A DNA stretch of 64,000 nucleotides from positions 17,531,291 through 17,595,290 of the forward strand of contig NC_056536.1 of the NCBI RefSeq assembly GCF_910596095.1, in the 5' to 3' direction. Numbering within the stretch: position 1 is the first letter of the stretch; every line of letters begins with the position of its first letter. This document shows positions 1-64,000 of the stretch, one piece after another. The notes below the pieces were generated by a model that worked only from the letters and a program-made list of their open reading frames with translations, was not told the DNA's origin and did no database searches. This DNA is from Thunnus maccoyii (lineage: Eukaryota; Chordata; Actinopteri; Scombriformes; Scombridae). A program made the translations under genes and the position numbers.

Positions 1-300
1 AGCCTTGGAGGCTGCTGATGCCCAGAGCGACTACTATTACCTCATTGGCTGGTGTAGCAGCACCTGAGTGTATATTGACCACTTTAGGTTACATTAGCCG
101 AGCAATTTAGTGGTGCTGTGCCAATCTGTTGTAATAAATTGCCCACTGATAGTAAACTTTGTCATCACTCATAGGCCCCTCTGACCAGGCAGAGCTGGCT
201 CACGTCCCTTAATTATTTCTGGTTTCCATACTTGTTGTCACTTGTTATTTTCAGTCTGTGCCAAGTGTCTGAATAACACCTTTAAGCAATCTCACGCAAG

Positions 301-346
301 CGCACGCACACACTCACGCACACACACAGACACACACACACACACA
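301..346. repeat. CA-rich microsatellite
   Basis: Imperfect (CA)n with CGCA and CTCA interruptions. Confidence 0.9.
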
Positions 347-389
347 GGGGCTACCATATGTACACACTGAGACACTAGTAGCTCCCGGC

Positions 390-404
390 AGTGCCCCCTA
401 GCGA
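390..404 (-). promoter_or_regulatory. CTCF-like site, minus orientation
   Basis: The + strand reads AGTGCCCCCTAGCGA. Its complement TCGCTAGGGGGCACT fits the vertebrate CTCF core (YCASYAGRKGGCRST) at all but one position. CTCF sites between Hox genes act as chromatin boundaries in vertebrates. Binding is inferred from the motif alone. Confidence 0.5.
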
Positions 405-983
405 TCAGAAGTGTTGCATGTGGGAGTGGGCGGGTGTTGAGGCTTGTTGTTTATGGCTGCTGGTTTTCGGCGGCGGTTCACTGCGGATGTCAGCTGACCC
501 AGCTGATACACTGCTGCCAGCAAATAACTGCTTGAGCAGACACAGAGGAGTGTTTCTGAGTGTCTGATTTGCTGTTGTCACTTTGGGGGGAATGAGAGAT
601 TTGTCTGTCTGGTTTATTCTGATATAATGAGATGCAGTGGTCTGTTTTAGGATGTTGCTCTGACATAATCACTGACGACATAATGGGAAGTATCCATTGC
701 CTTTTTATTTACACCAGCGGCAGGAGAAAAAAAACAAATCACAGATATCCTCATTGTCATCAAAATCAGCAGCAGTTACAGTAACTATTGAACATTAGTG
801 GACAGGGTGTTATTGACGAAGCACAAGTGAACTGCGTAGTGTAAAAAAAAATACATGAATGGTGCAACATTTTCCAGTTTCTTCCCAGCATTTGACAAAA
901 AAAAAAAAAAAAAAAAGTTCAGGATTAATTTCAAAATATTTTGTGCAACAGCACAGAGGGGTTGAACCTCAGCCTTGTTTATG

Positions 984-1018
<35 letters not shown>

Positions 1019-1530
1019 TTGTGAAACTAAGAAATATGCAGAAAATTTGAAAGAAATGTGCAAAAAATGAAATATAAAGGAAAGGGGATACTGAAGTGGC
1101 CTTTATTGCATCTCAAAACAAAGTAGTTTGTTTAGTGAAGGAGTATTCAAAGGCATCTTAAATACACCGTGTGTGTGTGTGTGTCTCACTCAGACACTTT
1201 TTATGTGTAATTGAAGTTGAAAGCGGTTGTTTTTTTTGTGTTGTCTTGTTTTTTTAATCAAAGCTCAGCTTGGTGAAATGCTCCCCTTTTATTGTCTGCG
1301 CAGAGACAAAAATATTGTTTATGCTATAAAGTGATTTCATGTGTTTCTGTCTCCTGCTGAAGCTCAGCAGTCGTGCGTTTCAATCTTGTAAAATACAATT
1401 ATTGGCAAAGCCTCGTTCTGGAAGCCTTTAAAGTCTTACAACCTACTGTTACACACGTTGTTTGCTTTTTCCTTATGAAACATTGCTGTTGTAATGGATC
1501 GTGTCCGCTGCTGCCCAATCGTGTCCCTGT

Positions 1531-1548
1531 AGAGACAGAGACAGAGAG

Positions 1549-1576
<28 letters not shown>
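1531..1576. repeat. GA-rich microsatellite
   Basis: (AG)n with GGGAGGG interruptions. Confidence 0.85.
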
Positions 1577-1579
<3 letters not shown>

Positions 1580-4500
1580 ACTTAATACATGCCATTTGGG
1601 TTGTTAGGTAAATCTTGGTTTAAAATAAGATGGGAAAACCACAGTCTATTGTTTTGCCCTGCAGTGTTTTTAAAAGCAGAGATAGGCTTGCATAAAACTC
1701 CATGAAGTCATGAATCTGTCCGCATCACCACATTTAGAACCTCACTTACAAATCCCGACAGGGCAAAAATTTTGCCTAATGGTCATAATTTATGATGTGT
1801 GGATCAACATGCACTCATTGGGCAACAGTTTCCTGAGTGCTTAACGAGCATAAAGTCGAACACTTCCGGACATTAATTGGGCTAGCCAGCGATGGTAAAG
1901 TGCTTATAGAGGGCTTTACATTGTTAGTATGTGAATTACTCCTTATTAGTAAGGTTAGAAGCGGGGGAGAAGAAAAAGCATCAGGCGCTGACCAGGCTTT
2001 GCCTCCCTCGCTGTGTTTTTAATCATGGCTGATAATGTAGAAATTTTACAGGTCCCATATAACTAACTGAGTGATGTTGTGACGTTGGATATTGATGTGT
2101 ATCTGTAAACATGCAAAAGAGAAGAGCTGTATGCTCATGGACGTGGATGGGCCCTGCTCTGCTGCAGAGGAGCAGGCTGTTAAAGTTGGGCCTTCAGCTA
2201 AAGAACTAATTAAAACGTAAATTTAAAACCGATCTTGCGTGATAATAACTAACATTATAACCCCAACAATAATAATTATAATTATATTTATAATAACAAC
2301 AATAATACTACCATAATAATAATAATAATAATAATATTATGCATGCTCTATTTCATTTATGCGTAGCCTTCATTGCGCATTCACCGTAGATAACTACTAA
2401 AACCATATACTATTCATGAATGAATTATTAATATTAATTATTAATATCCATGGTTAGTACTTGATACCAGGCTGTTGTTAAAAAATTCATTAATTTCGTC
2501 CAAGACCACTCAGGTTGTTTCGTTCACCGCTGGTCATTATTTCCCTTTAAAGATCGAGGTAACATGGACCAAACGGCTTCTTTCCTTCCTGCATCAAAAG
2601 CCGCGCATGTGATTTGCCTCACGGGCCGCAATAAAACACTAAAACACGGGGGAAAGAATGACCTTTCTAATTCTGCGTAGTGGCACAACCTCTGCTGCAT
2701 TCCAGCCTCTCCAGTCCACATTGGCTTTACTGTTCAGCCTTTATTTACAACCTAAACTTTATGGACCAGTCACAGCGCGTTTTTTTTTTTTTTTTGGGAG
2801 GGGGGGGGGGGGCTGTGAATCAGACAATCTGCGTTTTGAAACCCAAATAATATACATTTAGTTAAATTTAAATATATTGAAATATAGTTGAAATAAAGCA
2901 GTGAAACCGAATACGTCTGTTAATTATATATAAAAACTTTACAATGAGTAAATTATAGCGACTGCATGGTGACAACAACAGAAGTTACTATAATGAAAGG
3001 CTTCTATAAATCCTGTCACATGCTGTCTCTGATATTTGTGAGTATGACAAATTAAGAAAGTAAAACTCGCTGCCAAACATATTTCACACACTTAATCACA
3101 TTTCAGGATTCATTTATGTTGTTTGAATTTAAATTTAAATTTCATGTTGCATTAAAAGTGGTGTATAAACGCTTTTGGGGATTATGTTTTCAATTTTCTG
3201 CGGCATGAAAATGAATTTGGGCACTTTGAGACTTTCCATCCTGCTGTATGTGTTTGTTTAATCCTCCTTTAATCATCAGCTGATTCATAATATCAAAGTG
3301 AAGAAGATCAAATAATCCCAGGGCAGCAGCAAATTACAGCCTCTAACTTCTGCGCCTTATTTACCCCAAATTTGTGCGACGCGGATGTCACATATGGCCA
3401 CGAATAAGGTGAAGAGAAACTTTTATTGCACCAGCTACTTCCTTCTCTTTGTTCTGCTCTCTTTTATGGTCCATTCAGGATCCCAAACAACAGACCAAAC
3501 AACGCTGCACGTTTAGGCTTCAAGTATTCACCCCATTGAAGAAATCAATGAGGTGGACCAATAGGCTGCTGTAGCCAGAGCGACCGCGTCTGAACAGACA
3601 TTTTCAATAACTGTATTGATTATTTTATAGATATCTATTATGGCCTGTTGCAAAACGCCAATTAAGCGTAATTATAATTCAGGGGAAAGTGTTGAGTTTT
3701 ATTCAATTTAAACGCGTTTGACTTTTTAAAAAGAAAAGAGTTGTGGTTTAAAAATGCACTCTCGTCAACTGTATAAAAAGTAATTTAATTATCTTAATCA
3801 CAGATAACTGAGAGTGAGTGAAGTTGACATCAGTAATGTCATTAATTTGGAATTTAACGTATTTAAAGGCAGCACATTTCGCGCACACACTCGCTTAAGT
3901 TTTGCAGGATTTTTGCAGCGCACCTCTTAAGTAATTTCCAAACCCATTATTTGCTGCTGAGATAATTATCGGTTTCCCTTTCCTCCCTGTGTGTCAGAGG
4001 AATGTCGAAGTATGATCAGAACAGGGGGGAAAAAAGAGACTGAAACAGCTCCATAAGCATTTTAACATGTTGCATCTTCACTGTAATTCAACTCCATATT
4101 CTGTGCGTAAAATTACAAGCAAACTCTTTATTGTTATGAATTGAAGAGACTGTACCTGAGAGCAGCCTGCCCATGTGAGCACCGGGCATAAGTTGGCCTG
4201 TGGAGGTTTTTGTCTGACGTGGGGCTGCACAGTCGCATAACTGGATTTTTCAAGACAGTGGCAGAAATTAGCCTGTCTTCAAAGACGCAGCTCGGTCGGA
4301 GCTGTACACGCTATTTCCTCTGGCTTTATGCTTCCACATGCTGTGCAGTGCTTTCATTTTTGAGCCTGCTCGTGTTGCAGGGCTTTGCTGCAGAGATAGT
4401 AGTTGGTGAGCTGGGGAACGTCACTTGTTTTATTGCCCTCACAGAAGAGAGACCATAAACGCATTCTTACCACCTACACCCTCCCCCAGTTTCACTGCAA

Positions 4501-4716
4501 AAAGCATGGAAATTGCTCACAAGCCAGATAATTTATACACAAAGGAAACATTAACAGTATGTTAGTTGGAAAGTCGTCGATATGACTGAGATAAACAATA
4601 AATGCCAATATTCATTTTATTGTTCATAAAAAGGCGGCGCGTTCTGCTGGATCACAACATAAAGGCCATATTATGTCCGCAGTGATGTTGTAAAATTAAA
4701 ACTGAGTTAGTTTTGG

Positions 4717-4787
4717 ACACACACACACATACACACACATACACACATACACACACACACACACACACGCACACACACACACACACA
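4717..4787. repeat. (CA)n microsatellite
   Basis: About 70 bp of CA repeats with periodic CATA variants, 650 bp upstream of the hoxc6a start. Confidence 0.95.
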
Positions 4788-5148
4788 ACATAAGAACTGT
4801 GTATCACAGGTAACAGAGTTGCCTTTTATCTTAGTAAGTGGATTTAAAAACTAATTTCCTGAATGTGACCTTTTAAAACACCTTTGGACGTGAGTTCATG
4901 TGTATTTATATGCAAATATCCCACCTCCCTTTGACTATGAGCACTGTACTGAATGGCATTGGTCCAGTTTTGCATCATACTTGCTCTTTAAACTCCACAT
5001 TCTCGCAAACTTCAAGTAAAAAAAATGTCTCATCCAGTCAAGCTGTATAGTGTGCTACTCCAACTCTACGTTGTGTTTATCGGCATTTAGCACTAATGTT
5101 CAAGCTCTGAGCTAAAAGCTACAGTTTCTCCTCAACTCCTGCCTCTCA

Positions 5149-5220
5149 ATTGGTGGAGAATGGTCAGCTGACATTGTCATATTGTCTCTCACCGAGCCAA
5201 GCCTCGGCTATAACACTCGG
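5149..5220 (+). promoter_or_regulatory. hoxc6a: Proximal promoter of hoxc6a (CCAAT plus E-box)
   Basis: ATTGG (inverted CCAAT) at 5149-5153 is followed 16 bases later by the E-box CAGCTG at 5165-5170, and then by a TATA-like CTATAACA at 5208-5215. The start codon is at 5438, so a 5'UTR of roughly 200 bases is plausible. The arrangement is a looser version of the CCAAT/CACGTG module upstream of hoxc4a and hoxc3a. Function is inferred from position. Confidence 0.4.
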
Positions 5221-5437
5221 GTTTGTGCGTCTTAACCGGAGATTGGAAATTAATAATATTGAATCCTCAAAGTAGCCCACTTCCAGTTAGAGAAGCAGAA
5301 AGTCGAGGAAAAAAAAGAAGACATTGGAGAAAGGTGTGGTTGGTTGACAAAAACGGGAAGGAGATTTACTGAGAAGGAGATTGAAAAGAGACCGATAAAG
5401 AAGTGGGGAGAGTTGGAGAGAGGGTTACAAGCAAGGT

Positions 5438-5834
5438 ATGAATTCTTATTTCGCAAACCCGTCGCTCTCCTGCCATTTATCCGGTGGTCAAGATGTTTTG
5501 CCTAACGTACCCCTAAACTCCACCACCTATGACACAGTCAGACATTTTTCGTCGTACGGTGCAGCTGTGACCCAGAATCGGATATATTCACCTTTCTACT
5601 CTCCTCAAGATAATGTCGTTTTTGGGTCTGGCAGGGCACAGTATGAATATGGATCAAACGTGTTTCTTCAAGACAAGGACGTGCTCCCCAGTTGCAGACA
5701 AACAAACATGGGACTCAATACACAAAGCCACATTGCTCAAGAGTACAGTTTGGATCAAGGAAGAGCAGGAGCTCAGGATCAGAAAAGCAACATCCCGATC
5801 TACCCGTGGATGCAGCGAATGAACTCACACAGCG
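5438..5834 (+). CDS. hoxc6a: hoxc6a exon 1 (N-terminus and hexapeptide)
   Basis: First coding exon of HoxC6, a nuclear homeodomain transcription factor specifying thoracic/anterior-trunk identity. The start [20 protein letters not shown] matches vertebrate HOXC6 almost residue for residue, so this ATG is secure. The Pbx-binding hexapeptide IYPWM is at residues 121-125, followed by the MNSHS junction. The exon ends after one base of Gly133 at the donor GCG/GTGAGT (phase 1), the standard Hox splice position. Spliced to 6296-6603 it gives a 234-residue protein, against 235 in human. The 461-bp intron (5835-6295) carries an 18-bp palindrome (5911-5928). No break or shift is seen. Confidence 0.97.
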
Positions 5835-5910
5835 GTGAGTTTTACTACGACAAATAAATTAAGGAAATGGGCCAGTTTTACGATATGTCTTACCAAGAGA
5901 GCAAGTTACT

Positions 5911-5928
5911 TTTTATGGCCCCATAAAA
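5911..5928. promoter_or_regulatory. hoxc6a: Intronic palindrome of two inverted TTTTATGG sites
   Basis: TTTTATGG-CC-CCATAAAA, two perfect 8-bp arms 77 bp inside the hoxc6a intron. TTTATGG is a Cdx/posterior-Hox-type homeodomain site. Comparable palindromes occur in the hoxc5a and hoxc4a introns, so an auto- or cross-regulatory element is plausible. Confidence 0.5.
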
Positions 5929-6045
5929 CATTACTGTATCCCCTCGACTTGTAGATGGGCCTTTACATGTGCAAACAAACAGCTTTCATTTTAAGAATGA
6001 TATAGTAGTCATAAACAGGAGCGTGAGACAGAGAGGATACATTAG

Positions 6046-6603
<558 letters not shown>

Positions 6604-7384
6604 AAAAAAAAAAGAAGTGGGGGGAAAAACACCTGATGACCATGAAAACCCAACATAACTACCTAAAAAAATCTATATGGACCTGAGAGCGAGTTCACTG
6701 CATGATGGCTACCCCGCAGCTCTCCCACTTATATCTCATGTTGACCACAGGAGTGTTGAGCCTTAGAAATCCAAATAATTTCAGCCACAGTATGGCCCCT
6801 GTGACATTGGAGCGCCGAGTTTTTTTTTTTTTTTTCCTTCGCAATGTCACACTTGTATTGTATTAAAAATAAAAAGAAGTATTCATTTCTACGTTATTTC
6901 CCATGCCAGTAAAATCTGTGTATTTATCCCCCACTGCCCATCCATCACTGTGAACTCTTTGATCACCTCACAAAATACAGTGTTGGTCAGACTTAACTCA
7001 GTATTGTACATGCACATTCCACGGAAGGAAAGGACCGGGCGGACACTTTAATTTGATCACAGTGTAATACTTGAATATTCCGTAGAAAGTGTCTTGCATA
7101 AACCTGAAAGTTGCACGGATATGCTACAGTGTAAACACACACATACACACACAACACTGAAATGCCTGTATATAATCAAATTAACGGTACATTATGTAAA
7201 TCCTGTGTGGACTTATGTGCATTTAGCCGCTTTGATAGACGCTGCATAGCATAAAATTGCGCTTATACCCCTTTTTTGACCATTTGACACGATACGCTTT
7301 CCTTGTGAAATAGATTTGTACACTAGTAATTCTTCACTTTTGTTTTTTTGGAGTTACGTGTTTTGTCATAAATGTGTATCATGG

Positions 7385-7390
7385 AATAAA
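7385..7390 (+). terminator. hoxc6a: Polyadenylation signal, probably hoxc6a
   Basis: AATAAA about 780 bases past the hoxc6a stop, followed by a T/G-rich stretch. It is the best-placed signal before the hoxc5a promoter. Confidence 0.5.
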
Positions 7391-7821
7391 ATATTTGTAA
7401 AACTTTCACTCTCGTCTTGTATTTTTGGGATCATGGCACTTCCTTACATGAGTCAGATGGCCGTATAAAGAAAGCGTGCTTACACTACGAACCAACTCAC
7501 TAAATTGTGGAAGCTTGGTATTATATTTGTATTTTATCATGACCTTTTTGGTCAGAGAAAGCTGTGAAGGCAAGTGAGGAACAAATTAGCTTATAGGCAA
7601 TAGACAAAGCTCTGATTTAGGAGCAAATTTTGGCCACTTAAATATAAAATTTTCAACTTTCTGATTGGTGTTAGAGCACGGGAATGAGCCATTGTCCAAT
7701 ATCCAATGAAACACTATAACATTCCCGTAGTTGTATTACTAACTTCGGCGACATCAAAGTTTCAAGTCCATATGCGTAAATATATTTTACGCAACTAGGC
7801 GCTTTAAATATGAAATCATAA

Positions 7822-7920
7822 ATATTATTATTATTATTGTTATTAATATTATTGTTGTTGTTATCATTATCATTATTATTATCATAATAATAATTATTAT
7901 CATTATTATAATTATTATAT
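7822..7920. repeat. AT-rich trinucleotide repeat (ATT/ATC)
   Basis: Imperfect ATT repeats with GTT and ATC variants in the hoxc6a-hoxc5a spacer. Open frames over it are low-complexity artefacts. Confidence 0.9.
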
Positions 7921-8144
7921 TGGTCTGGTGGTGGACTCGCAGTGTTTCGGGGGCAGAGAGCTCTGGCCGGTCTTGACCGTCTTGCTCCATACCAGACACC
8001 AGATGACGCTCTTGTCTTACTGTCCTGCCCTTTTTTTTTCATTAAAGCGCCCTGCCTGGTCCTCAACAACCAACAGCTCAAAGTTTACCGGACACGTTTC
8101 TCCTATTCATCAATATCCCCATTGAGTATCAAAGCCAATTTATG

Positions 8145-8253
8145 ACTGGCCAACATGTGCACGTGATCCCATACAAATACCCCATATTTGGGCAGCGCAC
8201 GGCGGATCAAGAATTAAAAAAAAAAGATACCAAAGCCTACTCCACCTATAAAT
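8145..8253 (+). promoter_or_regulatory. hoxc5a: Proximal promoter of hoxc5a
   Basis: ACTGG at 8145-8149 and CACGTG at 8160-8165 are spaced 15 bases start to start, the same as the ATTGG/CACGTG pair upstream of hoxc4a and hoxc3a, although the CCAAT half carries one mismatch. A TATA box, TATAAAT, lies at 8247-8253, about 156 bases before the start codon. Function is inferred. Confidence 0.45.
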
Positions 8254-8408
8254 CCTGGATTATTTTTTTGGGGCAGACAGCTCTGAATTTTCCAAAAGCG
8301 GCTACAAAGAAAAGCAATGATCAACAAAAACAAGGAAATAACCGCAACATAGGCTACATCCCGCAGCCCTCTGTAGTTTAAAAAGAAAGTATCGGGGATA
8401 GTTAAAAA

Positions 8409-8886
8409 ATGAGCTCTTATGTTGACAGCTCCAATCTCAGGCAAACAAGCGAGACAACTTCTCCTAACACTATGTTTAGTTTCGATCTATCTGGGCGCGG
8501 GTCCAACCGTTATAAGGGTGTTAATGTGAACGGGATATTCACTTGTCCCGTCCCCACGACCTCTGTTGAACGAGAGGAGATGAAAACTAGCCTGCGTGGC
8601 AACACGGATACTCCTCTCCCGCCGGGACCACAGATAACCATGGTCTCCAGTAGCTCGTCCGTGGACGCAAGCGGGCTCAACTACGGCAGCAGCACGCTGC
8701 TGGGACGAGGGGCGGACAGAGACCCGGAGAGGAGCGCAAAATCCGGCGGTAACAAGAGCCATGAGAGCGACAGAAACGCGGAGAACACGCAAGCGATGAA
8801 ACGAAACACAAATGCGAGCCAGCGTCAGGACAGTGAGCAGCGGCCACAGATTTATCCATGGATGACAAAACTGCACATGAGCCACG
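8409..8886 (+). CDS. hoxc5a: hoxc5a exon 1 (N-terminus and hexapeptide)
   Basis: First exon of HoxC5, a homeodomain transcription factor of the cervical/brachial level. It starts MSSYV like other Hox5 proteins, then runs through a divergent Ser/Gly/Asn-rich region to the diagnostic Hox5 block QIYPWMTKLHMSH (IYPWM at residues 148-152). The exon ends at CCACG/GTAAAG in phase 1. Joined to 10081-10289 it gives 228 residues, close to human HOXC5 (222). The middle of the exon shares little with mammalian HOXC5, which is usual for fish Hox N-termini. The 1.2-kb intron contains a palindrome (9026-9042) and a DR2 repeat (9309-9322). Confidence 0.96.
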
Positions 8887-9025
8887 GTAAAGTTTGTCTA
8901 TTTTCTAAAGTGCGTCTAAGATGCTTTCCCTTCTTCACTCTTTACGCTGCTACACTTCTTTTCGCCCGTTCCAGTTTCCCTCTTGAGTTTTATAGGCCAA
9001 ACGCAGGAAATAATAAAAACTCGCG

Positions 9026-9042
9026 GTCATAAATTTTATGAC
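9026..9042. promoter_or_regulatory. hoxc5a: Intronic palindrome GTCATAAA-T-TTTATGAC
   Basis: Perfect 8-bp arms around one base, 140 bp inside the hoxc5a intron. The core CATAAA/TTTATG is shared with the hoxc6a intron palindrome and, with one mismatch, the hoxc4a intron element. Confidence 0.5.
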
Positions 9043-9308
9043 AAAGGCATCCATTGCTCGTAAACCTGCTCTGTTACGGTGAAGAGGTGATCTGTGGGGT
9101 GATTTATGGTGGTATAATTGGATAAGAGAACAAAACTGTGATAAAACTATGAAATAATATTACAAATTCACCTCCAAGTATTAGTTTTTGCTTTGCTTCC
9201 TTTATATTCTTAGTCAAGCTACATGTTTTACATGATCAGACTCTCTGTGTGAGACAAGCTTTAGCCTTAAACTGAACTCTGGGAAACACCAATGCCCTGA
9301 CCCAATCA

Positions 9309-9322
9309 TGAACTTTTCACCT
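9309..9322 (-). promoter_or_regulatory. DR2 repeat, candidate retinoic acid response element
   Basis: The + strand reads TGAACT-TT-TCACCT. On the minus strand this is AGGTGA-AA-AGTTCA, two RGKTSA half-sites spaced by two, in the hoxc5a intron. DR2 is bound by RAR/RXR at several Hox enhancers. Evidence is motif only. Confidence 0.4.
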
Positions 9323-10080
9323 CTAAAAGATTTGAATAGGCGTACTCCTTTTCCATGCCTTGGAACACTGAGCACATTTTGCTGCAAATAGAAGCTTCTT
9401 CTGTTTTGTGTTCGTCTATATGCAAACATCCAGGAGCACACAGCAGGGATGTTTAAAATATTATTACATCCAATAGGTCAGGCCTGTTGCTTTCCTTAGC
9501 ACGCCTGAGCACGAGCAAGGCTTTAAATAGGAAAATATATATCTGGAAAACAGCAGTTTGCATTTTCTAATCCCATTTTATTTTTAGATTTTACACGTTT
9601 GTTTTCCTCCCACGATATTGTGCTCCTGTGCAGTGGTGTTAGGCCGAGGCCAGTGTTTACAGAGAGGCCAACACATTATCTGTAGCTATGTCATTTTACA
9701 TTTTACAAAAGGATTTCTTTAAGTGACAGTCGTGTATTTTTTTATGTTTTAGTTTTAGCAGCCTCTTCATTCAAACTGACTTTATTTATTAAATATAGCT
9801 TAACAATCCTTATCAGTCTGACATACATTTTTATTACATAAATCCACAGTAAGTAATATCAGGTTAAATGAGGTTATATAAAGATATTTGATCTTTTAAA
9901 TAAGGGTTGAATACATAAATTAATAGATTTGTGCTTGTAATGCTTACTTTTTATGGATATGGATATTGTTATAGATAACCAAGCTTTTTTTAAATTGAAT
10001 ATTATTATTATTAGCTTTTTATTATATTTATTTACCACTTCAATACTGCTGAAAGCTAACTGATTTTAATACCACTTCAG

Positions 10081-10289
10081 AATCGGAGGGTAAGCGGTCC
10101 AGGACCAGTTACACCCGCTACCAGACTCTGGAGCTGGAGAAAGAGTTTCACTTCAACCGGTACCTGAGCCGCCGCAGGCGCATAGAGATCGCCCACAGCC
10201 TGTGTCTAAACGAGAGGCAGATCAAAATCTGGTTCCAGAACAGACGAATGAAGTGGAAGAAGGACTCAAAGATCAAAGTGAAGGAATAA
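10081..10289 (+). CDS. hoxc5a: hoxc5a exon 2 (homeodomain)
   Basis: Begins after ACTTCAG; the first two bases complete Glu160. The homeodomain spans residues 163-222 ([54 protein letters not shown]). The LNERQ and KKDSK tail are typical of Hox5. The tail is short (KIKVKE), as in other Hox5 proteins, and stops at TAA 10287-10289. The 3'UTR probably runs to AATAAA at 11116-11121, and a consensus DR5 repeat lies just 65 bases after the stop. Confidence 0.97.
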
Positions 10290-10353
10290 AAGTGCACTGA
10301 TAGGGGCGCAGCACGTTTTTCAGCCCCACACTGCACAGTGCTGGAGTGCCGCC

Positions 10354-10370
10354 TGACCTCCGGATGAACT
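10354..10370 (-). promoter_or_regulatory. DR5 repeat, candidate retinoic acid response element 3' of hoxc5a
   Basis: TGACCT-CCGGA-TGAACT on the + strand, that is AGTTCA-N5-AGGTCA on the minus strand: two exact RGKTSA half-sites at the classical RAR/RXR spacing. Its place just 3' of the Hox5 gene corresponds to the distal-element (DE) RARE between Hoxb5 and Hoxb4 in mammals. It would lie in the hoxc5a 3'UTR if that ends at 11.1 kb. Confidence 0.55.
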
Positions 10371-11115
10371 GCTAGGAGCAATGACATCATGACACCGCTC
10401 TGTGCGCTTCATCACCAATTATGTGTCACTTGCTGCAGTTTGGGACCTAATGTATTGAATATCACTCACTTTGATCAATCGGTTTACATTTCTAAATTAA
10501 TTTGCTGTCCATGCGATGATAACCTCACTTTGCTGCACGGAGGGGACAAGAGGTTGAGGGGAGCTGGGGTCCTTCAAACTGCAAGTATTTGGCCTGCAGT
10601 GCACTGGAAGGCTGCACAATGCTACTAATAATCTATGTTTTTTAATTAGGATAACAGTAGTGGAGGCAGAGCGATAGCCTGCATCATTTCAAGCTCTTTA
10701 TCATCATCATATGATAAAACTGTTAGGTCAACAAATCAAATAAAGGCAACTGCTTTGGAAATCATAATGATTATGAGCTGTCCTATAACCATCAGTTAAA
10801 TAGGTTCCCAGCGGTAAAAACTACTTTCTATTTCTTTTAAAAATTTACTCCCTAATATGTTGCAGTGCAAACAAAATAGGATGTGTGATGTGTTCAGTGA
10901 GCAATGTATTTGTGAGTGGATTTCTTTGAAGGCACCATCCATGTTGTCTGTTTTACCCTTGTGAAGCTAAATCATTGTGTATAATTCAGCGACTGTATGT
11001 GATAATATTGTAAATGTGCAATGAAGCCATTTCTCCTCCCCTTTGTAAACTTAAGGTGCCTGGTTTACACAAGGCCTAGAATAACTGATAGATGGCTTAT
11101 TTGTTGATTGTAACC

Positions 11116-11121
11116 AATAAA
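11116..11121 (+). terminator. hoxc5a: Polyadenylation signal, probably hoxc5a
   Basis: AATAAA about 830 bases past the hoxc5a stop. Confidence 0.45.
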
Positions 11122-11932
11122 GTCTCATCATTAAAAATTAAGGGAATTTCCTATTGTCAACATGCGCACTTCTGTTATTTTGTTCCCCCCCCTGATATCA
11201 GGAGTTGGTGGCGGAATCACACAGCTGACTGATATATTTACTGAATTAAACGATTTGGAAATTGTGACACATTTAGTCCTGATCACGTTTTTAGTCCGAC
11301 TCGGGATCCCGCAGCATTTCATCAGATGACAAACGCGCTCTGAAGTTTAAGGCCCTCATAAAACTTTATTGCCCCTTTTCCACCACTCACCCACAGGCAC
11401 ACTCCGTTTCCTGTTTTGTCAGGGAAGGAAGGGGAGACACTAGCCTGTGATAACACTCGCCCACAACACAACATGGATGCACAACTTTGGTTTCCTGTGG
11501 CCGCAGACTGATGCGCCATCACTGCTGAGGCCATATGGCCACTTTATGGTCTCGCCCTGCTCTTTCAACCTGGCACCATTACACTGTAGTTAAAACAAAA
11601 AATATCTGCCAGTACAGAGGACATAAAATCATGCCAGTTGCTGGATGTCTGTATCTAGAAGACGCTTTAGTAGAAGTATCACTATGACGCACTATAGCCC
11701 AAGGTTATGAGGTAATTTCTCTACAGCACTAGTTAAGAAAATAAAAATCAACTCACCTCTCAAACTAATAGCTTCAGATAAAACTTCCTTCACGGTTAGA
11801 GAACCGCTCAGAGCAGCGTCCACTTTTCTCTGCGCTCTCTTAGGCCTATAACCTATAACGTGGACAATGTATTGAATCCCTTTTTGTGTGTCTTTCTTTT
11901 AGGGTATTTTAAAGTTTACAAGGTTACATATG

Positions 11933-12183
11933 CCAATTGCCCCAAGCAGGGCCTGTGAATGGTGCATAGGAAGCACGTGGTGTCATTTAAGTGGGTTTTA
12001 TGGCCTGGAAGAGCTGACAAACCTTCGATATATACACATCATATATAATCTTAACTGTCCGGAATCGCAGCTGCTGGCTTCCCCTTATCTGAGGAAGAAA
12101 GGGCTTTGTGGCAGTGAGGATGCAGTACCTTTCTCTGGACTCTGTAGTCGGGTGGTGCGGAGGACTGCATGGGAGCTGCTGCA
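11933..12183 (+). promoter_or_regulatory. Candidate upstream promoter and non-coding first exon (mir-10 / hoxc4a long transcript)
   Basis: The stretch has CCAAT (11933-11937), CACGTG (11974-11979), TTTTATGG close downstream, an ATATATAC-like AT element, then GC-richer DNA ending in a perfect splice donor GCA/GTAAGT (donor at 12184). CACGTGGT followed by TTTATGG is also the layout of the hoxc4a promoter. In mouse, a distal Hoxd4 promoter upstream of mir-10b drives spliced transcripts across the microRNA; this could be the HoxC equivalent. It is inference, with no acceptor partner proven. Confidence 0.3.
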
Positions 12184-12784
12184 GTAAGTTGCTTTTAACT
12201 TCGCCTACAGGCCTGCGACCGTGCCGTTATTTCACCGTGAGCCGTTTTAAAAAAAACATAGTTTGATTTCTATACGTGTGACTTTGAATGCATGGTTGCT
12301 AAATTGATTTACTTCAAAATTAACTGTGTTTTAATGATAGTGAATGTGTGTTTCATAATTAAAATGACAATTATGTTTATAAAACAATCGGAAAAATGCG
12401 CATTTTGAGATATTTATAGCTTATTTGGTGTTGTATAATAGTTCGCCAGAAACGAGAATACACGGAGATACCGATCGAGGTTTTGGGGTTTTCAAGCAGG
12501 ATTATTTTTACGCAGCATCATCCTTATATCACAGCCAGATTTTAATATGAGGAAATACAAGCAAAAAGCAGGATGTTTTTATAGCCTCGCAACAGATTTG
12601 AGATACAGTAGCAGTCCGATTGTTTCAACAGCTTGCTTTGCATGTTTTGCTTGTCAGAGAATAGAAAAGAAAAAAAAATTTTGAAGTAAAGGTGACTGAG
12701 GAAAATGAAAAGTCAGCCAGAAGTATCAAAAATCATCTGGCGTGCAGCCTCATTATCCACCCCACCCTCCCTTCCTCCCTCCCT

Positions 12785-12821
<37 letters not shown>

Positions 12822-13788
12822 CTCCTCTCTCAAACACACACCCTGACTCTATCTGCTGCACACCTACAGTACCTGTATGTATAATCTGTGAAGTGAAATT
12901 ATTTGCTGAATCCTCAGTTAAGTCTTATAGTTTGGTACAGTGGCTCAGACTGAAGAGAAACTGAAACTGTGTGGCGAAAATAAAATACAATTTTTGTTCT
13001 GTAAGGCTAAAATGTTGTCCTGTAGGTTGAAATATTGTGTGCATCCATACACGAGCTATAAAATACCAACAAAAAAAAACCCCGCCCTGATTAAAATGCT
13101 TCATCTCGCTGTCTCACCTTGACATAAGGTTAGTGTTTGTGCTCATGAGCTGCTGCAGCTCCTGTTGTTTAGGGTCATGTCTGGGCCAAAGGACAGCTTT
13201 GATTCAAAGGCACTTTGCAGTGTAATTATGGCAACGTTCAAACTCAAACCCTGTGAAAAACACAGTGTGTGGATGTGAACTCCAGACACGACTGTTCTTG
13301 CATGTTCTACATAAAACGCACCTTTCTTTTTGTCACATGAATCTGCCTTCTAACTGGCTCTCCGCATTACTGAATTGATCAATTTGGAGACTGATGAGGC
13401 AACGTGATCCTCTAAGCTCGATAATTTTCTGTTGCTCTGGAGTGTACATCATTTAATTGCCCATATGTCTTAGAAAGTAGTCCAGTTGGATATACTGTTC
13501 TTAATCAACGTGTGGAATTGCAAATGGCTTGTTTGGGTTAGTGTAGCTCGGCTGACGGAGAAGGTGTGCAGTAGAGATGCACATGCTGACTGTGATACAG
13601 GACCAGAAGCTGCTGTAGGGATTAAATATGACAGGAAAGTTGAGATTCTCTCCAGACTTCAGCTTCAGATATCATAAGACACCTGTGAACATGTTGTGTT
13701 GGCCTCTTTGGTTTCTAAACGTTTTATTAGGAGGATTGTTGCAGTGCAGGTTTACTGTCAGGTGTGCAGGATGATCAGTTCTACACTT

Positions 13789-13846
13789 CCAATAGGGGGC
13801 ACTGTGTAACACGCTCCTGTGAGGGTGACACACTGTGGGGGCAGTG
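13789..13846 (+). promoter_or_regulatory. CTCF-like motif pair between hoxc5a and hoxc4a
   Basis: CCAATAGGGGGCACT at 13789-13803 matches the CTCF core except for one position. A weaker copy, CACTGTGGGGGCAGTG, lies at 13831-13846 in the same orientation. The site at 390 has the opposite orientation, so the sites flanking hoxc6a-hoxc5a point away from each other. Motif evidence only. Confidence 0.45.
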
Positions 13847-14343
13847 TGTCCAAGCCAGGGTATGGATTAGTACTCTTTTTTACATCCCAAAATTTTATTT
13901 TATTTTGTCCTATTTTTTTGAGCAGCTGTATTGTCATATTAACCATTTCAAGAGGGAGAAAATGATCATTAACTCCCAAACTAAACATTTCAAGAAATCC
14001 AAAATCCAAGTTGTTTTCCTCCAAAAATGGAATATTTTCTCTTTTCCAATAAATTATCAACACAAACGCAAGGTGCTAGTGAAGTTTAGAGGTTTCAGGA
14101 TACTTATTACAATCGAAATTATTTTATCTTCCTGATTTTTCAGTCATTGCATCTTGTTAGGCAGTTTGAATTAAAGGTATTGTGTAATTTAACTTGCAGC
14201 AACGAGAGTTCAGTTCAAAACAATCTGATGCTACTACAGCAAAAGTGAAACAGTCCAAACATCCGTTTTCACTGCCATGTTCTGTGCTGTTGTATTCCTT
14301 TCTCTGACCTGTGGAGCTGACACTGTCATCATTCAATCCGCAG

Positions 14344-14360
14344 AGGTCATTTCCGGGTGA
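14344..14360 (+). promoter_or_regulatory. DR5 repeat, candidate retinoic acid response element
   Basis: AGGTCA-TTTCC-GGGTGA, two exact RGKTSA half-sites spaced by five, midway in the hoxc5a-hoxc4a spacer. Confidence 0.45.
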
Positions 14361-15201
14361 GCACAGACTTCCCTTTGTCTGAGCCCAAGTAAGAACCATA
14401 AAGTCCCATTACATCGTTTGCGAACACAGCCGGAATTTATTTACAATGTGAAGACAAAGTCGTGATTTTTTTATTGACTGCTCACCATAATTCAGCCGCG
14501 GTGAAGTCCAGGGATTTCTATTCATAGGACATTTGCCCGAGGAAATACCAAAATGCTTGCAAATTTAGTTTTACTGTCTGAAAATGACCCGTCCTAAATG
14601 TCTGTCCTCGGTCCCAGTTCTGCAGGAGCCCACACATGTCACAGCTTTTCTAGGGCAGTCTCCCTTCAATTAGGCTAGATAACAGAGGAGACCAGAGGCA
14701 GGGGACAGACTGGAGGATCATTCACATGAAATAATATCAAAACGGTTCGTTTCTGTATTTGAAAACGAAGAAGAGAGCTAGAAAACTTGTTAAAATGAAA
14801 TATAGACGCGTGGCTTTTCGGTGGTTTTTATGACATTTGTTGCTCATTTTCATCTGCGTCATTTTAATTTATTAGAATTACTTTTTAATATGTTGGGAAT
14901 TTTATGCGGAGAAAAAACGAAATATTGCAAATACAATACGTCCAGTTCTTCCAGGGTGTGCCTGCTGTCTGTGACTTTACAAATATCTGCTCTGTTAATT
15001 CAGTTGATAATTCAGTAGACTTAAATACCTGAAAGTAAATATTAATTTAACAATTTGCAGAACTTTGGCATCTTTTTCCAACAATTTTAATTTTCCTTTT
15101 TGGATGCAAAAAAAAACAACTCATTTTTTAACTTTAAAGTATAATAACAATAATAATGGTCCGCATTTGATCTAATTTTTCTTTTTCTTTCTATTTTTCA
15201 G

Positions 15202-15235
15202 GCAATTCAACAAGAGTGGAACCATGGATTTGTCA
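15202..15235 (+). other. Candidate 34-base non-coding exon
   Basis: A long pyrimidine run ending CTATTTTTCAG is followed 34 bases later by the strong donor TCA/GTAAGT. The mini-exon contains ACCATGG, a perfect Kozak start that would read only four codons before the junction. A spliced hoxc4a or pri-mir-10 transcript could use the donor at 12184, this exon, and the acceptor-like TTGGTCAG at 19849-19856 in the hoxc4a 5' region. There is no conservation evidence here. Confidence 0.3.
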
Positions 15236-16223
15236 GTAAGTGTCACACATCGCCCCACGTCTATCCACCTGGCTGTAGTCAGGAGCTCTGACACTTCATG
15301 GAGCTTGTTATTTGGCTGTAGGCAAACAGCTGGCTCCGCTGACCTCACGGGCGCTGATGCCTCCACTCTTAACGAATTTGTTTAGGGATTCTGGTGTTTG
15401 TAGAAGGACTGCGATCTAACAATCACTGTGATTTTACTTCCAAATTATTATTATTTTTTCTCTCAATGCAGATACACGAACAAAAAACTTCAACTTTTAT
15501 TACTGTCCTTCTGTGAACTACTTGGATCTAATTAATAGCTAGAAAAGTGGCACTCTTGTTGCACAGGTGAAACTGGAGCTATGAGTCTAATTAACCACAG
15601 CATCGCTATAATGAACTGCAAACCAAGCAATGGTTTCTTTGGGGCATCCAGGACGTAAAACCTTTGGTCCCCGGGCTGCTGCGTTAGAAAGAATTCATAT
15701 TCAACTAGTCTCCAGTCTGTCTGCACTTCATTAAAACTTTTTATTTTAACTGGACGATCCAGCTTAACGTTATTACACCTGGGGAGATTTAATGTGTAAA
15801 GGCTATTAAGTTAAGGGTTTGATTAAAAGCGCGTCGTAATCGTTTTCATCAGGGAGCGGAATATTGCTGCATCCAGGTCAGGTGCTGCTGGGCCACCAAA
15901 TTAAAAAACAGCCATGCATGGACAGAACAACAGCCTCCACATAGTTCTGCACAGATTTATTTTGTTTACATATGTACATGTGTGAACACGCTTGTACAGC
16001 TGTTATTTTGCAGGGGGGGAAGGAAAGCTTAACAATCCCTCAAATGAACAAATGAAACATCAAATTAGTCCGCCTGAGGGCCTCATTTTTTGTACTTCTA
16101 CATTATAACTAGTTATTGAACTAGGTGCACGATCTGAAAGCCATTTGTGGGGAGAAAGAATTCATTGCTGTCGCTCCATCAATAATCATTGGCAGTGAAC
16201 TATTGGAACCAGTCAAACGCGAG

Positions 16224-16240
16224 GGGTGAAACGCGGGTCA
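16224..16240 (+). promoter_or_regulatory. DR5 repeat, candidate retinoic acid response element upstream of mir-10
   Basis: GGGTGA-AACGC-GGGTCA, two exact RGKTSA half-sites spaced by five, about 1 kb upstream of the mir-10 hairpin. Confidence 0.45.
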
Positions 16241-17207
16241 GGCTGTCTAACTAATATTAAAATGCGTGCGCCAGGGCGCGCGGGGCGAGAGTGGAGTATG
16301 TGGTGTGCGTGCAGCTCTTTCAGACAGGTTTGGTGCACGAAAAACATCACATATTTAGATGAGAATATACACCAAATGAACACGAGTAAGATTTTTGTGA
16401 CTATGTTCTCGTTAGTTCATTGTTGTTGGCTTAGGATGCTTTGTTCTTTCAGTAAAAAAAAAAAAAATCTATTAAATTGATACACAGGACAGAATGCACG
16501 CGGAGAAATATGTAGATTGAGACGTTTTTTGACAGTGTTTGAAGTCCCATGTGCATTTCCACTGTAATCAATTCCATTGATTCACAATCTGAGCATGTTT
16601 GCTGTTTTTAATAACCCCCCGAAACAGGTCACATGTCTGATATTGCATTTTTCATCCGAGGCTTTTCTCATTAGCTTCCAGGGTGGCAGGAAGAAAGGTT
16701 ACCGAGCGGTCAGTATGGTAATAGCAAGCAGAAGAAATGGTTGGGAACAATAGAAACTTATTTTTCATCTGTGCTGTCACGCCGTCCCTTTGTATCCTCC
16801 GTGTTTGTGACTGAATATTCATATAGGAGCTACCTCAAAGGCAGAGGTTGAATGTTGAGAAAAGAGACCCTCTTTATCCTTTTTGCACCCGACGTGTTTG
16901 TGTGTGAATGTGTTCAGGCATATTTTTGCGAATATTTTTTTGGGGGGAGAAAAGTAGTATATTCTGTCATTTGTAAATGTATTAAGAGCAGATGTGATTT
17001 GTGTTTGTGGCTCCAGTAACCCTGACAAGCAGCATCCGCTTTGGCGCGCGCTTTGTGCAGTATTTCTACTCTATTGCAGCTTTAATATGTTGTTATGACA
17101 TTATACTCTTGAAATGCATGTTTGTCCTATTTCAGACATGAAAAACCTGCTTGCGTATGTGTTTGCCTGAGAGATCACCTTTGCAGCTTCTAACCTAAAA
17201 CACATTA

Positions 17208-17291
17208 GTTGTCTATATGTACCCTGTAGAACCGAATTTGTGTGGAGTACAAACAATCGCAAATACGTCTCTACAGGAATACATGGGCAAC
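17208..17291 (+). ncRNA. mir10b: mir-10 microRNA hairpin (miR-10b type)
   Basis: Positions 17220-17242 are identical to the vertebrate miR-10b-5p sequence (begins TACCCTGTAGAACCG; the A after GTAGA separates it from miR-10a, which has T). The 3' arm (about 17260-17283, containing CTCTACAGGAATACAT) pairs with it through CTGTAG/CTACAG and ATGTA/TACAT, and the base is closed by GTTG/CAAC. miR-10 genes sit upstream of Hox4 in vertebrate clusters, and this one is 2.9 kb upstream of the hoxc4a start on the same strand. In other clusters it is co-expressed with Hox4 genes and represses nearby Hox mRNAs such as Hox1 and Hox3. The exact copy number suffix in any species is not knowable here. Confidence 0.96.
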
Positions 17292-17807
17292 TGAAATACC
17301 ACGCCAGCAAACGGACTCCTCTGCTTCTGCCTCTCTGCACATCTCTCTGGCTTTTTTTTTTTCTTTTCTTGATATTGCATACACAGGCGTTCAGTCTACA
17401 TCCAGGCAGTAAAGCGATGAAATAGCCTAACATTGTCACAGAGTGTATTCATAGTCCAGACAGCCATGGATTGTGTAGGTAGGCCACAGAGAGTAAAGCC
17501 ATGTGTGCAGTGTGCGGCTACTACTGTGTCAGACCCTGTAAAACACGTTAGGAACCAGGGGTCGTTTCAAAGTGACTGATTTACGGCTTTTATTGCGCTA
17601 TAAAACGCCTCTAACATCCTCGCTAGGGGTAATAGAAATGTCGTGCGCATTCTGTACAAACAGGACAGCCAGAAATATGCCATTTCACGTCGTTTTTAAG
17701 CATATTATGTAATTATTACTGTGAAAATAGAGGCATCCGTTAACTTGCAGTTTGCTACTTTGACCAACAGATTGACTTGTGTGCTTCTGTTCAGATTTAT
17801 ATTCAAC

Positions 17808-17808
<1 letters not shown>

Positions 17809-17899
<91 letters not shown>
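17809..17899. repeat. (ATT)n microsatellite
   Basis: About 30 uninterrupted ATT units, 520 bp downstream of mir-10. Poly-Ile reading frames across it are artefacts. Confidence 0.98.
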
Positions 17900-17900
<1 letters not shown>

Positions 17901-19908
17901 CTGGCTGTTGCTGCCCCCACAACTAACATAGCAATAAAAAAATAAATAAAAAATGATAAAAATATAATCTGGAGACTGCTAAGCTATTATGAGTTAACCT
18001 CTCTCTCTCTCTTTCTCTGTCTCTCTCTCTGACTCCAGCTGGCTCTGAGATAAGAGTAGCTAGTCTAATGCACATGACAAGTTTATACAGTGAGGGAGTA
18101 TCAGATAACAGCAGACGCCCAGTAATGTGGCTGATGGTCAGCCTTAGTTTTCCAAATACCACCTAGACTGAAATGCTTTTGTAATATTTATTTTATTATG
18201 ATTTGTGGATAAGTGGGACTTGCAGTTTGAAGCATTTATATGGATGTTATTGTAAACATGTTTGTGTATAAATCAGTTGCATTTGTGTCTGTGCATGTTT
18301 CATTTGTGCAGATGCTCCTCTCGTCTGCTAGTCAGAGAGCAGTGATAGTCCACAGAGATTCAATTGATTTACATAGCGGTCATAACAACCATAACAAAGG
18401 TCATAACATTTCTGGCAAGTACAAAACGAGGATTTTCCAAAGAAAATGCAAACTGTGTTGAAGGAGAGAGTGTGATGAGGAGGTGGAAAGAACACGGTTA
18501 AGAGTGATATGTTTGTCAAAATCCACTAATAGTGTTGAATTTCAATATTTGAACATTGGTTTGAATCTAGTTGTGTTTGTTTTGCTTGTTACTGTTGTTT
18601 GCAAATCTACAAACAAGGCATCTCTAAGCAGGACTGACCTTCAGTTTCAGATTTGAGGTTGTACAGCTGCTCCAAAAGGCTCTTACACTATAGTCTGCAA
18701 CAACTGAATCTAACTTCTCTTTGGCAAAACACTCGCCCACTGCAGTTGAGTCAGCAGTTAAAGTGCTCTGCTGCTCTCTGGTCCCTGCTTTTGGGTCTGT
18801 TGTGACATCATAACAGTGTAGTTTCACTGCTGACTGGTCTTTGACATCATAATGATGCTCTGGTTTATGACACAGGGGCATTCCTGGCTGTGTTGGTTGG
18901 TCTGTGATGTCACATTGGTCACATTGGTAGCGTTTTGTTGGTCTCCTCTGTTGGCTGTTCCTCTGTTTTCTGGTGTATGATATCATGATTGTAGAGTTTC
19001 ACAGCTTTGTGGTTTATGACAGTTCTCTGCTTGTTTGTTGCTGTTTGTTTGTTGACATCACAGCGCTCATAATGAAATTGGATACATGTAGAAGACTTTT
19101 GATGTGTATTTGTATCTTTCAGGAGAAGAAGTTGTTATTAAAGATTAAACAATGCGGAACATTTAATGTACTTTTACATTTTTGTGCAAAAGACTAGGAC
19201 TGCCATGACTTTTCTTTAATATCATTTTATTATTATACAGAGACCTTTGGTACCAGATTTTTGCTGCTTTTACAACATAATCGGCCTCCCAAAGCCTGAC
19301 AGCTTTACTCATATCTGTCCTGTTTGTAATATTACCCTTACTAAGAATAAATTAAAAGGTGCAGCTGAGCTTTTTAAGGCACAACCTGGAATAAAAAGTG
19401 ATATCATTTTAAAGTAGGCAGATATCTCATCGTTGAATGAAAGGCGATTGTTTAGTTTGACTCTTCTTGTCTACATTTCTTTAACATTATAAATGATCAT
19501 TATAGCCTATTTTCAGAAATCACACACCTGCAGAGCTTCTCACCACTTCAATCCTCTCTGACAGTTAGATTCACAACACACCTTTTAAATATTATTGCTG
19601 AAATGCTTTTTTTGGAATCAACACCTTACGAAGCTTATGCAGCCCTGATTCTTAAGTGTATGAATGGACTGTAATCTGTTTCACAGGTGAAGTGCTGCTG
19701 CCTTCATTAATTAGCAGATAGCTTTTATATAAGGCTTACAGGCTAACAAAATGATTGGTTTGCTTTTGTTGTACCTTATCCTTGGTGAATCGCCTATTGT
19801 CCCTTTGAATAATTGAGACCAGTGGATTTTGCCTGTTTTATTTTTTCCTTGGTCAGCAACTAGCTACTAGTTTTGTCCCCAAGATCAATTGCCTTGGTAA
19901 CACAACCA

Positions 19909-19956
19909 GAGAGAGAGAGAGGGAGAGAGAAAGAGAGAGAGTGGGGGAGAGAGAGA
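19909..19956. repeat. GA-rich tract upstream of hoxc4a
   Basis: (GA)n with G interruptions, about 200 bp before the hoxc4a start. It could act as a GAGA-type promoter element, but is equally explained as a microsatellite. Confidence 0.8.
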
Positions 19957-20032
19957 TTTGTGCCCACAATGGCGACTGTAGGTATGCTAAATACCTCTGG
20001 TTCCTTATCCGGGAACTACCTCTTACTCTGCG

Positions 20033-20149
20033 ATTGGACCAGTGGGTCACGTGGTAAAAGTAACTTTACAGGGCTGCTCGCAAGTAGGAGGGCTTTATGG
20101 AGCAGAAAAACGACAAAGCTAGAAAAATTATTTTCCACTCCAGAAATTA
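20033..20149 (+). promoter_or_regulatory. hoxc4a: Conserved hoxc4a proximal promoter and leader
   Basis: ATTGG (20033-20037) and CACGTG (20048-20053) are followed by GGGCTTTATGG (about 20090-20100) and a leader running unchanged into the start codon. I recognise this stretch as close to the region directly upstream of mammalian HOXC4. The CCAAT plus E-box pair parallels the NF-Y and USF sites known in the HOXB4 promoter. TTTATGG is a candidate Cdx/Hox site. Together they suggest strong constraint on this promoter. Confidence 0.75.
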
Positions 20150-20585
20150 ATGATCATGAGCTCGTATTTGATGGAGTCTAACTACATTGATCCGAAATTT
20201 CCTCCATGCGAGGAATATTCGCAAAATAACTACATCCCTGAGCATAGTCCAGAATATTACAGCCGCGCAAGGGACTCTGGCTACCAGCATCACCATCAGG
20301 AGTTATATCCTCCGCGGGCGAGCTACCAAGACCGCCAGTATAACTGTGCAAGCATCCCTGAACCTGACACGCCAAGGGGACATGGAATACCCCATTCTGC
20401 GCACCTGCTGATAGGGAAAGGGCAACCTGCTTCATGTGAAACCCCACAGTTGTCCATGTCCCCCGCCACCCCACCGGCCGCAGCCTCCGCCTGCAACCAA
20501 GCTACCCCGGAGCATCCAAACAGCACAGCCTCTTCCAAGCAGCCCGTGGTGTACCCGTGGATGAAGAAAATTCACGTCAGCACTG
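20150..20585 (+). CDS. hoxc4a: hoxc4a exon 1 (N-terminus and hexapeptide)
   Basis: First exon of HoxC4. The start MIMSSYLMESNYIDPKFPPC is the Hox4 signature and matches human HOXC4 with one change, so the ATG at 20150 is preferred over the internal Met. Next come the acidic EEYSQNNYIPEHSPEYY block, a His/Gln stretch, a Pro/Ala-rich region and the hexapeptide VYPWMKKIHVST (YPWM at 135-138). The exon ends ACTG/GTAGGC in phase 1. Joined to 21098-21459 it gives 265 residues, near human HOXC4 (264). The 512-bp intron holds a homeodomain-site cluster near 20745-20776. Confidence 0.97.
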
Positions 20586-20745
20586 GTAGGCAACTTGTGT
20601 GTTTATGTTCCCTGCACTCCTCATGCTCCTCTCTCCCTTTCCCTCCCTTTATCAGTCCCTCTGACTCCCATCTCGTTGCCAGCCCCTGCTCCGATAGCAG
20701 GGAAGCCTTTGAAATGGCACAATTGAGGCGGATTTACGACTCGGC

Positions 20746-20776
20746 ATTGGTAATTACACCCACCATAAATTTTATA
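20746..20776. promoter_or_regulatory. hoxc4a: Intronic homeodomain-site cluster in hoxc4a (HB1-like)
   Basis: GGTAATTAC is followed by CATAAAT-TTTATAG (20764-20776), a near-palindrome like those in the hoxc6a and hoxc5a introns, with one arm changed from TTTATG to TTTATA. Clusters of homeodomain sites (HB1 elements) are described in the introns of several Hox genes. Assignment rests on motif and position. Confidence 0.45.
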
Positions 20777-21097
20777 GCCGAGGTATACTCAGGGCAGCCG
20801 TATCACCATGTGGCTTCTGCTGTTATGTATTGCGCGATAGAGAGAGGGGGAGAAATGAATAAGAAAAAAAACTGAGCTTTGTAATCTTGCATTAATAATT
20901 TAGCTCATAGTTGGATGTGAGTGTCCTCTCATTACGCTGAGAAGTTCTTAACTTCCCATTTAAATTTCTCAAACAGCTAAACATTCATATCCAATAAATC
21001 TTTCTAGCCATATCTCAGTTGAGGCCATTCTTGTTTACCCCTCCTTTCCTCCCTTCTCTGTCTCTCCCTTTCTCTCCACTTCTCCCTTTTTTTCCAG

Positions 21098-21459
21098 TGA
21101 ACCAGGGTTACAATGGGACGGAGCCCAAGCGGTCTAGGACAGCATACACCCGGCAGCAAGTCTTAGAATTGGAGAAGGAATTCCACTATAACCGGTATTT
21201 AACTCGGCGGAGGCGCATCGAGATCGCCCACACCCTGGTTCTCTCCGAGCGACAGATTAAAATCTGGTTTCAAAACCGCAGGATGAAATGGAAAAAGGAT
21301 CACAGGCTCCCGAACACCAAAGTGAGATCCTCCTCCTCCTCCTCCGGGTCCAACACAAGCTCAGCAGCCGGCGCTGTTGCCGCTGCCTCGGCCACTAACA
21401 CTGGTGCCTCCGACGAACTCACCGGAGCGCAACATGGCGAGGATATTACCAGGTTATAA
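21098..21459 (+). CDS. hoxc4a: hoxc4a exon 2 (homeodomain)
   Basis: Starts after a long pyrimidine tract and TTTCCAG; TG completes Val146. The homeodomain covers residues 155-214 ([60 protein letters not shown]). [18 protein letters not shown] and [10 protein letters not shown] are Hox4 hallmarks. The tail has a Ser run, an Ala-rich stretch and the EDITRL ending shared with HOXC4, stopping at TAA 21457-21459. AATAAA at 22045-22050 is the likely polyadenylation signal. Confidence 0.97.
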
Positions 21460-22044
21460 ACCACGAACCAAGATTGGGGGTAGAAAAAGAACTGGTTATT
21501 TATAGAACAATTATATATTTTGTTTTCGTAGCTATCTTGTGCGGTTTCCTTTAAGTCCAAAGTTATATAAAATGCATGTTATATAGCATGGATTACTGCG
21601 AATACCGATGAATTATTTTTACGTGACACAGGGTTTAATTTATTTGAAGCTCAATTAAAATGATGTTTTTTATTAAAAAAAATGTTTTGAATGAAGGAGA
21701 AAAAAAGTAGAAAAAAATATACATTTTATCAAAGTGTTATTGTGGGCCATTCTTTTGCCCTGCTGCCCAAGGTGAAATGCACAATCTATTTATTTCAAAC
21801 AACACTGGAAGGAAATCAATATAATAATAGTTATTTTTGGTATAAAAAAGCTGGAACACACCATTGATCTTGAACTTGTATGTTTAGGATAATAACAATG
21901 TGTGAATTACCTCGTGTATTTCAGAAACAGGATTTTGATTTACAATTTAGTTTTGTGGTGTTGATGTTGTGTTTAGACCGTTAAAAAGCAGATTATTGTG
22001 ATATACAATAAACGGAGTTTAGTGTACTTGTAATCATATTGGTC

Positions 22045-22050
22045 AATAAA
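22045..22050 (+). terminator. hoxc4a: Polyadenylation signal, probably hoxc4a
   Basis: AATAAA about 590 bases past the stop; another AATAAA lies about 35 bases earlier (around 22008). Confidence 0.45.
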
Positions 22051-23482
22051 ACAGTGAGTGTCTACTAGTTTTATATACGTTTGGTCGAACTTCATTTTAG
22101 GCAAGATGAGGTTTGCTATTGTTTTGGCTGTATGGAGGGATTATCTTTAAAAGTGTACAGATGTGTGAATATTTGAACATTTCATGAAGGGAAAACAAGA
22201 ATCACTGTGTCTTCAAAGCTCATTTTCTGCGTCTTTAATTTAGCACTGTGTACACACCTTGATAAAAACAGATAGTCCTGTGTGTGAATGTTGTGAGTGT
22301 TTAAAGCCTCCCTCATAATGGACTGAAGTTATTTCTAAAAAATCTGAAAATGAAATTGTGTGCGCTGTGCATTGTGTGCAACCTCATCAGTCTGAAGGGC
22401 ATTCAATTAACGCTAAAGACAAGCCACTGAGGCCCTCCTCTCCTCTCCACTACACACTGCACTGCCTCTGCCAGTGAAGCTCTCCACTTCCTTCGCTCTG
22501 ACTTGAAAAAAAAAAAAACAAAGCTGCATGCGATTAATTTAGAGGACATTTGCCATGTGTTAGAGATTATAGATTGTTGTGAAAATATTCTTATTGATTT
22601 TGTAAACTAAGTAGTTGCCCTGCTTTTTCTATAGTACACTGCGCCATGCGACTGAATTTTCAAATGTAAAAAAAAAATAAAATAAAAATAGCCTACAAAA
22701 AAACATAAGAAATAAAATAAAGTCGTGAATTGCAGATAGATTCAATATAATGCGTCATGTGGTTTTCGTTACAGTGAGGATGGTGATGGAGTAGCTGACC
22801 TTTGTTATCAGTAGCTTGGCCTATAAGGAGGGATGTTGATGTTTTCTTGTGTGTTCATTCACTATTTGACTTTTTGCTTGTGTAAACACTTTGCCACATT
22901 ATTTACCTGCTGTCTCCCCCACCGGGCAGCTTGCCTCCAGAGTGTGCAGCAGCTCGCGAGAATACAAAAAAAACCCCTACAATTTCAAAAAACGGCGCTA
23001 AGCTCGTCTCACTGCAACGTCATCGCCCCGCTTTTCATCTGGCAAGAGGACCAACACACTGCAGGACTGTTTACGACTGTAGACCTGCTGGACTGATGAA
23101 ACAATATGATAAAATATCGCTCAAACTGCAACTCTCAACTGAAATGTCTCCAGATTTTTTTTTCTTTCTCACAAAGATGCATTCATTTTTTTTTTTGTAG
23201 TTTTTCTTGGACAGATCTGTGCAGAAGTTTAAACATGACTTAAACCCAAAGACGCGCAAGAATTTGATAGATTATTGAAATTGTGACATGAATAGGCCTT
23301 ATAAAATGCCTTGCCTGGTGGGGGGCAAGAGAGCACAAAAGGAAGAGGTATTCTCCATCATCAATCTTTCACTACAGAGCTTTGTGTTCAGTTCTGGAAA
23401 ACAGCTCTGACAACAGCCAGTTTTCATCGCACCAAATATTCTGTACCAGACCATATCCTATACCATCCTCCCGAAATGTGAG

Positions 23483-23515
23483 AGTTTAAGTGGACTTAAG
23501 TGAACCACTTAAACT
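23483..23515. repeat. Inverted repeat made of TTAAGTG sites
   Basis: AGTTTAAGTGG (23483-23493) and its exact complement CCACTTAAACT (23505-23515) flank an 11-base loop that itself contains ACTTAAGT. The result is several NK-2-type homeodomain sites (TTAAGTG/CACTTAA) within 33 bp. Confidence 0.7.
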
Positions 23516-26289
23516 GGACCAAAGCGGTTAAAATTTGCTTTTGGATGGGGGCTTTATAAAGGCACTAGAATAGTGTTGAGACGGCGCTGAAAAATGAATC
23601 CAGAAGCCTTTATGTTGCCGGACAGATTAGAGAAATTAATGTGCTCGCCACAGTCGCAGCATCCCTCCAATCCCTTTCTCGGCCCTGTCGCCTCCATGTC
23701 GCGAGGCTGAAAAGGTACTTTATTGAAGTTTGGGGGCGAAGTGGGAGAAGGCCGAGTTCACCTCGAGGACACATTTTCTGTCCCATTAGGCTCATTTCAG
23801 TCTGGATGGCCGACCTCTCCAACCCTGTGACCTGACTCCTTCTCTATACGTGTACCTTCTGTGTGCGCCCTCGCTGGTCCCCCCTTGGCCTCGGCTTTCT
23901 TTGTGGATTTTTCTACGTTGTGCCTATAGAGAGGCCTGCGGCGGGGCATCACTGAATGTGTTGCTCCTTTTGTTAATCAGAGTGACCCAGGACAGTGTTG
24001 AACTCTCGGACAGTCCTTCAGATCCAGGAGACCTGCAGGACTTGCAAACATGCGCCCTTCTTAACAGCGTCTTGTGATTTGATCTGTCCAAACTCAACTG
24101 GCAAAGATTCGTGTCAACTTTCCCACGAGTTACTGAAGTGACAACATAAATTGCAATATTCTGACAGATTATGAAGCGTTATTCTGATTATGTGTGTTGA
24201 TTAGATTTTACAAACTTGTCCGGGAAAATAAGAACTACTTTACATATATATTGTACAGGCACTTTGGGGTTTTATACTATTGTAACTGGTACAATTAAAT
24301 GGTTGTTAAAATTAGAACCAAAGTATAAAAATGTCCTATTTTCCAGGGATCAGTTACGTTCCTTAAAGTCTCCAAAAAAAAAAAACACAGAAGGCAGTAA
24401 AAATAGTTGGTGCGGTCACATGACTTCTGTGTGACTTAAGAGAGCAACTGGCCTCAGGTCAGCACTTCCGTTCAAAAGGAAGCTGCCAGTTTTAGGTGTT
24501 TTCTGACAGTACTGGGACAGTTTGGTCGCTGTGATTAGTTAATGGACAGGGACCTTTAAGCTTGTAGTCAGGAAAACCTTGCAAACTTTCCACAGAGACT
24601 TCACTAAAACTTTCATTTTATACACAAGGTAATTCTCCCTCATGTGGGACAGAATTTAACCCAAATAGCGTATTGATGACAAATTGATTCTTGCTGCAGA
24701 ATGCTCCAAAAATCATTAAGATTATGTATATATAAAGATAACTATTGAAGATGTTACAAACCTTTAGATATGTCTTCAATGAAATAGTTTTCTGTTATTT
24801 GGGAAATCTTATATTATCGCAAGCAACCTTAACTTGATACTTATTTTAACCACTTTGCAATAAGTTTGGTGTTTCGTTTGTGGACTGTAGAATACGTGAC
24901 AGCATGTGTTCACAGCTGACACTGACAGTGATCTCAGTGTCTGTCATTTGTGTGTGATAATTCAGCTTCCTCCTCATATATCCGAGGCTACAGGTGCAGC
25001 AGCTCCAATTGCAGTTAACAATGACGGGGTGTCCCTTTTTGTTTGAGCTCTTGTGACTGAAGCTTTGCGTAAAGTACAACACGAAGCATAATTAGCGGAC
25101 ATTTTCTTGACTTGTTGACTTTGCTTTATCAGGGATTTAACTAAAACGCCTATATAAGGCCTCACTGGATTTATTATGGGAATAAACAAGACTTGGTTTG
25201 AAATGATTGTTTAAAAAGCTCATGCAGTTAAGCAGTCATGAATCAGGCACTGTCACGTGTTCTGTTAATTAACTTTGGACTTATGCGCAGTTTTTTCTCC
25301 ACAACGGAAACTTTTCTTAATATTTACACTTATATTTATCATCATCGTATTTAAGGATTTAAAAAAAAAGTGCGGAACGTATACTTAACACGTTTACCTT
25401 TCTGTACTCTCATAAGCAAGCCAATAGTTCATTAAATCCATTAACTTCAAAGTTATATAATCTTACCTGTCAGGAGATCAAAATAAATGTAAAAAAAATA
25501 ACAATAACTTCCCTGACTAATGGCGTCATCCTTTATGAATGAATGCCAATCTTTAAAGTTTAGAATAAACTCTCTTGATTTTCATTTTCACGCAGCTCTT
25601 TGCTTTCAGCTGAATCTGTAGAGTATCTCTGGGAAGGCGGTAGTTATTCTTAACCTCACCACCTTGCAGGAATATGGTGTATTTTATGTGTTTGAAGTTC
25701 AGTTGTTTAAATTCCTCAGCACTTACTCAGCCCTAACTGGTTTCTTTTCTGACTTGCGACTGTTGAATCACACATGATCTTCAGCTCACATTGCACCGCT
25801 GCGGGCTCGCTGTGATTTATGAGCACCTCAGGCGAGGGACCCTCTCTTGGAAGATGTAAAAACTTTACACAAACAGCCACCGAAATGTTTGAACAAGAGC
25901 AACTACGAAACAAAAATCACCAGCTGTTCTGACGGTGGCGTTAGTTTATGGCCTGTTTTTTTTTTTATTATGGCGCACCAGGTTACACATTTTTTCCACT
26001 CGTCTCAGGTGAGTGTCTTCTTCAACCACTTTGGTTTGTAATGAAGGGTCCGGGGCTGGAGCATTGTTATGGTGTAGTGTGTTTAAACGGCAGCCATGGC
26101 AGCTGCATAAAGGCTGAGAGTTGAAACAGGGGTCACGCTGCTATTTTCCAGAGACAGAGAGGCTCTCTCGCATTGACCAGCAGTGGGTGTGTCATAAATC
26201 CGTAAATCTCTCTCCCATCCGTTCACTCTAGGGAGCAGATGCACCATGTCTTTTCTTTGTGTGTGTGTGCGTCTCTCTCTCTCTCTCAC

Positions 26290-26291
<2 letters not shown>

Positions 26292-26364
<73 letters not shown>

Positions 26365-26371
26365 GCGTGTA
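26292..26371. repeat. (GT)n microsatellite
   Basis: About 80 bp of GT repeats preceded by a short CT tract (26270-26288). Confidence 0.97.
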
Positions 26372-28059
26372 ATAGAGAGGCAGAGTTAAATGAATTTACA
26401 TAAAACTAGATTTTAAAACTCCATCAGACATGTTAAAATGATTTACTGTCAGTGCTGGCAAACATTTCAAGCAGCTTGGATCAACACCCTGATACCCCAC
26501 TGCAGACTTCAACATCACATCACACAGGAAATGATGGCCCGGGTAAACTTGCCCGCAATACTTTATGTCATCATAACGCCTCGCTGAGAAATATTTCATC
26601 AGCCTATTTGCTGCATCGTTGAGGACCTTAGAAATTACAGTCATTTTCCTCCATTCAGTGTGTCACCAGGGGCTCAGACAGTCACTAGATTGAGTTATGA
26701 TTATCTTATTCACTTTTCATTAGCAAAAGTGATCTGAATATGGGATCCAGAGACTATAGAGCCACAATTATGTATAGGTTAAGTGAAAATGCGCTTTTTA
26801 TTTGATTTGTTCTCTGAAAATGATTCTCCGGTGTGTTTATGCGGACACCAGTTGCTTTTCCATCACCGTTATCGTCCACTTTGAGCACTTTTTTTTAAAC
26901 ATATCGCCATATGTTGTTATATTATTGAATATTAAAGTCGCAATGCAAAACCAAAATGTAAAAACAAAAAAGTTCACATTTTTAAAACATAGGATTGAAA
27001 CCTGCAATCTCTCCCAAACTGACTGAAAGGCCTTTAAATACAATTATAGCTACACGTCTTTATATTAATATTTAACGATTCTGTTTTATATCAGCTGTAA
27101 AAAGCAGTAAAACTATTTATTAGTTATTTTTCAGGCTTTAATATTCATATACATTCAGCTGTCAACACTTATTGTAAATCATGTACATTACATATTACAT
27201 AAAAATATTTCAAAAACCGTGTTTGTTTTATGCTGCTGAATTATTTTATTTTAATGCTATATATATCATGCAAAAACATATTTCTCCTGATTAAAAAAAC
27301 ACTTAAAGTCATCTCCAAATTGTATCCTTTCGGATGGCATTTCATTGGCTCAGAGCTGCAGGATTTATGTTTGCACTCTGCACAGACAGTTCAGGATTTA
27401 CAGAGAGCTGTGGCCCAAATTAATACTCTATGTTAATGCACACGCTTATGCAAAAGTCAGGACTTGTTTGGGAAATTGACAATGTGTGTCTTTTCCTCAC
27501 TTATGAAGTGCAGTCTGCAAACTCTAGTCCTTTCATTTCACTCTGCATTGTTTACAGCAACATAGAGCACCGGGCCCATAAATCTTCCCCTTGCTCTGCC
27601 AAGACAGCGCCATTTGTATGCACCGTTTTAACCGACAGCATCCTCTGCCCATTAACGTCTTCTCCCCAGCTCTCTCTCAGTCTCCTCTTATCTGCCCAGC
27701 TCTTGTCCCCTGGAAATACATTAACTGATCCGTGCATCAGTTGAGCTCTGTAAACTAGTGAAGTTTGGGGAATATATAATGTACAGAAAAATGAAAATAA
27801 AAATATAAGAATTGTGTTGCATTTCCTAGATTTCCTCCTCCTCCTGCCCGCATGTTGCAGATGTTTCCCATTTCCTCAGTACCGGTTTCTCTGCAAGTTA
27901 TTGATATGAAAAATAAAAGTTTATCGACGATTTCCTTGGTTGTTTGTGTCAGCAGGCGAGAGAGCGCAGAAGGTAAGGAGGAATTGGAAAAGGGTTGACA
28001 CCCAGAGCGACCGGCGCGCTTTTGTGTGAGAGAGAAAAATGATTTATTGCCACTGAGGC

Positions 28060-28076
28060 GGTTCAAACAGAGTTCA
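28060..28076 (+). promoter_or_regulatory. DR5 repeat, candidate retinoic acid response element between hoxc4a and hoxc3a
   Basis: GGTTCA-AACAG-AGTTCA. Both half-sites are the same pair as in the well-studied RAR-beta2 promoter element (GGTTCA-N5-AGTTCA). It lies 6.6 kb past hoxc4a and 2.5 kb before hoxc3a, comparable in place to the neural RARE enhancers 3' of Hoxb4 and Hoxd4. Confidence 0.6.
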
Positions 28077-30329
28077 CGGAGAATTGTGGTGGAGGCGCGG
28101 AGGAGCTAAATTATGGTCTTGCTGAGCTAGTATATCATAGATTCTATCTCCAATTCAGAGAGTGTGTTCAAGGGTGTGAGGTAAGGAAAACAAAACCAAT
28201 TTAATTACTTTCCCCCATTTCACTCAGTGCGGATGTATACTGCCCACTTCACCTGTAGAAATAATACCAATAATAATAATAATACCAATAATAATAATAA
28301 CAATAATGATAATAATATTTTTTTGTCTAAAACATATAAGCAGATGCCTTTATATTTCCATTTATAATTATTTTTTCTCTGCTGGCGTACATTCATCACT
28401 TAACTATAATTTTAATGTGCAAATTGGAATAATTAAACCTGGTCACAATCATCATTACCTAGTTTTTTTATTTTCAAATTCAAATCAAGTCTCCATGTAC
28501 TTAACTTTTAGCATAAAGTTTAAAATTAAATATTAATATTTAAAAAAAACCCCAATATAATCAAGTGTATTTACAGTTGATCGTGGTTACCAATAAGCCG
28601 GACTCTATGGGGTGATTGTAGTTGTATTATGTCCTTGATGGGAACTGATCAAAACTAAAATATTGTATTTATGAAATAAATAAATAAAAAAACCCAAGGA
28701 CGTGACTCAACCCTGGAGGTTCAGGTAAAACCTCAGTGGTGGTGGCGGCAGGGGTGAAACGGAAAAGGGGGAAGTGTCCTCTTCCAAGCTCTGCAACCCT
28801 GAGTGCATAATCCATCACTGCTGAGAGACACCTAAAGAGGGTTTTCTCGACAGCTTTGTTGTGGTGAAACACCAGAAGGAACTTATATCTTAAAGCATAA
28901 GAACTAAGATTGATACTGGCACAGAATATGTTAACATCATAGCCTGCAGAAGCCCGCCCTCTCCTTTTGAGAGATGCTTTTGGGTGCACTATTTTAAAAT
29001 TTTGTGATTGCTTCATTAATCTGCTTATTTATCCACTTTGCGTACGTTTGTGTTTTGTTGAAACGAAATAGTCATTTTTTATGAGTTTTTTTTTTTCTCA
29101 GTGTAACTCAGTTAGGCCACACTTGATGTAGCTTTTGGCTCAAATAATCCCCCCTCCCAAAAAAAAAAAAAAAAAAAATATTATGGGGTTTTAAAAATGA
29201 AGTTGCAAAATTTATATTTTATTGAAATGTATTGCAGCATTAGAGCCATATTTCCAAGTTCCTGGTGTCTTGCTTTGCTCTACATTGTAACTACAAACAG
29301 GCGCACATAGGGGCTCTATACTGAACATCTCCCCCTATACTCTTTGTCCATGCAGCCGTGCAGCAAGCGGGATGTTTCCCATCAAAATGTCCATACTGTC
29401 TGACTGTTGCCTCACAGAGCCACAGAGAGGGACACTTGATACTGTACAGTGATGCCTGATTAATGCAAATGCGTTGAATCGTCCTATAGGGAAAAAAATC
29501 TCTAATGATTGCCTCCTTTGTCTTTGTGTGGCAATGACTGTCAAGCCTTTGTTTGACCACTCCCAGTGAATCCTATTAAGCCAAAGCTACACTCCGACAG
29601 TTATAAACATATGCTGTTATTTCAAGGAAAGCCCGCCGATTTATAATGGCCAGATGCAAACTAAGTTATCCAAAAATAATCGATTGATTCTTTTGCAGGC
29701 AAAAAATCAGCCAGCATGACAATAGACAGAGCAGCTAATAGCATAGAAATACCGTAATAAATAATCATATTTATCATTATATTTAATTGGATGAGAATAT
29801 CCCGGAACACAATTTATTTTTCTGGCATTTTACATCAAGAAAAGCTTCAGCAAAAAATAATGAATTGTGGTCGATAACTCGTTATTATCCAATATGATCG
29901 TCCAGCTCATAGACATAGCCTACTGTATAGGACGTATAGCGTTGCATTTGATTAAAAAACCTACCACCAAAAAGTTCAGGATGTGCAGCTGCAAGCGGCG
30001 GCTCCTTCTAATAAAAGCGTCCTGTCAGAAGATTTACAATTTTACGAGAAATCAGTTTCTAATGAAACAGGTTTCTCGGAAACACATACATGTAATCTCT
30101 GTGTCTCCCCACTCTGCCATTTTTTCTCTCTCCCCGTTCATCTCACTCTTTCTCTCTCACACTGATCACACAGTTGTTGGCGTCTATTTATATTCCGTCA
30201 TATCTTTTTTTTTTTTTTATCCCTATAGGTAAATAAACGCGGGCTGCTGTTGTCTGAAGAAATATCGCAGAAGCTTCTTCGGGAGCCCCAAGTTGGCAGC
30301 GGATTACTTTGCAACTCCAGAGCTCGGTC

Positions 30330-30350
30330 ATTGGAGGACAGCCACACGTG
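30330..30350 (+). promoter_or_regulatory. hoxc3a: hoxc3a promoter module (ATTGG-N10-CACGTG)
   Basis: ATTGG at 30330-30334 and CACGTG at 30345-30350, spaced exactly as in the hoxc4a promoter, 186 bases before the start codon. No TATA box is evident. Confidence 0.5.
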
Positions 30351-30535
30351 ACTAAGGCACCCTTCTGGTAAATATTATTCAAATGTTCCACATGGTTACT
30401 CCAAGTGCTCTTCCCTGCATGCCTTTTTACATTCACGTTAAATTTGATCGGATATTAGACACACAGAAGTCCTTGTCTTTTACTACTGTTGAGGGATTTC
30501 TGGTTTTATTTGAGACAGTTTGATGAGCTGGGTCC

Positions 30536-30887
30536 ATGGACCCCCAACAGTCTGCCCTCCCACTGCAGCTGCATGGCAACACTTTTGCTATGAGCTCTGG
30601 ACAAGTGCCAAAACTAAGCGCGGGATACAATGAAGGAGGAGGAGGTGGTGGTGATGGAGGAGGCCAAGAAGCAGAACTTAATCAGCAAAACATGACCTCC
30701 TCTGCTCATGTCAGTTCCAGGTTGAACCCAGATGAACAGTTTCAGTGCCCACTGGAGCCTCTGGTTCACTGCCGTGCCAAGGGCGAGCTGGACGTCAAGA
30801 GCAGGAGCTGCAGTCTACTCACCATCTGCCGCTCAGGAGTAATTTTTCCCTGGATGAATCCACGGACAACTGACTCAGAACAATCTG
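30536..30887 (+). CDS. hoxc3a: hoxc3a exon 1 (divergent N-terminus, FPWM hexapeptide)
   Basis: First exon of a paralog-group-3 Hox factor, a gene absent from mammalian HoxC. The Hox3 hexapeptide IFPWM lies at residues 103-107, and the exon ends TCTG/GTAATG in phase 1. The N-terminus is atypical: it starts MDPQQSALPLQLHGN and contains a Gly/Asp run, whereas Hox3 proteins normally begin with an MQK(A/T)-type motif, which I could not find in the 300 bases upstream. The chosen ATG (context GTCCATGG) is the first in frame; an ATG at 30523 is out of frame. An upstream exon cannot be excluded. Spliced length is 301 residues, shorter than Hoxa3/b3/d3 (over 400). Confidence 0.85.
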
Positions 30888-32095
30888 GTAATGCTGGTTT
30901 TTGTTTTGTCATAAACTAAATAACTTTTTAAAGTTGTAACTAAGTGTCCAAGATACTGTTGACTGATGTGTGAATCCATGAATCCAATTTTGAATGAATG
31001 TTTAACTCAAACACTGACATCTGACCTTAATGTTGTGTAGCACTTAGTCAATTACTTCTTGTTACATGAAGACACTGAATGCATGTGCTATAAAAATGCA
31101 CTGCCCATATGTTTGTCATACTTGATCATATTTCCAAAGTCTGTCTGTCACCTGCATTATTTCTCACACACAAAAGTACACTCATCAGATGCACAGGCTC
31201 TATATCCTTTATTAGGTTTAAATAAGTATGTGGATGAGTGTGAATGTTGCAGCACAGTTAACCAAATGTCAGTGTCATGTGTATAGCTGTTTGTTCCTCC
31301 AGCTCTTTACTTGAAGTGATATTCAAAACAGAGAAGCTGCAGGATGAGCCGTACAAAAACACCTTGTAAACTACACTGTTGCCTCTGAGGATCTTTAAAT
31401 GTAGATTTTTTAAACTTAATCAGAAAATATCATCTTTTTTGATTTCATAAAATCTATGATTCCTGCTCTAATAGATCTCTTCTAATGCTTGATATTTTCA
31501 CAGCTATACAAAACAAGCTAGCATATACACTGCGGATGCTGCAGTCTCTCAGTCTGGTGGAGTGCTGTTAAGATGTGCGGTTCTCTCTCTGAGGTCACTA
31601 CAGGCCTTATTAAGTGTCCATTAACCCCTGCGTGTTATATTGTTATCAACAGGGCCCTGGTATCCCTCATATACATGTCAAATGGAATCTCTAATGGTGG
31701 TTATTTTCAGTGGTGGTCCCAAGGTACCTTTTAAGTGACTGAGATGGGGATTTGACAGGTCTGCTTCCGTGTGTAGCTGTGATTAATGTGGCCTGTCAGG
31801 CAGCCGTAGTGGCGTCAGATGTTTCCCCCAGACTGTTTCTTCGGGAGCTAACTTTCCCCCTGAACACATGACACAGTAGACAGCCAGTCTTGTATAGTGT
31901 CTCAAGCATGACTGAATACACAAGAAGAGCTGAGGGCTCTACTTTGTCTCAGTTTGATTGGCTGAGGAATAACATGGGTCTTACTAGCACTTGAAGTCCT
32001 CCATTTGGAGGTTATACATTACACAAAAGACTTGTTAGGTATGTGACACTTGCTTTTAATGCCCTCTCATCTTTATGTGCTTTCTCCTGCATCAG

Positions 32096-32649
32096 TCAGT
32101 GGCGGTGTGCAGGCTGGTCACGTGGGAGGAGGCGGAGGCAGGCACAGTGTCAGAAGGGAGAGAACAGCCTTCACTAACAGCCAGCTGCTGGAGCTGGAGA
32201 AGGAGTTCCACTTCAGCCCTTACCTGTGCCGCCCTCGGAGGCTGGAGATGGCGGCAGGGCTGCAGCTCACCGATCGCCAGATCAAGATCTGGTTTCAGAA
32301 CCGCAGGATGAGGTACAAAAAGGAGCACAAGCATGGGAAATTGGTGAATCCGTCCCGGTGGTCTCCTTGCAACCCCTCCTCCAGCTCAAGCTCATGTGCA
32401 GACCACTGGAGGCTCCCAGGTGCTTTTGTTGTCAGAACTTCCCCCTCCTCTGATGTGCACTTCATGGATTATGCTCCTATGTCTTCCTCTCCTTTTGATT
32501 CTCCTTGTCAGGCCAGCAGTGGTCAGTGTATCCACCCTGCAGAGCTGCCCCATCTGAACTGCATACTTCCATCTGTTGCAAATGGTCTGCCACCCTCCTG
32601 TACAGGCACAGATAGTCATCACCATGCTGGCATTTCAAACTGGTCCTAG
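32096..32649 (+). CDS. hoxc3a: hoxc3a exon 2 (divergent Hox3 homeodomain)
   Basis: Starts after CTGCATCAG; TC completes Val118. The homeodomain is at residues 136-195. It keeps the group-3 marks YLCRPRR, EMA and [10 protein letters not shown] with Y56, and all core residues (L16, F20, W48, F49, N51, R53), but has changes I do not expect in Hox3: E4, F8, S23-P24 instead of N-R, A36-G37, and R55 for K. The tail is Ser/Pro-rich, lacks the long conserved Hox3 C-terminus, and stops at TAG 32647-32649. No frameshift or premature stop is present, so the gene looks intact but fast-evolving. The 1.2-kb intron shows nothing notable. Confidence 0.92.
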
Positions 32650-33270
32650 GGCCCCTTAATGGTTATTCCTCCTTTGCTCATCAAAATCTCAATGATAGGT
32701 CTACTTTCACTTACTTATGAAAGACTGGATGTCTGATTAGCATCCCCAGGTTTAAACCCCCTCAGCACACACTTTCACCATTCATGAAACATTTTAATTA
32801 AACTATTCAAACGTATCTTAATTGAAGGAGAGCTACAGTGATATCACTTGTGGTGACTGGGGACTGCAGGTCTTCAAACCTGCTGCTCATCTTGTATGCA
32901 CACAGCATGTACAAAACATTTGGGCAATTAATAATTACATGTTTTTTTGCTGTAACTCTGTTGCTGTTACATTTGTATTGTGGTTGCATGTTTTATGCAT
33001 GTGGGAATCAAACTGTGAGTGAGTTTTCTATTTCCCTCGGTTGTCAAATAATAGCTAAATGGTCGTCATATTTTGTAAGTGTCACATTAGGCCTCTTTTT
33101 CATTACGTATTGTAAATAGCAGGTCATTTGTGTAAAACGTTTTAATGTGAAATGGGCAGAATAATGTTCATATTGAATGATGTTATATTTTTGTTAAAGC
33201 CATTAAAAGGATACTGCAAGTCTTTGATACTGTTCTTGATTAATTGAGATGTCATATACTGTACATGCTT

Positions 33271-33276
33271 AATAAA
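33271..33276 (+). terminator. hoxc3a: Polyadenylation signal, possibly hoxc3a
   Basis: AATAAA about 620 bases past the hoxc3a stop. Confidence 0.4.
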
Positions 33277-36200
33277 TACATTTGGGAAAACTGTAGCTCT
33301 TGTGCAATGTTTACCCTATTCATCGCTGATTAGACTTACACTTTTTGTCTCCAGCAGTATTTCATGATTAAGGATTCCTGGATTAGATCCCAAGTGGAAA
33401 GACGAGAGAGATTCTGTAATCAAATTAAGGCACGCTTTAAAAATTCACTGAAAAGTCTACAGTATTGTGCATTCAAGTTGCACAATCTTGCCACATAAGC
33501 CTCTCCCTCGCTCCTGCCTCCGAGTTCCCCACCATTAATCACCGAGACAAGGCAGTCTTTCCAGCACTCCAACCACAAGCTCTGAACCCACTGGGCACCA
33601 TGACAAGATCTCTTTCCTCCTCCTTCCCAACCCTTGCCTTTTCAATAGTCAAATTGTAGTGCTGCAAGTTGGGGCTGGCCTCCTTCTCAGGGGGCATGTT
33701 AGTTGTGTAGTTTGGAGGCCCTTCCAGCAGCCCATAGGCCACAACAGACCAGCGAGGTTCAATCACTATTGACAACATATTATTCTAAAGAACAATGAGG
33801 ATACTTTGTTTATTTTCTTACTTACTATGGGGCAATTACTCTTGCTTCCACTCTGGCTTTGTGACATGTGGATTCTCAAGTATACTAAACTATGTCTTGC
33901 TATTTTTTGATTTCAAATGTTTCGACTCTTGTGGAGCTAAATTACGCATGCTGGAAATTATGCGTTTATTTGACAGAAGTGGGTCACATTTTCTCTTGGG
34001 TCTCTACAGTTTTACATGTCAAGATAGACAGCAGCTTTCACAACCATGATGAAGGAGCGAACCCCTCTCTTACACTTGATAATGTGAGCTCGACTATCAA
34101 TATTCTAATAAACAAAACTGCAGTTTTTGGACATGCTGACATTTTTATATCAGTAGCCTTACTGTAAATGAGCTGTCATAGAGGACTACTGACAGCTATG
34201 AAATGAGGGAGGTAATGAGGAAGTTTATCCCCTAGTGGTCCTGGATAGAACGACTTCCTGCTCCTAATTCATTACCTAATCAGTCCCAGGATCAGCTGTC
34301 ATTTGGTAAATATTTGACACCATTTCCAGCAGGTCTAAGAAAGTATCAGGGGAACCATATAGGTGCCATAACTCTGGAAATTCTGAATAAAATAAAGTAG
34401 GGTCTACACCACATCTGTATCAAAGAGGTGGTGACACAACCCTGGGATGAGAACGTGTTGGGTGACAGCTGGGTAATTTAAGAGAAAAGTAATAAAGGGC
34501 AAAAGAGAGAAAGAGACTGAGCAAGGAGAAGTTCTCCCCTACAAATATGTTCGCTTACAAAGAGACAGAAAGAGGCGGGGGGATTGTGAGGAAGAAGCAG
34601 ACAGTGTTGGATTCCTAAGATTCTTCCATATGCCGGGTGATTTATGGCGTTAATGGTGCCGAGGCTCAATAGGACCTTTACCTCTAGTTCCTCACAACAT
34701 TCTGCTTCCAGACACTAAAAGCCAGGAAGATCCACACACTGGAGTGCAGTAATTCTGTGGATGGGGTCAAGGGGGATCCCCAGGGGTCAAGGAAAACCCC
34801 CCTCCCCCATCCCCCCACCCAAGGGCCCCACTGCAAGGGGGAACAGTCTACTTCCATTTCAACATTAAGTTAGCCAGTTGTTCTCACACTGGGTTGCTCC
34901 CAACTAAAGTCATTACTACCTTTTTACTCACTTGACTCCCCATTTGATGACATCTGTTTTCAGATCTGCAAATCCCCACAAATCCTTACATGTTTTTCTA
35001 AAATTCTGGGCTTTGATCAGACTGGAGCAATGCATTAAGTGGATCTTTGAAGTGATAAATGATGCCAGCCGCGGTGCCATGAAACCAGCTTTGGTTACGG
35101 TCCATCATTAATTTGAACATTTTTGTGTTATGTCCCTTACAGTGACTGATGTTCAACTGTCCCATTTGCAGCTGTTGTGAAACTGATTTTGGGTTTAGAT
35201 TTGAAAAATTCTCCGTGCATTAAGACTTTTCTTAAGCCGCCATGAAGACAAAACCGCTGTGTGCTTGACAAAGACGAGCTGTTCTAAGTACCTCACAAAG
35301 CATTTGCCCCTGTGTTCAACAATCGTACTGACTGAAGCTCGTCATATAACTGTCACAGTAGGCTTCTGATGTCAGCTGGAGTTTTATGTTATGAGGTGGT
35401 AACTCCACTCGTTATATGGGGATCAATATCAGAGGAAATAAATGACAATAATGATAACAAATGTCTTTGTGACAGACCCTACTCTTATTGCTGTGTATGC
35501 TGTGCCAGGTTGTTCTCTGATTGGTTAGAGGCCCTTAAACCATCAGAAAATCATCCAAACCCCACCGAGGACACTTTTCTCTCACCAATTATACATTACA
35601 CTGGATTTTTGTTTTGCTGTGGTCTTTCTCTGCCATTTTTGTTTTTACATCTTTTACATGCTCTTATTTACACCACTAATGTCAATGACTATCACACTTA
35701 TGAATTGGAATAGCAGCACTTCAAAATCTCTCAATACTGTGGCCTCAGTTTACCATTTAATATATAATCCTGATGCATTTTGGCAAACAAGTCTTCATCA
35801 GAGCACAACAAAACTGGTAATCCTCCTCCCTCTATAATGATTAAGAAATCATCCCCAGGTGTGTAGGGGAGATAATAACTTGCATTGAATTATTACAGCA
35901 TATACAAGAGATATTTTTCATCAAAGGGAAACAAATGTTTCCATCACAACAAATCTGAACCTTTGAAACTGCAACAAAACAGCTTACTGAACAGTTTCTG
36001 TTTACAAAATGTAAACCTGTTAAAGGCCCTACCTATTCATCTACGAGCTCAAGTCATAATATAATATCTTCCAGAGGAAGCTCACACACACACAAAATCA
36101 TAAAAAAAAGAGGAGAACAACTTTATGTGCATTCATTTCACCAGCCTGGATGGATAGTTAGTTTTATTTTATTGTCATGAAACAATATAAATACTTGCAA

Positions 36201-37624
36201 AATTATATCAAATGCAAAAAGACAGATTTGATCATGTGTCTGCAAAGAACATGTGGATAAAAATACAACATGTACTAAAACTACAAAAACACAATCAAGC
36301 TGTTCCAAACATGACACCAAATAAAAGCACTTGAAGTTGTCATGACGTATTTCCACAGAGGTTCTGACTTAAAGTTCATGACTACAACTGTGGCTGCAGT
36401 ACATACACACACACACACACATATATGCTTCACCACAGCTGTGACTTGCTACTTTACTAAATACATCCAGATGCAACATAACCCCTTACAAAATCAATTA
36501 GGAGGAACATAATATTCAAGATTATGATCCGTTTGTGGCCAACTTTTAATTTTCTTTTATGATTATTAGGATTTTTGAGGATATAATGATTTGTATAATA
36601 AAAAGCATAGCAGTAAATGCTTGCTCAAAAGTGACTGCTACTTGCAGCACTTTAGTCCATTGTTGAGCAAAATCCTGAACTTTTATGCTTGGCCTTTAGG
36701 AGGATTTGTTCTTTTTATGACCTATTAACCTTCTCAGCCTTTTCTCCCCCACAGTAGTTACTGCTGCCCACCAGCCTCTCCAGGTGCTTGTTGCTCAAGA
36801 TGATTGTTAAGTATCAATTTCCTGTGTCACCTTTATGGGTTTTATTTATTTGTCTGTTCCTTCATGTGGAACGGAGCCCGAGCATCACTCAGGTAGATGG
36901 ATTATAACTCAACTGCTACGACTCATCAATCTGGGAAATTTGACTTCCTGAATCTCATACAACTGTTACTGTCATATAACGGCGCGGCATTATCAAGATC
37001 AATGACATTTTAAATGCTTCCCAGTTAAGGATGATCTGTGACAATAAAAAGGTAAGTTGGTGATGAAACTGTCTCAGCTGTGGTGAGCAGTGCTGTTCAC
37101 AGTGAGGGAGTCACCGGCTGGAGCTCACTTTTTCCTCTGAGGAGCGCCGGTTAAATGAATGAACTTGTAATCACAACAGTCACACCGCTAAATGTCACAT
37201 GTTGACCATTATTGATCACTCAAGGATTATTCAACACCCAATGGCTTCATCACACAGAATGTAATCTATGAACACTATCTTTTAGGTCTTGTGGAAAAAA
37301 GTCTCACAGACAACAAAGTAAATAAAGACATAATGACATCTGCAGGATGAAAATATTTTGTATATTGTAAATATCCAGTGTCTATAAACGTCTAACCCTG
37401 GCTCTCATGTTCATCTCAAAAAACCTACTTAACAATGTTTTATCAGCTTGGTACTTCATGACTTCTTCTACTTTTATCAGAATTTCTCATAAACATGAAA
37501 CATGAATTTTGAACTGATGTCACTTTTGTTTGAGGGTCTCAGAAACTCAACTGTAAAACATAGTTAACTACAATGAATTTCCATATGCTTTGTATCTGTG
37601 ATTGGTGCTGACAATACTTTTTAG

Positions 37625-37974
37625 TAGAGCTGCAATGATTGGTTGATTAATCGATTAGTCAACAATAGCAAATTAATTGGCAACTATGTTGGTAATTGAA
37701 TAATTGTTTCTGCCATTTCTCAAGCAAATATACTCTGGTTTCAGTTTCTCAGATGTGAGGACTTCATCATATGTCACAGTAAAATTAAAAATCTTTAGGT
37801 TTTGGACTGTTGGTCATACAAAACAAATAAATTGAAGACATCACTGTGGGCTCTGAGAAATTGTGAATGCCATTTTTTTTTTTTTTACAATTATTTAACA
37901 TTTTATGGATTAAATGATTAATTGAGAAAAAAATTGACAGATAAATCAATAATGAAAATAATTATTGCAGTGAG
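37625..37974 (+). mobile_element. Decayed MITE (hAT-like, common in teleost genomes)
   Basis: Begins TAGAGCTGCAATGATT with ATTAATCGATTAGTC, and ends AATAATTATTGCAGTGA, so the termini are inverted versions of one another (GAGCTGCAA.. / ..TTGCAGTGA). The interior contains GAAGACATCA and CAAGCAAATA. The AATCGATTAGT-rich ends are those of a very abundant non-autonomous fish element. It has no coding capacity. A second copy in the same orientation is at 61487-61860. No clear target duplication was found. Confidence 0.75.
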
Positions 37975-40900
37975 GCAGTTTGTAGGTCTCAGAGAGAGTT
38001 TGACCCCTCTGAGGTATAAATGACCCCAAACATAAGATATGTCAATATGTAAATATTATATGGATACAGTACATACAGTAACATACTGTACATTCATGTT
38101 CACAGGTATTCAAAGACAAAGAAATTGAAATAAAATTAATACAATCTATTCATGCATGGCCTATATAGCATATAAAGCAAGGAATATTTCCTTTTTTGGT
38201 GTAATTACACTTCATGATCATTTTGTCATGTTCATCAAATGTGAAAGCTCAGTTTTTGGCAACTGGAAGGATTAGCGCTTCCATACTTTTATAAATATTA
38301 GATTTTAATATTTTAGAGACAAATCCAAAAAGTATTTAAATTTAGAAAATGGGTAGTTTTGCAAATATTATTATTATTTTTTACATATACTGTAGTTGTG
38401 TGTGTGACACCCCCAAACAATGAGAAAATAAAGCCCCTTTAAACAAAACAAGAGTTAAAACTGTCACATTTGACACCATATTGACTTGTTTTCTTGTATT
38501 AACTGCATGTATAAGCCTTGTTGATCCTCAACTGAAAAGCAACAGCTTTCTGAAACAGTAATATATCTACAGTTTCACTCTGTTTGCATTTTGTGGGGGG
38601 GCAGTCATTAAACTCATGCAGTGTAGCCAAATATTGTTCAAACAAATAGAACTTAATTTCATATTCCAGGGAAGATCCCAAAGTTTCCAAAGATACCAAA
38701 TAACATCAAGCTGAATTTTGGGGGAATGTGTATAAAATGATGCAGGAGACATCAAGAATATTTCCATTTGATGGAGCAGATGTTTAAGGGATGTTCAAGC
38801 AAAACAGAAAAAAAAAATACACTCCTTCTCTCTCCCTGCAGCGAAAACAACGCTGTGCGAGTGAGAATATTACAGAATGTGCTGCAATGATGAACATTTC
38901 CTCCTGTTTCATGTTTAACCCTGCTCATTTCCCACAGTAAGAACTCCGGAAACACACAAGTGTGCACAGCAGCTTGGGGGGAAGATGACTGATGGCTTGT
39001 TGTCATGATGTTTGGGATTCTGCCGACTCGAAGCCTCTTGGCTCACTGAAGCTGTGAAGCGCTGCAGTACATACTACAGGCTATTGTTGAGAGGTCCTGG
39101 TATTAGCAAGGTATTGCTTCATTGTCACATTGTCGAGCCTGTGCAGAATGCAGTTATCTGTAATGCCCCTGGTCATTTGCACAGTAGTTGCACTGGATTT
39201 GAGATTATGGTTCATGTACTGTGACAGATTTCATACGATTCAACAATGAAGCAAAGACAATTATTAGAATTTCACAGCATGAGTGGATGGATTTTTTTTG
39301 TTGCTGTTTTGAAGTGATATTTCCTGGATTGTGTGTGGGCTAGGTATACACTAAGCTAAACCTTACTTCTGACATCACTATCTTTCAAAAATGTCAATAT
39401 TTGAAAAACACTGACATGCTCTATCAATCATATGGATAGCCATCTTTCAGGCGGTCAATGTGCCACACTTGAATATCTGTGTCTGGTGGTGCCTCAGCCT
39501 TGCTCGGACCATTTCTCTCTATTTCTGTCCTTTTCTCTCTTGCTTTTTTTCTCATTGTCCCTCTACAGCTTTACTGTGATGTCTCATTGATGAGCCTGAG
39601 CTCCATAAACATGCATAGATGACTGTCATCTTCGCCTCCTGGAACTGCATTAACAGCGGTGACCTCTGTGACTGGTGGTGACAGTCGTCTGTCAACGCTG
39701 GTTAATTCTCAGTCTTGTGAGGGTCAAGAGCTGACATATAATGAGGCTCGACAGCGTTGGAGGGCCAGACAAGGGTCTGGTGTCAACAGCGGTCGTAGCA
39801 TCACGTCAGCAGCAGCAGCAGCAGGATGAGGGTTCAATTCAAACCACTGAGGTAATCCGAGCACGGCCACGGCTGATCCCAGGGCCTCGACTGCCTATTG
39901 ACACACATCAGAGCATGGACGCAAAACAAATTAGCATCAGTCAATATTCTCTCCCTCCTCCTCCCTCCTGACACAGCCACCCAAGTGCTGCCATGTTTAC
40001 CTCACCTCCAGTCAAAACAATAGATACAATGGTGAGCATGATGGAGAATGCCTGCACTGAGTTCAAAGAGGATGTTTTGGGGGGGGTTAAGGGCAGAATA
40101 TTCACATTTCTGGCCTATGTGTAAATGGGGTGCAGAGTTTGGTTTGAGGGAAATCAAATGCAAACTTGTGTTTGTGGGATCCATTTCATTTTCTCTCTCT
40201 CTCTCTCTCTTTTTTTAATTTTTTTTATTTCTGCAGGCATCTCATGCAAACACTGTGGTTTAGGGGATGCAAGCTGTCCAGAGGAGCTGTTTTTTTGTGC
40301 TAAATGTGATAATATAACTTCTGTTGCATAAAGGTGCCAGGCAGTGACGTGGAACAACACTTCAAATATGCTAATCAAACATATGGCACGTCTAGGAACA
40401 AACACAGGATTGCTGTTCTTGTCCTACAAGATAAAAAGGTTACTTGGTTTTAAATGTAATTTGAATGCGTCCATGGGGCTGTAATTGGCTGTTGTATTTT
40501 TTTTTTTAATTCGTTTGCATACGGGAAAGCAGAGATTGCTCACACCTGTTTTTTCTCTTCCTCTTCCGTCCCCTCCATCCCCCACCCCAGCTCCCCCCTC
40601 CCTCTGCTGAAAGCCATTACAGAAATACAATTTCTAATACCTCCGCACAGGTCTTCGATCGACTGCAAACAAATTTATATTCAGGCGGTAAACAGAAAGC
40701 TGCAGAGATTTATTTATTGAGTGTGGAGGAGAGAAACAAGCTAGCGCGTGAACCCTGAGTAACCTCCGAGCTGACATGAAGATGGATCAGTGCGCCATGC
40801 AAATGCATGGAGAGAAGGGATATATTGCACTCAGTCATTCAGCACATCGCTGCCTGTAGAATCCCATTAACTCCCACAGCTGGGATCATATTTCTGTGTT

Positions 40901-41083
40901 GTAAGAATGCAGTTAGAAGTTGTTCATTACGCTGGATTATTTTGTAATTACTGCAGACTTAAAAGACACAGAGAATGTTATTAAAATCAAACGACGAGAA
41001 CAGAAACAGATAGTTGAGGTTTTTATTAAATATTACGAGTGTTTGTTTCGTACTGTTATCTGAATCTGAAATATTAATACAGC

Positions 41084-41085
<2 letters not shown>

Positions 41086-41156
<71 letters not shown>
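41086..41156. repeat. (AAT)n microsatellite
   Basis: About 23 uninterrupted AAT units, 1.6 kb upstream of the hoxc1a start. Confidence 0.98.
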
Positions 41157-41158
<2 letters not shown>

Positions 41159-42166
41159 CATGTGTGGCATAGCTTTTAATTAATATATTAAATGTATCAA
41201 TTATTAGATGAATTAATGAAAAAAGATTTTTCATTGATTGATCAAGGAAAAATAAATAATTCAAATAAATTCAAAATAATGAATAATTTAATAAAATCAT
41301 TGATAATTTCTTAATCGTCTAAACTGATGACATGTAACATGGCTGAGTTTAAGAGCTTAAAATAAATCTGGTGCATTTTTTAAGTTGATTTTGTATTTAA
41401 TTTCTCAGAAATATAAGAAACTGAAAGCAGTTTAGGTATTAGACATTAACATTGGCTCATCAAGATATGATCAGCTCTATTAATTATCGTTATTTTAAAT
41501 GTATGCCAGCAGGCTGAGCGTATCTCAGTGATGTATCTAAAAGTAGGTCACCAGACACACAAAACTTTTGCAGCACTGTGCAGCTTCTTGACATTTCCAT
41601 TTCTGTATACTGGGGGTGAAAACACTGAGCTGCCGGCTGCTTTCCTGCAGATCTACTGCTGCACCAAAACACAGGCCAGTTGGATTGTTTGTAGGCCCAG
41701 CAGTCCTGGATTTGTGTTATTTTCAACCCATCTGTGCTCTTTTGGAAGTTTCTGTCATTTCTGCTTGTTTAAATAGCAGCATGCAGTGTTGTTTGCACAT
41801 GCATGAGAAGAATCACACGATGATTAATTCCTGTTTAAACAGAGATACTGTATGTTGGAAGTCATGAAAACAGATTTTTCTTCAGGCTCTATTTAACGAG
41901 CATGCTCTATTTTTGGCAGAGGGATCAGCTCATCCAGATGAGGAGCTCGTTTAACCTGGATACACACGTCCTCTCTGTCACTTACAACTTCTTGATCTCC
42001 GCTCGGAGCCGTTTTTTTGTATATTTGTTCGAGGCTAATTACAAATCTGCTGCCACTGAACTTCTATACCAGCTGTCACGACCTCTGAACCCATTAAGTG
42101 TGCCTTTCACATGACCTAAGCCCTTTGCTAAAGAGGGCCTCGGGTTTTTCAAGAAGGCTTCACACA

Positions 42167-42592
42167 ATTTGCATAATCCATTAGCTGCATCAATGTAGGC
42201 CTATATTATGCTAATTTAGCTTTGGGGTGGAGGGGGAGTTTTCATTGTTGAAATGAAAAATAATCTTAATTTGACTCAAAGAAAACTTTCTCTTAAAGCC
42301 AAGAAAGCTGTGTAGACTCTCAACTGGATGGTGCAAACACGCCTGACGTCATAGCCTACCTACCTGTCTGAGTAGGTGAGAGGCCCCATGAAGGCCCCCA
42401 GTGTCTAATAATCTTCATTGCTGCTTTTTTTAGGATGTATGTTGCTATGGCCTGCTCCGGTCACCATTAAATTGTTGACCTGAAGTGAGTTTCACAACTT
42501 GCTCGCTCGGCTTAATCAGTGTTGTCCTCCCTGATGACAGAGATGTCCAGCTATTGGCCGAGACCAGGAGGGCACGTCATCTCCATCAATCA
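42167..42592 (+). promoter_or_regulatory. hoxc1a: hoxc1a promoter cassette: octamer, CRE, Meis, CCAAT, Pbx-Hox sites
   Basis: In order: octamer ATTTGCAT (42167-42174), CRE TGACGTCA (42344-42351), Meis/Prep site TGACAG (42535-42540), ATTGG (42553-42557), CACGTC (42573-42578) and CCATCAATCA (42583-42592), the complement of TGATTGATGG. TGATTGATGG is an exact Pbx-Hox1/2 bipartite site of the type in the Hoxb1 rhombomere-4 autoregulatory enhancer, which also uses Meis/Prep and Oct/Sox sites. The last site lies 130 bases before the start codon. Autoregulation is inferred from these motifs. Confidence 0.55.
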
Positions 42593-42722
42593 GGGACTGC
42601 TGTTTCTCCTCTGAGGAATGTCCCCACGGTCGTCCAGCCGCCTGACCATGCGTTACTGGATGCATGAGAGGCCGGGCATGAAGTGAGACCCCGTCCAATG
42701 ATTATGCAGGGAAGAGGTGATA

Positions 42723-43254
42723 ATGACTTCCCATCAAGAGTTAACGGCCGAAGGGGAGAGTAGCCCTCTGTTCACGGGCTGCTGCCGAGCAAAAGAGGTC
42801 ATAAACCTGGACCTGGGCGGCAGGACTCATCCTGAACTCGGCAGTCGTGAGGAGGGAGAACTGGAGGTGGAAGTTGCCTCAGGATTTAATTCTCCGCATC
42901 CCCGTTATTTAACTCTCTCCAACTGTTTGACTCTGTGCACCTCTTCGGACAGCCCTCCTCCTCCTCCTCCACCGTGTGAGACTCTGGAGGGCTTCTCCAC
43001 ACCGGCCTGCCCCCACTCGTCCCGTGTCCCCTGGCGGTGTAAGGAGCAGGGGCAGGGCTCTCCAGGACGCGGATACTGCGCGTCAAATAACATCGAGGCA
43101 AGACACTCCGGTTTTGGGTCACTTGCAGAGCAAATTCAACTCTATTCTCACGGTGGCGCCGAGATTCACAACTCGGACTGTAACGTAGCAGAAATGGATG
43201 AAAGGAGTAAAACTTTTGAGTGGATGAAAGTGAAGAGGAGTCAGCATCGGGCGG
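42723..43254 (+). CDS. hoxc1a: hoxc1a exon 1 (N-terminus and FEWM hexapeptide)
   Basis: First exon of a group-1 Hox factor, another member absent from mammalian HoxC. I start at the ATG 42723 (MTSHQELTAEG); the open frame begins at an upstream GTG with a stop at 42699. The N-terminus is Glu/Gly-rich, has a run of seven prolines, and ends with TFEWMKVKR (hexapeptide W at residue 167). This is the group-1 form of the hexapeptide, with Glu where Hoxa1/b1 have Asp. The donor GCGG/GTAAGT is phase 1. Spliced length is 312 residues. Confidence 0.93.
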
Positions 43255-46200
43255 GTAAGTTTGAGCTCGAGATGAGCGATAAAGTCATTTTAAGAGGAGA
43301 GTATGTACAGAATAGATGTGTTCGTGATTAAATGTGGTCTTTAGATAACTTTCATTCATTGTTGGAAAAAGTTTGGTCGAAGTTTTCTCCACAAGCTGGA
43401 AAAAAAGAGAGGAAAAAAGCTGACGTGTTTTGTGCGTCACCGTGCACAGTTTCCTCCGTCACCAACAAACAAAAATGTAAAATTATTCTCCCACTTTTTT
43501 TTTTTTTTAGTGCAGATGAAAACGTCTGAGAGGCAGATATAGCTGTTTCCACGACGCCACATTTGAATATGCACATGAGGACTCGGTTACCATTTCCTTA
43601 ACGGTTCCATGTTAATGTCAGACTGTTATTTCATGTTTTTGCTCCACCTACTGTTAAAAGCAGGATTCAGATTGTACACAGAGGGAAGGTGGAGTACAGT
43701 ATAAGGCCTGCTTAGCCTCAGTGTATATTCAACCCAGAAAATGATCAATTATTTACCCTTGCCCTTACTAACCAGTAGCCTTTGAATAATGCATCAGACC
43801 ACTGCCTGTCGAGACTCACAGGAAGTTGAGTAAAACTTACTCCTGTAAGCCTGAGAGCTCCCTGAGTATTGATTAGTTGTCTGTTTGTAATGAAAGCCCT
43901 TGTGTATTGATTTCAGTTTGCAGCACCTTTACATGTGTCCACCTTTTTAACATAATTGCTGTCACAGATCATCATTTCTCTGACTGATGAGTCCTGGGCA
44001 GAGAGCCCACAGAAGAATACACATCCCAGGCTTTAAAAAAATACCAATAGCCTACTAATGTGAAAAATGCCTATCAATCCTCAAATTTATGTGAGTTATA
44101 GTATCTCGTATAGATCCCTCATTTGATCAATAATGTCAGTTGACTGACTGACCACTGTACTTGGGCTGGGTTTCATAAATTTTACATGGAGGAAGATTTA
44201 CAACAATGGTGGTCCAGTCTCTTTTTTTTTCACAGCACAATCTCTGTCTGCTGTAAGCGTGCTGCTGACCCAAATGTTCAGTGACCAAAGCTGCAGGTTG
44301 GTCGTAATCACTGAGGGTTTGTGATAAAAGGCCTGAGTTTTTCTGTGAGGGGTGCAGTAAACACAAACCTTCACAAAATTCAGATTAGTAGGTAAAATGA
44401 TGCAGCCAGTCTGCACAAAAGGTGTCACAGACACATTTGATTTGACTACAGTGTTGTTGGATGCAACGAAACTGCAATTTATAGCTTTTAATTGCCTACT
44501 TGCATGTTCAAAATCCAGATTGGTGGGTAAAATTGGTGCACGTTCAAACAGCTTGTGAAACATAATTTCTGATGATGCCAGTGTAAGAGAGGGAACACAT
44601 TTAATCTGACTTGGAGTCACAAATATTTAAATTTTACATGATGCAACAAGCACAAACTGACAAAAAAAAAAATCAATTTAGTGGTTAATGATGAGTCTTC
44701 ACACACCTGGATGAACATTCCTCTGATGAGAGAAGCAAAAGGTGACACGAACACCTTTTGATTTGTCATAATATTCATAAAACACATTAGCCACTCATCA
44801 GATCCAAATCTGTGCACTTCAGAAAGCCATTTGCTTGCACCCACCCACGCAGACACAGAGACATCTCCTCAGCACTGTTAGTATCTTTGTAACCTCTTTC
44901 TGTATCTCTCTGAAGGGGATCATATGTAGGAGTAACTCATTAGTGCTACTGTGTAACTTGTAAAAGAGTCATTAGTGAAAGTACGCTTTCCTCTGGAGCT
45001 TGTATTGGTTTTGGCACGGAACAAAGTCCCGCGTATTCTTCCATGTTGAAAGGCCTCCACAGACCTGCTGTAACCTGATCTCCTGGCTTAGTGTATATAC
45101 TCCCAGTGCGTCATTCTTCAATTATGCTTTGACAGCACCTGAATTACTGTGGGCTGGATGCCCAGATGACTGAGGCAATGTGTATCGATCTATCCCTTTT
45201 CTTCTTCCCTCTCCTTGGCTTGGAAGGCCCTTCCATTCCCTTTGCTATAGCTGGCTATTTTTAAGCATGCAAGTCATTTCTCAAATATTTAGTTTGATTC
45301 TTTTATGCCTTCTGGTGGGCATCAATTCTATTATCTTTGGAGCCATTAATCAGAATGTGCATGTGATTTGCACTCCTGAAAGCTGGAGTTCTTAATTACG
45401 TACAGTTCCTCTGTATTGGTTCTTCATATGCACTTCTCTCTAATTCTCAGCCTTGGTTACCTTGACATTCATTTTCTTAAAACACAGATGTCGACATTTA
45501 TCCTATAACTGACCTTTCCATCTGCCGTGCTTTTCCTAGTGGCTAGAGGCCTGTTAACCTTCCTCTCCGTGAGTTGTGGTGTGAGACATTGCACTACACC
45601 TGGCACACAGACTCCATTACACAGCAGCAGCAGCAGCACATTTTCTCGGAGGCAAAGATACACACTGACGACTGCCACAGTGTCAGCAATGAAAAAAATC
45701 AAGATATAGTTGCAGTTCCTGTCATTCATTGCACATAAGTAGCACAGATGATACTTTAATGTGTAACCCAGAAACCTCAGAGGAAAAAAATGGAGACATT
45801 TGTCATTAACGCAGTGTTTGAAAGGATCTGTAAACTGTTAAACTGTCATTGACACAGAAAGGCCTAAAGGGAAATTATTAATGATTCTGATGAATACAGT
45901 TAATGGACTGTAAACGCTACAAAGTTGTTTTGAATCGCCAAACAGTCCTACTTTTTCTACATATCTGCAACACACAGCAGCACGTTCTTTTTTTCTACGA
46001 TTCAGTGAACTTGTCCAGGACACACCAACACCTCTGCAACATATATAGCAATCCAGTCCAGCCGTGCCATTAATGTGAAAATCTTCCAGAGTCTGAGATG
46101 TATGTCAACTCACATCTCTGTTAATTTCCCAGACTGTGATGTGGGCTTGGGATTTTGTCTAGTGTTGCAGAGATGTTTTACAGCACCACAAGATTTTTGC

Positions 46201-46700
46201 AATGTGCCTATAGGCTATTGCTAAATTTGATAGCTGTTTGAAATACATCTTTGTTACATAGACAGAAAAATGGTTCCCAGGGTGAAGACTTTAAATCAAG
46301 AAACTGGCTCGGGGCCAAATTTTATAAATCAGTTTTTTTGGAAATAATTTTATTGAAGGTTTGGATTTACAGGTTTACAGGTTGAAGAAATTCAACTCAT
46401 TTCTTCAGTATCAAACAAACCTGTAAATGTGTATTCATTTATATTCCTCATTAACACACAACTTAACAGGCCATCATATAATAAATAGTTGACTATGTAA
46501 TTTGTACAAATTAGAAGATTTAACTACGTATGACTGACGTTGATCAAAGTTTATTATATCAGAAATGTGCTCTGGGATAATTTTTCATCCTATTTCCTGG
46601 ATATGGGCGTGGATAATTTTATTCAGAAGGGTTTTGTGCTTCTTTTGTGATTAACCTCATTGATCTTGCTGACGACTGTTTTCATGTCCTCTGTTCCTAG
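43255..46700 (+). other. hoxc1a: hoxc1a intron
   Basis: At 3.4 kb it is long for a Hox intron and by far the longest in this window. It contains an imperfect direct repeat of about 137 bp period (44360-44620), a 64-bp compound inverted repeat (46365-46428) and AT-rich DNA. Open frames on either strand show no recognisable protein. Confidence 0.8.
46365..46428. repeat. Compound inverted repeat (two nested stems)
   Basis: The outer arms ATTTACAGGTTT (46365-46376) and AAACCTGTAAAT (46417-46428) pair over 12 bp. The inner arms TGAAGAAAT (46383-46391) and ATTTCTTCA (46399-46407) pair over 9 bp around a 7-base loop. It lies in the hoxc1a intron, 273 bp before exon 2. It could be an RNA hairpin or a MITE remnant. 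Confidence 0.6.
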
Positions 46701-47107
46701 CCAGGATGCACATGACCTGTGGGTTCAGTATCGTTGGCTCGGGCCTCGGTGCTGTGGAGGCTGGAAGCGGCAGCATCTGCGCGGACGTCCATCCCACGTT
46801 GAACGGGGCCCCGAGGACCAGCTTCAGCACCAAACAGCTGACCGAGCTGGAGAAGGAGTTCCACTTCAACAAGTACCTGACGCGGGCCAGGCGGGTGGAG
46901 GTCGCCAGCACCCTGCAGCTCAGCGAGACGCAGGTGAAAGTTTGGTTTCAGAACAGACGCATGAAGCAGAAGAAATTACAGAGAGACGGGCTGCTCTCAG
47001 ACCCGGGGCCCGCGGCTGCGCACTCCCACGCCGACGCTTTGGACACCTGCCCCTCTCCTGGACTGTCCTCGCCAAAAAAAAAAAAACACCTGCCTCTGAA
47101 CTTCTGA
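46701..47107 (+). CDS. hoxc1a: hoxc1a exon 2 (homeodomain)
   Basis: Starts after TCTGTTCCTAG; CC completes Ala178. The homeodomain is at residues 212-271: [64 protein letters not shown] and RRMKQKK are group-1 marks and W48/N51/R53 are intact. The hexapeptide-homeodomain linker (about 43 residues, [13 protein letters not shown]-rich) is roughly twice that of HOXB1. The tail is short, with a [10 protein letters not shown] end encoded by a poly-A run (47076-47087), and stops at TGA 47105-47107. AATAAA at 48129-48134 or 48165-48170 may end the transcript. Confidence 0.94.
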
Positions 47108-48663
47108 GCCGCAGGAGCCGCATCATGCATCAGGCAGCGAAGGGCACCAGCCTGCAGATGTTTTGATTCCCGTTTGCATCGCTTTCAATCAGGCTTCACC
47201 TTTATTTGCTTACCACGATGGATGCTTTTCGCAAGAGGCGCAATGGCAAGTTTCTTCATGCAAGAACGGGTCAAAACAATTTGTCATCCTCCCCGGCTTC
47301 AGACTGGCGCTCTGATTTGAATATTAAAATTCAAGTCATTGCATCGCGCTCCTATCTACACAGTGTAAACGAAGATACAAAATTATATTAATTGTCCATA
47401 GAAGCTGTGGCGGGCTATGTGTTTATTTATTTTGTACAATTTATTCAGGAGCTGGCTTTACTTGAATATATTTATTCAGCAGGACATGTGCTTCCTAGTT
47501 TTGTTTAAAGTAACACGAATGACTTATTTTTATTTATTCAAGCTCTACATTTGACAATATTAATTTTATTGACACAGAAAGAGAGAAAATACATTTTTGT
47601 AAGTTTTTACAAACGCTGCTTTTTCAATCAATTTTAAGTTCCAGCATTATGGAGATTTCTTTCTCCGAGTGTCTTCTTTAAAAAGCTGCTCACGTTCAAC
47701 ATTAACATAATGTTAAACATTTAACGTGACATTAAGAAAAAAGTCAGATGCACCTGCTGTAGACAGAGCACATCTTTAGTGTTATATCTAGGAAGATAAT
47801 TATGTGGATAAATTAATAGATTCCCTCTCATCGTTTTAGATGCTGTATGTTTTGTTCGGTTTTAAGGCTTTTCATTATCCTCCTTTCACGGAAAGATTAA
47901 AATGGCATAATTGACTGATAGATTTATTGACCGCTCGTATTAAGAGTATTGATCCGTGGTGATCCATCTATTTGAGGCACAAATCTGGGAGCATTTTGCA
48001 TGCATCTGTAACTGCATGTTAATGGAATGTAGAAACATCACGATCGGGAGTTGTTGCGTCTTTTATTACCTCTATACATGCATCAGAAAATGATAATTTA
48101 GCTTGAACACTCATGCGGGAGAGCAGACAATAAAACGCTGTCTGTGCTGTTTTGCGAATCAACCAATAAATTTTGTGGTCCCAGCAGCTCGAGCAACTAA
48201 ATATTCCTTCCAAGATTCACATCTCATCTCGTACAAAGTAAATGATTGTAAACTCGGCCCTTAAACACCGTTATGTTCGCGGTGAGTGCGACGCGTTGTT
48301 ATCATGTTAATGCCTATTTTAATATCAAGATATGGGCCATCAGCCTCATTCAGTCTGTGTATGGAAATATTTTTGTTTAGCTTCCGATTAGCGGTGTTTG
48401 CACTGGATATGAGGTTTACTGGATCCAAAACGGATATTAATGATAACAAAGTAATTTTTTCTGAGGCAGCAAACGAAAGGCTAGAATTAAAATGAATTAA
48501 TTAGCTATGTTTAAACCTTTAACAGGTGTCCTCATTTGAGCTGGACATGTAAACAAAATACAAATAATCATAATCATAATAATTAGACAATTGCGCCTCT
48601 GCAGGGCGCAAGAGTGGACATGAAGGCTGTAAGGCCAAGATAATATATGCGGTTAAACCAGAG

Positions 48664-48685
48664 TTCACCCCTCACCTCTTGACCT
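48664..48685 (-). promoter_or_regulatory. Triple half-site array, two overlapping DR2 repeats 3' of hoxc1a
   Basis: Three half-sites on the minus strand, each spaced by two: AGGTCA (48680-48685), AGGTGA (48672-48677) and GGTGAA (48664-48669). The first pair is an exact DR2; the third half-site is one base off the RGKTSA consensus as written. The array lies 1.56 kb past the hoxc1a stop, comparable to the retinoid enhancers 3' of Hoxa1 and Hoxb1. Confidence 0.5.
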
Positions 48686-48777
48686 TTGTCTTGCCTCGGG
48701 ACAACGATGACCCGGTCAGCAGCTCAGTCAGAGAAAGATGCGCCATTAATTTGGGTGACCTCCAAGTCTGAGCTTTT

Positions 48778-48836
<59 letters not shown>
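48778..48836. repeat. (CTTT)n microsatellite
   Basis: About 14 CTTT units. The Lys/Arg/Glu-rich minus-strand frames across it are artefacts. Confidence 0.97.
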
Positions 48837-51188
48837 CTCTTTTCGTTTTCCTCCTTTTTTTTTAATACAACAAGCATCAAGCACAAGCTTTTGTTCTGGT
48901 GGTGAGTCTCTATGTCCACACAATAATATTTCATCCAGCTGAATAGAAGAGCGACCAGGCCATATGATAATTGTTCATATTATAATTCCATACCAGGCCA
49001 GATAATGCATTTTTTTTCTACACCTAGAGCTAACCTCATTTTTGCCCTATCTCTTATTTTAATAAGCCGAAAAATATGTTACAGGCTCACTTTATAAACT
49101 GGATGAAAGAGTCTTTTCGCCCAATAGGTTTTTGGATATAAACTACAGACCTACTTTTAATAGCAAAGTTGACAAATTAAAGTTACTGGAGAACTTAATA
49201 TGATTCCATGTCAGAGACAGTATAAACAAAATTTAGAACAGCTATTCATTTCATGCCCGCTGCTTATATATTTCATGCATATCTGCTTGAATAATTTCCA
49301 AAAAATCCAGACATTAATCCCCTCCTTATAATATTCATATCATTAATATTAACTGAAAGCCAGAAAGGAATAAAAGTTCAGACTTAAAGGTCTGCAGAGT
49401 AGCTTTTGGCAGCACAGAGATTTAAAAGCTTTATTTCTAATTGATAAGTGTAAATTTACATGCACACAAGGTTAAAAATGTGTTGAACCCAATTTATTTG
49501 TACTTAAACAACGTACAGCTGCCTTTCCCTGAACAAAATAGCACAAAGTGGAACGTTTAAGAAAACCATCAAATGTGTCCATCTTTTTTGTTTATGCAAA
49601 TAACTGTTTACTGTGAAGGTTATGAGGATGATGATGAGGACAATGATGATGAAACAATGTGAATGTAATGGTCTCCCATGTCCACTGTTCCTACTGAGAA
49701 GTGTGTTAGGTTGAACTTATTAGACACTCCTTTATCATCATGTGCAAATATGTTCCCTTGCCACATCCCTTCAAGTTGCACATTGTAATGTGCAGTAGAT
49801 ACTTGCAGCAGGTGTGCACTCTGACTTTTTTTTTTTTTTTAAATCCAAACTTATTTCATCACAGTTTCTACTGAATAACAGATTCACTTAGCAATACACA
49901 ACAATTTAAAACACAAGCAAGGTTTAGAAAACATGTGGAGGGAAAAACTTAATGTGAATTATAAGGATGAGGTGAAGATAAAAAGAAGAGTTGATTTATT
50001 TTGGGTGAACTATCACTTTAATTTCATTCTGTGGCAGCTTCAGCATTTGCTTCTCAATTGATGAAAGGCGGACCTCATTGTTTGTTCAGACCTGACATTT
50101 AGTACGAAAGCGTTTGAGTGTGACTCTCCTCTGATGAATTTGTGCTCTTCTGTAATTCCTTCCTGAAGATGTACGGTTGGTTCACGAGACTGACAGCTGT
50201 GCTGCGCTTGTACACAAGCAAACACATGGTAAATGGAGGGAAAATAAAACCAAAATAACTCAGTTTAAAATGCATCGCTGCCACAGGTAGTAACAGTCTT
50301 GACATCGAACAAGTTCATCTTTATTTTTATTTTCCCCCGCCTTTATAGCAATAATTTCTCACAATGTAATTCATACCAAAAAAAAACTACTTTATTTAAC
50401 ACATTCATTTAAATCAGTAAGAAACATATTCATCATGAAGCACAATAGCTCAAACATTTGTAAAAGTGAAGTTACTTGCTGCATTTATTGTGATATAACA
50501 CTCCAATTGAGATATCAAAATAAATCCAGTGATGTATTAGTTGATGATGAATGAGGCTATTGACAGTCTCTGTTTTCTTCTGCGTTGTCTTCTATTGCAA
50601 GTTAGCTGATTTGGGCAGCTGTTACAATTCTCCTGAGGAGCCCTGCCTGGCATGAACAATGAGACAACATATGCGGCTTACAGAATATCTTACATTGCAT
50701 TTTAAATTAACACATATAAGTGGGTTCCTTTTGAGCTTATAGCAATTAATGCTAAGTTGACCTAAAATTAACTTAATGCATAATATGCATGTAATATCCT
50801 CGCTGGTGCTCAGGGGACTGAAATCAATTGATCAAGTTAAGCTCTTTCTAACTTTATGTGAAGCACTTATAGATAGCTCAGTTGTTATAATTGCAGAACA
50901 TTTGAATGCTCGCCTCCCTTTTAGTTTTTCTGCTCGTCTGATTTTACTGTTTTTCTTTATTTGCAAAGACTTTCACGCGCTATTAGTCTCTTTGATCGGT
51001 CTCATTCACATATTTGACTACCAAACAATTTGGACATCAAGAAAGTTGCCATGAAGTGCACCTGTTTGTGTGTGCCTACGCATGTTTGGATGCCCTGTGT
51101 ACAATTACACAAATATGTGTTTTGTTTCCTAGGTGCTACTAATAAAGCGCTCAAATAGATACAAAGCACCTATTTGAATAATCGTCCA

Positions 51189-51244
51189 CTCACACACACA
51201 CACGCACACACACACACACACCCACACACATACACACACACATA
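51189..51244. repeat. (CA)n microsatellite
   Basis: CA repeats with CGCA, CCCA and CATA interruptions. Confidence 0.95.
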
Positions 51245-53230
51245 CAAATCCATACATAACAAATTCTGACAGAGCTACGCTGAACACAACATGCACACCA
51301 ATCCAGTCCTTGCCTCTCCTCTCCTGCTCCACTCCAGGGAGCAGATGTTTGAGGACAGTTTACAGCCTCAGCGAATTTCTGTGTACAAAGCAAACAGCAG
51401 CACTCAGCACTTCTGGCTGCAAAGGGAAATTTGCTCTTGAAGGAGGGGGGAGGGGAGGCCTTTGAGTCAATGTAAGGTATCATGAGGATGGGAGGCAAGG
51501 GGGAAAAAAGAGGGAGAAGGGGTGCACGCAGAGGTGAAAGTATGTCAAGGTTGCGAGTCTGTTGCACGGGAGTATTCCCCCTGTTTCCTGAGACATCTGG
51601 TGCTGTGTGCGTGAGCAGTGTGGGACAGCATCATGTACAGTACATACAGTATCTCCCTGTGGCATCATGCAACATCAATAAAATCAACCAAGGTGTCCCT
51701 GCTACATATCTGATTGTGTGGAGTCTCTCTGACCTCTCCCGTGCATCTCTGTCTGCTCTCTAGTTGCCCTTTCAAAAGTTGCAGACAAGCATAAAGTGAG
51801 GAGGAAAAAAAGGGAAAACAATGCAATGAGCCTTTACAGAGTTTGCTGATACTGCATCTGAGACATCAGCTATAACATAGAACCAGCTATGCTAATGATG
51901 CCATTGATATAATCCACTGATTTAATGGGACTATTCCTGTGGTGGTATGCTGCCTATGTGCACACTTCAATATGTATCCTAAAGAAAAATAGCAATATTA
52001 CTCAAAAAAAAGATGACTGACAGGATTTTACTTATATCTTATGGAATTAAGTATGTCATTTTTTAAAAAAAGACTTAAAGAAATACATGTTTTTTGTCTT
52101 TCTTTTCCCTCCCAAAATGTTCACAGTGCAGCTTTACCACATATGCTTGTCAAGATGCTGCAAGATGTCTCATGTAAACAAGCTCAAACATGCTCACACA
52201 CTCTGATGTCCAAACATGTGTGCAAGTACACACATTTTGACCTCTCATCAGTGTATTATAATCCCTAAACAAACCATCATAAATGAGCCCTGCGATGCTT
52301 ATTTGTCTGAACGAAGGCAACCCCCTCCTCCCCTGCCCCTGGGGTTAGGTTGCCATAGTGACAGATTCGTAGACATATGGAGAGAGAGGAGAAGGGGAGC
52401 TGGGTTGAAGGGGTGGGGCTGCCGGGGTGAGGTGGAGGGGGAACAGAGGAGAAAGGGATGGGCACCCGTTTGAGGACGTTGGCTCTCTGTCTTTCAGATG
52501 TGTCTTGCGTGTTTCATCCGTCAATCAGCCATCCGTGTCAGTCTGTGCTCAGTGAGGGAACAGTTCATGAACTTTTCTCAATCAAGTCTCTGTCAGGCGC
52601 CATCTTGGCTGTATTTCAAGGGGGGAAAGGATTGATTCTCATGCCGTCTTCACAGCCCAAACAACACAGTGCAGTGCAGTGGCGCCATGGGAAAATAATT
52701 CAGTGAAAATGTGTATTATTAAATTGATTTGGAAGGGTGTGTTCACATTTTGCAATCTCTGGCCATTTCGTTGTTTACACTAATGACTAATCAGCATTAG
52801 AAATACAAACATACAGATGTTTTTGCTTCTCACTAATTAGATTCAGATGATGTAATCAACCTTTCAGCCAACCTGAGGACAGCTTGACAATGGACAGAGA
52901 GAGAGAGAGAGATGAAGAGAGTGAAAGGGAGAGAGAGTGAGAGGAAAGGGGAGGTGTTGGGGGGGTGAAGTGAAGCAGCCATCAGGATTGGCCTTGCTGC
53001 TATAAAAACACATTTTTTCATCAACCATTTTATGCAAAAAGGGAAGACCAGGTGCTCAATCAAACCTCACGCCTACTGTTTTATTTTTCATCTTCACACC
53101 TCCCAGAGCTTCCCTGCACAAACCTTCTGTGTGCCTTCCCTCTACCCTCGCACCATTCTTCTCCTCCTCTTCCCTCTCTACGTGTCATTCGTCTTCCCTC
53201 CTGCCTCTCCACTGCCTGCTCTCCAACTGA

Positions 53231-53312
53231 TATGAGAGAGTGACCCTCAGGCCCTCAGGGGTCAAGTGATACAAGGTCATTGGCAGGTCATCTCTGCTGA
53301 CTGGCTGACCTC
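53231..53312. promoter_or_regulatory. Nuclear-receptor half-site cluster with a perfect DR5
   Basis: AGGTCA-TTGGC-AGGTCA at 53274-53290 is an ideal DR5. Within 80 bp there are also TGACCC (53231), GGGTCA (53259-53264) and TGACCT (about 53306). It is followed by a TAAT-rich, non-repetitive stretch. It lies 6.2 kb 3' of hoxc1a. A DR5 RARE a few kilobases 3' of Hoxa1 drives its early retinoid response in mouse. Confidence 0.6.
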
Positions 53313-54044
53313 TAAAAGGACTTCTGGAAGGAGCCAATCAGGTCTTGCTCCTTCCCCCCTAAGGCGGATCCCCCCTCCCCAGCTCATCAGCAGCCTGTGT
53401 CACATGACCATGGCGAGGCGTCAGAGGGAGGATGATTAATGATGCTTTTAGTACCTGTTTAGAATGAAGCTGTCCACACCGCACTGTAATTACCCACTCC
53501 CAGGCGGCAGCTGCCCAACATAATTGCTTTTTGTTTGTTGACCTGGTTTATTGCAGAGAAAGATGGCTTTGGCTGGGTAAGATGTTGCTATGTACAGTAT
53601 ACGGAGGTGAGGATGTATGTATGTTAAAAATTTGGGTGACAGTGTGTGTTTGAGATCCATGTTAGCTATGACGGTGTGAGCGAGAAGATGTTTGCCTTAG
53701 CTGTGTGTGCACCAACGAATAGCCTGGTGTGCACATATAGGAGAAATACAAGTGACATAAGAGAGAGAGAGCAGTGCTTCATCTCTATAGTTCATATCCG
53801 TGTCTTAAAACAACAACAAAGTACATATGTTATTATGGTATGTAGCCATGAAGCCACTGAGTCATACAACCCTCCCACATAAAGTCAAAGACAGCCACAG
53901 ACCTAATGTGTAAATTCACTGCATACCGCTAAAACCCAAAAGTATACAGCATGCACAGTTAAGGAAGGGTATGTTCCGTCATGCATTATTTATGTCAACA
54001 TCTCAAAAGCAGGGGCGCTGTGTTGCTCTGAAAATTCAAAACTA

Positions 54045-54058
54045 AGTTCAGAAGGTCA
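54045..54058 (+). promoter_or_regulatory. DR2 repeat, candidate retinoic acid response element
   Basis: AGTTCA-GA-AGGTCA, two exact half-sites spaced by two, 755 bp beyond the DR5 cluster and just before a candidate conserved stretch (54180-54450). Confidence 0.45.
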
Positions 54059-57000
54059 ATGGAATACCTCACCTAGAGATCCCCCCTCCCCCTACGTCTT
54101 TGGCTACAAGCCCAAGGCAAATATGAAAATTTCAGTACCTGCGGCGCAGTGCCACGAGGACAGTGACAATGAAACCCAGATAAACAGCCTCTCGTTTGAC
54201 CTATGGAGAGCATAAATTTACCACCCATAAATCCTTGAGTGTTTCAGCTCCGTTTGGCGCATTTGCTGTGCCTCTCTACCCAGACAGAGAGAGGCAAGTG
54301 TCGGGTATCAGTGCTGCTGTATGAGCAGCTTTCATCCTGCTCCTGGTTCTCACATAACTCAGTCCTGCAGCCTTTATCACCGCCTCATAAATAACTAGGC
54401 TATCGCCTGATAATGTCCGCTTAATGCTTAGTCAATAAAGCCCACAGTAAGAGGGGCCTTTTTTAGCCTCTCTCCTGTACATAAATATAAACAGTGCGGT
54501 AGATTGATGTGATGGGCAGGCTCTTTCTACACTGGGACAAAAAGAGGCAGCGTGTGGGCCTGGGAGCTGAAGGTGGGCTGTGGGGCTGCAGGTGTTTAGA
54601 GGAGATAGTGGGCTGTAATGAGGGGGCTGCAAGAGAAGGGCTGAGTGGATAGCCTTGACTGATCACCTGTGAAAGGCACATACGCACATATACACACAAA
54701 TGACAGCACACAGACACTAACGCACAAAGGCACATGCGCACATAGGTGCTCATTCTCACTCCCCCACACACACACTAATGCCATCATTAGTTAACCCATT
54801 GGTGTCGATGCCTGGTGCACAAAAGCTCATCCTCCCTATTTGAAGGGCATTAGAGCATTATGATAAAGTGACTCCCAGATGAACTGCTTTTGTATCTTGT
54901 TAGCATCTTTTCTTAATCTATTGACACATTTGCAAAACAGGCCATACACTGCTACCACAGAATTATATCCGCGGATGTAAGTTTCATTGTATTGTGCACA
55001 TTGCACGGACAGTTATCGACCATTCGCACTAGTCATCAGACCATCCAATTCCAGCATGGCGCCAGGGGCAGCTGTAGTCAGTGCGCTGGCTGGAATGGGG
55101 TCAGACTGAGCCCTGGGGAGACAGAAGAGACTGACAGGGATGTTGCTGGGTTGAACGAGGGGGCTGATTGTGATCCATGAGTTAGTCAGTGCAGCAGCAC
55201 CTGGGCTTGGAGCAGCAGCTGGGAGAGATGGGCAGGGTGACACAGAGTGGGTTCAAAATGAGAGGGATGATCCAATCAGCCTATATTGACATATTCGGTA
55301 GTGTGCAGTTGGTGTGTTTGGTTGTAATATGAGTGTTTACTCTGCACACATTTTGTTAGGCCAGTTTCAGCCCCAAGATGAGATTGAGCAATTAAATTGT
55401 CATGTTTTGAATTCCTAAAGTCAGTTTAATATGGATTTGTTTTTGGGATCATCATCTTTCATTGGAGCTTTCATGATCACTAAATGAGCACAATGGAGCT
55501 ATTGAATGTGACCTCTCTGTCACTTCATCATGGCTAAGCTTGCCAAAACCACATTGGCTGATCATTCTCAGTTCAACTATGACTTTGAAGCACAGTAACT
55601 TCCAGTTGAACTCCAAGATAAAATAAACTGTAAATGTCTTGTTTTCAATAAACTGAAAGGGACTATCTTGGGGCATTTCACTTTTATTCGTTCACATGTC
55701 CTCTTACTACTGTGCTTTATCATTGATCTCATGTTTGAACTAATAATCACTTTGACTTGCATTAAAAAAACAAAATTGTATGCACCAAAACATGCTGTTG
55801 ACAAGCCTCAAACTATTATTTTTCTAACTAAAGTTGACCTCAAAACAAGGCATGTGGCAGCTGCCAACTTTTAAATAAGAGTCAGATAGTGACAGTATCG
55901 TCTTCATATCATTGTTCATTAACTTGGCAGACGATGCAGGTCAAGTTCCTACTTTATATTCCAGTGAGTTTACATCAAAACTGTGGATTCAAACAGCAAA
56001 TCCACAGCAGTGACCTCTGAAAAACTGGCTCCTCACATGAACAAGCTGAAAAAGATATCATATTGTATATTTTATTCTAGTAATGAAGATACGTTGAAAC
56101 TATCTGCTATGAAGCTAAAAGATATCTTTTCATCAGTGTATTGATAATGAAACTACACAACAAAGCCAAACAGTGAAAACAGCGAGACCTTGGTATCCTC
56201 CCCGAAAAAATAATGACTTCATAATTTATACATAACATGTAAGGCTGTGTAATACAAATTAATGACTGACCAACCAACCTTGAAGTTACTGGAAGGACTA
56301 TTTCCTCACCACAGAGATGCTAGTTGCTCTTAGCGTAGCTCCTCTCTTAATATGCTCGAGAGTTAGCAGCATAGCAACAGCTATTTTTCAACAGAAGGCA
56401 AAGAGATGGGATTATTACAGATGAGTTTGTCTGACTCTGGGAAAGTAATACAATAAGCTTATTTGATAAAATGTTGGGTGTACTTAAACACATTACCCAG
56501 CGTGTCTTCAAAAGCATCACTGTCATCTACCCCTTGATCTGGACCTCATTTATCAATATTTGCTTCAATGAATGGCACTGGGAGATTTTAAAAGCTGGAC
56601 CAAAACACTGAATGTGCATGAAAACATTTCAAGGCTCAATGTTTCTTAGGTTTCTTGTTTGTAAATTCTATAACAATTTGGGTAGTGCGTTGCTTCATTA
56701 AAAGTTTTAGTAATTTGATTTTGAGTTCCCCAACGATATGTTTGGGGATGGAAACTCTGACAGAAATCGCAAAGAAATCTTTCAGGTGTTAGAAGGCAAA
56801 GCAGAATTCAAATGACACATTCAAACATCAATACTCTTTTTTACCTCATACCCATTTTACCTCAAATTTGCAAATTTGAGTTAAAAAAAATAACCTTAGC
56901 CTTGAGCTTCTTGCTTTTATGGTTCCCTCACAACCTCAGGCTACTGATTTCATCCCTGGCAGGTGTTGTACTAACGTAGGAGGTGCACCCATGGGTGAGG

Positions 57001-57426
57001 TGGGGCAGGGGCCAGATTTAGGAGGAAGGTGAGCTGGGAGGTGCCCGCAAACTAGTGGAGGCACCACTCCGAACACTGCGGCAAATGAATCTCCTGGGTA
57101 ATGGAGACAGAACTATTGCAAGATTAGGAGAGACATTAACTGGGGTATCAATAAATAAACCTCTAATTAGGAAAAAAGAAGCGGAGCGGAGCAGGAGCAG
57201 CAGCACAGGGGGAGAATATCAATGGCACGCTCACATCTGTATGCAGGCACTGCTCTCTGGTGAGGGGCTGGACCTCATGGGGGCTTCACCAATGGCATTG
57301 GCTCACGCATCCATTCCTGACCCGCCCTGGCGGAGAGCGTGCCCACTCTTTGACTGTGCAGTGAACCCAGCGCACCCTCCCCCTCCCTCTAAGCCTCTGT
57401 CCAAGTGCAGCTCCCTGTTCTCCACC

Positions 57427-57510
57427 TTTTCCTCTTCTCTTCTCTTCTCTTCTCTTCTCTTCTCTTCTCTTCTCTTCTCTTCTCTTCTCTTCTCTTCTCT
57501 TCTCTTCTCC
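57427..57510. repeat. (TCTTC)n pentanucleotide minisatellite
   Basis: About 16 uninterrupted TCTTC/TTCTC units. Confidence 0.97.
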
Positions 57511-60500
57511 TTTTCCTTCTCTAACCAGCTTATCTGCACAGTGCCCTGAGTGTGCCGCTGTGCTCTGTGACTTCACCATGATTGATTGTGGTGGGGGTCC
57601 TCCATTCCCTCGGTGAGAGAGAAAATGGAGGAGGAAAACAGGGGAGAGGGAGAGCGAGGGGAATGGGCAAAGCAGAGAAGCCTGGAGAGAGAGCCTATGA
57701 TGGGCAAAATGAAATAGAGGCAGTATTTGTGTATGTACACACATACACACATGTATGTGTCTCCATCTATTGGTATGCATACAGTAGAGTATGTTCAAGT
57801 AAAATGTGTTCATGTTAGGAATGAAGATAGCGGGCAGTAAGTATCCAGTTATAATGTGTCAGGATTAGTTGGATGTCTGGACAGTAGGGGGATGTGGAGG
57901 TGCAACCTAGGTGTTGGTGGGGGCTGAGGGTGGAAGGGTGCGTGGCGCTGACCGCTCCCTGTCTCTCCCCCTCTGTTCCCTGGAGGGTAATAAAGACTGA
58001 TGACACTGATGCTGTGCCATCCGGCTCCACAGTCTCCACTGCACAACCATTTGCGCCATCATTTATCCCGCTCCCCCCCTCCCCGCTCTAATTCTGCTTT
58101 AATAACCGCCAGCTCCATTCATCAGTGTATTGACGGGCATGACAGGCGGTGCGGCACACACTAACTCCCTGCCCTTTACTCCCTCACAGCCGGGGTCATC
58201 GCGAGGTCACATAGTCAATAATCACAACACACCTCACTGTCACCTTGGAGCGACTGCATGCCCTGCATATCTATCCTCACGCATGCCCGAGCTCCTCATT
58301 GACTTTACTGCTTAGTACCCAGCACTGTGCACATTTGTTAAGGTCTCAGAAGCTATGGGCAGAGTTAGAGCTGCACCACAGGAAGCATGCATAGCAGAGG
58401 AAGTGTTGATGCTGCTCCAGTGGTGATACAAATATGTGAACGTGGACTCAGAGGACTCCCATTAAACTGAGTTAGATTATTCCAGTCTAACCAATGTCAA
58501 AAAGATTTACTGCATGACTCCAAAGTGTGCATTCTTTCAACACAGTAAGTCTGTCAGACACAACATCATATTTACACTTTGCTCTCACCACTTGTGTTTT
58601 GAAGGGGAAGGTTTTGGAGAGGAGGGAGGGCTACAGTCATTTGTTACAGGTGCAGCCTCTCCCTCTCTCTCCTTGGGAATTCACCTCTTCATATGCAAAA
58701 CATGTCCTGCTGTCCTCCGACTCCAGCACAGTTTGCTTCCGTGACACATTTTTTCTTCATTCCAGTTTGACAGTGACATTTATGTTCATTTGCTCTGTGC
58801 AATTGTGAGGCATCTGGAGAGGCTGTTTCCCTTTTTTTCTCCCTCCCCTCACCTCTTTCCTTTTTTCTCTCCTGACAAAAAATATTAATGCAGATTTGCA
58901 TGCCACAGTGACTAAGCCCTTGATGAACAGTTGGATTTTTGGGAACACACAGAGGAAAAACACCTCTGCAATTATGCATGGCAAGTAGGCTGAGCAGGTC
59001 GATGGTGTCTACTGTTTTTAGATAGATTACAATGTGTGTGGTAACTCAGAACATAGCCAGGATCAGTGGCACTGGGAATCTGCACCAGTTCATGACTCTT
59101 GTGATGTTGCTGAGTATGGTGGAGCTGGGAGTTGTGGTGCACTGGGGAGCTGAACATGCTGCACACTGCGCTGGGCCAGGTGGCACCCACCCTTCTTCCC
59201 TGATCACATGATAGTCCCTTTCTTGACCCCTTCTGTTCACACATACAGGCATGCAAACATAACAGAGGGACAAGTACAAGCAGCCATGTGTGGCGCACAC
59301 ACACATGCTGAAAAAGAAATAAGCAACAACATTTTATATTCACTGTAAAACACACACTGTAAGACACACACATGTGCATATAGACCTCCCCACCCCCACC
59401 TGAGCCCTGCTTCACCTATCCTGGCCAGGCAGCAGCAGCAGCAGCAGCCAGGGGTGTGGGTGCTGAGGGCTCTAATCCGCGGTGCAGGTCCCATCGGCAA
59501 GGATCATTGAGCTAATTAATAACGTGGCACAGAGAGGGATGGCAGTCATTAAGGAGCCACGGCTGCGTGTGCTGAGATGCTGTGGGCTTCTGCATGGGAG
59601 TTTGCAAGTGTGTGTGTATGTGTGTGTCTGTGTGTGTATGTGTGTGTGGGGCGGACGGAAGGGCGGGTGAGTGTAGGGAGGGGGCACTGCAGACACAGGG
59701 ACTCACTCCGGCATGCAACCCTTTGATTCATAACTCACAGAGGCCAAGCAAACATGAAAGCACATCATTATACAGCCAGGCACACATGCACATATGCAAA
59801 CACACATACGGCATGGGTATAAATGCTTGCACACAACACACACATGCAGACTTCACATAATTTACTGTAGTGAAACTTCAAATAGACTCAGTTGAATTTG
59901 CAACAGGGTCAGCCAGAGTGCAGCTGAGCAGGATTTCCTTTTCTCTTTGTATCAATGAAGACAACTCTGTGTGTTAGGCTACTCCAGTTGGACCACATTG
60001 TAACTCAGACACACCCGGAGCAGCACAGTGCTCCATAGGGCTCTGTATAAAACACTGTATTGCACCAGCAGAGCCTATCATTCCAGTCTGCAGCCATATG
60101 TTAGGAGGCGCTTTATACATCGCCAATATTTACTATAGGCTAGGGGACCAGAAGGCTAAGAGCACTTAGTTGTGTGAGGCAGCCCAATAGCTCAGCCTGG
60201 GCTAATGAAAGGAAACAACAGGAGCAATTAGCAGTGTAAACAAACAGCTCGCTGAGGCCCCAGTCTCCTGCCTCCCCCTGACAGCAAAGGGACTGGCAGC
60301 CTGGAGTAGGAGGTAATTGGGGGAGCTAGGAGCTGAGACAAAATCAATGGCAACGCATGCACAGACACAGCACGATTACTCACCACCCTGCGTCACAGCC
60401 CCGGGGACTCAAACACAACAAGGTATTGTAGCAGGTTTGACCCTGCCGAGCTTACACCTCACCTCAGGAAATGCTGCTTAACTATACCTCAGTGGTGTTT

Positions 60501-61486
60501 GAATGTACACACACTCATACAACCACAGTAGCATTAATTTCAGCACATGGACACAAAGACTCAGAGACAGACACACACACAAGCACTCATACTGACAGCT
60601 GACACGACACAGCATACAGGCATCGCACTTTGACCACTAGCCATACAGGGGCCTAACGACCTTCCTCTCAGTCTAATTGATCTCATCTTGGTGCCATTTA
60701 TGTGTCTGCCTGTACACTAATGTCTCCTACTCACTCACTCATTGGGAAGCATCGGCGTCTACAGTGCGACCATGTGGCTGCGGCCTGCAGACAGCCATGA
60801 GGAAGTCACGGCCATACGTCTCCTCCCTTTCCCTGAGTGGAGACGCAGGGCAGAGGGGCATCACTAATGCAAGAGGCTGGCTGGGACTTCCACTCTGCAG
60901 GGCACATTCTGCTGTAGGCATGGGGCTTCTGCTGTCTGAGTGCTGGCCAAGACAATAATCAGGAAGAGAGACTTTCCTGCAGAGTTTTACTAAAGTCTCC
61001 TATACACTCATTATGGGATGTTTACCCAAGTACAGGTTTAGTCTGAGCCATGCCGGACTTGTTGGCTCCTGTCTTGGGCATTAAGATGACATGAATGAGT
61101 AGAAAGAAAACAAGCATAAACTTAAACGATGTACACAGATCATTTTCCTTAAGTGCTAAACAGCACAATGTAAAACAATACTCCATTACAAATAATAGTC
61201 CTGCATTCAAAGTTCAACTCAATTAAAAAGTAAAAGTATTGATGGTGCTGAATGGCCCTTTCATGGCATATTATTATATATTTTATCATAGATATAATAT
61301 TCATGATGGATCAACATGTAAGCAGCATTTTAATGCTGTAGCTGGTCGAGGTGTTTTTATGTGATTTTGGACAATGTATTCTATGATATTGCAACATATT
61401 TAATAAGATCTTTTGTGAGTAAAGTCTGAATCTGTAAAGTAACTAGTTAACACAAAAAGTGGCATTATATGATGATACAATAAGTT

Positions 61487-61860
61487 AAGCTGAAAATATT
61501 TGTCGATTAGCTGATCATCAGAAAAATTATTATCAACTATTTTAATAATCAGTTAATTGTTTAAGTCACTTTTCAAGCAAAACTCCCAAATATTTCCTAG
61601 TTTCAGCTTCTTAATTGTGATAATTTGGTTGGTCTGGTTTGTATCATTGTAATTTTTTTTAACATTTTAAACTGGGGTAAACTTGGGTATGGGTCTCTTG
61701 GTCTGACAAGATCAAACTTTGAAGACATCATCTTGGACTTTAGAAAAATGTGATGGACATTTCTTTTTACTATTTGCTGATATTTTATGAACCAAATTAA
61801 GTATAAATAGAGAAAATAATGAGCATATTCACTGATAATGAGAATAATTGTTTGTTGCAG
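61487..61860 (+). mobile_element. Second decayed MITE copy (same family as 37625-37974)
   Basis: Shares the interior words GAAGACATCA, TTTCAAGCAAAA and TTTCAGCTTCTTA-like segments in the same order, and ends GAGAATAATTGTTTGTTGCAG. The left end (TAAGCTGAAAAT, TGTCGATTAGCTG) is more decayed than in the first copy. Non-coding. Confidence 0.65.
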
Positions 61861-62674
61861 GATATTTGATTAAAAAAGTTGACTGGAGTGTAGAGCAGAG
61901 TACATGGGTTCATGCCTTGTCAATAAACATCAGCGCTGCTGAAGTGTCTTTTAGCAGGGCATTGGATCCCTACATCTCCAGGGATGCTAAGTGTGACCCT
62001 GTGCTCTGCCCTGCCTATGAAAACTAAATTTTCCAATGTAACAATAATGCACATTTTTATTATCATTATTCCCTCTTTACTTAAGTGATAGTAAAAAGAA
62101 GGATATTGGCTTATTCTGCTCTTAGCACTTAAAAGTTGCACTACTTAACAGCATCAGCAAAATGTCAAAACTGAGGCAAACTGAATGACTCAGGACAGTA
62201 TTTCAAAAGGGATTCCAAATGGACATGAATTTTGAGCACACAGTGGAGCTTAATCTGGATCTAAGAGACTTATTCAATCATTTATGATTCAGAAAATTGG
62301 GGGGGGGGGGGGGACACTACATTCATCACCTAATTCAGCTACATTTCTGATTTAGTGGTCAAATGGATGGATATTGCCTCTATTAGTCCTCATTATTACT
62401 GTAAATTCTGCAATACCGCCAGGTCAGCTCGGTAGGGATTATGGACCATTATGAGCAGAGTGGAGACAGAGACAGAGATACCTTCTCCACCAGATGCAGC
62501 GCAGGCAAAGTGGAGGGGCAGGAAAGAGGAATGTGACCAGCCTCCATATAATGTTAATACAGGAGCCAGAGCTCTGATTGGGGTCCAACACAATCCCATT
62601 CAGCTATACTGAACAGCATCCTCGATAACAGCATCCCTCAGTTTGGAGAGCCAAATGTCTGGATGCTGGACGAT

Positions 62675-62675
<1 letters not shown>

Positions 62676-62720
<45 letters not shown>
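62676..62720. repeat. (CA)n microsatellite
   Basis: 22 uninterrupted CA units. Confidence 0.97.
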
Positions 62721-62723
<3 letters not shown>

Positions 62724-64000
62724 CTGCCCTCCAAATACCAGTGCATTACTGCCCAGGCGCTCATTGACAGAGCTGCCACTCAACACGAAGATGGATGGTC
62801 CTCTTGGGACAATTCCAAACCTCCTTCATTGACTAATTTGTGTTGCTGATCTAACTACCTTTGAACACAATGCTGAGGTGAGTGTGTGTGCTCTTTGAGA
62901 GTGTTTTTTTTTTTGTGTGTGCTTTTCTGTGCCAAACAGTGACCACAGTTCCCACTCTCTTGGCATTGGTAAAACACCCTCATGGGACTGCCAACAGTCC
63001 GTACAGAATTAGAAAACCAACCAATCTTTTCTTCCAGTAACTTTAAACTAAAAGTGATGCTCTCCCTCCTGAGATGCTGCAAAAATAAGTCCTGTTGCTC
63101 ATTTATGCATGTGTCCCTGCAAGTCCCTTGATTAAAAACATGTAAATGACTGCTTTAAGATCCCAGCTTCCCTGAGCATTATATTAACCTAAACAAGCCT
63201 TTAAAATTTGCATTTTCATTTTGATTTCGAGGAGCCTCAACAATCCTCCAGCCACCTGTCTCTATTCCACTTCACACCACCAAAAACATCTTTATCTCCT
63301 ATCAGTCTCCCATTTGAGTGTGTTACAACCATGGACTACACACACATTTTGGCAGACATTTATCACACACTCCCAGCCATGTCGATAGTCACCAGGCTAA
63401 GCAGGCTCATAATGAATTTGAAGAGTTGCACACCTATAGCAAAGTAATTTACTTTATCAGTCCGATAAAAGGAAGTGATAAGATAGTGGCCCGGCACTGT
63501 AAGAGTATCAGCCTCACTCCACTATTCATCTCTCCAAGATCTACAAATGGCCAAGCTCATCGCTCAAGGCAGCCTCACAGAGCCGTTATCTATAGAATTT
63601 AAAGAAGGGCTAATATCTCATAAGAATGTGTGCTTATGAAAACCATCATTTCCATATCATTATCAACCTTGGATATGTGACTGCCGTACTAAGAGGCTTC
63701 TCTGGCCTCTCTGTATCTATTCTGCTTCTGGTTCAGGAACTGCTGGGAGAATACAGGTGCAAATATGATTTGGGCCTATTCCTCTTATGAAGTTGACCCC
63801 CTGTAATTGACACAGACACACTGGCAATTTGATTAGCTCTTCCTGCTGCTTGAGGGCATTTGGCCATAGCAACCTCAACGCCTGTTTCATGTACATAGCT
63901 CCACCTATTGGTGAAGTCAGAGAACAGCATGAAGATCAGGATAAATCTGAGTTCCCTGACTCACATTGTGTTTGGAATTAAGCCACTGGGCCAAATCCAA

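Follow-up and report, generated by a model that had tools for sequence, protein, structure and literature searches.

The window analysed here is a 64,000-nt stretch of Thunnus maccoyii DNA (GCF_910596095.1, NC_056536.1, 17,531,291–17,595,290, forward strand, with positions counted from its first letter), and it spans the HoxCa cluster from hoxc6a to beyond hoxc1a. The names hoxc5a, hoxc4a, hoxc3a and hoxc1a are inferred, in the case of hoxc5a from gene order and homeodomain. Along these genes lie direct repeats of the half-site RGKTSA at spacings 5 (DR5), 2 (DR2) and 1 (DR1), and two of the DR5s belong to composite sites, referred to below as modules 1 and 2:

8409–10289, + strand: hoxc5a, with YPWM of exon 1 at 8853 and WFQNRR of the homeobox exon at 10230
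9298–9322, − strand: three half-sites in the hoxc5a intron, a DR5 (9298–9314) and a DR2 (9309–9322) having the middle half-site in common
10354–10370, − strand: DR5 AGTTCATCCGGAGGTCA, directly 3′ of the hoxc5a stop codon
14344–14360, + strand: DR5 AGGTCATTTCCGGGTGA, in the hoxc5a/mir-10 interval
16224–16264, + strand: module 1, DR5 GGGTGAAACGCGGGTCA (16224–16240) and a 3′ flank with GTCTAACTAATATTAAAATG, about 1 kb upstream of mir-10 in the hoxc5a/hoxc4a interval
17213–17287, + strand: mir-10 family microRNA (Rfam RF00104, 55.8 bits)
20150–21459, + strand: hoxc4a (name inferred)
26119–26135, + strand: DR5 AGTTGAAACAGGGGTCA, in the hoxc4a/hoxc3a interval
28040–28076, + strand: module 2, TGATTTAT (28040–28047) and DR5 GGTTCAAACAGAGTTCA (28060–28076), in the hoxc4a/hoxc3a interval
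30536–32649, + strand: hoxc3a (name inferred)
42717–47107, + strand: hoxc1a, with the FEWMKVKR exon at 43215 and the homeobox exon near 46943
48665–48685, − strand: three half-sites (DR1 and DR2), about 1.7 kb 3′ of the hoxc1a homeobox
53274–53290, + strand: DR5 AGGTCATTGGCAGGTCA, 3′ of hoxc1a
54045–54058, + strand: DR2 AGTTCAGAAGGTCA, 3′ of hoxc1a
58193–58209, + strand: DR5 GGGTCATCGCGAGGTCA, 3′ of hoxc1a

The five DR5s (10354, 14344, 16224, 28060 and 53274) and three DR2s (9309, 48672–48685 and 54045) named in the original prediction are each an exact RGKTSA repeat at the position given there; its DR5 tally was too low, the total being eight, with 9298 (−), 26119 (+) and 58193 (+) having been missed. 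The placement of the repeats between anterior Hox genes holds for the remaining DR5s, which are intergenic, but not for 9298/9309 in the hoxc5a intron, for 10354 just past the hoxc5a stop codon, or for 48665, 53274, 54045 and 58193, all of which lie 3′ of hoxc1a. The reported lack of repeats left of hoxc5a was borne out, as no DR5 or DR2 occurs left of 9298 in the window or in the adjoining 20 kb on the 5′ side; as a sign of an anterior limit of the DR5s, none in the 29 kb 5′ of 9298 against eight in 55 kb is weak evidence.

Spacing of the direct repeats

At spacings 0 to 12, the window holds 0, 1, 3, 0, 0, 8, 2, 0, 1, 3, 2, 0 and 0 direct repeats of RGKTSA. The eight DR5s compare with 0.62 predicted by the half-site density of the window and with an average of 1.23 for the 30 remaining spacings from 0 to 30, and this number was reached in none of the 300 shuffles made at each of the Markov orders 1, 3 and 5, nor in any of 300 local 2-kb shuffles. 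Likewise, the real motif alone of 720 column-permuted motifs attains eight DR5s. The whole genome (782 Mb) contains 12,407 DR5s, an average of 1.02 in 64 kb, and at this density eight has a Poisson P of 1.1e-5; with strict RGKTCA half-sites, the window keeps five DR5s and one DR2.

Strong over-representation had been claimed for both spacings; it is clear for DR5 (8 against 0.4–1.0 expected) but only borderline for DR2. The three DR2s have P = 0.025 on half-site density and P = 0.07 on genome density (11,639 DR2s genome-wide), their number is attained by 3 to 10 of 300 shuffles and by 32 of the 720 permuted motifs, and it is rivalled in the window by other spacings (three DR9s, four DR14s and four DR28s). 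In the comparison of spacings 0–12 with shuffled controls that the original prediction had proposed, DR5 stands out, whereas DR2 is equalled by DR9.

Elsewhere in the Hox DNA of this genome (281 kb), three of 61 spacings lead, DR5 with 16 repeats, DR2 with 11 and DR1 with 10, against an average of 3.0 for the others. An origin of the repeats in chance or base composition might be considered, given the shortness and degeneracy of the half-sites, the thousands of DR5s in the genome, and a DR2 count that could be chance. As the source of the DR5 excess, however, chance is already contradicted: none of 1200 shuffles gives eight DR5s, the permuted motifs fall short, and the same spacings lead in the other Hox clusters, so that for the repeats in general this origin is most improbable.

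Modules 1 and 2 in other Hox clusters

In module 1, the DR5 is directly followed by a 3′ flank reading GTCTAAC-N-AATATTAAAATG, and counterparts lie upstream of Hox4 in HoxAa, HoxBa and HoxDa, where both position and orientation to the genes match. The 45 nt from 16224, taken from the window letters alone, agree with HoxDa at 36, HoxBa at 33 and HoxAa at 31 of 45 positions, exactly at their DR5s, and the next best agreement is 26. Module 2 is a DR5 with TGATTTA upstream, and its counterparts lie upstream of Hox3 in HoxAa, HoxBa and HoxBb in the same orientation to the genes. Genome searches, with patterns composed after the copies of both modules were known, returned the four Hox places alone at 0–1 mismatch for the half-site and flank pattern of module 1 (next at 3), and exactly four matches for the composite pattern of module 2 (HoxCa, HoxAa, HoxBa and HoxBb, upstream of Hox3), with none for its reversed control. 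No copy of module 1 was found in HoxBb or in the 9 kb of HoxDb examined, and none of module 2 in HoxDa.

In the further flank of module 2, the score of the window copy is reached by 5 of 200 controls against HoxAa (weak), 92 of 200 against HoxBa and 80 of 200 against HoxBb (no alignment in either); among the other copies, the corresponding numbers are 0 of 200 (HoxAa–HoxBa), 4 of 200 (HoxBb–HoxBa) and 24 of 200 (HoxAa–HoxBb). The best flank matches of the window copy are other DR5s, and ungapped scans fail to pick its partners. Three of the ten genome-wide matches to GGTTCAANNAGAGTTCA are module 2 copies. A 17-mer identical to the DR5 at 28060 also occurs at C18:3310969, which was not counted as a copy because it has no upstream TGATTTA and sits inside an array of half-sites.

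A BLAST comparison of the window with the other clusters (E 1e-4) yielded coding exons and mir-10, along with repeats (simple or dispersed) and a handful of other short non-coding matches, with no match at any DR5; conservation is therefore confined to tens of bases. The similarity of the DR5 cores across clusters might suggest that the modules were spread by a repeat family or by recent gene conversion. This is very hard to credit, as the genome searches gave each composite at its four Hox places alone (module 1 at 0–1 mismatch), no longer BLAST match surrounds the modules at the same threshold, and their places are syntenic. Standing at matching places in other clusters of this fish, the modules therefore look like very old switches.

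For the other six of the eight DR5s in the window, secure flank homology in other Hox clusters is absent. The best flank scores of 9298/9309, 10354, 26119, 53274 and 54045 are equalled by at least 12 of 400 controls, and the flank matches of 14344 and 58193 (2 to 7 of 400 controls) were rejected as weak, with targets that lack positional sense or a sensible alignment. The core at 10354 resembles HoxAa 20595626 and HoxBa 3065909, all three lying 3′ of Hox5; homology was dropped because 89 to 150 of 200 controls do as well as the flanks and the cores are not oriented alike relative to the genes. It could be argued that the working retinoic acid response elements (RAREs) are only the two DR5s with cross-cluster counterparts, and that most of the remaining elements, the DR2s among them, arose by chance or have decayed, as the lack of secure flank homology and the borderline DR2 count would suggest. 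However, six DR5s remain against about one expected when those two are removed, and co-located mouse and zebrafish RAR sites that cannot be aligned have been termed probable orthologues (PMC8608873). Such a restriction to two working elements is, on balance, rather unlikely.

Putative retinoid-response elements of HoxCa

Spacing 5 is the classical RAR/RXR spacing. Most likely, the DR5s and some of the DR2s are RAREs that give the HoxCa genes their anterior limits, with two of the DR5s coming from an ancestral cluster. The sequence itself shows the repeats, the excess of DR5 and the corresponding positions of two of the DR5s in other clusters; that receptors bind, on which genes and with what effect they act, and how old the elements are, is our inference: RAR/RXR dimers would occupy the DR5s and DR2s, the genes being kept off without ligand and turned on by rising retinoic acid, whereby hoxc1a, hoxc3a, hoxc4a, mir-10 and hoxc5a would gain anterior expression limits and the elements would help to fix position along the head-to-tail axis. 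Module 1, as the probable HoxC equivalent of HoxB elements of the DE/B4U type, is likely to serve hoxc4a, mir-10 and hoxc5a; module 2 is likely to serve hoxc3a and hoxc4a, with the adjoining TGATTTA for HOX-PBX or CDX-type input, and both would descend from a single ancestral cluster.

Other nuclear receptors, namely COUP-TF/NR2F, HNF4 and PPAR, use the same half-site, and the repeats might be mainly theirs; DR1 and DR2 are enriched too in the other Hox DNA, and the element at 48665 is composed of a DR1 and a DR2. The largest excess is nevertheless at spacing 5, the classical one for RAR/RXR. Moreover, zebrafish hoxc1a goes up with RA and down with BMS493, a response not tied to a given element (PMC8608873), and it is improbable that these other receptors are the main users.

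The distributed retinoid-response system put forward in the original prediction is favoured by the excess at spacing 5, by the lead of DR5, DR2 and DR1 in other Hox DNA, by the two DR5s with counterparts, and by the RA response of zebrafish hoxc1a, to which an RAR ChIP peak was assigned under a rule of within 250 kb of the TSS, so that the peak may lie anywhere in that range (PMC8608873). Against it stand the borderline DR2 count, the six of eight DR5s without secure flanks, and the RA response of HoxC in mouse ES cells, which is slower and weaker than that of HoxA and HoxB (PMC4510006). Functional RAREs are listed in the same source by Hoxd4, Hoxb4, Hoxa4, Hoxb5, Hoxa1 and Hoxb1, with no HoxC gene among those listed (PMC4510006).

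In the mouse, DE and B4U are found upstream of Hoxb4, at distances of about 8 kb and 4 kb respectively, and ENE about 3 kb downstream (PMC5414248); ENE regulates both Hoxb4 and Hoxb3 (PMC5414248, PMC10233718), and in vivo mutants of HoxB RAREs have been made (PMC10233718). Similarly, putative RAREs flank Hox4 and mir-10 here, in HoxCa rather than HoxB, and we read this as a retinoid-response layout of the same kind, which would predate the vertebrate cluster duplications. In HoxBa, the distance from the module 1 copy to the hoxb4a start downstream of it is about 8 kb, as it is for DE in the mouse, and module 2, in the Hox4/Hox3 interval, resembles ENE on the 3′ side of Hoxb4, these pairs being matched by position only; unlike ENE at 3 kb, the HoxBa copy of module 2 is about 36 kb from the hoxb4a homeobox. 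A position-dependent organisation of RAREs in vertebrate Hox clusters was reportedly set out by Mainguy et al. 2003 (Trends in Genetics), and the principle stated there is the pattern met here in HoxCa; because of that paper, the original remark that such a system is little described for HoxCa is uncertain. The HoxDa copy of module 1 (18627589) is one base off what we take to be the core of the mammalian Hoxd4 RARE. A Hoxd4 RARE has been placed in a 3′ neural enhancer (PMC3185001). An intronic RARE of skap1, 3′ of HoxB, is DR5-like, conserved from fish to mammals and RA-responsive in a reporter, with the hoxbb genes as proposed targets (PMC8608873); it lies outside the Hox cluster, unlike the window elements, and an identity of the DR5-rich locus C18:3306001–3316000 with skap1 was sought and not established.

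More tentatively, the single Hox cluster that existed before duplication may have borne two composite RAREs with fixed partners, both kept in HoxC, in which case the non-RARE flank would be a part of the grammar not described before. On the Hox4 side, the DR5 and the ensuing GTCTAAC-N-AATATTAAAATG would form an obligate-partner site or the core promoter of a Hox4/mir-10 transcript; on the Hox3 side, a HOX-PBX/CDX-type TGATTTA would accompany the DR5. As HoxC would have kept both, HoxCa would be under shared-enhancer retinoid control in the manner of HoxA and HoxB. If HoxCa has both ancient modules, the shared-enhancer logic would be older than the four clusters, and this, if true, could be examined in fish at just two sites of 17 bp. 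In module 1, the conserved flanking sequence outside the RARE also suggests a partner factor or a promoter element.

At the anterior end of the cluster, HoxCa has DR5, DR2 and DR1 repeats 3′ of its Hox1 gene, like the 3′ RAREs of Hoxa1 and Hoxb1 (DR5, DR2); a DR2 located 1 kb 3′ of zebrafish hoxb1a is conserved in mouse (PMC2148072). A DR5 3′ of Hox1 is also present in HoxAa, HoxBa and HoxBb, with flanks that do not align with 53274. The likeness falls short of a secure match in flank homology; one suggestive resemblance links the element at 48665 with the HoxBb DR2 at C20:5540882, whose gapped flank similarity is reached by 0 of 400 controls, in one of 171 comparisons made for all elements.

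Half-site spacing in the HoxCa window

From left to right, the window (C4:17531291-17595290) carries hoxc6a, hoxc5a, mir-10, hoxc4a, hoxc3a and hoxc1a, each on the + strand and recognised by homeodomains, hexapeptides and gene order; the names used throughout for genes and clusters were assigned from homeodomain similarity, mir-10 places and order, rather than from named records. The direct repeats of RGKTSA half-sites located in the original prediction are all present, and the over-representation that it claimed for DR5 (5-base spacer) is borne out with a raised count, eight DR5s being found, three more than had been listed. The spacing profile from 0 to 12 is 0,1,3,0,0,8,2,0,1,3,2,0,0; over spacings 0–30, the non-DR5 mean is 1.23 and the runner-up count is 4 (DR14, DR28). 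Eight DR5s were reached in 0/300 shuffles at each of Markov orders 1, 3 and 5, in 0/300 local shuffles, and by the true motif only among 720 permutations of the half-site columns. The 782 Mb genome searched holds 12,407 DR5s, or 1.02 per 64 kb (reversed-motif control, 10,285), and against this density the eight in the window give P = 1.1e-5.

For DR2, the three listed repeats were confirmed, whereas the strong excess was not: P = 0.025 on half-site density, three DR2s being reached by 3 to 10 of 300 shuffles and by 32/720 permuted motifs, and P = 0.07 on genome density (11,639 in total). From the shuffle, permutation, half-site and genome-density results, the DR5 excess in this window is therefore firm and the DR2 excess borderline.

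Other Hox DNA of the same genome was compared in a 281 kb set of cluster parts, comprising HoxBa (150 kb), HoxBb (50 kb), HoxDa (18 kb), HoxAa (24 kb, plus 10 kb at the 3' end), HoxDb (9 kb) and HoxCa (20 kb 5' of the window), with HoxAb and most posterior regions outside it. DR5 (16), DR2 (11) and DR1 (10) are the top three among 61 spacings there, the rest averaging 3.0, and these are the same spacings that are given for RAR/RXR in PMC3534614.

The module upstream of Hox4

Module 1 DR5s, upstream of Hox4 in shared orientation, and the neighbouring mir-10
16224, window: DR5 between hoxc5a and hoxc4a, 1 kb upstream of mir-10
Window, + strand, between hoxc5a and hoxc4a: mir-10 gene (RF00104)
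3066900, HoxBa: copy
18627589, HoxDa: copy
20591900, HoxAa, minus strand (genes minus): copy

The HoxBa, HoxAa and HoxDa copies have the form RGGTGAA-NNNN-RGGTCA, followed by a flank similar to that of the window, in which GTCT, AC, ATA and AAATG lie in register. With the DR5 masked, the flank alignment scores of all six pairs were reached by 0 or 1/200 random placements. When 45 bases from 16224, in the window's letters only, were compared without gaps, the best matches were exactly the module 1 DR5s of HoxDa (36/45), HoxBa (33/45) and HoxAa (31/45), the next reaching 26; the 28-base flank alone ranks HoxDa (22) and HoxBa (21) first and does not single out HoxAa. A pattern of half-site and flank, derived from the copies themselves and allowing ≤3 mismatches, gives 18 places in the genome, possibly a lower bound, of which the four Hox places have 0 or 1 mismatch and the other 14 have 3 (reversed control, 17). 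Module 1 was not found in the 50 kb part of HoxBb or in 9 kb of HoxDb. The HoxDb-like remnant (C14:6646632-6670473) carries a mir-10 and two homeoboxes, one of them of Hox4 type, and DR5 is absent from the 9 kb read.

The module holds the place that corresponds to mouse HoxB elements upstream of Hoxb4; the mouse DE element lies ~8 kb upstream of Hoxb4 (PMC5414248), and the fish HoxBa copy precedes the hoxb4a start by a similar distance (~8 kb). Separately, non-coding window DNA at 11954-12063 matches HoxDa C11:18626418-18626525 at 71%, 1.1 kb upstream of the HoxDa module 1 copy; this stretch between hoxc5a and mir-10 may be a further conserved element shared by paralogous clusters.

The module upstream of Hox3

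Module 2 DR5s, upstream of Hox3 and oriented alike relative to the genes
28060, window: DR5 GGTTCAAACAGAGTTCA between hoxc4a and hoxc3a
3113881, HoxBa: copy
5563819, HoxBb: copy, between mir-10 and the Hox3 gene (Hox4 not found at this locus)
20579424, HoxAa: copy

In every copy TGATTTA precedes the DR5 by 13 to 22 bases, and a scan for this pairing in the fetched Hox DNA (24 DR5s) returned only these four. The composite TGATTTA-N8-30-GGTTCARNNASAGTTCA, a pattern written after the copies had been seen, was matched in the genome search at the four copies and nowhere else (reversed control, 0). TGATTTAT resembles a HOX-PBX or CDX site. The remaining flanks align between HoxAa and HoxBa (0/200 controls) and between HoxBb and HoxBa (4/200); for the window copy the alignment with HoxAa is weak (5/200) and there is none with HoxBa (92/200) or HoxBb (80/200), and neither flank comparison nor ungapped scans of Hox DNA single out its partners. 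Because this flank aligns poorly, the assignment of the window copy to module 2, weaker than that for module 1, draws on core, TGATTTA, place and orientation. HoxDa also carries a DR5 between d4 and d3, which is of opposite orientation and different type.

In mouse, the ENE element lies 3' of Hoxb4 and regulates Hoxb4 and Hoxb3 (PMC10233718), and a Hoxd4 RARE sits within a 3' neural enhancer (PMC3185001); module 2 sits between Hox4 and Hox3.

Candidate retinoid action and elements on the 3' side

The parsimonious reading of the window repeats is a set of RAREs, with RAR/RXR binding and function predicted, at which RAR/RXR would activate mir-10 and the anterior HoxCa genes in response to retinoic acid (RA). 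The age of the modules we infer from the clusters that carry them, namely A, B, C and D for module 1 and A, B and C for module 2. Mainguy et al. (2003) reportedly treat a position-dependent RARE organisation in vertebrate Hox clusters, and a 2010 study is said to describe elements conserved near each of the four Hox4 genes; the kind of element is thus already known, and what is possibly new is the specific composites of modules 1 and 2 and their near-uniqueness in the genome. No description of DR5s in HoxC was found in the available parts of the open-licence literature searched. Zebrafish hoxc1a belongs to a set of 13 genes induced by RA, repressed by BMS493 and associated with an RAR peak, peaks being assigned to genes within 250 kb (PMC8608873). 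In mouse ES cells the RA response of HoxC is slower and weaker than that of HoxA and HoxB (PMC4510006).

On the 3' side of Hox1, HoxAa, HoxBa and HoxBb each have a DR5 and HoxCa has two, with flanks that do not align between clusters. The DR1+DR2 at 48665, 3' of hoxc1a, has a gapped similarity, of suggestive strength, to a HoxBb DR2 17.7 kb 3' of hoxb1b (0/400 controls; one of 171 comparisons, among 36 listed). Secure relatives were not found for 9298-9322 (hoxc5a intron), 10354, 14344, 26119, 53274, 54045 or 58193. Window segments 37625-37970 and 61498-61871 both match several HoxBb places (C20:5535760-5568392) at ~62-72% identity and look like an old dispersed repeat.

Three DR2s and one DR5 lie within ~2 kb at C20:5540421-5542494, 16-18 kb 3' of hoxb1b. 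A further locus ~150 kb 3' of hoxb1a (C18:3306001-3316000) may correspond in this fish to the RAR sites of the skap1 intron; skap1 coding sequence was not shown there, and published primers had no match. This locus, chosen for study because of one 17-mer identical to the window element at 28060, holds eight DR5s in 10 kb and three DR1s, with two four-half-site runs at exact DR5 spacing starting at 3310947 and 3312359.
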